DNA of 40,652 nucleotides from Verrucomicrobiota bacterium (lineage in GTDB: Bacteria > Verrucomicrobiota > Kiritimatiellia > Kiritimatiellales > Pontiellaceae): NCBI GenBank assembly GCA_024279685.1, contig JAJRRI010000011.1, positions 1-40,652 on the forward strand, given 5' to 3'. The translations under genes and the position numbers were made by a program. The notes under the pieces were generated by a model. It had not been told where the DNA came from. It made no database searches and saw only the letters and a list, made by a program, of their open reading frames with translations. This document shows, piece after piece, positions 1 through 40,652 of this stretch. How positions within the stretch are numbered: position 1 is the stretch's first letter; every line of letters starts with the position of its first letter.

Positions 1-14
1 AGGGAGGAATAGAA

Positions 15-782
15 ATGAAGGGGTTTATCTTATTTATTGGGCTACTATTACTCACGGTCTCTGTTCAGGCCGCGTCGAAGTATCGCGATTTCACGAGCGC
101 GGAGGGTAAAACAATTCGCGGGCTCGTTAAGAGCTACGATGCGAAAACGAAAATCGTTACGATCGAGCGCGACACGCGTAAAACCGCCAAGGTGCCCCTC
201 ACTATTTTTTCCGAGGCGGACCAAATCTATATTTTGGAGTGGGACTCCGCAAAAGGCTTTTCGTCCAAAGTTCTCTTGAAAATATCATGTGACGATAAAG
301 TACTTGAAAAGCGTAAAGAAAAAGAGGTTGAAGATATTCATTATACCGGCGGAACGACGGTAAAGGATTTTGAAAAAACGGTGACTACCTTCGAAAAGAT
401 TGCTTATGAAATAGAATTTCAAAACCGGAATGATTCCGAATTAAAAGGAATCCGTATGGAATATCAGATCTACTATGAGCAGTCGGAGATGGTTTCGGAT
501 AAAAAACCGGAGGTAATACAAAAATATTTCGCCGGAAAAATGGAAGTCCCGACTTTGTCTGCTAAATCGAAAAAGGTGATCGTGACAGAGCCGGTCGAAA
601 TTCATGAAGACAATATCAACCCCGTTCCTGTGGCTGGAGGAGACCTCCGGCAAAAAGGGCAAGGAGAGGTTCACGGAATTCGTGTTCGGCTCTACCTAAA
701 AATGCCCTCTGGAAATGAGGTTCTGCGCGAAATTTGCCGTCCAGAGAAATTATCGGAGAAAAAGTTTCCATGGAAGAGTTAG
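15..782 (+). CDS. secreted SHD1-like domain protein (copy 1)
   Basis: A 255-aa protein with a clear signal peptide (residues 1-19, cleavage near VQA-A). Residues 22-82 (from KYRDFTSAEG to FSEADQIYI) resemble the small SH3-like SHD1 fold found in secreted PVC-group proteins. The remaining region, about 90-255, is a beta-rich, highly charged domain I cannot assign. A GGAGG ribosome site lies just upstream of the ATG. The next gene (1348) is a paralogue with the same two-part build, so this is a local duplication. The function is unknown; a role at the cell envelope or outside is inferred from the leader only. Confidence 0.8.
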   Translation: MKGFILFIGLLLLTVSVQAASKYRDFTSAEGKTIRGLVKSYDAKTKIVTIERDTRKTAKVPLTIFSEADQIYILEWDSAKGFSSKVLLKISCDDKVLEKRKEKEVEDIHYTGGTTVKDFEKTVTTFEKIAYEIEFQNRNDSELKGIRMEYQIYYEQSEMVSDKKPEVIQKYFAGKMEVPTLSAKSKKVIVTEPVEIHEDNINPVPVAGGDLRQKGQGEVHGIRVRLYLKMPSGNEVLREICRPEKLSEKKFPWKS

Positions 783-784
783 TG

Positions 785-933
785 TATTATACCCATCCCT
801 AAAATAGATCGGGCTAAATCACTACATTCTTCCTCGCAGAGGCGCAGAGACCGCAGAGCAGGGATAGCTGATTTCTCTGCGACTCTGCGAGGGCTGGAGT
901 TTATACCGCAACGTATCTGGAAAGGGTATTATA
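785..933. repeat. palindromic spacer repeat, 'cgcagag' type
   Basis: The gap after the first gene holds an imperfect palindrome. The arm at 832-850 (cctcgcagaggcgcagaga) pairs with 874-892 at 18 of 19 positions. The outer edges, tattataccc at 785-794 and gggtattata at 924-933, are a near-perfect inverted pair (9/10). GCAGAG-rich repeats of this kind are, to my knowledge, scattered in intergenic DNA of many environmental bacteria. Related elements occur at 19355-19485 and 37128-37285. It directly abuts the MITE-like repeat that starts near 936. Confidence 0.65.
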
Positions 934-935
934 GG

Positions 936-1207
936 GGTTCTACGTAGAATTTTGTGGTGGAGAGCACGTAGTAGGAGGTTTTTTAGATAGGATTAACAGA
1001 ATCTACAGGATGGATATCTTGCTAATCTCATAAAAAAATAAGACTCTGGCAGAGAATAACTCAGGGTCATACAAGCAGTAAATTAAAAAAAATCGCAGGA
1101 AGTTAGACTGTGATTGAACCGGATTATTCAACCGCATCCTGTAGATCCTGTTAATCCCGTCAAAAGAAAAGTAGGTGCAGAGCTACCCTAAAAATATTCG
1201 AAGCGCC
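936..1207 (+). mobile_element. MITE-like repeat, copy 1 (non-coding, inverted ends)
   Basis: An AT-rich non-coding unit with inverted arms: about 985-1012 (gattaacagaatctacagga inside) pairs with 1134-1162 (catcctgtagatcctgttaa inside). It recurs at 13519-13733 (same strand) and 19517-19712 (opposite strand), sharing the arms, the internal palindrome CTCTGgCAGAG and the tail up to attcgaagcgcc. An 8-bp direct repeat, attatagg, flanks it (928-935 and 1208-1215) and could be a target-site duplication. No transposase is encoded, so it would need a partner elsewhere. The exact ends are uncertain. Confidence 0.65.
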
Positions 1208-1347
1208 ATTATAGGTCTTTTTTTTTTAACTATCGCGTGCCGATTAAAATGGGTTTCTTAATGTGAGTGATTTGATAAGAGTACAGGCTACTAGTTCGGC
1301 CGACGAATGATGCAAATAAGTTGGAAAATCATAAGGAGTAAACTGCG

Positions 1348-2094
1348 ATGAAATATTTAGTACTGATGATTTATTTAATAGCAACAGGGGTTGGGACGCT
1401 GGGAGCCACGCAATACCGAGATTTCACGAGCACGGACGGAAAAGTCATTCAGGCGATGGTGAAATCCTATGATGTAAATAAGAAAATGGTTACCATTGAG
1501 CGCGACAACCGCAAAACCATGAAGGTTCCGATCACTGTATTTTCCGAGGCGGATCAGATTTACATCCGAGAATGGGAACTTTTGAGATGCTTTTCTGTTG
1601 AACGATTCTTGAAAATGTCTGCCCAACGAAAGCAGAGCGATAACGACAACAAGAGCTCTTCTGATTCATATCAAACTCTAAAAGTTAAGGATACGAGGTA
1701 TGAGATACGGATCGAAAACCGTTCGACATCCAGCTTTAGTGGGCTCAAATTGGAGTATTGTATCTATTATGAGCAGGACGAAGGTAGCCCTGGTGGAAAT
1801 GTTACCGATCAAGGCGTTTTTTGCGGGGATATCCCCTTTGATTTCATCGGTTCAAAGTCAAGAACTACCCTTAAAACCAAAGCCGTTTCGACGTATATGG
1901 CGGAGGTGTCTAGTGGCGTGATCTGGACGGATGGTCGTGAGAATGTCCAGCGAGGGGGCGTCCATGGCCTTTGGGTTCGAATCTATATGACCCTGCCGTC
2001 TGGTGAAGAAAGGGTTCGAGATTTTTGCTTTCCCAGCAGCCTCAACAACAGCAGGACTTGGGCGACCTCTTCGATACGCGTAGGTATGAATTGA
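1348..2094 (+). CDS. secreted SHD1-like domain protein (copy 2)
   Basis: A 248-aa paralogue of the gene at 15-782. It has a signal peptide (residues 1-21, ending near TLGA-TQ) followed by the same SHD1-like module (YRDFTSTDGK ... VFSEADQIYI, about 23-83), where similarity to copy 1 is strongest. The C-terminal region keeps the LEYCIYYEQ and GGVHGLWVRIYM blocks seen in copy 1 but is otherwise diverged. The start has a good AAGGAG site 9-10 bases upstream. The stop is 9 bp before the duplicated kinase-gene fragment, so that insertion or duplication ends just beyond this gene. Function unknown. Confidence 0.8.
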   Translation: MKYLVLMIYLIATGVGTLGATQYRDFTSTDGKVIQAMVKSYDVNKKMVTIERDNRKTMKVPITVFSEADQIYIREWELLRCFSVERFLKMSAQRKQSDNDNKSSSDSYQTLKVKDTRYEIRIENRSTSSFSGLKLEYCIYYEQDEGSPGGNVTDQGVFCGDIPFDFIGSKSRTTLKTKAVSTYMAEVSSGVIWTDGRENVQRGGVHGLWVRIYMTLPSGEERVRDFCFPSSLNNSRTWATSSIRVGMN

Positions 2095-2103
2095 TTGGGA
2101 ATT

Positions 2104-2266
2104 CCGTGACGCTATGTGGGGATTAACTTAGCCTTTCGCACTGGAGAATTTGATGGATACCCCCGAGATGGACCCTGCACAGGATTTAACAGCCCGCGAC
2201 GATTCTACGGTCGGGGGTTCTTCGTCGATTGAACGGAGTCAGGAGAAGCAGGTCCTTTCGCGCTGA
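2104..2266 (+). pseudogene. copied 5' end of the Ser/Thr kinase gene (fragment)
   Basis: Bases 2104-2259 match 33421-33576 with 7 mismatches in 156 and no gaps. The match covers 49 bp of leader, the ribosome site (GGAG) and the first codons of the kinase gene at 33470. The copy still opens with ATG at 2153 and reads MDTPEMDPAQ, but runs into foreign sequence after about 36 codons and stops at 2264-2266. It carries no kinase motif and cannot make an active kinase, though a 37-aa peptide could be translated. Similarity ends where the IS30 remnant on the other strand begins. Confidence 0.9.
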
Positions 2267-2513
2267 CATTCAGATCGTGGACGTCTTGTGCTCGGTCGGT
2301 ATTATACGCAACGCTCGTCGTCAGGTCGCTATTTAGAGGTTCAACGAGTCCGCGTTCAACCTCACGATTAATCGTGTGTCGATCCCTCTCCAATTCCTTG
2401 GCGATAGTGGATTCGCTCATACCTACCTTTAAAAGTCCCTCAATTAAAATGCATTCGTTCCAGTTCAAATACTTGCCCTTACGAGTTTGAGTGCTGCCTT
2501 GATCTTGCTCCAT
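2205..2513 (-). pseudogene. IS30-family transposase N-terminal remnant
   Basis: The 102-aa frame begins with a helix-turn-helix typical of IS30 transposases: a leading GKYLNWNE, then MSESTIAKELERDRHTINRE and the RGLVEPLNSDL block. An AAGGAG site precedes its ATG. IS30 transposases are usually over 300 aa with a DDE core; here the reading runs out of transposase sequence near residue 85 (AKGP) at the junction with the kinase-gene fragment, and the last residues are read from its antisense strand. The catalytic core is absent, so it is a dead remnant. I did not identify secure inverted ends. Confidence 0.75.
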
Positions 2514-2648
2514 GTCGTTGCTCCTTTTGCACCTTGAGTGCGGTTTTATTTATTGAGCGTGATTTTATCACAGCTCGTATGGAGGCCGGACACCTCTCAA
2601 CGGTCTTCTCATCCTATCTACCCAAAAAATAAATGATTTTGGTTTAGG

Positions 2649-2663
2649 TTTCGGTATATTTCT
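2649..2663 (+). promoter_or_regulatory. TTTCG-box site A (symporter gene)
   Basis: The sequence is TTTCGGTATATTTCT, about 77 bp before the GPH symporter start at 2740. It matches the six-site consensus TTTCGRWATATTTCK, in which TTTC recurs 10 bp apart. It probably marks a regulator site or a promoter element; the binding protein is unknown. Confidence 0.55.
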
Positions 2664-2739
2664 GTAGGTTGTATGGGTGAGATCAAGTCCGAATTTGTGA
2701 TTGGGAAGAGGGAAAGGATGGTATTTTTCAAGGAGAGTT

Positions 2740-4146
2740 ATGAAAAAGAATGAATCGAAAGACAAGGATGTGTCGTTCTTGCGGAAGTGTACGTTTGGCA
2801 TGAGCGGAATGGCCGACAATCTGATGCAAAACAGCATCATGACCGTCGCCAGCCCGGTGATGGTGATCTCGCTAGGTATGAATCCGGCGCTCTTGGGTGT
2901 TGCGGTGTTCATTTCTCGAATATGGGATGCTTTCACCGATCCGTTGATGGGCTCGATTTCTGACAATACACGAACTCGTTTTGGGCGTCGCCGCCCCTAT
3001 ATGCTGGTGGGGGGCGTTTTGGCCGGCCTGGTTCTTATCGGTTTTTGGCAGATTCCCGCCGGAATGTCTGACACCGCGAATTTTATCTGGTTTCTTGGCG
3101 GACTGATCCTGTTTTACACGTGCTATACCGTATTTAACGTTCCCTGCAACGCACTGGGATATGAGCTAAGCTCCAATTATAACGAGCGCACGCGCATCAT
3201 GGCTCTTCGCTCTATCTTTGCCTCCGCTTCGAGCTTTGCCATCCACTGGCAATATAAGATGACCCAGCTTGATCGCTTCGAGGATACGTTGGATGGCATT
3301 CATACCGTCGCCATTTTTGTGGGGGTGTTGATTATTGCCACTACGGCCATTCCTGCGATCTTTTCTCGGGAACGCTTAGCTGAGACCGTGGCCGCCTCTC
3401 AGGAAAAAATACCCTTCTTTTCTAGTACCAAGACCACGTTCCGCAACCGCAACTTTGTCTTGTTAATGGGGGCCATCGTTGCCACTTGCCTCGGGCTCTT
3501 TATGGTCTCAAGCCTCGGAACCTTTATCAACATATACTATGTCTGTGGCGGAAGCGAAAAGGAAGGCGCCACCATCATGGCGCTGGGGGGGACGATCTAT
3601 GGGCTTGCCGGGCTGCTCACGGTGCCCCTACTTACGTTTGTATCCGGCCGAATTGGAAAGAAAAAGACGCTAATTTGGGGACTTTCGTTGGCCTTTTTAG
3701 GCGTACTCTTAAAATGGTTCACCTACACGCCGGAGCATCCTTATCTCCAGTTTATCACCCTCGCCTTTATGGCTCCAAGCCTTCAGGCGCTATGGATGCT
3801 CACGCCTTCTATCGTGGCCGATATTTGCGATGAAGATGAGTTGGCTACCGGTGTGCGCCGTGAGGGTATGTATAGCGCTGTCTACGGATATCTGATGAAG
3901 ATTGGCATGTCGATCGCCTACTTGGTGACTGGATTTTTACTTAATGCCACCGGATTTGATGCCGAGCTAGGGGGGAATCAGACGGAGAGTGCGATCTTCT
4001 GGTTGCGCTTCTTATTTGTTCTCGTTCCGGGCATTGGCCTGTTCGTCGCCTTGGTTTTGGTGAGTCGACTTACGACCAGCCAGGAGCGGGCCGAAGAGGT
4101 GAAATATTTACTCGAAAAGCGCCATGCCGAGGCGGCTGCGAGTTGA
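2740..4146 (+). CDS. GPH-family sugar:cation symporter (MFS)
   Basis: A 468-aa membrane protein with about twelve hydrophobic segments. The MelB/GPH signature is clear near residues 55-85: DAFTDPLMGSISDNTRTRFG followed by RRRPYMLVGG. Family members import glycosides, pentosides or hexuronides with Na+ or H+. I take ATG 2740 (MKKNESK), which has AGGAG five bases upstream, rather than the in-frame ATG at 2701, which has no such site. It is the only sugar importer in the window and stands before the LamG, sulfatase and glycosidase genes, so it probably brings in the oligosaccharides they release. TTTCG-box A lies upstream. The exact substrate cannot be read from sequence. Confidence 0.88.
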   Translation: MKKNESKDKDVSFLRKCTFGMSGMADNLMQNSIMTVASPVMVISLGMNPALLGVAVFISRIWDAFTDPLMGSISDNTRTRFGRRRPYMLVGGVLAGLVLIGFWQIPAGMSDTANFIWFLGGLILFYTCYTVFNVPCNALGYELSSNYNERTRIMALRSIFASASSFAIHWQYKMTQLDRFEDTLDGIHTVAIFVGVLIIATTAIPAIFSRERLAETVAASQEKIPFFSSTKTTFRNRNFVLLMGAIVATCLGLFMVSSLGTFINIYYVCGGSEKEGATIMALGGTIYGLAGLLTVPLLTFVSGRIGKKKTLIWGLSLAFLGVLLKWFTYTPEHPYLQFITLAFMAPSLQALWMLTPSIVADICDEDELATGVRREGMYSAVYGYLMKIGMSIAYLVTGFLLNATGFDAELGGNQTESAIFWLRFLFVLVPGIGLFVALVLVSRLTTSQERAEEVKYLLEKRHAEAAAS

Positions 4147-4303
4147 TCCGCTGAATAAAAATTGAGGATTTGACTCCTCCTGCGGATGTTAACATTTAAC
4201 GGGTGGGTCAAAAATCGGCGAGAGAATGGAGTGAGAGGTATGGGGGCAGGTACCGATTGTTTCTACGACGCACCGAAACAAACAGAAAAATAGGCATTTA
4301 CAT

Positions 4304-4318
4304 TTCGAAATATTTCGC
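4304..4318 (+). promoter_or_regulatory. TTTCG-box site B (LamG/PEP-CTERM gene)
   Basis: The sequence is TTTCGAAATATTTCG, preceded by TTTACA, about 89 bp before the gene at 4407. It contains the perfect palindrome CGAAATATTTCG (4307-4318) and is the most symmetrical of the six sites. Confidence 0.6.
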
Positions 4319-4406
4319 TAAATTAGTGCCTTGAATCGCAGTTAGTAATGAGGTTTAGACGGATCTAAACCGGCTGTGATTCATTGAAATAAAAAAGGAG
4401 AAGTAA

Positions 4407-5189
4407 ATGAAACTAAAACATTTAATCACCGCTTCGGCCTGTATGGTCGCGCTGGGTTCTCAGGCCGCATTAGTGGGCTATTGGGATTTCGAGGATGCCT
4501 CGACTACCACCTTGCTCGACGGTTCGGGCAATGGTAATATGGCCACCGTTCAGTCCGGCGGTACTTTGGGATATTCGACAGACACTCCATTCAGCTCGGG
4601 CTCAAGCCTCTCGCTGGATGGTACGGCGGGCACATCGGCGCAAGCGCTGAGTTCAGCTTCTCTGTCGGTGGCTGGAGATTTAACCCTGGTGGCTTGGATC
4701 AAGCCGATTACGAGTGCTGATGTTAGTATGCAAATCTTGAGCAAGAACACAGGAGCCTACCGCTGGCGGATACAGAACATAAACACAGGCAACGGTAATT
4801 TTAATAACCGATCTTGGATCCAGGGTGGTCAATCCACTCAGGTTTTCGCGGGATCGACCGATTGGATCCATATAGCCGTGGTGTTAGATGATGCCACCAA
4901 CACTAAGACCACCTACCGAAATGGGGTATTGCTGCAGACAACGACTGGAGTGGCAACGCTTCTCGCTGGAACCGCCAACCTCCAAATTGGTGCCAATGGT
5001 ACGACCGAGGTTTTCAACGGCCTGATGGATGATGTGGCGATCTACAGCTCGACGCTGAGTGCAACTCAAATTGGCCAGCTCGTCGACGGTTCGAGGGATC
5101 CGATCACGGTCATTCCGGAACCAGCCACGCTGGGTCTGATTATGGGTGCAGGCGTCCTTCTAATTGGTGCCCGCCGCTTTATGATCTAA
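4407..5189 (+). CDS. LamG-fold protein with PEP-CTERM sorting tail
   Basis: A 260-aa exported protein: signal peptide 1-20 (ends GSQA-A), one LamG/concanavalin-like domain about 21-230 (opens ALVGYWDFED, ends FNGLMDDVAIYSSTLSATQI), then a C-terminal IPEPATLG motif, hydrophobic stretch and basic ARR end (about 236-260). That tail is the PEP-CTERM signal handled by exosortase/EpsH systems, so the protein is probably processed at the envelope. Its LamG domain closely resembles the first one of the protein at 23368. AAGGAG precedes the start and a strong terminator follows. Carbohydrate binding is likely but not shown. Confidence 0.85.
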   Translation: MKLKHLITASACMVALGSQAALVGYWDFEDASTTTLLDGSGNGNMATVQSGGTLGYSTDTPFSSGSSLSLDGTAGTSAQALSSASLSVAGDLTLVAWIKPITSADVSMQILSKNTGAYRWRIQNINTGNGNFNNRSWIQGGQSTQVFAGSTDWIHIAVVLDDATNTKTTYRNGVLLQTTTGVATLLAGTANLQIGANGTTEVFNGLMDDVAIYSSTLSATQIGQLVDGSRDPITVIPEPATLGLIMGAGVLLIGARRFMI

Positions 5190-5213
5190 AACGGGTTTCG
5201 AGTTGGTAAATAG

Positions 5214-5245
5214 AAAGGCTCGGCTCCAAAGCTGAGCCTTTTTTT
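5214..5245 (+). terminator. rho-independent terminator after the LamG/PEP-CTERM gene
   Basis: The 12-bp stem AAAGGCTCGGCT pairs with AGCTGAGCCTTT around a CCAA loop and is followed by a T run. One position is a G-T type mismatch. Confidence 0.85.
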
Positions 5246-5354
5246 ATGGATGGAATAAAACGGCTTCGATTGAGCTAGACGGGTTTCCTGCTTATATAGA
5301 ATATGATCTGTAACCTCGATTGAAACCCAGCTACATATAAGATGGAGAAGAAAA

Positions 5355-6833
5355 ATGGATAGAAGAAAATATATCGGATGTTCGAGTATGGTCGGAACGG
5401 GAGCCCTGTTAGGACTTCAGGCGGCTGCGGCGCGTGCCGCCACGCCTTTAAAGAAACCGAATATTGTCTATGTCTTTGCCGATCAGTGGCGTGCTTCGGC
5501 ACTGGGTTATGCGGGCAACCCCGATGTGAAAACCCCGAATATTGATGCATTAGCCCAAGAGAGTTTTAATTTCAAGAATGCGGTTTCGAACTGTCCGGTG
5601 TGCTCGCCTGCCCGCGGATCGATCATTACGGGGCAGTATCCGCTGACCCACGGGGTTTTTTTGAACGATGTTCAGCTGAAGCATAGCAATCCTTCGATCG
5701 CCGACTGCTTCAACGAAGCAGGATATGAGACCGGCTATATTGGGAAATGGCATTTAGATGGGCGGGGACGGAGTGCGTATATCCCGCCGGGACGTCGCCA
5801 AGGCTTTAAATCCTGGCAGGCTCTTGAATGTACCCATAATTATAATCATTCGAAATACTACGATAACAACGATCCGGAAATCAAAAAATGGAAGGACTAC
5901 GATGCTTTTTCCCAAACGCAGGCCGCTTCGGAATATATCCGAGAAAATAAGGACAAGCCCTTCATGTTGTTCCTCTCTTGGGGCCCCCCGCATGGACCGT
6001 ATTTAACCGCTCCGAAATATTTTCAAGATCAGTATGATCCTGCCACGCTCCAACTGCGGCCCAATGTGCCCCGCGACTCAGCCGATTTTATCCCGCCCCA
6101 GCAAGGTCATGAATTGTGGGAAATGGAACCTCGAGCGCGTATCCGGGGAGTTACGGCGGGCTATTACGCACACTGTACCGCATTGGATGAATGTGTGGGC
6201 ATGCTACAAAAAACGATTCGGGCGGCTGGGTTGGAGGAAAATACGATTTTCATTTTCACGTCCGATCATGGCGATATGTTGGGATCGCACGGCCTCTTGA
6301 AAAAGCAGTGGGTCTACGATGAATCGGCCCGAGTTCCATTCCTGCTTAAATACCCGGCGCTGTCGAGCAAGGGCGTGGTCGAAACCCCGATCAATACTCC
6401 GGACTTGATGCCCACGCTATGCGAATTGGCTGGAGTCCCGATTCCTTCGAGCGTGGAAGGGACCAGCTATGCTTCGGAGCTGCGCTCTGGAAAATGGCCT
6501 GCAGAAACCGCCGCTTTGCTAGCCAACTATCATCCTTTCGGTCAAGTATCGGTCGATCGGGGCGGAAAGGAATGGCGCGCCATTCGCACGGAACGCTATA
6601 CCTATGCCCGCGACCTTCATGGGGAGTGGCTGTTATTTGATAATGAACAGGACCCCTATCAGATGAATAACTTGTTAGGGCAACCTGAACATGAAGATCT
6701 CCGGTTGAGAATGAAGCAGTTGTTACAGCAAAAATTGGATGACACCGATGATTCATTTGAGAAAGGCATGGTTTATGTCGATCGCTGGAACTACAAAGTG
6801 AACCAGCATGGCTCGGTTCCATATACCCTCTAG
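5355..6833 (+). CDS. exported type I sulfatase (formylglycine-dependent)
   Basis: A 492-aa alkaline-phosphatase-superfamily sulfatase. The catalytic signature is CSPAR at residues 83-87 followed by GSIITGQYP; Cys83 would be matured to formylglycine. Metal-binding signs include the early FADQWR (41-46) and SDHGDMLGSHG (303-313, D304/H305). The leader MDRRKYIG plus an alanine-rich stretch to about residue 29 looks Tat-like, suggesting folded export. It hydrolyses sulfate esters, probably on a carbohydrate. No maturase (anSME or a competent FGE) is seen in the window. A terminator separates it from the LamG gene and no TTTCG box precedes it, so it may be controlled separately. Confidence 0.9.
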   Translation: MDRRKYIGCSSMVGTGALLGLQAAAARAATPLKKPNIVYVFADQWRASALGYAGNPDVKTPNIDALAQESFNFKNAVSNCPVCSPARGSIITGQYPLTHGVFLNDVQLKHSNPSIADCFNEAGYETGYIGKWHLDGRGRSAYIPPGRRQGFKSWQALECTHNYNHSKYYDNNDPEIKKWKDYDAFSQTQAASEYIRENKDKPFMLFLSWGPPHGPYLTAPKYFQDQYDPATLQLRPNVPRDSADFIPPQQGHELWEMEPRARIRGVTAGYYAHCTALDECVGMLQKTIRAAGLEENTIFIFTSDHGDMLGSHGLLKKQWVYDESARVPFLLKYPALSSKGVVETPINTPDLMPTLCELAGVPIPSSVEGTSYASELRSGKWPAETAALLANYHPFGQVSVDRGGKEWRAIRTERYTYARDLHGEWLLFDNEQDPYQMNNLLGQPEHEDLRLRMKQLLQQKLDDTDDSFEKGMVYVDRWNYKVNQHGSVPYTL

Positions 6834-6864
6834 TCCAGTAGTCTGATGATTTAATCACTCAAGG

Positions 6865-6894
6865 TGAGCCGCGGAAACGGCGGCCCTCTTTTTT
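6865..6894 (+). terminator. probable terminator after sulfatase 1
   Basis: A GC-rich hairpin (GAGCCGC, loop, GCGGCCCTC, slightly bulged) is followed by six T residues. Confidence 0.65.
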
Positions 6895-7010
6895 CAAAAG
6901 AATGGGCCAAGACACGGGTTTCGTAGCTCGCTATGGTGCTTGCCGCGGTAGAAGTAAAGGTGAGGGTTGGAGAACACGCACTCGCCGGCCGCGTATAGAG
7001 CTCTCCGCTA

Positions 7011-7025
7011 TTTCGAAATATATAG
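7011..7025 (+). promoter_or_regulatory. TTTCG-box site C (sulfatase 2 gene)
   Basis: The sequence is TTTCGAAATATATAG, 64 bp before the sulfatase 2 start. The left half fits the consensus, but the right half is degenerate (TATAG in place of TTTCK), making this the weakest of the six sites. Confidence 0.4.
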
Positions 7026-7088
7026 AAACAATGGGTTGAGTTTTCAAAGGCACGATGGTAAGTATGAGAAATAACCTAAGGAACTATT

Positions 7089-8657
7089 ATGACGAACCCA
7101 TCTGTTTCGGGCAAGAACCCCAATATTTTGTTACTTTTTACCGATCAACAACGATTCGACACCATTGCCGCCCTCGGCAATCCGGTGATCAAAACCCCCG
7201 CTATGGATCGGTTGGCAAACGAAGGAACCGCCTTTACGCGCGCCTATACGCCCTCGCCGGTCTGCGCTCCAGGACGGTGTAGCTTGGTCACCGGCCAGCC
7301 CGCCCACATCACGGGATGCAGCGATAATTCGCCGCTGCTGAAAGACATGCCTAGTTTTATCGAGCACTTGAGCGATGCTGGATACCAGACCCATGGCGTG
7401 GGAAAAATGCATTTTGCACCGGATGTGTTTCGCATGTGGGGCTTTGAGAGCCGCGATATTGCCGAGGAGTCGATGCGCAAGGGAAATGACTACATGGACT
7501 TGCTCAAAAAGAAGGGCTTTGGCTACATTGAAGAGGGCGGTATGCGCAGCGAATACTACTATCTGCCGCAACCGTCGCAGTTTTCGGTCGAAGACCACCA
7601 GTCGACCTGGGTGGGCGATCGCTCCATCGATTTTCTGAAACGCCGCGATGAGAGCCGACCTTTCTTTCTCTGGTCGAGTTGGGTTAAACCGCATCCGCCG
7701 TTTGAGTCGCCGGTGCCGTGGTCAAAGCTCTATCGCCCGGAAGAGGTTGGGTTCCCTTATGTTCCAGAAAATAGTGAAGAGATGCTGAACATCTGGAATC
7801 ACGTTCAGAACCGCTATAAATGGCGCGACAATGGAACCGATCATAATCTGATGCGAACCCTGCGCGCTGCCTATATGGCCTGCATCTCTTTCGTCGACTA
7901 CAACATCGGGCGCGTGCTGGACGAACTGGGTGATAAAATCGATAATACGCTGATTATTCTGAGCTCAGACCATGGTGAAATGCTGGGCGACTATGGGTCG
8001 GTCGGAAAGCGCTGCATGCTCGATCCGTCGGTGCGTGTTCCTTTGCTGGTACGCTGGCCGAAAAAATTTGCGGCCAACCAACAGTGCGATACCCCAGTTT
8101 CCTTGCTGGATATCTGGCCTACCTTCCTTTCGGCTGCTGGAAAAACCGAAGCGGCAGGTCAAGGGTACGGCTCCGACCTCAAGGCCATTGCCGCCGGGGA
8201 GGAGGCTGACCGAGGGGTGATCAGCCAGTTCCAGCAAAAGGATCTGGGGCTCTACATGTGGGTCACCCGGAATCTAAAATACATCTATAGTGCGTATGAT
8301 CGGCGCGAATGGCTACTGGATGTCGGGGGAGCCGGCATGGACATGAAAGAGCGCGATGTGACCGATGATCCTGATTATGCAGCGTCGTTGATTACCCTGC
8401 GAGAAAAGCTATTGGATACGCTGGAAAAAGAAGGGGTGCATGGGGTGGTAGAGGACGGAGCATGGAAAAAATACCCAAAACCCGATTTTGGATTGGATGA
8501 TCCCGATCACGGCTTGATTTATCAGGACGATGATGCGGGGGGTGACCTGCTGCAGCAAGCGATCGATGACCTGCCGGAGGGCTATCGTCGGCCGGTTTAT
8601 AAAAAAGGGCGCGAGGCGATCGGAATGATTTTGGATGCGATCGATCTGACGCTTTAA
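7089..8657 (+). CDS. type I sulfatase without a leader (probably cytoplasmic)
   Basis: A 522-aa sulfatase starting MTNPSVSGKNPNILLLFTDQ with no signal peptide, in contrast to the previous gene. The catalytic motif is CAPGR (59-63) followed by CSLVTGQPAH; Cys59 is the expected formylglycine residue. Metal-site residues appear in FTDQQR (17-22) and SSDHGEMLGDYG (292-303, D294/H295). AAGGA precedes the start. It sits 93 bp before the GH130-like gene on the same strand with no visible terminator, so the two are probably co-transcribed. I infer that it desulfates sugars already imported, consistent with a neighbouring symporter and two other leaderless glycosidases. Confidence 0.88.
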   Translation: MTNPSVSGKNPNILLLFTDQQRFDTIAALGNPVIKTPAMDRLANEGTAFTRAYTPSPVCAPGRCSLVTGQPAHITGCSDNSPLLKDMPSFIEHLSDAGYQTHGVGKMHFAPDVFRMWGFESRDIAEESMRKGNDYMDLLKKKGFGYIEEGGMRSEYYYLPQPSQFSVEDHQSTWVGDRSIDFLKRRDESRPFFLWSSWVKPHPPFESPVPWSKLYRPEEVGFPYVPENSEEMLNIWNHVQNRYKWRDNGTDHNLMRTLRAAYMACISFVDYNIGRVLDELGDKIDNTLIILSSDHGEMLGDYGSVGKRCMLDPSVRVPLLVRWPKKFAANQQCDTPVSLLDIWPTFLSAAGKTEAAGQGYGSDLKAIAAGEEADRGVISQFQQKDLGLYMWVTRNLKYIYSAYDRREWLLDVGGAGMDMKERDVTDDPDYAASLITLREKLLDTLEKEGVHGVVEDGAWKKYPKPDFGLDDPDHGLIYQDDDAGGDLLQQAIDDLPEGYRRPVYKKGREAIGMILDAIDLTL

Positions 8658-8750
8658 AACACGTTCAATACGAACGGATCTACCCCCTCAGCCTTTTGTT
8701 GACGCTGCGGGTAGTGTGCTATGGAAATGAATTTAAAAGAGGCAATCAAT

Positions 8751-9767
8751 ATGAACTATAATAGTTCCGAACGGCGTATATTTACCAAATACGAGGGCAA
8801 CCCCGTCGTAAGCCCGGCCGACCTTCCAGCAGACATCATGTATGTGCTCAATCCCGGTGCGATTAAGCATAACGGCGAATATATTATGATGATGGATGCA
8901 GCAACGCTTTCGACCCCGATCATTTTCTGGATCGCGCGGAGTAGCGACGGTAAGAATTTTGCTCCCGACCCTGCGCCGATCCAATGGCCCCGTTGGAGTG
9001 ATGGTGAGGTTGAAGACTGCGTTTACGATCCGCGCATTACTAAGATCGGCGATGAATATATTTTGATGTACGCCAGCCACGTGCCGGGGCGCAGCGTGAG
9101 AACCGGAGTGGTTCGAACTAAGGATTTCATTACTTTTGAGCGCGTTGAGCAAGAAGAGACGGGGCTACAGAATCGAAACTCGGCCTTGTTTCCTGAAAAG
9201 ATTCAGGGTCGGTATGTTCGTCTCGACCGTCCCATGTTATCAGGCGCGCACGATCCTTCCGAAATGTTCATTAGCTATTCGGATGATATGAAGCATTGGG
9301 GCGATTCCAAGGCGTTGTTCGCACCTCGCGAAGGGCACTGGGATTCACATAAGATCGGAGCCGGTGGGGTTCCGATTAAAACGGAGCAAGGGTGGTTGTG
9401 CATTTATCATGGCGTGGACAGAACCTGTAATGGCTTCATTTATCGACTTGGCGTGGCGCTGTTGGATCTGCAGGATCCTTCAAAAGTGATTGCTCGTGGG
9501 GTTAATCCGGTGCTTTGGCCGGAGCATGATTACGAAGCGAATGGCCGGGTTCCTAATGTGGTTTTCGCCGCCAATGCTCTTTTGGATGAGGATGGAAAGA
9601 CGGTACGGGTTTACTACGGTGCGGCAGATACCTGCATCGGGTTAGCCACGGCACAACTCGACGACTTGATTGAGGCTTGCTACGACCCCAATAAGCGGAT
9701 CATTCAGTTTTTTGGTTCATGCAAGAAAATACAGACTCCATCGGAATCCGTTGCAACACTCACGTAA
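8751..9767 (+). CDS. GH130-like beta-mannoside phosphorylase/glycosidase
   Basis: A 338-aa five-bladed-propeller-type enzyme without a leader. GH130-like landmarks are FTKYEGNPVV near the start, NPGAIKHNGEYIMMM, the YDPRITKIGDEYILMYA block with the candidate acid Asp, RNSALFPEKIQGRYVRLDRP, and GWLCIYHGVD. GH130 enzymes phosphorolyse or hydrolyse beta-mannosides in the cytoplasm or periplasm. I chose ATG 8751 (MNYNSSERR), which has AGAGG eight bases upstream, over the in-frame ATG 8721, which has none. It follows sulfatase 2 and likely shares its transcript. A related family such as GH43-like propellers cannot be ruled out, but the motif set fits GH130 best. Confidence 0.78.
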   Translation: MNYNSSERRIFTKYEGNPVVSPADLPADIMYVLNPGAIKHNGEYIMMMDAATLSTPIIFWIARSSDGKNFAPDPAPIQWPRWSDGEVEDCVYDPRITKIGDEYILMYASHVPGRSVRTGVVRTKDFITFERVEQEETGLQNRNSALFPEKIQGRYVRLDRPMLSGAHDPSEMFISYSDDMKHWGDSKALFAPREGHWDSHKIGAGGVPIKTEQGWLCIYHGVDRTCNGFIYRLGVALLDLQDPSKVIARGVNPVLWPEHDYEANGRVPNVVFAANALLDEDGKTVRVYYGAADTCIGLATAQLDDLIEACYDPNKRIIQFFGSCKKIQTPSESVATLT

Positions 9768-9838
9768 AATCCAAATGAAGTGGGTTTTATCAGCGCGCAT
9801 AATTAATAAAAATAAGCGGGACTAGTGGATTGCCTCAA

Positions 9839-9984
9839 GTGGGTCTGTATGTTTTTTTTAAAACGTAGAGACCTCTGACGCCTCTGGGCCGCATGGTCAC
9901 GGATGGCTGAATTAGGCGATGAAAGTCCGCCCCGCCTTTTTCAGGTGCTTGTTTTTAAAAAGGGGGGATGCTTCATAGACCCAC
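9839..9984. repeat. inverted repeat in the gap before the GH39-like gene
   Basis: The arm gtgggtctgtatg (9839-9851) pairs with catagacccac (9974-9984), allowing one bulge. The stretch between includes a second weak pairing (tttttttaaaa against tttttaaaaa). It lies 80-230 bp before the GH39-like start. It could be a small non-coding repeat or a leader structure; only one copy was noticed. Confidence 0.35.
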
Positions 9985-10065
9985 GCATATGTTAAAATAA
10001 CTTTGTATCTTCTTATACAACAAACCGTTTTCACTTTAATAACCTTATTTGGCGATAAAATAGCG

Positions 10066-11607
10066 ATGAAAATTACTGAATGCACCGATCTAAAACCGTT
10101 GAAGATGCCCTGGAAATACTGCATTGGCATGGGGCGCGCGTATGAATTGTTGCGTCAAGATGTCATGGAGCATTTGACCTGGCTGCAGAAAAATATCGGT
10201 TTTGAGACCTGCCGATTTCATGCTCTATTTCATGATGACATGGATGTGATGCGCTTAGGTGAGGATGGCAAGCCTTACTACCAGTGGCACCATATTGACA
10301 AAGTCTATGATGCGATGCTCGAGATTGGCCTGCGTCCCTTTATTGAGCTAAATCCGATGCCGAGTTGTATTGCCAGTGGCGATCAAACGATATTTTTCTA
10401 CAACATGAACGTAACGCCCCCGTCTGATTTTGAATTATGGCAGGATTTGATTTATCAGTTTACCAAACACATCACAGAGCGTTATGGCGCAGAAGAGGTG
10501 AGTGGGTGGTATTTTGAAGTATGGAATGAACCCAATCTGCGCGGATTTTGGAGTGGGACGAAAGAAGAGTATTTCGAACTGTATAAACATGCTGCCCTTG
10601 CGGTAAAGCGCGTCAACCCGGCCTATAAAGTCGGTGGCCCAGCGTCGTCGAAATCGTACTGGCTGACTGACCTGATCAACTATTGCAGTGAAAATAATGT
10701 GCCGATTGATTTCACCTCAACCCATCTTTATGGACAGGATGAATATGTTGAATACCCCAACCGCGAAGGCTCTCCTTTTGAAATAGGCGCTTTTTTTACC
10801 GACACCGTCAAAGCGGCCCGTAAAGAAGTTGATGAGAGTTGTATGCCCGAACTTGAATTACATTACACCGAATGGAATACGCAGATGGCCACGCCGGAAC
10901 GCGGTGTTACTTGGGGGGAGAATCCCGATGTCGATACTCACTATGCGGCAGCACATATCGTCAAACATTGTATGGAGCTTGATGGCACGCTTGATAGTTT
11001 TAGCTACTGGGTGGCAACGGATATCTTTGAAGAAGGGGGCATTCCCGACTCACCTTTCAGTCGCACGTATGGCCTGTTGACGATTCATGGCATCCCAAGA
11101 GCATCCGCCCATGCGTTTCTTCTGCTAAACAAGTTAAAGGGCAGGCAATTGCTGATTGAAAATATTGATTTGCCGAAGCATGTTGGTGTAGCGGCTACCA
11201 CCGAGGGGGATAAAATCCATTTTTTAGCTTGGTACTTTAATCCGCATGAAATACCGACGGCTGAGCTGGGGCTTGTTGCGACTGAGATCGATCTTTCATC
11301 GATGCTCGGTGATGGAGACTACCGCGCTATTCGCATCGCCATTGAGCCTGGAAGCGGCAGTGCCAATGAAGCGTGGGAAGCGCTGGGGGCGCCACGCAAT
11401 ATCACGAAACAGGAAGAGGAATTTTTGCGAGCTTCTGCAATCCCTGACTACAAACTCGCACGCGTGCGAGAGAGTAAGCTTGCGCTAAACTTGAAGCCTG
11501 GCGATGTTGTTTATTTTGAAATAGCCCCTTATACCGAGGTCAGTACGCTCGGGCGCGATGGTGATTTCGCTACGTGGGATATCATGATGGGAGAAAAGAG
11601 CTTGTGA
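10066..11607 (+). CDS. GH39-like beta-xylosidase-type glycosidase
   Basis: A 513-aa TIM-barrel enzyme without a leader. The acid/base glutamate is E155 in WYFEVWNEPNLRGFW, and the nucleophile candidate is E269 in LELHYTEWNTQ; this pairing and the GGPASS strand fit GH39 (beta-xylosidases and alpha-L-iduronidases). The C-terminal 150 residues form a beta-rich domain typical of the family. ATG 10066 (MKITECTDLK) is preferred, since the in-frame upstream extension to 10003 reads like non-coding sequence; its ribosome site is weak. No TTTCG box precedes it. The substrate, perhaps a xyloside or an uronic-acid-containing fragment, is not settled by sequence. Confidence 0.82.
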   Translation: MKITECTDLKPLKMPWKYCIGMGRAYELLRQDVMEHLTWLQKNIGFETCRFHALFHDDMDVMRLGEDGKPYYQWHHIDKVYDAMLEIGLRPFIELNPMPSCIASGDQTIFFYNMNVTPPSDFELWQDLIYQFTKHITERYGAEEVSGWYFEVWNEPNLRGFWSGTKEEYFELYKHAALAVKRVNPAYKVGGPASSKSYWLTDLINYCSENNVPIDFTSTHLYGQDEYVEYPNREGSPFEIGAFFTDTVKAARKEVDESCMPELELHYTEWNTQMATPERGVTWGENPDVDTHYAAAHIVKHCMELDGTLDSFSYWVATDIFEEGGIPDSPFSRTYGLLTIHGIPRASAHAFLLLNKLKGRQLLIENIDLPKHVGVAATTEGDKIHFLAWYFNPHEIPTAELGLVATEIDLSSMLGDGDYRAIRIAIEPGSGSANEAWEALGAPRNITKQEEEFLRASAIPDYKLARVRESKLALNLKPGDVVYFEIAPYTEVSTLGRDGDFATWDIMMGEKSL

Positions 11608-11862
11608 TGAGTGCAGTTTTTTCGCCCAGCCCCAGATTCTGGTTCTTCTCATATTAAAGCGCCGGCGCCGCCAATGCCGTCAAGTGCAACGTAAGGTAGT
11701 GGAGCAGGTTGAGTAAGGAGAAGTGGACTCGATTTCTAAACCAGTCAACAGTCAACTTAACCGCTGGTACAGATTTCCGAGACCACCTCTTGTGTCAACC
11801 GGATAGGCATGGTGTGAAACTAATCCGCTAAGTTAATTTAGTCATTTCAACAAGGAGTCGGG

Positions 11863-13413
11863 ATGAGAGTGTTGCACATTGGGATGGTGATATTCGGAGC
11901 CTATTGGGGAACAGCGAACGCCGAGGTTTCGATTGTACCTCATCCGGTAGAGCTAACTCGGACTCGGGGGGGATTTACATTAACTCCACACACAAACATA
12001 ACCGTTGATTCGGCATTTAAAGACAAGATGCTGGGAACGATGTTAGCGGGCTATCTATCCCCCTCCACCGGATTTCCGTTTAGTCAGGTAAAAACAGGCG
12101 GAACGATTCAAATTAAAAAAATTCGCCCCACGAAGTTGCTCGGTACAGAAGGGTATCGGCTGAGCGTGACTCGGAAACAGATTATCATCGAATCGCCTAC
12201 GAGGGCGGGTGCGTTTTATGGTCTTCAAACATTGCGACAACTTTTGCCTCCGGAAATTTTCGCATCATCAAAACAAGAGGGGGTATTGTGGACGATTCCT
12301 TGTATGGACATTGTGGATTATCCACGCTTCCAATGGCGGGGGCTTCTCATGGATGTTTCACGACATTTCATGGATCTTGATTATATTAAGCGTTTTATTG
12401 ATCAGTTGGCTCTCCATAAATTGAATACGCTCCATTGGCATTTGTGCGATAATCCCGCCTGGCGAATTGAGATTAAGAGCTATCCAAAATTAACCTCGGA
12501 AGGCTCGTCGAAATCGCGAACGATCAACTATGGGAAACCGATGTTCTATACGCAGGAGCAAATCCGCGAAGTGGTTCAATATGCCGCGGATCGACAGATT
12601 AACATTGTGCCTGAAATTGAAATTCCGGGGCATTCTGGGGCTGCAATTCGTGCGTATCCGGAGTTTGGTGCTCGAGATGAGCAGGGCAAACTGGGTGATG
12701 TTTTTAATATCCGAGACGAAACGATTACCGCGCTTAAGACGATTTTAGACGAAGTGATCGAACTTTTTCCCAGCTCATATATCCATTGCGGGGGGGACGA
12801 GGTGTGGCACACTTGGGTCTGGGAGGTGGATGCCGAGTCTAAAGCCAAAGCACAACGACTGGGGCTGGAAGGAGCGCATAATATACAAACTTGGCTGATG
12901 AATGAGATGGGATCGTATTTGGAATCCAAAGGTCGCCGTATGGTGGGATGGGGTGAGATTGCCGGAGAAAAACTGAATACAAACATCGTGGTCATGGCCT
13001 GGCGGAAGGGAGGGGAAACAGGAGTCTCGTCGGCGAAAAAGAGGTTTGATGTCGTGATGGCTCCGGAAAAATATACCTACTTTGACCGCCGACAAGCTCG
13101 GGATGAAGAAGGGTACACCAAAGCGGTGCTTACCACAGAAGAGGTTTATGCATTTAATCCTGCCTTTCCCCATGCGCTCACCTCCGCCGAGGCTCAGCAC
13201 ATTTTAGGGGTGCAGGGGCAACTGTGGTCCGAGAAAATTCCCACGGGCAAGCGGATGGATTATATGGCTTATCCTCGGGCTTGTGCGCTCGCCGAAATCG
13301 GATGGAGCCCACAAGAACGTCGCTCATATAAAAACTTTCAAAAACGACTTGAAACGCATTTGTATCGGCTCGACCAACTGAAGGTGAATTATAGACCTGT
13401 ATCCGTTAAATAG
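11863..13413 (+). CDS. exported GH20 beta-N-acetylhexosaminidase
   Basis: A 516-aa protein with a signal peptide (residues 1-20, ends TANA-E), an N-terminal GH20b-type alpha/beta domain (about 21-150) and the GH20 barrel from VDYPRFQWRGLLMDVSRHF onward. The catalytic Asp-Glu pair is D312-E313 in HCGGDEVW, and HWHLCDNPAWRIEIKSYPKL is the family's substrate-site strand. GH20 enzymes release terminal GlcNAc or GalNAc by substrate-assisted catalysis. A GGAG site precedes the ATG. It stands alone, with a 255-bp gap upstream lacking a TTTCG box. It implies that the target glycan includes N-acetylhexosamine. Confidence 0.92.
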   Translation: MRVLHIGMVIFGAYWGTANAEVSIVPHPVELTRTRGGFTLTPHTNITVDSAFKDKMLGTMLAGYLSPSTGFPFSQVKTGGTIQIKKIRPTKLLGTEGYRLSVTRKQIIIESPTRAGAFYGLQTLRQLLPPEIFASSKQEGVLWTIPCMDIVDYPRFQWRGLLMDVSRHFMDLDYIKRFIDQLALHKLNTLHWHLCDNPAWRIEIKSYPKLTSEGSSKSRTINYGKPMFYTQEQIREVVQYAADRQINIVPEIEIPGHSGAAIRAYPEFGARDEQGKLGDVFNIRDETITALKTILDEVIELFPSSYIHCGGDEVWHTWVWEVDAESKAKAQRLGLEGAHNIQTWLMNEMGSYLESKGRRMVGWGEIAGEKLNTNIVVMAWRKGGETGVSSAKKRFDVVMAPEKYTYFDRRQARDEEGYTKAVLTTEEVYAFNPAFPHALTSAEAQHILGVQGQLWSEKIPTGKRMDYMAYPRACALAEIGWSPQERRSYKNFQKRLETHLYRLDQLKVNYRPVSVK

Positions 13414-13518
13414 ACCCCATCCGAAAAGTCTGGTTTCACTTCTCAAAGGGGTCGCCGTTGCCGGTCTTTATGATCCGTCTTTCAGGGCCGCTTTCTTTTT
13501 TTTCATGCTCGGTCGTGA

Positions 13519-13733
13519 TCTAGACAGGATGAACAGAATCTACAGGATGGATATCTTGCTAATCTCATAAACAACAAGGCTCTGGCAGAGAATAACTACA
13601 GGGCCATAAAGCAGTATATTCAAATAAAATTGCAAGAATTAGGCTGTGATTGAACCGGGTTATTCAACCGCATCCTGTAGATCCCGTCAAAAGAAAAGTA
13701 GCTGCCGAGCTACCCTAAAAATATTCGAAGAGC
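13519..13733 (+). mobile_element. MITE-like repeat, copy 2
   Basis: The same unit as at 936-1207, in the same direction. The left arm is tctagacaggatgaacagaa onward (13519-13549), the right arm catcctgtagatcccgtcaa (13671-13690). The right arm lacks the 9 bases ctgttaatc present in copy 1, a deletion between short direct repeats. The tail attcgaagagcc is shared, but the left flank of copy 1 (acgtagaattttgtggtgg) is missing. It fills the 414-bp gap between the converging GH20 and split LamG genes; I see no gene in that gap. Confidence 0.65.
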
Positions 13734-13827
13734 CTATTTTATACCTTTATGTAGACGAAGCTTTCCGTCGAACGAGCGCCTCTTCACCCCCATCGTTCAT
13801 TAGATATTTGATGGACTCTGCAGCGAA

Positions 13828-16449
13828 TCAAGGTTGCCATCCGGTCTTACGAATGGGGGCGCTTTGTAGTAGATGGCTGAACTCAGCATAGTGGCCGAAA
13901 TCAAAGGCTTTTTTAATTTTTGAATAAACCGCTTCAAGGGTTGATACGTCTCCTTCGTGTGTTCCCCGGCCTGCTTTGATCGTGGTGGTTAGGGATTCGA
14001 ATTGTTTTTTCATCTGTTCAATCACCTGGGTTGGAACGCGGGCGTTGAACGCTCTGGGGTGGAGTGCACTAGGCGCAGAGAGGCAAAGAACTTGATACGG
14101 TTTGAGGATCAGTTTTAATGTACCGTCCTTGAGCACGAATCTTTGGCCGTCGAGGGTGGAACTCAACTCTGAAATCCCTTCTAGCGTAAGGGTGCATTGC
14201 ACGGGGTGCGGCAATTGATTCACGAAGTAGACATAGCCCGAGTCTTCGGTATTGTAGTAGCGCACCTTGACGGGGTCTTCCGCATGGGGTAGGTCGAGGA
14301 AGTCGTAAGCAGGGATCGATCGGTAGCTCGCGTAGAAGCGCGAAAACTCATCGATAGCTCCATTGTCGGGGCAACCCCACCAACCGTGGATGATGCGCTT
14401 GGCATCGTTATGGGCGAGGATGTTGGTCATGTATTCAAGAATGAATTTCCGGGAGGGCACGACATTAGCGAAAGCGTGAATAGGCCCGTTAACCCGTCCA
14501 TGCCAAGAGCCGAATGGCACCCAATAGTCAGGAATGCGCTGTTTGTCGTAAGGCAGGAACTCCAAATTGGAATGATAGGAGATAAAGGCGCTTCGCTCGG
14601 TGTGGTTGGAAACCAATCCCCCGACCTGAGGATCAAATCCATTGTAGCGATCGCCTTCCAGACCTGAAATTCGATGGCCGTAAATTCGTCCACGATGTGG
14701 CGTAATGGCCTGCATAAGTACAATATCGGCATCGTCTTTGAACAAGTCGAAATCCACTCCGCATTCGCGCCAATAGTCGGCCAAAGCGGTTTCACTCTTG
14801 AATCCTTCGTTGGAAAAACCTGCCGTCACGCGCATGGAGATCAGCAGTTTGGCTGAGGGGTTGTATTTTTGTATTTCGCTGGCGAGCTCCTTGTAGAACG
14901 TCCGAATTTTTTGGCAACGCCACTGTATCCATTCATCCTTCGCATGGGCCATGATCCACGCGTGGCGCTGGCTGAAGCGGCGGCGGACGGAGTCCTTCAC
15001 GGGGATCGAGATTCCTGTTTCTTTCTCGAACAGCTTGGTGGTGTAGTCGCCATAGCCCTCTCGTAGATTATGGAAGTAGAGGCTACTGGTTGTCATCGTG
15101 ATGAAATGCACTCCACCAAAATTTTCATAGCGACCAAATTTCTCGGCATAGAGTCGCACTTGTTGCTTGTAGGCGGCCTGCACGACGGGGTTGAGTGGGT
15201 TGTAAGAACCCGTGTAGTTGTCATTGGCGCCAATCGCATCGGCAATCAGCCGATCGCCGGCCAGAATTTCGCGCATATCGCCATACGTTCGGTGGTTTTC
15301 TTTGGGGATCATTTTGTAGATGGCACCCATATGTTTCTGATTGGGAACCCGGTTGTTGATACTGGCGTAGAAAACCACGTCCTTGCGGTTGAGCATCAGA
15401 GCACCGAGATCGGCCCAGCCGGGAACCCGTCCGGAACGCGAAAGATTGGGTGCGGAGGCAATCTGATTGCTGTTCAGCCCGGTATCGCCATCATAATCGG
15501 TGACCATCATGTTCCAGAGGTTCTGGCCACTATAGTCGAGATAGGCGACGATGCGCTCCCATTTGTTTTTCCAGAAATCATTGAGCGTCACGTTGTCGTA
15601 GAGCGTATCCTGCGTGAACCAGCCATAGGCCGTCATGCTGGGATCTTCCTGCCAGACCCCGATGGCGCGGGTTGGGACTCCCTCCATTGTGTCCACCCTG
15701 CGCTTGGGTAGTGGGCCTTTGTTTTCAAAAATCCTTATTGTGGATAGGGCTGGACCGGCCTGTCCATCGTATTTTTTATACGCATAGCACCCCACCATGA
15801 TATTTTTGGAGTCCGGCCAAAAAAGCAGGCGTCTGACTTGCATTTTTCCGGTGATGGGATGGTCGCCGCCGGTGATGATTCCCATGGTGTCGAGCCCCTT
15901 GGCATCGATGTGGCCGTCTTTTTCCTGGAACACGGCCACCATAAAGGTACGCTCTGCGTTGTCGGGGTAGGTGATCTCTAGCCAATGGGGTCGGCCTGGG
16001 TTTTTCAGCGGTTGGATTCGATAAGCAAACCCACTGCACGCCATATTCTGCGCTTCGCGATAAGGGCCTATATCCATTTTTTGCACCGAGACTTCTCTAT
16101 CGTCACGATACCTCTCGCTTTTATAGTTTTTCGAGCAATCGATCGTCTCGAGTAGCGTCATATCGGCAACGCTACCTGATGGGATGGAGGGCTGTTTTGC
16201 ATGCAATGCAGCGTCGTTGATTACCACGATTTCAAAAGATTTCACCTGCTGCCCGCTGATTGAAAGGTTCACGCGGTACAATCCCTCCTTCGCTGGGGGA
16301 AGCTCGATGTCTTCAATTATGCTTTCGCCGGATTTTACAGCAACCGGCAGAGGTTGATCCAGTATGCTTTTCCCTTCCGAATCCAGAATACTGAGCGTGT
16401 AGCTCTTGGAAAGAGCGGTTTTCCCCGCGCGGCTGAATTTCAGGCGCAA
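13828..16449 (-). CDS. C-terminal part of the split LamG/barrel protein (frameshifted)
   Basis: An 873-residue frame with no signal peptide and a doubtful TTG start (16449) lying inside the upstream frame. It aligns throughout with residues after about 480 of the intact protein at 27088-31203: a beta domain (to about 90), a region with HWLEITYPDN and GVWQEDPSMTAYGWF, then a barrel-like part (RVPGWADLGALML, KIRTFYKELASEI, LMQAITPHRGR, RIIHGWWGCPDNGAIDEFSR). The pattern suggests a glycoside-hydrolase-like TIM barrel, but no CAZy family is recognised. Joining it to the 16440-17885 frame needs one base (or a -1 shift) at the A6 run 16467-16472. As it stands it has no export signal of its own. Confidence 0.7.
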   Translation of the reverse strand: MRLKFSRAGKTALSKSYTLSILDSEGKSILDQPLPVAVKSGESIIEDIELPPAKEGLYRVNLSISGQQVKSFEIVVINDAALHAKQPSIPSGSVADMTLLETIDCSKNYKSERYRDDREVSVQKMDIGPYREAQNMACSGFAYRIQPLKNPGRPHWLEITYPDNAERTFMVAVFQEKDGHIDAKGLDTMGIITGGDHPITGKMQVRRLLFWPDSKNIMVGCYAYKKYDGQAGPALSTIRIFENKGPLPKRRVDTMEGVPTRAIGVWQEDPSMTAYGWFTQDTLYDNVTLNDFWKNKWERIVAYLDYSGQNLWNMMVTDYDGDTGLNSNQIASAPNLSRSGRVPGWADLGALMLNRKDVVFYASINNRVPNQKHMGAIYKMIPKENHRTYGDMREILAGDRLIADAIGANDNYTGSYNPLNPVVQAAYKQQVRLYAEKFGRYENFGGVHFITMTTSSLYFHNLREGYGDYTTKLFEKETGISIPVKDSVRRRFSQRHAWIMAHAKDEWIQWRCQKIRTFYKELASEIQKYNPSAKLLISMRVTAGFSNEGFKSETALADYWRECGVDFDLFKDDADIVLMQAITPHRGRIYGHRISGLEGDRYNGFDPQVGGLVSNHTERSAFISYHSNLEFLPYDKQRIPDYWVPFGSWHGRVNGPIHAFANVVPSRKFILEYMTNILAHNDAKRIIHGWWGCPDNGAIDEFSRFYASYRSIPAYDFLDLPHAEDPVKVRYYNTEDSGYVYFVNQLPHPVQCTLTLEGISELSSTLDGQRFVLKDGTLKLILKPYQVLCLSAPSALHPRAFNARVPTQVIEQMKKQFESLTTTIKAGRGTHEGDVSTLEAVYSKIKKAFDFGHYAEFSHLLQSAPIRKTGWQP

Positions 16450-17885
16450 CGATTGAGTTTGACCGGAAAAAAGGCGTAGTCGAGCAGGTCGACCGACAGC
16501 CCCGCTTCCTTGGAATAGTTCGCCATCACTTCGGCCGGGCTGAGCGGGAAGTTATAGATGGACACCTCGTCGATCAATCCATCGATTCCGTGCTGCATTG
16601 AACCGAAGGTAAGGCGATTGAAAGGGGAGTCAAATGCGGTAAACTGATGGGAAAGTCCCAGGTCTTTTCCGTCGAGATAGACCCGTGCCGTGCGGGTTTT
16701 GGCCTCCCAGGTAAATACATACTGGTGCCACGTATTTTTCATAACCTGTCGGTTGGCGGCGAGCCAAATTCGGTCGTCCGACCAGTTGAGGTTGATAAAA
16801 TTGGAAAGCATAAAATCGAATTTGCTCGTTTTGGATTTCAGGGTGAAAACCTGATGCGGCGTCCCCTTCTTGCGCGTATCGACCTTACTGATTGGAAACC
16901 CATTTCCTGCCGGTTCCCAGTGGGTCTTCATCCACAAAGAGATCGATCCGTTTTCGGTGGGCAGATTTCGTTCACCGGTAAACTCCAATACCGATTGCTT
17001 TCCGTTAAATTGCGCGGCCTTCCCTTTGAATCCTTCGGCAAGCTTCACGCCGCGCTGTTTGATTGGGGAGGCATCACCGTCTGCCGCGTCCGCTGTCATT
17101 CCCTGGTCAACACTCAATTTGAACGTGAGGCCCTTTTTTTTCTTTTTTACGACCGTCCGTTCGTTGGGCGCATTTTTTGCCTTCAGTGTGCCGCGATAGT
17201 CGGCCGCCACCTGTGCCTCCGTGAGGGGGCGGTCGTAGAGAGTTAATTCATCAAAGACCCCGTCTGCCATCTCGACGCCCCGTGCGGTGGTTTTCAGGCC
17301 GATCTTGATTTCCAAGGTTTTCACTACATCCCAGGTGGCCTCCTTTTTACCCTCCAGTTCGCCGTTGACATAGATTTTAATGCCCTTCTTGTGGTCCCAT
17401 GTGCAGACGATATGAACCCATTTGTTGGCCTCCCATCCTTGGCAATTCACGACCAGATATACGCTGGGGTCCACATCGAATCGTAGCTTTCCACCTTGGC
17501 GATCCCAGAGCCAAACTAACATGGAGTTCTTGTTGTGCTTTCCCATGACCCCGCTTGAAACCAAACCATAACTCCGCTCAAAAGGGCCGCCCGTCCTCGG
17601 TTTGTACCAAAAAGAAAGGGTTCCCTGGGGCTTTTTGAGGTTGCCGACCGCCGTTATCACGCCCGTCTCGCCTGTTCTGGAGATGGATGCACCATCCCCC
17701 TTGTATCCCTCCGCTCGATGGGGGTAGTCGGAGTAAATCTCCGAACTGCTCGCGGAAAACTCTACCCATTGATCGGCCTCGAAGGATAGATGAAGCAACC
17801 GACGCGGGGCATCTGCCCATGCACCGAGGAGCGGGGATACGGCCAAAAGGGTTAGAACACTCAATAAGGGAATGAATCGATTCAT
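16440..17885 (-). CDS. N-terminal part of the split LamG/barrel protein (two LamG domains)
   Basis: A 481-aa frame with signal peptide 1-25 (ends GAWA-D), a first LamG domain about 28-235 and a second about 255-465. It stops abnormally after LDYAFFPVKLNRCA, where the intact paralogue continues FSGQNNSLRLQF. The frame after a -1 shift at CTTTTTTCC reads FFSGQTQSLRL, matching the paralogue, so this is the front of one gene of about 1350 codons. A good AGGAG site lies 8 bases before the ATG. It is divergent from the LacI-type regulator, and TTTCG-box D lies between them. The LamG domains may bind polysaccharide. Confidence 0.75.
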   Translation of the reverse strand: MNRFIPLLSVLTLLAVSPLLGAWADAPRRLLHLSFEADQWVEFSASSSEIYSDYPHRAEGYKGDGASISRTGETGVITAVGNLKKPQGTLSFWYKPRTGGPFERSYGLVSSGVMGKHNKNSMLVWLWDRQGGKLRFDVDPSVYLVVNCQGWEANKWVHIVCTWDHKKGIKIYVNGELEGKKEATWDVVKTLEIKIGLKTTARGVEMADGVFDELTLYDRPLTEAQVAADYRGTLKAKNAPNERTVVKKKKKGLTFKLSVDQGMTADAADGDASPIKQRGVKLAEGFKGKAAQFNGKQSVLEFTGERNLPTENGSISLWMKTHWEPAGNGFPISKVDTRKKGTPHQVFTLKSKTSKFDFMLSNFINLNWSDDRIWLAANRQVMKNTWHQYVFTWEAKTRTARVYLDGKDLGLSHQFTAFDSPFNRLTFGSMQHGIDGLIDEVSIYNFPLSPAEVMANYSKEAGLSVDLLDYAFFPVKLNRCA

Positions 17886-17956
17886 TTACAAACTCCTGGG
17901 TTGTACGAGGGATAGGTATTCAATCGCTTCTCATGTTGTACACCATACTGAGTTGT

Positions 17957-17971
17957 AGAAATATATCGAAA
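17957..17971 (-). promoter_or_regulatory. TTTCG-box site D (split LamG/barrel gene)
   Basis: Read on the minus strand it is TTTCGATATATTTCT, identical to site F. It lies about 72 bp before the split LamG gene, in the divergent gap with the LacI-type regulator. Confidence 0.6.
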
Positions 17972-18262
17972 TATTATTTGGAAATAAAAAATACTCGGGA
18001 ACGGGTGACGGCGGAGGCTTGCCCATCGCCATACGCCGGTGAGTCGAATGCAGTGCGCGGTATCGGTGGCATTTAATTTAGGCATCTTGTTACCTTGGAG
18101 AGGGGTTAAAAAGCAGAGTTGCAACTCCCTTGCTAAACCCCTATATTTATTAAGTAGCTTGGGGTTATTCACAATTTCGAAGGCTTTATAACTACTTAGT
18201 ACAGCATGGTTGAAGGTAATGAGAACGCAGATCGGTATAACCCTGAAATAGTTGATAATACA
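17972..18262. other. divergent gap before the LacI-type regulator
   Basis: I see no convincing gene here. A 96-codon minus-strand frame (17882-18172) lacks a ribosome site and any domain. The half-site AATTTCGAAG near 18173 could be a degenerate TTTCG box facing the regulator. An 18-bp region with gaggggtt and aacccct (about 18101-18145) can pair as a short hairpin. Confidence 0.3.
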
Positions 18263-18265
18263 ATG

Positions 18266-19303
18266 ATGAAAAAAAAAGTGACGATCTATTCCTTAAGCAA
18301 GGACCTGGGCGTCAGCCCCGCTACGGTCAGCAAGGCCCTAAATAATTCCCCCGAACTAAATGCCGACACCATTGCGATGATTCGAAGGCGAGCTGAGGAA
18401 AGCGGATTTCGCCCCCGCCAGATGGCTTCGCGGGTACACAATATCTGTGCACTGATTCCAAGCGGCGGCCCGCAGCACAACGGCTTCTCCCCGTTTGCAA
18501 TGGACGTGATGCGCGGTATGATGGACTACCTTCAAGAAAACGGCCTTGAATTCTCCATGTACAGTGATACCGAAAAAAAGATGAACGACGGCCTCTTGCT
18601 CCGCCACCTTGGCCGCCGAAATATAAGCGGTGCAGTACTAATCAATCCGCTGAGCGAAGGAATTTTCTACGAGAATTTTAAAAAAAGTCATTTTCCGTAC
18701 ATCAATTTGTTCGGCGGCCCCGCCCAACCCGCTAAAAATTTGCTGATGCTCGACCACGTCGAAGTGGCCTTCCGCGCAGTAGACTACCTTATTCAGATTG
18801 GTCACCGTAAAATAGCCATTGTCATGACGCCCGCCACGACGACCACCGGAAAATCCCGCTTGGAAGGATACAAAAAAGCCCTGTCTCGAGCAGGCATTCC
18901 CATTGACCCAAGCTTGATATGGGGCACCAATAAAAATCAATATGGGCTGGAGGCCGGTTTTGATGCCATCATGGATTTGCGCAGGTCTAATCCGGAATTT
19001 ACGGCCGTGTTTTTAATGGGCGACCAAACCGCTATTGGGTCACTGCATGCCCTGCATCAGCTGGGGCTGTCGGTGCCCGGTCAAGTCTCTCTACTCACCT
19101 GCGACGATGCTCCCGAAATCCGATACCTGGACCCTCCGCTTACCGTCATGGATATTCCAAATCGGAAATTCGGCTATACGGCGGCCCAGCGGGTTCATCA
19201 GATGATTATTAATGATGATTCGACACAAGCTTCTCCAGCCCAAGAGCCATGGATGCGGGGCGAGTTGATTATCCGCGATTCAACCGCACCGCCTCGAAAA
19301 TAA
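18266..19303 (+). CDS. LacI/GalR-family transcriptional regulator
   Basis: The N-terminal helix-turn-helix is clear: VTIYSLSKDLGVSPATVSKA then LNNSPELNADTIAMIRRRAE, followed by the hinge and a periplasmic-binding-like sensor domain (ALIPSGG ... TAVFLMGDQTAIG ... SLLTCDD). Length is about 345 aa, normal for the family. The start is uncertain: ATG 18263 or 18266 puts the HTH at the usual N-terminus, while the longer frame from 18206 adds 20 residues; neither has a clear ribosome site. Such regulators usually repress sugar genes until a ligand binds. It is the only evident DNA-binding regulator in the window and sits divergent from a TTTCG-box gene, but the box lacks the usual LacI central CG, so a link is only a guess. 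Confidence 0.88.
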   Translation: MKKKVTIYSLSKDLGVSPATVSKALNNSPELNADTIAMIRRRAEESGFRPRQMASRVHNICALIPSGGPQHNGFSPFAMDVMRGMMDYLQENGLEFSMYSDTEKKMNDGLLLRHLGRRNISGAVLINPLSEGIFYENFKKSHFPYINLFGGPAQPAKNLLMLDHVEVAFRAVDYLIQIGHRKIAIVMTPATTTTGKSRLEGYKKALSRAGIPIDPSLIWGTNKNQYGLEAGFDAIMDLRRSNPEFTAVFLMGDQTAIGSLHALHQLGLSVPGQVSLLTCDDAPEIRYLDPPLTVMDIPNRKFGYTAAQRVHQMIINDDSTQASPAQEPWMRGELIIRDSTAPPRK

Positions 19304-19354
19304 ACTGCCGTGGGCACCCCTATCTCGCCGTCCCTCCTCTTTGTCGATTAAGCT

Positions 19355-19485
19355 AATTATACCCGATTAACTGGATTAGGATTGAATCACGCCGCAAAGC
19401 ACAATTTCCATAGGAAATAACGACTATTGGGAGTGATTCAAGCCGCCAAGAGCGCAAAGAAAAAATTCTTAGCGACGTTGCGTTT
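19355..19485. repeat. palindromic spacer repeat, 'cgccgcaaag' type
   Basis: It opens aattatacccgattaactgg, much like the element at 37135. It holds the perfect inverted pair TGAATCAC (19383-19390) and GTGATTCA (19433-19440), and a second partial arm, gcgcaaagaa against ttcttagcg. It is a member of the same loose group as the repeats at 785 and 37128. No coding sense is seen. Confidence 0.5.
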
Positions 19486-19516
19486 TGAGTGCCCCAGATT
19501 GAGCGGAAGCCCCCTA

Positions 19517-19712
19517 TTTTTTTTGACGGGACGAATAGGATCTACAGGATGCGGTTGAATAATCCGGTTCGATCACAGCCTAGTCCTTGCTGTTTTCTTT
19601 GAATATCTTACTTCGTGACTCGGTAGCTATTCTCTGCCAGAGCCTTGTTTTTTATACAATTAGCAAGATACCCATCCTGCTACGTTCTCTCCACCACAAA
19701 ATTCTACGTGGA
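19517..19712 (-). mobile_element. MITE-like repeat, copy 3 (inverted)
   Basis: Reverse-oriented relative to copies 1 and 2. It shares ttttgacggg...atctacaggatgcggttgaa, the internal attctctgccagagcc, and the end ctccaccacaaaattctacg, which matches the left flank of copy 1 (acgtagaattttgtggtgg). It is more diverged in the middle. Together the copies show the unit extends beyond the simple arms on the left side. Confidence 0.6.
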
Positions 19713-19930
19713 ATCTATAGTTAAGCGGAGTTTTAGCGAGAATCTCTGCCGCGTAGCAAGGAACGATTCTCAAGAGGAAAGTCCGCAAATAACGGTGGGT
19801 CTAGTCGGAATAGCCGCAGGCTTATCGGCTCGGCCATATGCCATCTTTTCCCGTCAGACTCCCGATCTTAAATCCCGACTAAAGGCGGATTCACGCCGCT
19901 TATAGTTCGATCCGTGCCTAGCTACATCGA
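19713..19930. other. unassigned stretch with several short stems
   Basis: This is the rest of the 765-bp gap before the first GH5-like gene. An 86-codon frame spans the repeat edge (19645-19905) but has no domain and overlaps repeat DNA, so I do not call it. Short perfect inverted pairs occur: GAGAATC/GATTCTC (19738-19744/19765-19771) and TAGTCGG/CCGACTA (19802-19808/19875-19881). A structured RNA or another repeat is possible; nothing proves either. Confidence 0.25.
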
Positions 19931-19954
19931 AAAATAACGAAATAAAACTTTACG

Positions 19955-19969
19955 TTTCGGAATATTTCG
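19955..19969 (+). promoter_or_regulatory. TTTCG-box site E (GH5 cluster)
   Basis: The sequence is TTTCGGAATATTTCG, preceded by TTTACG as in sites B and F. It lies 100 bp before the first GH5-like gene and has two clean TTTCG units 10 bp apart. Confidence 0.6.
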
Positions 19970-20068
19970 ATAGAAAGGAAGGGTAACTCATGGAAACAGG
20001 TTGCATCGATGAGGAGTGGGGACTGTGTCGATCAGTTTGTAAAAATAATAAAATAGGAAATAAGAATC

Positions 20069-22030
20069 ATGATTCATACATACAAAACGAAGGGGCTCCA
20101 CGCTAACATGCGCTTAACCGCTATTTTTTTACTGGGGGTAAGTACTCTTTTCAATCCGTCGGTTGTGCGAGCGGCTCCACCCGAGTTGCCGTCACCCATG
20201 CGCGGCGTGACGGTAGGGATGCCGGGGCTGACCGCAGAGCTTTTTACCTTGTTGGAGGAAACCGAAGTGAATGTGATCCGAGTCGGTATCGCTTCAGACC
20301 AAAACACCAATAACCCGCCTACCGCAATGGATCCCCTGAAAACCTATGAAACGAACTTGGCCTACTTGGATGCCGCCTTACCGATGGCTGAAGCGGCCGA
20401 TATTAAAATAATTTTGACGGCAGCCAATATCTACGGGCGCAGTTTGGATTTTTTCTGGACCGACCCAGATGATAGTGCGGGATTCAGAGACCATTTGGCC
20501 GATTTGTGGGGTGCAATAGCGACTCGCTATCTGGATGATCCATCCATTGTTGCGTTTGATGTTTTAAATGAACCGAATTTTCCAGCGGGGCAATCCGCAC
20601 TATGGTACGACGAGATGCTACCGCAGTCGATTACGGCGATTCGTAATGTAGATACCAACATCTGGCTGGTGGTTGAGCCGGGGCCGTGGGGGCTTGCTGG
20701 TGGGTTCTCAACGATGCAGCTGGTTAATGATCCCCATGTGATTTACAGTTTTCATCATTATGCCCCGCACAGCTATACCCATCAGGACATCGGGGCATAC
20801 GCTGGTTACGAGGCGGTTTATCCGGGAACCAATAAAAACTTTCTTAACGGCCCCCTGTCGTACTGGGGAAAAGAGCAGCTTCGGGAGGAGATGCAGCCGG
20901 CCATTGATTTTGCACAAACCCATAATGTTCGCATGTATGTGGGGGAATTTGGGGTACTTCGCTGGGCCGAAGGGGGGGCTGCTTGGCTGGAAGACAGTAT
21001 CTCCATATTTGAGGAAGAAGGGTGGGACTGGACCTTTCATTCACTGGCCACCTGGAATGGGTGGAATGCAACCTACCCCTCTAACGCTCCAGCATCACTG
21101 GTGCCGGATGGGGGCTATCGAGGGGATCGGTGGGATGTGCTGATGAATTATTGGAACAGTGATTCCGTAGCTCCTCCTTTTCCCCTCCTTCTCGCCGGAT
21201 GGGAGCGCGGCAATCAACTGGCGGCTCCGACTCAAACTCTGGCTGGTTTTGACGGGAGTTCCTCTTGGGAGGTAAGTGAAGGCACGCCTTGGGCTACGGA
21301 ATGGGATCGCTGGGATAACGACACCACATTTGGAACCTTGATCGGCGGCGCTCAACTGTCTCAGGGAGCCTACCGCTTGGACCAAGGGCTCAGAACGAGT
21401 GCATCGCTCAGCTTTAGTGTAACGAATAATAGCCTTGTAGATTATGATCTAAGCCATTTGAGCTTTGATATTTGGCGCCCCAATAACGCCTCCGATACGT
21501 ACATGGTTAGTGCGGTGGGCGGGGATATTTCGCTCTCCAATAACTTTGCAATGGGCAACACGACTGGGGTGGGAGGCGTCCTCCCTGAAGTTGGAGGATC
21601 TGATTATGAAGATTTTGACATTTCTTTGGCGGTCTTGGCGGATCGAACGCTAGCGCCCGGAGAAAGTGCCACTTTTCAAATTACATTTACGGACACGACT
21701 CCGGCAACCTCTGCAAAATTTTATGTGGATAACGTAGCGATTATTGGGACGCCTTCTCCGGTCGCTTTAATCATAAATATAATCAGCTTGAAACCCTTTT
21801 CAAGCCAGGTGATGAAACTGGTGATCCATACCACAGACCCCTCGGTATCCTATCTTAAAACGAAAACCGACCTGCTGGGAACATGGGCTAACGTAGGGCA
21901 TTCTATGGACGGGAGCGCGCCCTTTATTGAAACGAATTTGAGCTACTCCACCACATCGGGAACCAATGTGGAGATCTATGTGGAAACCACCAACGCCCCC
22001 GCGCAGTTTTTCGGGGTCGGCTCTCAGTAA
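20069..22030 (+). CDS. exported GH5-like glycoside hydrolase with C-terminal beta domains
   Basis: A 653-aa protein. A leader follows a short basic extension (hydrophobic core about 15-33, cleavage near VRA-A). The catalytic TIM barrel (about 45-365) has the acid/base E168 in DVLNEPNF and the nucleophile E293 in VGEFGV, plus YSFHHYAPHSYTHQ, as in GH5 cellulase-type enzymes. Residues 375-570 form a beta-sandwich module; the last 75 residues resemble the C-terminal domain of the protein at 23368. The start could instead be ATG 20108 (MRLTAIFLL), which gives a tidier signal peptide; both ribosome sites are weak. It is followed by a near-duplicate gene. The substrate could be a beta-glucan or beta-mannan; sequence alone does not decide. 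Confidence 0.85.
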   Translation: MIHTYKTKGLHANMRLTAIFLLGVSTLFNPSVVRAAPPELPSPMRGVTVGMPGLTAELFTLLEETEVNVIRVGIASDQNTNNPPTAMDPLKTYETNLAYLDAALPMAEAADIKIILTAANIYGRSLDFFWTDPDDSAGFRDHLADLWGAIATRYLDDPSIVAFDVLNEPNFPAGQSALWYDEMLPQSITAIRNVDTNIWLVVEPGPWGLAGGFSTMQLVNDPHVIYSFHHYAPHSYTHQDIGAYAGYEAVYPGTNKNFLNGPLSYWGKEQLREEMQPAIDFAQTHNVRMYVGEFGVLRWAEGGAAWLEDSISIFEEEGWDWTFHSLATWNGWNATYPSNAPASLVPDGGYRGDRWDVLMNYWNSDSVAPPFPLLLAGWERGNQLAAPTQTLAGFDGSSSWEVSEGTPWATEWDRWDNDTTFGTLIGGAQLSQGAYRLDQGLRTSASLSFSVTNNSLVDYDLSHLSFDIWRPNNASDTYMVSAVGGDISLSNNFAMGNTTGVGGVLPEVGGSDYEDFDISLAVLADRTLAPGESATFQITFTDTTPATSAKFYVDNVAIIGTPSPVALIINIISLKPFSSQVMKLVIHTTDPSVSYLKTKTDLLGTWANVGHSMDGSAPFIETNLSYSTTSGTNVEIYVETTNAPAQFFGVGSQ

Positions 22031-22041
22031 GGGTGGGATAG

Positions 22042-22068
22042 AGCCGGTTTTTACCAAAAAAACCGGCT
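22042..22068. terminator. hairpin between the two GH5-like genes
   Basis: agccggttttt pairs with aaaaaccggct around a short accaa-type loop, a strong symmetric stem. There is no T run after it, so it may stabilise or partly attenuate the transcript instead of ending it. Confidence 0.45.
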
Positions 22069-22135
22069 TCTAAAAGGGAGTAAGAATACAAAATGTTATG
22101 CGACAAAGTTATACCGAACAAAAAAAGGTAAAAGA

Positions 22136-23287
22136 ATGAATTTACTGGAGCGAATAGGGTGTCTTTTAATTCTAAATGGGGTGCTTTTTTCTGGAACAAC
22201 CCTCGGAGCAACCGCCGTTTTTTTACCCGCTGCTCATGAGCGGAATGCGGCGTTGGAACTTCCAGATCAGATGCGCGGAATCAATACAAAGCTCTCTGCG
22301 CTGACGGCGGATTTATTTGCCTTACTTAAAGAGACCGACGTGAACGTGATCCGCATTAATTTTGATCGAGATGTGCGAACGGGCGGCGTGACTCCGACCC
22401 CTCAAGATCCCTTAGCACCGTATGAGAAGAGTTTACGTGTGTTAGACGAGGCGCTGCCTACACTCAAAGAAATGAAGATTAATTTGATCGTCTCGGCAGG
22501 AAATATTTACGGACGCGATCTGGATGTAATGTGGAAAAATACCGATCGTGCCGATGCCGTACATCAGCATCTGGCGGAGTTTTGGCACGCGTTTTCGATT
22601 CGGTATAAAAACAGTGATGTGATTGTCGCGTATGATATTCTGAATGAACCGAACTATCCAACCGGTCAGGACGCGGTTTGGTATGAAAAGATGCTACCGA
22701 ACTCTATTGAAGCCATTCGCAGTATAAATACCAACATCTGGCTGGTGATTGAGCCCGGACCGTGGGGGCTTCCGAGTGGGTTCGAAAGGATGCCTCTGAT
22801 TGATGATCCCTACGTGATTTACAGCTTTCATCATTATGCCCCGCACAGCTACACCCACCAGGGCATCCTGGCCTACGCCGATTACGAGGCGGTTTATCCC
22901 GGAACCAATAAAATGTTTAAGTCCAGCCCATCCTCTCATTGGGGCAAAGAGGAACTTCGGGAAAGTATGCAGCCAGCCATTGATTTTGCACAAATCCATA
23001 AGGTCCGCATGTTCGTGGGGGAATTTAGTCCGATTCGCTGGGCCGATGGAGGGGCTGTCTGGCTGGAAGACAGTATCGATCTATTTGAAGAACAGGGATG
23101 GGACTGGTGCTTTCACTCGATCGGCGGCTGGAATGGGTGGAACCCTACGTATGGAGTAGATGCCGCGCTTGACTCGAAAATGAGTGATGGTGGGGATCGC
23201 ACCGATCGGTGGCAGGTTTTAGCTGAGAAGTGGAGTTTAAATCGGGATGAACCGAAGACTGAAGCCGGTTCATCAAGGAGTAAATAA
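22136..23287 (+). CDS. exported GH5-like glycoside hydrolase (second copy, barrel only)
   Basis: A 383-aa paralogue of the preceding gene, alike at DNA level over long stretches (for example around 22810-22915 against 20740-20845), so a tandem duplication. It has a signal peptide (hydrophobic 8-25) and one barrel with acid/base E171 in DILNEPNY and nucleophile E296 in VGEFSP; YSFHHYAPHSYTHQ is kept. It lacks the 280-residue C-terminal beta modules of copy 1. An AAGG site precedes the start. The pair may differ in attachment or substrate targeting, with the same chemistry; this is inferred from the domain difference. Confidence 0.85.
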   Translation: MNLLERIGCLLILNGVLFSGTTLGATAVFLPAAHERNAALELPDQMRGINTKLSALTADLFALLKETDVNVIRINFDRDVRTGGVTPTPQDPLAPYEKSLRVLDEALPTLKEMKINLIVSAGNIYGRDLDVMWKNTDRADAVHQHLAEFWHAFSIRYKNSDVIVAYDILNEPNYPTGQDAVWYEKMLPNSIEAIRSINTNIWLVIEPGPWGLPSGFERMPLIDDPYVIYSFHHYAPHSYTHQGILAYADYEAVYPGTNKMFKSSPSSHWGKEELRESMQPAIDFAQIHKVRMFVGEFSPIRWADGGAVWLEDSIDLFEEQGWDWCFHSIGGWNGWNPTYGVDAALDSKMSDGGDRTDRWQVLAEKWSLNRDEPKTEAGSSRSK

Positions 23288-23367
23288 CGCATTTTTTAGC
23301 ATAAAGAAATAGGGTTCGCGATGGGCGCGGATACCTTATTTATATGAGGACAACAGGGAGAGTACGG

Positions 23368-25080
23368 ATGAAAATGAAATACTTAACACTACTATGTATC
23401 GCTAGCCTAACGGCGGCGACTCAGGCCGCGCTGGTAGGCTTCTGGGACTTCGAGGGGGGCTCGGCCACCACGTTGACGGACCAATCAGGGAATGGAAACG
23501 ATGCCACCGTAAACGCCGGCGGCACCTTGCAGTATTCAGTGGATACCCCGCTTTCTTCAGGGTCGAGCCTGGTGCTGGATGGAACACCCAACACGGCGGC
23601 GGAAGCACCCAGTTCAGCTTCTCTGTCGATTTCTGGAGACTTGACCCTGGTGGCCTGGGTTAAATTAGATACCGCGGAGACCAACGCCGCAACCTACCAA
23701 GTCCTAAGCAAGAGCGCTCCTGAATATCGCTGGAATATAACAAATGTGAACCCCACCAATGGAAACTTTAACCAAACGGCGACGATTGCATTAGATACCG
23801 ATCTTAAGTTTACCGCTGGAAATGTACGATCGAATTGGTTTCATATTGCGATGGTCTACGATGAAGCCGCTCAAACCAAAACGTATTATCGAAACGGTTC
23901 AGTAACCGGGATTCCATCGGTTTCCACCAATGCGTTGGTGGGTTCGACCAATACCCTCTATATCGGGGCAATCAGCACCAACGAATCGTTTGCAATTTTC
24001 GACGTGTTTAATGGCCTGATGGACGATGTGGCCGTTTTTGACAACGCCTTGGATGGAGGGCAGATCACCAGCCTAGCCAATGGGTCAAAAACACCGGTGA
24101 ATGTCCTAATTCCGGATGCGATTGAACCTACCTATGAAAACCTAGTAGGCTACTGGGATTTCGAAGATGCTTCGAGTACCCTTTTACACGACCAATCGGG
24201 TCGTGGAAATCAGGCCGTAGCGCCGCTCGGAGGAATGTTAACCTATTCGAACAACACGCCCTTCGGGACCGGCTCAAGCCTCGCGCTTGACGGAACGGAT
24301 GGCTGGGCTGTAGCCGCGAATTCGGACTCTTTAGCGGTAACGGGGAGTCTTTCAATGGTTGCCTGGGTTCTTGTGGATTTGGACGTGATCGGAAATACTC
24401 AGATTCTGTCCAAGCACCATAATGCCTATCGCTGGCGGATATTTGCTCAAAATGTGGTTAACGGATCTATTCAGCAGCGGGCATGGATCGCTGGGAGGCG
24501 TGATGATCAACATACGTTGGGTGCGGAGACTTGGATTCATCTGGCCGTGGTGTACGATGCAGCCGCGGAAACCAAGACATTTTATGGAAACGGAATCGCC
24601 CTTAACACGCCAGTTTCCTCTACGAATGTACTCGTGGCGCAGACTCATAATCTCACCATAGGAGCCTTTGGTGAGAGTGGGCTGGAGGTTTTCGACGGGC
24701 TGATGGACGATCTGGCGATCTACAGCACCGCATTGAGTGCTGCACAGATTCTCAGTCTGGCTGATGGAACGGAAACGCCCACCAGCATCGTACCTCTCAT
24801 TCTCCTCGATATCGTTGAACCCACGATTATCGGAGTGACTGCTGTGGCGAGCGGAGTCGTCGAAAGGACGATCGATGCCCCGAGCGAGGCCTCGCGCTAT
24901 AATCCGGAAAGTCGCGATAGTCTAAACGGCGGAGCATGGGCACCAGTTCCCCACTCGGATAATTCCAGCGGCCCGTTTGTGGTCAGTAATCTGAGCTATT
25001 CCACGGCCGCAGGCACCAACGAAATAATTTATATCGAAGCCACGAATGCGGCGGCCTTCTTTCAAATTATTGGCGAGTAA
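23368..25080 (+). CDS. secreted protein with two LamG domains
   Basis: A 570-aa protein: signal peptide 1-20 (ends TQA-A), LamG 1 about 21-245 (ALVGFWDFEG ... FNGLMDDVAVFD), LamG 2 about 258-485 (LVGYWDFEDA ... FDGLMDDLAIYS), then an 80-residue beta C-terminus ending FFQIIGE. LamG 1 is close to the PEP-CTERM protein at 4407, but here the PEP tail is replaced by the FF-ending domain also seen, more diverged, on the first GH5 protein. ATG 23368 (MKMKYL) with GGGAG upstream is preferred over the in-frame ATG 23344. It lies 80 bp after the GH5 pair and is probably in the same transcript, closed by the terminator at 25117. A likely glycan-binding surface protein. Confidence 0.82.
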   Translation: MKMKYLTLLCIASLTAATQAALVGFWDFEGGSATTLTDQSGNGNDATVNAGGTLQYSVDTPLSSGSSLVLDGTPNTAAEAPSSASLSISGDLTLVAWVKLDTAETNAATYQVLSKSAPEYRWNITNVNPTNGNFNQTATIALDTDLKFTAGNVRSNWFHIAMVYDEAAQTKTYYRNGSVTGIPSVSTNALVGSTNTLYIGAISTNESFAIFDVFNGLMDDVAVFDNALDGGQITSLANGSKTPVNVLIPDAIEPTYENLVGYWDFEDASSTLLHDQSGRGNQAVAPLGGMLTYSNNTPFGTGSSLALDGTDGWAVAANSDSLAVTGSLSMVAWVLVDLDVIGNTQILSKHHNAYRWRIFAQNVVNGSIQQRAWIAGRRDDQHTLGAETWIHLAVVYDAAAETKTFYGNGIALNTPVSSTNVLVAQTHNLTIGAFGESGLEVFDGLMDDLAIYSTALSAAQILSLADGTETPTSIVPLILLDIVEPTIIGVTAVASGVVERTIDAPSEASRYNPESRDSLNGGAWAPVPHSDNSSGPFVVSNLSYSTAAGTNEIIYIEATNAAAFFQIIGE

Positions 25081-25513
25081 CAACGTTCGCTTAGATTCGT
25101 TCGAAGGAACGCGATAAAAAAGGGGGGCGGTTTTCGCCCTCCTTTTTTTATTGTTTCGCAGGGACTTACGTATCCAAGATTCAATCCTTTAGCTAGCGTT
25201 CAACCCTGAGATGAGATCGTCGTCTTCAATTAACCAAGGAGTCGATCATGTTTTACATGAACCCAAATTTAAAGGGGGTGCTACCGGGTTGATCCGGTGG
25301 ATTTGTGAGAGTCGTTTCAACGGTCCCCAGCCGCTATCCGAATGCTTGCTCGAAGACCTTCTTGTCGAAGAAGTCGTGATCCATCCTGACGAATATCTAC
25401 GGAATAGTATTCCTCGCACTTCAAACTCCTCACCATGGAAATTTATCCGTGATGAAGGGTGAAATTTCGGACGCATACTGTGAGACGTAATATCGATTCG
25501 CTTATGAAGGATA
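25081..25513. other. gap between converging transcription units
   Basis: Apart from the terminator at 25117-25150 I see no supported gene. Frames on both strands (25211-25462 plus; 25246-25722 minus) have low-complexity or motif-free translations and no ribosome sites. The stretch could be decayed coding DNA, but I cannot name a parent family. Confidence 0.3.
25117..25150 (+). terminator. rho-independent terminator ending the GH5/LamG unit
   Basis: AAGGGGGGCG pairs with CGCCCTCCTT around GTTTT, followed by seven T. The A run before the stem allows it to work, more weakly, in the other direction too. Confidence 0.88.
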
Positions 25514-27031
25514 TTATCTGTTGGCAGGAAGCCAGTCGTCGGTGCGGAAAGGGGAGGCAGGAAAGCCTTCCCGATTGAAGAGGTTGCATTTATCAGGGTT
25601 GGAAGCCCAGGCATAGCGCACGGCCACGGGATGGGGGACTTCGAGGGATTCGACCACCACGGTGTTGCCTTTAATGGTGGCTTGTGCAAACACAAAACGT
25701 TGATCCTTTCCGGCAATGGCAAAGGTTTTCAAGGAGTCACCTTGGGCGACCAGCCCCGAGCCGACATCATCGAATCGGATTATAATTTTCCGCCCCTGCT
25801 TTTCCATGGAACGATAGAGCGGGCCGCCGGGAACGTTGTTTTTTTGATAGGTTTTCGCCAGAGCCAGTCGGGCGAGTCGATAGCCAACATCCTGTTTATT
25901 TTTGGGACGAATATCATCGGCTTCGCCAATATCGATGGCTACGGAAACCCCAGTCTGGGGAACCGTTTTTGAAAACTGCAAAAATGCTTCTCGCAGAAAA
26001 ACCCAGGGGCTATTTTCCACCGGTTTTTTCTGTGGGGTTCTGAAATTGGGTAGTTGTACGGCATAGAATGGGAAGTTGACGCCCCATTCCTGACGCCATT
26101 GAATGACCATATTTTCGAGTAAATCCCGGTAGAGCAGGGCTTTTCCCATGGAACGCGCATCATGTTCTCCCTGATACCAGATGGCGCCGCGAATCCCATA
26201 GGGTGCCAAGGGGTGGATCATCGAATTGTATAGGTGTCCAGCATAGTTCCGATAGCGAATGGGTTTGGAGCCGATTTCCTGTTCTTGCCAGCCTTCCGTC
26301 TCCCGCTTGAATCGGTCACTTTCAGCACCCGCGTCGAGCGTCTCTACGCATTCGCTGGCGAGAACGCCGTATTGAGCGATGGATGGAAAGGATTCGAAGG
26401 ACGATGCCGGCCCCCAAGCCTCTACGCTGGAGCTTCCCCACGCAGATACAATTAAACCCACCGGAATACGAAGCTCTTTTTGCAATTCGCGGCCAAAGAA
26501 ATAAGCTACGGCAGAAAACCTCGGGGCGTTATTCGGATTACACTCCTCCCACGTTCCGGAAACATCCTGTTGCCGCTGGTTGCTCGCTAAGGTTTTTACT
26601 TTGAAGAGATGGATGAGGGGGTAGCTGGCGGCGGCGATTTCCTCGTCGGAATTCACCGTGGCTCGCAGCCCGGCCTGCATGTTTGATTGGCCGGAGCAAA
26701 GCCAGACTTCTCCCACCAAAACACCTTTGATCGTTAACGTTTCCTTCGGAGTGGAGATGGACAGCGTTCGCGGAGCACTTGAAGCCTTCATCTTTGCGAG
26801 GCGTACCTTGAAACGCCCCGTCGGATCTGCGGTTGTGGTTGCCTTACTCCCGCCAAAAGAAAGGGTCACCGTTTCACCCGGATCCGCCCATCCCCAAACG
26901 GGAATCGGCTGCTTCTGTTGCAATACCATTCCGTCCGAAAAAAGCGCAGGGAGTTTCAGCTCCGCACCACATGAAAGAAGTAAGCTACTTCCAATACAGC
27001 CGATGATCCATTTATTCATTGTATTTCTCAT
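25514..27031 (-). CDS. sialate O-acetylesterase-like SGNH esterase (lipoprotein)
   Basis: A 505-aa SGNH-type esterase. Block I is GEVWLCSGQSNMQA, with the nucleophile Ser at about 116; the later GAIWYQGEHDA block supplies oxyanion residues. An N-terminal beta domain (LPALFSDGMVLQQ ... IPVWGWADPG) is typical of the sialate O-acetylesterase family. The leader ends LLLSC at residue 21, a plausible lipobox, so it is probably lipid-anchored. GAGG precedes the start. It is the last gene of a minus-strand set, 56 bp after the 1371-aa protein. It likely removes acetyl esters from sialic acid or other acetylated sugars so glycosidases can act; acetyl-xylan or algal glycan is an alternative target. Confidence 0.87.
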   Translation of the reverse strand: MRNTMNKWIIGCIGSSLLLSCGAELKLPALFSDGMVLQQKQPIPVWGWADPGETVTLSFGGSKATTTADPTGRFKVRLAKMKASSAPRTLSISTPKETLTIKGVLVGEVWLCSGQSNMQAGLRATVNSDEEIAAASYPLIHLFKVKTLASNQRQQDVSGTWEECNPNNAPRFSAVAYFFGRELQKELRIPVGLIVSAWGSSSVEAWGPASSFESFPSIAQYGVLASECVETLDAGAESDRFKRETEGWQEQEIGSKPIRYRNYAGHLYNSMIHPLAPYGIRGAIWYQGEHDARSMGKALLYRDLLENMVIQWRQEWGVNFPFYAVQLPNFRTPQKKPVENSPWVFLREAFLQFSKTVPQTGVSVAIDIGEADDIRPKNKQDVGYRLARLALAKTYQKNNVPGGPLYRSMEKQGRKIIIRFDDVGSGLVAQGDSLKTFAIAGKDQRFVFAQATIKGNTVVVESLEVPHPVAVRYAWASNPDKCNLFNREGFPASPFRTDDWLPANR

Positions 27032-27087
27032 AGATTCAAGTCCTCAGTATAATGTTGTTTTTTCTCGATTTATCATCGGAACTAAAA

Positions 27088-30000
27088 TTAGTTCAAAATC
27101 CTGTAGAGGCGCGGTGTAGCGGTGGTGGGGAGCGGTGGAACCGCTGGATTGTTATAGACGGGGAAGCTTTGCATGAGGTGTTGCACCTCGGCGTAGCGAC
27201 CGGCTGCGTAAGCCTCCATGATGCGCTGGTAGGTGGCCATGATGCGTCCGAGCTCCACGCCGACGGCGGTGGTGTTTTCAATCTGGAGTGAAAGATTATG
27301 GATGGCTTTTCGGATTTCTGCACTATTTTGCAACGGAATTACGGCCTCGAATCCGGTGGGAGCAATGCTTCCGATCCCGGAGAGGCAGAGCACTTGATAG
27401 GGTTCGAGCGGAACGGCTACTTCGTATTCTCCATCGCCGATGGGCGTGTCGCCATAGGCCGTTCCATCGAGCGTGGCGGCGAGCGCGAGGCTTCCCTGCA
27501 TGTGTAGCGTGCAGTCGATGGGATAAGGTTGCTGGTTCACGAAGTAAATGTAGGCGGTGCCTCCGACATTACAATAGCGTACTTTGACGGGGTCGTCCGC
27601 GCCGGGGAGATCCAAGAAATCGTAGGCGGGGATTGATCGGTAGCCCGCATAGAAACGTGAAAACTCATCGATATTTCCATTGTCGGGGCATCCCCACCAA
27701 CCGTGGATGATCCGCTTGGCATCGTTGTGGGCGAGAATATCGGTCATGTATTCGAGAATGAATTCCTGCGAGGGCACGACGTTGGCAAAGGCGTGGATCG
27801 GCCCGTTGACGGTTCCCCCCCAGGAGCCGAACGGAGTCCAATAGTCAGGAATCCGCTGGGTATTGTTGGGGAGGAATTCGAGATTGGAGTGGTAAGAGAT
27901 AAAAGCACTGCGTTGCGCATGGTTGGCCACTAGCGCACTGGTTTCGGGGTTAAACCCGTCGTAGCGCTGGGTCGCTCCGCCGTAGACCCGGCCGCGGTGC
28001 GGCGTAATGGCCTGCATGAGTACAATATCGGAGTCGTTGGAAAAAAGGTCGAAATCAATGCCTGATTCGCGCCAGTACTGCGCCAATTGCTCGATCCCGG
28101 TCGGCCAGGTTTGATTTACGAAAACGAAGGCTTCGCTTAGCCGGAGGGAGATAACGAGTTTGGCATTGGGGTTGTATTCGCGGATGATGGCGGCGAGCGA
28201 TTTATAGAACGTGCGTATTTTCTGGCAGCGCCAATTGATCCATTGCGATTTTGCATTCGCAAAAAGCCAGTCGCGGCGGGCACTAAAGCGGCGACGCTCC
28301 GTGGTTTCGGGTACGTTGATGCCGGTGTCTTGCTCGAACTGCTCGATGTTAATGTCGCTGTAGCCTTCTTCGAGGCTGCCGAAGAAGAGGCTACTTTGGT
28401 TGATGCCCAAGAAGTGGACTCCGCCAAAGTTGGCGTATTTTCCGTAGCGCTGGGCATAGGCGCGCACCTGTCGCCCGTAGGCGGCCTGAACGATCGGGTT
28501 CAGAGGATTGTATGAGCCGGTGTAGTAGTCGTCTGAGGCGATGCAGTCGACGATTAGCTTCCGAATGGGATCGTTCGTACTGCCTTCGAGCAGCTCTTGC
28601 ATGGAATCGGTGGTGCGAAGATAGTCGGCGGGAATCATTTTATAAAAAGAACCCTTGGTTCCTGAAAACGAAATCCGATTATTGATGCTCGCATAGAATG
28701 AGAAGCCTTTGCTCTCGAGCATCAATGCACCGAGATCGGCCCAGCCTGGTACTCGTCCATTTTCCGACAGACGGCGACCGGTTGCGATTTGATTGCTATT
28801 AAGTCCATTGTCGCCATCGTAGTCCGTGAGCATCATGTGCCAGAGGTTTTGGCCGCTATAATCGAGATAATCCACGATGCGGCTCCATTTGTTTTTCCAG
28901 AAATCCCCTAGGGTGACATTAGGATGGATTCGATCCTGATTGAACCAGCCATAGGCCGTCATGGAAGGATCTTCTTGCCACACGCCAATCTCGCGGGACG
29001 GTGCGCCGGCTAGATTGGCCACTCGTCGCTCAGGCAATAGGCCGGTGGCCTCATAGATCTTGATGGTCGCCAGCGCGGGGCCGGCTTGCCCGGCATAGGT
29101 CCTAAAGGCATAGCAACCGACCACGATATCGGGTGTGTCAGGCCAGAAGAGCAGGCGTTTGGTTTGCATTTTTCCGGTGAGTGGATGGTCGACGCCTGTG
29201 ATAACACCTATGGTATCGAGCCCTTTAGCATCAATATGCCCATTAAACTCTTGGAATATGGCTACCATGAAGGTTCGGTCGGCGTTGTCGGGATAGGTGA
29301 TTTCCAACCAGTGCGGTTGGCCGGGGTTCGAGAGCGGATCGATCTTATAGGCAAATCCGCTGGTCGGAATATTTTGCGCCTCGCGGTAGCTTCCAATGGG
29401 CGAGTCCACGACGGAAACCGCGCCGTCGTCGCGATATTTATCGGTGGCGATCGTTTGTGTGCAATCGATCGTTTGAAGCAGGGTCTTGTTTCCTCCCGCG
29501 CCCGGTTCCACGATGCTTTTGGTGGGGTGTAAATCAGCTTCAGTGATCGCAAGGAGCTCGAAGGAGCGGACTTGAGAACCCTGAGTAGTAAGGTTCACCC
29601 GGTAGAGTCCGTCGGAGGGGTTGTTTAATGGGATGGAGATGGTGTTGTTGGTTCCTGCCGCCACGGAAATCGATTGAACCGTGCTGAATACGACGGGGCC
29701 ATTGGCCTGAAGAATGTCCACCGTGTAGCTTTGGTTCGATACCGCATTCGTGCCGTTGTTGGAAAACTGGAGGCGCAGGGAATTATTCTGGCCGGAGAAA
29801 ACGGCGTAGTCGAGCAAATCGGCCGAGAGCCCCATTTCCTCGGAATAGAGCGCCAAGACCTCGCCATGATTCAGCGGCCAGTTGTAGACGGAAATTTCGT
29901 CGAGTACGCCGGAGATACTGCCCCAATTGCGACCGAACTCAAGTTGGCTAAAGGGATTCTCCAGCACTTTCATGCTCCCACTCACCCCAAGATTTTTCCC

Positions 30001-31203
30001 GTCGAGATAGAGGTCCGCTTTGCGAGTGGTCGTATCCCAAGTAAAGACATAGTGGTGCCATGTATCCTTCATCACCTGCCGGTTGACCCCATTCCAAATT
30101 GAGCCTCCATCCCAATAGAGGTTGAGGAAATTTTGCATCTTGGCCTCTAACCGATCTGCGCCTGATCCAGCGATGAAAAGTCGGCGTTCCACACCGCGGG
30201 CGTTGATGTTATTGCCGATGGGGAATCCGTTGCCTGCCGGTTCCCAGTCGGTTTTCATCCAGAAGGACATCGTTCCTGCCGTATGGAGCATGTTCGATCC
30301 GGCGGCATACTGGAGCAAGGAGGAGCTTCCAAAGGAAGCGCCTTGGCCCTTGAATCCGGCGGAGAGAGTTACGCCCGAATTGAGCTGGACCACCGAGTTT
30401 CCGTCGGCCTCGTCGGCGTCGAAGTCGGTGTCGAATGAAATTTTAAGCGTACGTTTCTTGGGCGACTCCACCTCCGGTGGGATGACCTGCGGGGCGTTGG
30501 GGGCATTGAGGGTTCCGTTGTAGTCCTGTAGCACTTCGGCTGCCGTTAAGGCTGAGTCATAGATCTTGAATTCATCCATTACCCCGTTTGCGTGCGGCGT
30601 TCCTCTCCCCGTGCTGAGCATCTGTCCAATTTTCATTTCGGGATAGTCCGCCAAACTCCAGGTGATGGAGCGTTGGCCAATCAGGTTTCCGTTTAGATAG
30701 ATCCAAATCCCCGACGTATGGTCCCACGTAAAGGCGAGATGCGACCATTGTCCGATAGTCAAACCGCTCGTGCTAGCCACCGCATAGGCACCCGCCTTCG
30801 AATCCACATCCATTCGGATTCTTCCGCCTGTAAAAGCCCAAGACCAAATCACCATGTAGTTTCTTGCCCCTTTGGTCCACGTCCCGTTCGAGAAGAAGCC
30901 GTATTCTTCGTTGGCGAAATCGGTGGAGGCATCCGGCTTGTACCAAAAGGAAATGGTGCCCTGCGCCTTATTGATATTGCCAGCGGCATCGATCGTGCCG
31001 AACTCGCCGCGCTGGGTGATGGATGCGCCGTTGCTCACCACGCCGGTCGTTAAATTAGGATAATCGGCATAGACTTCCGCACCGTTTTGGGAAAACTCAA
31101 CCCACTGCTCATCTTCAAAAGAGAGGTGAAGTAGGGTTTGCGGGGCCGCCCCCGCCCCCGCGATAACGCCGACCAATAGACTCAGTAGGATCTTTTTTTT
31201 CAT
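27088..31203 (-). CDS. large secreted LamG-LamG-barrel protein (intact copy)
   Basis: A 1371-aa protein: signal peptide 1-19, LamG 1 about 20-235, LamG 2 about 252-465, a beta domain about 470-560, then an enzyme-like half with HWLEITYPDN, GVWQEDPSMTAYGWF, NLWHMMLTDYDGDNGLNSNQ, KIRTFYKSLAAII and RIIHGWWGCPDNGNIDEFSR. The second half reads like a glycoside-hydrolase-type TIM barrel followed by a beta domain (PVKVRYCN ... YFVNQQPYP), but I cannot place it in a known family. It is the undamaged relative of the gene split at 16.4 kb. GGAG precedes the ATG. The middle gene of a three-gene minus-strand set governed by TTTCG-box F. Confidence 0.82.
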   Translation of the reverse strand: MKKKILLSLLVGVIAGAGAAPQTLLHLSFEDEQWVEFSQNGAEVYADYPNLTTGVVSNGASITQRGEFGTIDAAGNINKAQGTISFWYKPDASTDFANEEYGFFSNGTWTKGARNYMVIWSWAFTGGRIRMDVDSKAGAYAVASTSGLTIGQWSHLAFTWDHTSGIWIYLNGNLIGQRSITWSLADYPEMKIGQMLSTGRGTPHANGVMDEFKIYDSALTAAEVLQDYNGTLNAPNAPQVIPPEVESPKKRTLKISFDTDFDADEADGNSVVQLNSGVTLSAGFKGQGASFGSSSLLQYAAGSNMLHTAGTMSFWMKTDWEPAGNGFPIGNNINARGVERRLFIAGSGADRLEAKMQNFLNLYWDGGSIWNGVNRQVMKDTWHHYVFTWDTTTRKADLYLDGKNLGVSGSMKVLENPFSQLEFGRNWGSISGVLDEISVYNWPLNHGEVLALYSEEMGLSADLLDYAVFSGQNNSLRLQFSNNGTNAVSNQSYTVDILQANGPVVFSTVQSISVAAGTNNTISIPLNNPSDGLYRVNLTTQGSQVRSFELLAITEADLHPTKSIVEPGAGGNKTLLQTIDCTQTIATDKYRDDGAVSVVDSPIGSYREAQNIPTSGFAYKIDPLSNPGQPHWLEITYPDNADRTFMVAIFQEFNGHIDAKGLDTIGVITGVDHPLTGKMQTKRLLFWPDTPDIVVGCYAFRTYAGQAGPALATIKIYEATGLLPERRVANLAGAPSREIGVWQEDPSMTAYGWFNQDRIHPNVTLGDFWKNKWSRIVDYLDYSGQNLWHMMLTDYDGDNGLNSNQIATGRRLSENGRVPGWADLGALMLESKGFSFYASINNRISFSGTKGSFYKMIPADYLRTTDSMQELLEGSTNDPIRKLIVDCIASDDYYTGSYNPLNPIVQAAYGRQVRAYAQRYGKYANFGGVHFLGINQSSLFFGSLEEGYSDINIEQFEQDTGINVPETTERRRFSARRDWLFANAKSQWINWRCQKIRTFYKSLAAIIREYNPNAKLVISLRLSEAFVFVNQTWPTGIEQLAQYWRESGIDFDLFSNDSDIVLMQAITPHRGRVYGGATQRYDGFNPETSALVANHAQRSAFISYHSNLEFLPNNTQRIPDYWTPFGSWGGTVNGPIHAFANVVPSQEFILEYMTDILAHNDAKRIIHGWWGCPDNGNIDEFSRFYAGYRSIPAYDFLDLPGADDPVKVRYCNVGGTAYIYFVNQQPYPIDCTLHMQGSLALAATLDGTAYGDTPIGDGEYEVAVPLEPYQVLCLSGIGSIAPTGFEAVIPLQNSAEIRKAIHNLSLQIENTTAVGVELGRIMATYQRIMEAYAAGRYAEVQHLMQSFPVYNNPAVPPLPTTATPRLYRILN

Positions 31204-31282
31204 GGGCTTGCTCCGTTTTAATTCTAAACGTATCGTATGGCTTGTATGAAGGATTCTGATTACGGCAAAGAGGATTTAAAAG

Positions 31283-32884
31283 TTAAGGCCAAACCGTTTC
31301 TAAGCGATAAAAAACCTGATCGGTCGTGTTCGTATCTGAAATCATCAAAGGGTTTCCGGTTCCGGCCCGCCAACTTCCTGTGGTCACCCAAGTCTCGCCC
31401 AGCAGGCTGAGTTTAGTTTGAACGGCATAAAGACGCCCAATAGAGGTGCTAAAGAGTATGTCCGAGATGTCGGCCTGAGTTCCGAACTCGAAGGTTGGGG
31501 CGGAGGAGGGGTTGTTCGGATCCGTACCGGCCACCCGTTCATCCCAGTCCGATACGAAATCGCCATCGCCATCGCTCGTCACGACGTTGTTGCCGCTACC
31601 CACGATGATTTCGCCGACCTCGGTCAACATCGCCCCGTCTAGCGTACTCAAAATCGTTACTCGGAGGAACCGTACCGACTCGGTCGGGAACGAGAAGGAC
31701 TTGTCGCTATTAGAAGCGTTGTTCGTCAATGAGGCAACGGTTCGCCAGTCTGCGCTTTCGGCTATTTCGGAAATCACAAGGCTCGACCCAGTATAGACGG
31801 CCAATTCGAGATTCGCCGGGGTTTGCTGCACCCAAAACTGCTTGCGCAGCTGGACATAGTCTACATTTCGGGTTTGTGCCAGATCGATCAAGAAAGATTC
31901 TGCACCGCCCGTTCCAATGGGGAAGGAGCCTGTTTGGCTCGTTGCATCGGGCAAGGCAGAGAAGGAAACCACCGTGTCCATATCGCGGAGAGTAGCACTC
32001 AGCGGAACCAGATCGGGAAGACCCAGCACCGTGAACACCAAATCCTGATTGCTATTCGCTAGGCCGAGCTCCCAGATGATATTCTGCCCGTTGAGAACCT
32101 CGAAGTTAGCGTGGGAGAAGGTTCCTGTCGCACTAAAGGTACCCCCTTGGCTATCGAGCCAATTTTTCACGCCGCCCGTCAGTAATGCGCCCCGGGTGCT
32201 ATCCATTAAGGTATAGCTTCCCGTAGTGGCGGTCAGGTGGGTTAGATCCAGTTGGATCATCCCGTCCAGCACATTGACATCGCGGTCGTCCCCCGAAATG
32301 ACCACTCGAGGAGCTGCAGCGGCTCCAAATTTTAAATGGATCGTTCCGTTGGTGCCTAGATTGACCCATGCGGTTGTAAAACCGGCACCATTCTCTAACA
32401 CAAGCGTTCCCGCTCCGTATTCGGGGAGTCCATACAGCCCGTATCGGTCCATGCTAATCATGATTGCCCCTCCGTTTAGAAACGGATTGGCGATCGTGCC
32501 GCCCGCGCGGACCGTCAATGTTCCAGCAAAAGACGAGTCGCCAGGTCTCCCTAGAGTAGGCGAGCTCATGGAGAGAGTTTTTCCCGGGGGCACCTCGATA
32601 AAGACCTCGGAGGCCGGAGTCGCCGTGGAGTACACTTTCATGCTCGCGATATCCTGAGTAAACAGCGAGTCGATAATCGCTGGATCGCCTGCCGGGGCCG
32701 AGGCATTGCCGAAAAACTCAAAGTCTCCGATGCTTTCTCCGGGAACGGTGTTGGCCACCCAGTTCAGCGGCGAAGAGAGCAGATTGTTATTTAGATCTCC
32801 TCCGTCGAATTGAAAAACCGCCGCATGGATAGATACTTCCACGGCAACCACGAGGCCTATAGCGATTCTTTTTTTCTGATTCAA
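31283..32884 (-). CDS. secreted surface protein with a calcium-type repeat
   Basis: A 533-aa protein with a signal peptide (about 1-21, ends SIHA-A). Residues 22-300 are a Gly/Thr/Asn-rich beta region like the solenoids of autotransporter-type PVC proteins. About 310-425 resembles a discoidin-like sandwich (VSFSALPDAT ... SVRFLRVTIL). DGDGDFVSDWDERVAGTDPN (about 437-456) is a thrombospondin-3/dockerin-like Ca2+ motif, and a short C-terminal beta domain ends FYRLETVWP. The start is TTG (32882-32884) with GAGG seven bases upstream; no ATG fits better. First gene of the minus-strand set after TTTCG-box F. No enzyme motif; probably adhesion or glycan binding. Confidence 0.72.
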   Translation of the reverse strand: MNQKKRIAIGLVVAVEVSIHAAVFQFDGGDLNNNLLSSPLNWVANTVPGESIGDFEFFGNASAPAGDPAIIDSLFTQDIASMKVYSTATPASEVFIEVPPGKTLSMSSPTLGRPGDSSFAGTLTVRAGGTIANPFLNGGAIMISMDRYGLYGLPEYGAGTLVLENGAGFTTAWVNLGTNGTIHLKFGAAAAPRVVISGDDRDVNVLDGMIQLDLTHLTATTGSYTLMDSTRGALLTGGVKNWLDSQGGTFSATGTFSHANFEVLNGQNIIWELGLANSNQDLVFTVLGLPDLVPLSATLRDMDTVVSFSALPDATSQTGSFPIGTGGAESFLIDLAQTRNVDYVQLRKQFWVQQTPANLELAVYTGSSLVISEIAESADWRTVASLTNNASNSDKSFSFPTESVRFLRVTILSTLDGAMLTEVGEIIVGSGNNVVTSDGDGDFVSDWDERVAGTDPNNPSSAPTFEFGTQADISDILFSTSIGRLYAVQTKLSLLGETWVTTGSWRAGTGNPLMISDTNTTDQVFYRLETVWP

Positions 32885-32972
32885 TTTGAAACCTCTCTAG
32901 GTTTAATAAAATAGACTTGATTTAATCCGTTGTGTTGAGATTCGAACGGATTGTAAGTGTGTATCAACATAA

Positions 32973-32987
32973 AGAAATATATCGAAA
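32973..32987 (-). promoter_or_regulatory. TTTCG-box site F (three-gene minus-strand set)
   Basis: On the minus strand it reads TTTCGATATATTTCT, preceded by TTTACA. It is 89 bp before the TTG start of the surface protein gene, the same distance as site B from its gene. Confidence 0.6.
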
Positions 32988-33039
32988 TGTAAACTCTCGG
33001 CTTGATGGGTTTGTCTGGGAAGACGTGCTCGGATGGGCT

Positions 33040-33249
33040 TTATTTTTCAGCGGCCGCGTCATTGTTATCGAAAACCCGCCGATTCCGGGCCGGAGATGCC
33101 GGCCCGGGTCCGCACCCGCGTTGGTCGATGAGGAAGGGGCGGATATCCATGAGTTCAAGAATCCGAACAAACTGCCGCTCCTTAGAGGGAAGTACGCCGA
33201 TTTCCTCTTCAAGGGCTGGAAATAGGTTTCGTTGTATGTGTATATTCAA
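33040..33249 (-). pseudogene. transposase N-terminal remnant
   Basis: The first 45 codons of this frame (TTG start) read LFPALEEEIGVLPSKERQFV then RILELMDIRPFL, a pattern I recognise from the N-terminus of IS5/IS1182-like DDE transposases (ALEEELGPL...VRVLELVRI). After about residue 45 the reading turns Gly/Pro/Ala-rich over a perfect 9-bp hairpin (33085-33107) and ends. No catalytic domain follows. The rest of the gap (32885-33469) shows TTTCG-box F and an AT-rich stretch (33290-33360) that may hold the kinase promoter. The family assignment is from memory of the motif, so moderate. Confidence 0.5.
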
Positions 33250-33469
33250 ACTGGAAAAATGGTTCCCTGTTATTCCTTTATTTAGTGGTTTTTATGATTG
33301 AAAAACAGTGATATGTTTTCTGTTTTAATTATATATTATAATCTCTTTAAGTTAATGGTTTTAAGGGGGTTGCAAAAGGCTCATTTGGATAACGGGGTTG
33401 GAAAATCTAAGGAAAAAATCCCGTGACGCTATGTGGGGATTAACTTAGTCTTTCGCACTGGAGAATTTG

Positions 33470-36043
33470 ATGGATACACCCGAGATGGACCCTGCACAGG
33501 ATTTAACAGCCCTCGACGATTCTACGGTCGGGGGTTCTTCGTCGATTGAGCAGGGTCAGGTGAAGCAGGTCCTTTCCGTTAAGATGGAAACACATGGGGC
33601 GCACTACGAAGCTATCACCCCGTTGGGCACGGGTTCCTTTGGCGAAGTCCACACGGCTCGTGATGCGTTGCTCGGTCGCGAGGTGGCGATCAAGTCGCTC
33701 AAGGCTCATTTTCGTGAAGAGGACGAGGTGATTGATCGTTTTCTGAAAGAGGCGCGTGGTACGGCGCAGTTGGAGCATCCAAATATTATGCCGGTGCATG
33801 AGATGGGCGTCAGCGACGACTTCGGCATCTATTTCACGATGAAGAAGGTGGTTGGCGACGACCTTAAAATGATTCTCGATCAGCTGACGGCAAAGACTTC
33901 ACTCTACCAACAAAAATATCCACTCAATACCCTGCTGGAAATCTTTCTCTCGATTTGCAACGGGGTGGCCTTTGCGCATAGCAAAGGGGTGATTCATCGC
34001 GACCTTAAACCGGCGAACGTAATGATCGGGGAGTATGGTGAAGTGCTGATTCTCGACTGGGGACTGGTTAAGCATCTGGGTACAGGCACAGGGGAACGCA
34101 GCACCGTTCAGCTCCGTATGGACGAGCTTGATGATGGATCGCAAACGCTCGACGGTGCGGTATCCGGCACGCCGAACTACATGGCACCGGAGCAGGCTGA
34201 GGGTCGTATTCAGGAGATTGATTTTCAAAGTGATATCTACAGTCTTGGCGCGATTCTTTATCATATTTTAGCCCACTGTCCGCCGTTCGAAAAAACACAA
34301 CTCCGCCGCTTGTTGAAGAATGTAAAGACCGGGACCTTTGACCCGCCACGCAAGCGCCGACCGGAGTTGAAAATTCCACGGGAATTGGAGGCCATTTGTC
34401 TAAAGGCGATGGCGTTGCGCCCGATGGCTCGCTACCGCACGGTAGAGCGCTTGGCCGAAGAGGTTCGAAATTTTATTGGAAACTTCGAGGTTGGAGCCTA
34501 CAAAGCCCCGCGTTGGCTTCGGTTTTGGCGGACGTGTAAGCGCAACCCGATCAAATCAAGCGTAGCGGCGGCGGTGGTGGGCGCGCTGCTCCTCGCATTT
34601 GGGGGACAACGCGCCATGCTGTACGGAAGTTATCGGGCGAGCGTTGCGCGCGCTTCCATGTTGCGTAGCGAGGGTGATGTGCTGGTCGCCGAAGCCACGC
34701 GGCTGTATGACGACCTCCAAGAGCTTCGCGAGCACGTGGAGCAAAAGAGTAAGACCCCTGCAGAATTGGAGCTGGAAGCGCTGTTGGAAGAGCGTAGCAC
34801 GGCGGCGACTGCGAAATATAATGTAGCCATGGCCTTGTATGAAAGTGTGCCGGAGCCGTCTCACGGGAAAGCGGTGGTGCATGAGGGCTATGTGGGGATC
34901 ATGCGTAGCCGAATTGATTTTGCGCTCTATCGCCGACAGTATAATCAAGCCAATGCGTGGTATGAAACCATTCGGTTGCGCATTAATCAGTCCGATGTGC
35001 AAGTGAATGCTGAAAATCTCGAAAAACTGAAAGGAATTCGGGATCGAATTATTGGCTACGGTCAACTGTCCGTTGTGGCCTTAGGAGGTGTTCGCGAGGT
35101 TATGGTTTGGCCTCTTTTTGATGTCGAGGGGGCGCCGCGGAAGGTGCAGGGCGATGCGATCCGCCGCGACACCCCCCCCTTCGAAATCGAGAAAATTGAA
35201 ACCGGATCGTATGTCCTGCAAGTCACGTGTGCCGATGGGCGGCTGATTCCTTTTCCGGTGTATATAGATCGTGGCGAGCGTAAACAGGTTGAGCTAATGA
35301 TTCCGGAATCGATTCCAGAAGGCATGGTTTATGTGCCGGGGGGTGATTTTATTAAAGGGGGAAGTGCATCACGCTTCTACCGTAAGCACCGGGATTCGCT
35401 CCCTGCATTTTTCATTAAAAAGTATGAAGTCACCGTGGACGAATACCTTGAGTTTTGGCGCACGATCGGCGACGCGGAGCTGAAGTCCGAATACACCAGC
35501 CGCATCCGTTTTCGACCGGAGGATCGCCGTTTTGTAGACGCCTGGGACGACCAAGGAAATCTGACCGATGAGCGATTGAGTTTAGCGTTCCCGGTGGTTG
35601 GAATTCCCCGAGTTGCCGCCGAGGCCTTCTGTAAATGGAAGAGCCGCCAGACGAGCAGAATACTTCGATTACCGCAAGCTGCAGAATGGGAAAAGGCCGC
35701 TCGCGGCGTAGATGGGCGTACCTATGTCTGGGGAAACGGGTATGTGGTCGGGGCGAATCTCGCGCTGATTAAAACAAATAAAAAGGGCAAGGCCCGCTTT
35801 CCGCTCTGGGCGCCGCCCGGGAAGTTTTCTCGCGATATTTCCATCTATGGCGCGTACGACATGGCTGGAAATGTCCGCGAAATGACCTCCACCCTCCTGC
35901 CGAATAGTGATACTTTTTACCAACTTAAAGGGGGTAGTGCCTCCACGCCGCCCAACTTCTTGCCGTGCAGTTATGCCTCCGATACTCCGGTTATTCCATC
36001 GGATGTTGGTTTTCGTTATCTCCAGGAGATCCCCCAAAAATGA
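33470..36043 (+). CDS. membrane Ser/Thr protein kinase with PEGA-like and FGE-like domains
   Basis: An 857-aa protein. The kinase domain (about 46-335) has the glycine loop GTGSFGEV (53-60), AIK Lys75, helix Glu94, HRDLKPAN (176-183), DWG instead of DFG (196-198) and APE (239-241). A transmembrane helix lies near 363-380, then a coiled-coil-rich linker (about 390-525), a PEGA-like beta domain (about 530-612) and a formylglycine-generating-enzyme-like domain (615-857: GMVYVPGGDF, RLPQAAEWEKAARG, YDMAGNVREM, GFRYL). The FGE active-site cysteine pair is absent (only C833 in NFLPCSY), so sulfatase maturation is unlikely; a sensing or binding role is more plausible. ATG 33470, with GGAG upstream, is preferred to the preceding TTG. 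It overlaps the next gene. Confidence 0.9.
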   Translation: MDTPEMDPAQDLTALDDSTVGGSSSIEQGQVKQVLSVKMETHGAHYEAITPLGTGSFGEVHTARDALLGREVAIKSLKAHFREEDEVIDRFLKEARGTAQLEHPNIMPVHEMGVSDDFGIYFTMKKVVGDDLKMILDQLTAKTSLYQQKYPLNTLLEIFLSICNGVAFAHSKGVIHRDLKPANVMIGEYGEVLILDWGLVKHLGTGTGERSTVQLRMDELDDGSQTLDGAVSGTPNYMAPEQAEGRIQEIDFQSDIYSLGAILYHILAHCPPFEKTQLRRLLKNVKTGTFDPPRKRRPELKIPRELEAICLKAMALRPMARYRTVERLAEEVRNFIGNFEVGAYKAPRWLRFWRTCKRNPIKSSVAAAVVGALLLAFGGQRAMLYGSYRASVARASMLRSEGDVLVAEATRLYDDLQELREHVEQKSKTPAELELEALLEERSTAATAKYNVAMALYESVPEPSHGKAVVHEGYVGIMRSRIDFALYRRQYNQANAWYETIRLRINQSDVQVNAENLEKLKGIRDRIIGYGQLSVVALGGVREVMVWPLFDVEGAPRKVQGDAIRRDTPPFEIEKIETGSYVLQVTCADGRLIPFPVYIDRGERKQVELMIPESIPEGMVYVPGGDFIKGGSASRFYRKHRDSLPAFFIKKYEVTVDEYLEFWRTIGDAELKSEYTSRIRFRPEDRRFVDAWDDQGNLTDERLSLAFPVVGIPRVAAEAFCKWKSRQTSRILRLPQAAEWEKAARGVDGRTYVWGNGYVVGANLALIKTNKKGKARFPLWAPPGKFSRDISIYGAYDMAGNVREMTSTLLPNSDTFYQLKGGSASTPPNFLPCSYASDTPVIPSDVGFRYLQEIPQK

Positions 36044-37041
36044 ATTCAAGAACCCAAGCCCTCTCACTCGTTAAATCATTGCAAGCGCGATTTGTCCGTG
36101 GCTTGGAAGCGTGGGGGGGCGAAACGTTCACCTCGGATGAATGGATGCGCGACGATGGGCGGCATGGCGGCGGTATACGGTATGGTATTGCCGACAGCGA
36201 ACGGCTCGGCCGTGCTTCTGTGAATGTTTCACAGGTTCACTATGACGACGAACCAGAGCGTAAACTGGGTTCCGCCACCGCCATTTCCACCATTGTACAC
36301 CCCGCGCACCCTAAGGCGCCGTCGGTACATATCCATGTTAGTTGGACGGAACTTAAAAATGGAAAGGACTATTGGCGAGTCATGGCCGATTTGAATCCAT
36401 CCGTCTTGAATCCAAAACAGGCTACCCAATTCACGGAAGCACTTCGTGAGGCCGCGCCCGCCGTTTTTGAAGAAGCGGCGGAACAAGGCGATCGTTATTT
36501 TTTTATTCCAGCCCTTGGCCGACCGCGCGGTGCCTCACATTTTTATCTCGAAAATTATACCACCACCGACCCCTCTTCCGATCTGTTACTTGCCCAACGA
36601 GTCGGGGAAGTAGCGATTGATACCTACCTTCAAATTCTGAACGAACCCACATTAATCGATACCGCCCCCTCGGAGATGGAAAAAGCCGTGCAATTGGCCT
36701 ATCATACGCTCTACTTCTTCCAAGTGCTCACGCTCGACCGCGGAACCACAGCGGGGTTGCTGGTGCACAACCAGAACGACATGGGTATTCTCGGTTCGCT
36801 GCCGCCTCGGATCGATAAAAACCTATTGGGCTCCTGGCGTTCGCGGATGGAAGCGCCACAAGATCGACTGCTCGATGCTCTGATTGCCGTGTTACCGCAT
36901 ACTGGAACCTGCGTGATTGACGAGGGGGTAAAACAAAAGCTCGCCGCCGCCGTTCGGGCGCATTACCAAGCTCATCCTGAAGCGCTCGATCTGCAAGCGG
37001 CTGGCAACAGCACGCCACCGACCCTCGAAAATCATAAATAG
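36040..37041 (+). CDS. divergent HemF-fold (coproporphyrinogen oxidase-like) protein
   Basis: A 333-aa protein whose ATG overlaps the kinase stop (ATGA, 36040-36043), with AGGAG inside the kinase end: translational coupling. It follows the HemF pattern from end to end: WMRDDGRHGGG, ASVNVSQVH, AISTIVHPAHPKAPSVHIHV, MADLNPS and DRGTTAGL...GILGSLPPR. However, the family's KHRNE block is replaced (FFIPALGRPRG), the WWFGGG segment is YWRVMA, and the GGRTES segment is HNQNDMG. True HemF uses O2 to decarboxylate coproporphyrinogen III; with these changes, activity is doubtful. The coupling to a kinase suggests a regulatory partner or a substrate of it. A true but unusual oxidase is the alternative. 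Confidence 0.68.
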   Translation: MNSRTQALSLVKSLQARFVRGLEAWGGETFTSDEWMRDDGRHGGGIRYGIADSERLGRASVNVSQVHYDDEPERKLGSATAISTIVHPAHPKAPSVHIHVSWTELKNGKDYWRVMADLNPSVLNPKQATQFTEALREAAPAVFEEAAEQGDRYFFIPALGRPRGASHFYLENYTTTDPSSDLLLAQRVGEVAIDTYLQILNEPTLIDTAPSEMEKAVQLAYHTLYFFQVLTLDRGTTAGLLVHNQNDMGILGSLPPRIDKNLLGSWRSRMEAPQDRLLDALIAVLPHTGTCVIDEGVKQKLAAAVRAHYQAHPEALDLQAAGNSTPPTLENHK

Positions 37042-37127
37042 GGAAAATCCGCGTGGAATCTAGTCCCCGTCTGATCGAATTTAGCGGCACGATTCTTAAA
37101 CCATCATAGATGGGGTAGAGGGGATGC

Positions 37128-37285
37128 TCTATATATTATACGAAATTAACTGAACTAGAATTCGTTTCACACGAAGGCACAAAGTCACGAAGCAAGGAGA
37201 CTGAAAAGAGTCTTGGTGGCTTGGTGTCTTAAGCAACCGAAGGGCGCGAGCGTGAGTCGTCATACGAATCAGTCTAATATATAGA
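37128..37285. repeat. palindromic spacer repeat, 'cgaaggcac' type
   Basis: It has perfect 11-bp inverted ends, tctatatatta (37128-37138) and taatatataga (37275-37285). The inner arms acgaaggcacaaagtcacga (37171-37190) and cttggtggcttggtgtctt (37212-37230) pair at about 15 of 19 positions. Its left part, attatacgaaattaactgaa, resembles that of the repeat at 19355 and the palindrome at 37318. It lies in the gap between the converging HemF-like and protease genes. GGCACGAAG-type spacers of this kind are, from memory, widespread in environmental genomes. Confidence 0.65.
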
Positions 37286-37317
37286 CGGGGTTTAAATGGA
37301 TTCTTTCAGCTCAATTC

Positions 37318-37343
37318 AATACGAATTAAGTTAATTTCGTATT
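37318..37343. terminator. AT-rich palindrome overlapping the protease stop codon
   Basis: aatacgaatt-aagttaa-tttcgtatt is a near-perfect 26-bp palindrome covering two bases of the minus-strand TAA stop (37342-37344). It has no T run, so a terminator role is uncertain. It shares tacgaaattaact with the left part of the 37128 repeat, so it may be a cut-off piece of that family. Confidence 0.4.
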
Positions 37344-39483
37344 ACTCGGCTACCGTACGGTCACTTGATGTCAGGATGGGAGCATCCATCGGTGCGTATT
37401 TAAGAGCGATTAGGTCCGAGAGGATTTCAAGCGTCTCTTGGAGTACAATATCTGGACGGTCCTCATCCTCGTCGTCATCGAGGAAGGCACCGGACTGGAT
37501 ATTATCTAGCTCCTTTTCAGCTTCGGCTTGGGCAATACGATTGGTGAGTGAGAGCGAAACGGTCTTGGTTTCGAAGCGTTCTTTAAGCCGTTCGCGCCGT
37601 TGCAAGAAGACCTGAAATTCTGCGTTTTTTCCAATCCGTTCTTTAGAGTATTCAGCGAGCTGGGGAATGAGTTCTGTCAGGCCGGTCGCGGTGCGGTACA
37701 TGGCCGGGCGGATGGTGTCCCAGGGCAAGGCGTGCTCGAGGGAATCTTCACCAATGTCCATCACATCGAGGTAGGAGGGGATAATAATATCGGGGGTAAC
37801 GCCTTTGAGTTGGGTGGATCCGCCGTTGATGCGGTAGAAGCCGGCGGTGGTCAGCTTGAGCGATCCGCGCCGGTCGCCGCCCAGTGGCATGAGGGTTTGC
37901 ACGGTGCCTTTGCCGTGCGTCTGCCGATCGCCCACGATGATGGCGCGTTTGTAGTCTTGCAACGCGGCGGCAAGAATTTCGGAGGCCGAGGCACTGAGCC
38001 GGTTGACCAGAATGATCAGCGGGCCGTCATAGTTAATTTCGGGGTCGGCATCGGGTAGCACCTGGATGCCGCGCCGTTCTTTAACCTGTACGATGGGGCC
38101 TGAGGAGATAAAAAATCCAGCGATATCAATGGATTCTACGAGCGAGCCGCCGCCGTTATTGCGGAGGTCAACAATGAGTCCTTCAATCCCTTCAAGCATG
38201 AGCTCATTGATGAGTCGGAGAACATCGGTGGAGGCTCGCCGTGCATTTTTTTCGTGTTTACTGGCGGCGGTGAAGTCGGCGTAGAAGTCGGGCAGGGTGA
38301 TAACGCCGAGCCGCCGGGTGTTACCGTCGCTAAGTTCAACCTTCTTAACTTCGCCCTTGGCGGCTTGTTCTTCGAGCTTCACTTCGTCGCGGATGAGATC
38401 GATTTTTTTAGTCAGCGTGCCGGAGCGGTCGGAGGCCGGAATGACGGTTAGAATGACTTTGGAATCAATTTCGCCGCGGATAAGGCGGACCGCCTTGTAG
38501 AGTGGCCAGTGCAGGATACTCACCGGTTCTTCGTCGCCTTGAGCAACGGCTATAATTTTATCGCCGGCTTTTAAGCGGCCATCTTGATCGGCGGGGCCAC
38601 CGGGGATGACGCGAACAATGCGGGCGGAGCCGTCGGCCGGCCGGAGCATGGCCCCGATGCCGACGAGTGAAAGTTTCATGTTGATATCAAAATCCTCAAC
38701 GCTGCTGGGCGAGAGATAGTCGGAGTGCGGATCATAGACATGCGAGAAGGCGGTGAGGTAGCGTTGGAGTAGCATTTCTTCGTCGAACGATTCGATCGTG
38801 AGCGCAAACTGCTTGTATCGTTCGAGAATGAACTCCTCGGGAGAGAGCTTGGCTTTTTCGGCTTCTGGGTCGTATTCCTCTTCTGACTCAGCTTCGGCGA
38901 CGAGGTTCGTGGAAATGGATTCATCGGAATCCAGAGGAGACTCCGCATCCTCTTCTTCATCGGCATAAACCTGTTGGGAGACCAGCCGGGCGATGTATTC
39001 ATTTTTGACCCGCTTGCGCCATAGTTCGTTCCACTCGGTTTCGGTGGCTGGCCAGTCGGCCTTCTGCCGATCCCAGAGGAAGGTTTCGGCGGTCGTGGTA
39101 TCAAATCCTTGTTCGAGCAGTTTTTTGGTGAAGGCCATGCGGTCTTCGATTCGCTCTACCAAAACATCGTACGCGCGGATGGCAAAGCTGATGTTGCCTT
39201 TGCGCAGGCGCTTGGCCAATTCGGTGGACTCCTCGGTAAAGGCATCGATATCGGATTGGAGGTAGTAGCTGCGCGAGGGGTCGAGTGCACCGATGTATAG
39301 ATTAAAGGCGTTGGTGGCGATGTTCTCGTCGAGCGGGAGTTGGTTGAGGTGGAAGACCGGGAGGGAGTAGGCCACCGATCGGGAAATCTTTTTCGTATTA
39401 AGGTCACTTTTTTCCACCTCGCAACTTCCAAGCATGGGAAGAACAGCGAGTAGGGCAATCAAGCGGAAGGGGTTGTGTTTCAT
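37342..39483 (-). CDS. prc: S41 carboxy-terminal processing protease (Prc/Tsp-like lipoprotein)
   Basis: A 713-aa protease. The leader MKHNPFRLIALLAVLPMLGSC ends in a good lipobox (LGSC), so it is probably a periplasm-facing lipoprotein. An N-terminal helical domain (to about 240) precedes the PDZ domain (about 265-345: IGAMLRPADGSARIVRVIPG, then GPADQDG...KAGDKI). The S41 core has the nucleophile Ser in NRLSASASEILAAAL and the general-base Lys in THGKGTVQ. A Tsp-type C-terminal helical domain follows. It cleaves proteins from their C-terminus during envelope quality control or maturation. I start at ATG 39483, with AAGGA six bases upstream, not at the in-frame 39504. An acidic insert (EEEDAESPLDSDE) near 178-215 is unusual. 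Confidence 0.9.
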   Translation of the reverse strand: MKHNPFRLIALLAVLPMLGSCEVEKSDLNTKKISRSVAYSLPVFHLNQLPLDENIATNAFNLYIGALDPSRSYYLQSDIDAFTEESTELAKRLRKGNISFAIRAYDVLVERIEDRMAFTKKLLEQGFDTTTAETFLWDRQKADWPATETEWNELWRKRVKNEYIARLVSQQVYADEEEDAESPLDSDESISTNLVAEAESEEEYDPEAEKAKLSPEEFILERYKQFALTIESFDEEMLLQRYLTAFSHVYDPHSDYLSPSSVEDFDINMKLSLVGIGAMLRPADGSARIVRVIPGGPADQDGRLKAGDKIIAVAQGDEEPVSILHWPLYKAVRLIRGEIDSKVILTVIPASDRSGTLTKKIDLIRDEVKLEEQAAKGEVKKVELSDGNTRRLGVITLPDFYADFTAASKHEKNARRASTDVLRLINELMLEGIEGLIVDLRNNGGGSLVESIDIAGFFISSGPIVQVKERRGIQVLPDADPEINYDGPLIILVNRLSASASEILAAALQDYKRAIIVGDRQTHGKGTVQTLMPLGGDRRGSLKLTTAGFYRINGGSTQLKGVTPDIIIPSYLDVMDIGEDSLEHALPWDTIRPAMYRTATGLTELIPQLAEYSKERIGKNAEFQVFLQRRERLKERFETKTVSLSLTNRIAQAEAEKELDNIQSGAFLDDDEDEDRPDIVLQETLEILSDLIALKYAPMDAPILTSSDRTVAE

Positions 39484-39640
39484 GAATTTCCTTTTCTGAG
39501 TCATAAAAGCCGAACTTTATCGGCCAAACGGCCGCAAAACAAGCCTACTTTCCGGCGGAGATTTTAGATTTTTGTTTTTAACCCGCCGATCGTTGCGGTA
39601 CATTCACCGGCTTGAAACCCATTAAAGGCAGGAAAGTATA

Positions 39641-40652
39641 ATGACCCAGAAATTGACCGAACGTTCAGAATGGAAGGCGCTTAAAGCGCATTATGCAGAA
39701 ATAGAAGGCACGCATCTTCGCGATCTCTTTTCCGATACGGACCGCGCCGCGCAATTTACCCTTAAAGCGGGCGACCTGCTACTCGACTACTCCAAAAACC
39801 GCATCACCACCGAAACCATGCAGAAATTGGGTGCCCTTGCCGAGTCGGCCGATCTTAAGAAATGGATCGAAGCCATGTTCACCGGCGAAAAAATAAACGC
39901 AACCGAAGAACGCTCCGTCTTGCACATCGCTCTCCGCTCGCCGAAAGAGGCGGTGATTCAGGTCGACGGCGAAAACGTAATTCCGAAAATTCATACGGTG
40001 CTTGATCAAATGGCCGCTTTTTCCAATCAAGTCCGCTCCGGCGGATGGAAAGGATTCACCGGTAAGAAAATTAAAAATATCGTCAACATTGGAATCGGCG
40101 GCTCCGACCTCGGGCCGGTCATGGCGTGCGAAGCCCTTAAATCCTATGCCCAACGCGATCTCAATCTTATTTTCGTTTCGAATGTCGACGGCACCCACAT
40201 AGTTGAAGCTCTCGATGGCTTAGAGGCCGAAGAGACGCTCTTTATCATTGCCTCAAAAACCTTCACCACGCAAGAAACCATGACGAACGCACACTCCGCC
40301 CGATCATGGTGCTTGGACACGTTGAAAGATGAAGCCGCGATTGCCAAACATTTTGTTGCCCTCTCCACCGATGCCGAATTGGTTTCTGAGTTCGGGATTG
40401 ATCTCGCGAACATGTTTGTGTTCTGGGATTGGGTCGGCGGGCGTTATTCCCTCACCTCTGCCATCGGCCTGCCGGTCATGCTCGCGATCGGTCCAGAAAA
40501 TTTTACCGAACTACTGGCGGGGTACCACCAAATGGATACCCATTTTCGCACCGCGCCGTTCGCTGAAAATATGCCCGTCATCCTGGCGCTGCTTGGAATT
40601 TGGTACAACAATTTCTTCGGTGCAGAATCGCAAGCCATTCTGCCGTACGACC
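39641..40652 (+). CDS. pgi: glucose-6-phosphate isomerase (5' part, cut by the window edge)
   Basis: The open frame starts [20 protein letters not shown], with an AGGAAAG site upstream, and runs off the end after 337 codons; full-length Pgi is about 540 aa. Family signs are [20 protein letters not shown], the phosphate-binding [36 protein letters not shown], and [18 protein letters not shown]. It interconverts glucose-6-phosphate and fructose-6-phosphate in the cytoplasm. It is divergent from the protease gene, with a 157-bp gap. A housekeeping gene, it marks the end of the accessory polysaccharide region. Confidence 0.95.

What the first reader, a model, noticed from the sequence alone, without database searches (positions are those of the whole stretch)
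2649..32987. Shared 15-bp box upstream of six polysaccharide-related transcription units
TTTCGRWATATTTCK occurs at 2649, 4304, 7011 (degenerate), 17957(-), 19955 and 32973(-). It always lies about 60-100 bp before, and oriented toward, the symporter, LamG/PEP-CTERM, sulfatase 2, split LamG/barrel, GH5 and surface-protein genes. Sites B, E and F are also preceded by TTTAC(A/G). Two TTTC units 10 bp apart fit one face of the helix, and site B is a perfect 12-bp palindrome. None was noticed before the kinase, protease, SHD1 or pgi genes. This looks like a local regulon for polysaccharide use whose regulator is unnamed.
Basis: seen in the sequence. Interest (0 to 1): 0.8.

Follow-up and report, generated by a model that had tools for sequence, protein, structure and literature searches.

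The report
LacI-type switch for sulfated-sugar island
A short DNA box repeated before six gene units of a sugar-degradation island is real, occurs nowhere else in this genome in exact form, and is most likely the landing site of a LacI-type repressor encoded in the middle of the same island.

Summary
TTTCGRWATATTTCK occurs exactly five times in the 2.69-Mb genome, all in this 40.7-kb contig, each in a gap 71-99 bp before a gene of the island. A sixth copy (C) is degenerate; a seventh, inverted, lies 12 bp upstream of E. The regulon reading is supported, but a candidate regulator is at hand: a LacI-family gene (18269-19303) between sites D and E. The box can be read as an imperfect 18-bp inverted repeat, TNNCGAAAT|ATTTCGNNA. 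Three homologues with the same type of recognition helix (PAT-SK), in other genomes of the phylum, have a box or box-like site by GH5, GH130 or GH2 genes. In one, the box is the only exact copy in 4.5 Mb and ends 7 bp before the ORF of the LacI homologue. Some unrelated LacI genes with that helix have TTTCG half-sites too, mostly 4 bp apart with a central CG; here the spacer is 2 bp and the hinge lacks the usual leucine. The boxes lie inside a 31-kb stretch bracketed by a 160-nt direct repeat. Best reading: a local LacI repressor regulon with an operator lacking the central CG. Binding, inducer and expression are untested.

The parts
2649..2663 (+). site A, TTTCGGTATATTTCT; before the GPH-type sugar symporter (MFS_2; ORF 2701-4146, likely ATG 2740); preceded by TTTAGG
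   Evidence: exact match; gap 76 bp; Pfam MFS_2
4303..4317 (+). site B, TTTCGAAATATTTCG; perfect 12-bp palindrome 4306-4317; before LamG gene 4407-5189 and sulfatase 5355-6833; preceded by TTTACA
7011..7028 (.). site C, degenerate, TTTCGAAATATATAGAAA (7 of 9 pairs as an 18-bp inverted repeat); before sulfatase 7089-8657 and GH130 8721-9767
17957..17971 (-). site D, TTTCGATATATTTCT; before LamG 16440-17885(-) and barrel-type ORF 13828-16449(-)
18269..19303 (+). LacI-family regulator (ORF from 18206; homology starts at 18269): HTH with SPATVSKAL helix, hinge ASRV instead of AxxL, Peripla_BP_3 sensor domain; the proposed box-binding protein
   Evidence: Pfam PF13377 1.1e-30, PF00356 2.6e-4; NCBIfam LacI-type models below cut-offs; PDB LacI/CcpA/PurR matches; hinge
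19928..19942 (-). site E2, TTTCGTTATTTTTCG, inverted, 12 bp upstream of E
19955..19969 (+). site E, TTTCGGAATATTTCG; before GH5 20069-22030, GH5 22136-23287 and LamG 23344-25080; preceded by TTTACG
32973..32987 (-). site F, TTTCGATATATTTCT; before the run 31283-32884 (533 aa, no family found), 27088-31203 (LamG + barrel), 25514-27031 (SASA esterase), all on -; preceded by TTTACA
2100..2259 (+). left copy of a 160-nt direct repeat: a truncated relic of the start of the kinase gene; left edge of the box-bearing stretch
   Evidence: 95% identity, 152 of 160
33417..33576 (+). right copy of the same repeat, covering the start of the kinase-FGE gene 33467-36043; right edge of the box-bearing stretch

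Best explanation
The box is the operator of the LacI-family protein encoded at 18269-19303. A dimer reads two inverted half-sites TTTCG (CGAAA-TA-TTTCG with outer T/A, about 18 bp; one half is degenerate at most sites). At A, B, E and F the box fills the gap between a -35-like TTTA[CG]N and a -10-like TA element (an inference from sequence). Bound protein would then exclude RNA polymerase and silence six transcription units: symporter, LamG plus sulfatase, sulfatase plus GH130, LamG plus barrel protein, GH5 pair, and the operon at F. When the polymer is present, a released sugar binds the sensor domain, the dimer lets go, and the set turns on together. GH130 and GH5 neighbours suggest a mannose-containing oligosaccharide as inducer, but that is a guess. 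The protein belongs to a small LacI subfamily whose hinge lacks the residue that wedges into a central CG, and its operator lacks that CG. Shown: box, statistics, gene order, homologues, co-occurring sites. Inferred: binding, repression, inducer.
For: Regulator present between D and E. The box is confined to this contig: 5 of 5 exact hits; no other of 345 class genomes has two on one contig. Homologues with the same type of helix: G588 (its contig is letter for letter the named record JAFGXT010000005.1, Victivallales MAG; 36-37% identity) has TTTCGTAATATTTCG as its only exact TTTCGNAATATTTCK in 4.5 Mb, 7 bp before the first ATG of the LacI ORF and just after TTGATT-17-TATAAT (promoter reading mine), heading a same-strand run LacI-GH130-...-GH5-...-LamG. 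G475 (37%) has TTTCGTTATGTTTCG 8 bp before a GH2 mannosidase gene heading a run with GH5, MFS_2, sulfatases, GH78 and LacI. G301 (58%) has the box-like TTTCGATTATTTTCG in the gap between LacI and a divergent ORF plus GH5. In these three loci (59 kb) 4 intergenic general boxes were found, 0.25 expected from 79 generic LacI loci (P about 1.4e-4). The seven homologues with arginine in place of the lysine (PST/PGT-R; 148 kb) had 2 general and 0 strict hits. Unrelated LacI genes with the lysine helix: CGAAA-N4-TTTCG at <=1 mismatch within 400 bp upstream in 4 of 6, against 6 of 71 with arginine (Fisher P 0.002, uncorrected). Hinge residues ASRV, LSRV, NKRC, QSNY in the four box-bearing homologues. 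Literature: Leu54 goes with a central CG (PMC2978694, passages); both are lost together in EbgR-like members (PMC2329647, passages); more than 75% of LacI-family sites lie 140-30 bp before the start codon (PMC4052901, section 9), as all six do here.
Against: No binding or expression data. The generalised box (TTWCG...) and the 4-bp spacer test were defined after sites had been seen. Dyad symmetry is imperfect: pairs of 9 are A 4, B 7, C 7, D 6, E 7, F 5; the right-hand CG is present only in B and E of the six. So the direct-repeat reading is not excluded. The centre is T|A at the six sites and G588 but T|T at E2, T|G at G475 and A|T at G301. Two of the lysine-helix controls with a normal hinge (L181, L187) have, besides their 4-bp-spacer sites, an exact 2-bp-spacer site CGAAAAGTTTCG, so spacer and hinge are not cleanly linked. 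The four lysine-helix controls with half-sites are all clostridial and partly near-identical, so the Fisher P overstates independence. The gaps before GH39 (9768-10002) and GH20 (11608-11862) hold no box. The window's own regulator gene has no box in its near promoter; D lies 234 bp upstream of its ORF. The in-genome paralogue on contig C84 (53% identity, helix SAATVSR) has a candidate TTACGAAAGATTACG that breaks the lysine/TTTCG match; 0.12 such hits are expected there by chance. In G475 one of the two general boxes (L092:2738) has no clear partner gene.
Confidence: 0.78

Rival explanations
1. The box is read as a 10-bp direct repeat (TTTCG-N5-TTTCK) by some other regulator, for example an AraC-type or response-regulator protein encoded elsewhere, and the LacI gene is a bystander.
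For: TTTCG...TTTCK describes A, B, D, E and F exactly; A has poor dyad symmetry and A, D and F lack the right-hand CG; AraC-type proteins and response regulators are known (recalled) to use direct repeats.
Against: No other DNA-binding domain was found in the 22 window ORFs scanned, though 4 of them matched no family. The box or a box-like site accompanies LacI homologues with the same type of helix in three other genomes and is scarce at the arginine-type homologues. Inverted TTTCG half-sites recur at unrelated LacI genes with that helix.
Confidence: 0.12
2. The box is a core promoter element of an alternative sigma factor rather than an operator.
For: Constant placement next to TTTAC[AG] at B, E and F and a following TA at A, B, E and F.
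Against: In G588 and G475 the box lies downstream of good -35/-10 pairs (TTGATT-17-TATAAT; TTGACA-17-TAAGAT; my reading of the sequence) and 7-8 bp before the first ATG, where a promoter element is unlikely to work.
Confidence: 0.04
3. Shared descent only: the boxes are copies of one duplicated promoter, not a regulatory site.
For: The island holds paralogous genes (GH5 pair 80%, LamG/barrel genes 71-80% in stretches), and D and F boxes are identical.
Against: 60-nt flanks of the six sites are 18-40% identical while boxes are 10-15 of 15.
Confidence: 0.02
4. Chance recurrence in AT-rich gaps.
For: One-mismatch versions also occur elsewhere in the genome (16 outside the window against 4 for the reversed pattern).
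Against: Shuffles, genome scan and class scan; 12 of those 16 lie inside ORFs.
Confidence: 0.01

Closest known systems
LacI/GalR-family local sugar regulators (regulons of Ravcheev et al. 2014, PMC4052901)
   Same: HTH plus periplasmic-binding-protein-like sensor; regulator inside its sugar locus; even palindrome; sites 60-100 bp before starts; several units under one local regulator
   Different: No central CG (1173 of 1303 TFs have it; 49 have another pair, 29 a degenerate one); hinge without the usual leucine; half-sites 2 bp apart; no clear site before the regulator's own gene
EbgR-like LacI-family regulators (LacR, GalR, RafR; Francke et al. 2008, PMC2329647)
   Same: Loss of the hinge leucine together with loss of the central CG
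   Different: Those operators have a single central C or G; here the palindrome is even with TA at the centre
CytR (cited in PMC2329647 passages as a versatile binder; the rest recalled)
   Same: Degenerate second half-site
   Different: CytR works with CRP (recalled); no partner is known here; the half-site differs
Bacteroides PUL regulators (SusR, hybrid two-component systems; recalled)
   Same: Local control of a polysaccharide locus
   Different: Protein families differ; no SusC/D pair among the 22 window ORFs scanned

Membership tests
[quoted passage not shown]
   PF00356 matched 10-45/46 but below its cut-off (21.2 against 27 bits); helix SPATVSKAL aligns with homologues; CcpA and LacI structures match from query residue 2-3 on
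[quoted passage not shown]
   PF13377 1.1e-30, 107.3 bits against cut-off 26.5
[quoted passage not shown]
   12-bp core perfect at B; 18-bp dyad 7 of 9 pairs at B, C and E, 6 at D, 5 at F, 4 at A
CcpA-like majority of the LacI family | Central CG in the operator | tested here: not met
   Centre is T|A in all six sites. Usual but not defining: 78 of 1251 even-palindrome TFs lack it (PMC4052901)
CcpA-like majority of the LacI family | Hinge Ala51/Leu54 | tested here: not met
   ASRV in the window protein (Ala kept, Leu replaced by Val); LSRV, NKRC, QSNY in homologues; 68 of the 74 control proteins shown (of 77) end in L
[quoted passage not shown]
   63-99 bp for all six
Autoregulated local LacI regulators | Operator before the regulator's own gene (72% in PMC4052901) | tested here: inconclusive
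   No box in the near promoter of the window gene, D 234 bp upstream of the ORF; box directly before the G588 homologue
[quoted passage not shown]
   needs protein and DNA
EbgR-like LacI subfamily | Operator with a single central C or G | tested here: not met
   even palindrome, TA centre

The most novel reading that the evidence does not exclude
A thinly spread LacI subfamily of this phylum has given up the hinge residue that wedges into a central CG, and its operators have lost those two central base pairs, so that the same TTTCG half-sites stand 2 bp closer than at ordinary LacI genes with the same recognition helix. The regulator, its compressed operators and a set of GH5/GH130/GH2 and sulfatase genes travel together as a self-contained, mobile regulon.
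Probability: 0.3. Interest if true: 0.6.

Novelty: new variant of a known kind. Interest (0 to 1): 0.45.

Why it matters
It gives a concrete regulator-operator pair for a group of sulfatase-bearing bacteria in which the searches made here (open-licence papers only) listed no paper on such a regulon. It also makes a structural rule testable: whether operator centre and spacing in the LacI family follow the hinge. Six sites, one candidate regulator and a short palindrome can be tested in a laboratory E. coli strain without culturing the organism.

Tried and rejected
A named-genome scan with the single regulator protein found nothing. C84, G032, G070, G552, G553, G728, G846 and G925 held no strict box; G057 reached a best matrix score of 11.6 of 24.6. 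G032 instead has three TGCAACTTGTTGCA-like sites near its LacI gene, at 0, 1 and 2 mismatches; single hits at 1-2 mismatches elsewhere (G552, G925, G070, also the window, C84, G588, G475) are about what chance gives (0.75 per 20 kb by my arithmetic), so I claim nothing on them. An early idea that lysine at helix position 20 goes with C at operator position -6 (note) was dropped when the lysine-helix controls showed the same TTTCG half-site in a longer palindrome. The 16-bp palindrome AATGAATCGATTCATT at the LamG start is about what chance gives in 40 kb (0.6 by my arithmetic). One stretch each of G301 and G588 fetched (L212, L213) was not analysed. No structure was predicted. My gene list counts the ORF 39779-40198(-) as a gene; the last kilobase of the contig may instead hold the start of a gene running off the end, so the gap total is approximate.
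Full report
What is there. The pattern TTTCGRWATATTTCK has five exact matches in the window, at 2649(+), 4303(+), 17957(-), 19955(+) and 32973(-). These are the only five in the 2,688,584-base genome, whose contig C176 is this window. Site C is degenerate (7011 +, 2 mismatches; 7014 -, 1 mismatch), and a seventh, inverted copy lies 12 bp upstream of E at 19928(-). Allowing one mismatch to TTTCGNNATATTTCK gives 24 places: 8 in the window and 16 outside, against 4 for the reversed control. Of the 16 outside, 12 lie inside ORFs of at least 90 codons and 4 do not. In the window one of the 8 (11395) is inside the GH39 gene; the others are in gaps.

Is it more than chance. In 100 shuffles of the window the pattern at up to 3 mismatches gave 9.5 on average and 18 at most, against 23 found. 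Gaps are 15.4% of the window by my gene list, and all six hits of the general box TTWCGN5TTWCK lie in gaps. Across 345 genomes of the class there are 47 exact hits of TTTCGNWATATTTCK in 38 genomes; this genome has 5 on one contig, and none of the others has two on one contig (many assemblies are fragmented). Of 29 other hits that I inspected (of 42), 20 are inside ORFs, 9 are not, and none of the 29 loci shows a LacI-type helix by my regular expression. The 60-nt flanks of the six window sites are unrelated.

Anatomy. The boxes precede a GPH-type symporter (A), LamG plus sulfatase (B), sulfatase plus GH130 (C), LamG plus barrel protein (D), two GH5 plus LamG (E), and a run of a 533-aa protein of no known family, a LamG-barrel protein and a SASA esterase (F). 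GH39 and GH20 genes inside the same stretch have no box. Start codons lie 63-99 bp downstream. At A, B, E and F the box directly follows a -35-like TTTA[CG]N and is followed after one base by TA; I read this as an operator in the spacer of a sigma-70-type promoter, an inference. D and C do not fit that geometry.

The regulator. ORF 18206-19303 encodes a LacI-family protein: Peripla_BP_3 at 1.1e-30, LacI HTH partial and below its cut-off, many LacI, CcpA and PurR structures matched. Homology starts at about 18269. It lies between sites D and E. Of the 22 window ORFs scanned, 4 matched no Pfam family and no other carried a DNA-binding domain.

Homologues. A close homologue is rare: 4 of 345 class genomes and 7 of 387 sampled phylum genomes at E <= 1e-40, this genome included (the first look scored only 5-6 candidates per genome), with three more found by profile (searches added none). 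Four members share a helix of the type [SA]PAT[VI]SKAL: the window, G301 (58%), G588 (36-37%) and G475 (37%). All four loci carry a box or box-like site. The G588 contig is letter for letter JAFGXT010000005.1, a Victivallales MAG; NCBI places that order in Lentisphaerota, and GTDB, as I recall, in Verrucomicrobiota, so the window's phylum is probably Verrucomicrobiota in the GTDB sense. In G588 TTTCGTAATATTTCG is the only exact TTTCGNAATATTTCK in 4.5 Mb. It ends 7 bp before the first ATG of the LacI ORF (the homologous part starts six codons later) and lies just downstream of TTGATT-17-TATAAT, at the head of a same-strand run LacI, GH130, phosphoesterase, DUF1559, 428-aa ORF, GH5, solute-binding protein, LamG. 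In G475 a box (one mismatch) lies 8 bp before a GH2 mannosidase gene heading a run with GH5, MFS_2, two sulfatases, GH78 and LacI; a second hit there (L092:2738) has no clear partner. In G301 a box-like site lies in the gap between LacI and a divergent ORF plus GH5. The seven arginine-helix homologues had 2 general-box hits in 148 kb and no strict one. Background from 79 generic LacI loci (1,407 kb): 32 general hits, 6 of them intergenic, and 11 strict ones. Four intergenic hits in the 59 kb of G301, G588 and G475 compare with 0.25 expected. The general box was chosen after the sites were seen.

Why a LacI dimer. Of 77 control LacI proteins, 6 have lysine at the helix position where 71 have arginine. 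Within 400 bp upstream, CGAAA-N4-TTTCG at <=1 mismatch occurs at 4 of the 6 lysine genes, two or three times each and with CG at the centre (for example CGAAAACGTATTCG), against 6 of 71 arginine genes (Fisher P 0.002, uncorrected for the nine spacers tried; the four are clostridial and partly near-identical). So the half-site TTTCG goes with this helix in unrelated bacteria too. In the window the half-sites are 2 bp apart. Against a clean rule, two of the lysine controls (L181, L187) also carry an exact 2-bp-spacer site, CGAAAAGTTTCG; 2 of 71 arginine genes have a 2-bp-spacer hit. The lysine controls keep a hinge ending in leucine; the window protein and its three homologues have ASRV, LSRV, NKRC and QSNY. 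Papers on the family tie the hinge leucine to the central CG and report that both are lost together in EbgR-like members (PMC2978694 and PMC2329647, passages read). In a survey 1173 of 1303 regulators have a CG centre and 49 another pair (PMC4052901, outline, passages and sections 6 and 9 read).

Against this reading. Dyad symmetry is partial: 4 to 7 of 9 pairs, with the right-hand CG only at B and E. The centre varies at E2, G475 and G301. The paralogue on C84 (53%, arginine helix) has a TTACGAAAGATTACG between TTGACT and TAAGTA, which does not follow the helix rule; about 0.12 such hits are expected there by chance. The regulator's own near promoter has no box. Nothing here shows binding.

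The island. A 160-nt direct repeat (152 of 160 identical) lies at 2100-2259 and 33417-33576. The right copy is the start of the kinase-FGE gene, the left copy its truncated relic. Every box found lies between them. The simplest reading is that the regulon arrived or moved as one piece beside the kinase gene and brought its own regulator; this is inference, and no integrase or empty site was sought.

Literature. Searches were made; two searches listed no paper on a LacI regulon of sulfatase loci in this phylum. In the Pontiella agarivorans paper (PMC10880615, word search only) 'LacI' and 'motif' do not occur. The library holds only open-licence papers.

Noticed in passing
2100-2259 and 33417-33576: 160-nt direct repeat, 95% identical, bracketing the whole polysaccharide island; the left copy is a relic of the start of the kinase gene.
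   Followed up: partly
984-1207, 13521-13734, 19538-19679 (inverted): Three copies of an intergenic repeat, 142-226 nt aligned at 85-87% identity, two of them inside the island.
   Followed up: no
33467-36043: Protein kinase fused to an FGE-sulfatase (formylglycine-generating-enzyme-like) domain, next to a sulfatase island.
   Followed up: no
27088-31203 against 16440-17885 plus 13828-16449: The same LamG-barrel protein occurs fused in one unit and split into two ORFs in another (71-80% nucleotide identity in stretches).
   Followed up: no
L058:703, 799, 11565 (G032): Arginine-helix homologue with three TGCAACTTGTTGCA-like sites near its gene: perhaps a different operator of a related regulator.
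   Followed up: partly
L055:19418 (contig C84 of the same genome): TTACGAAAGATTACG between TTGACT and TAAGTA, before an 827-aa ORF next to the paralogous LacI gene.
   Followed up: partly
35965-37041: ORF with a coproporphyrinogen III oxidase domain (PF01218), directly after and partly overlapping the kinase ORF.
   Followed up: no
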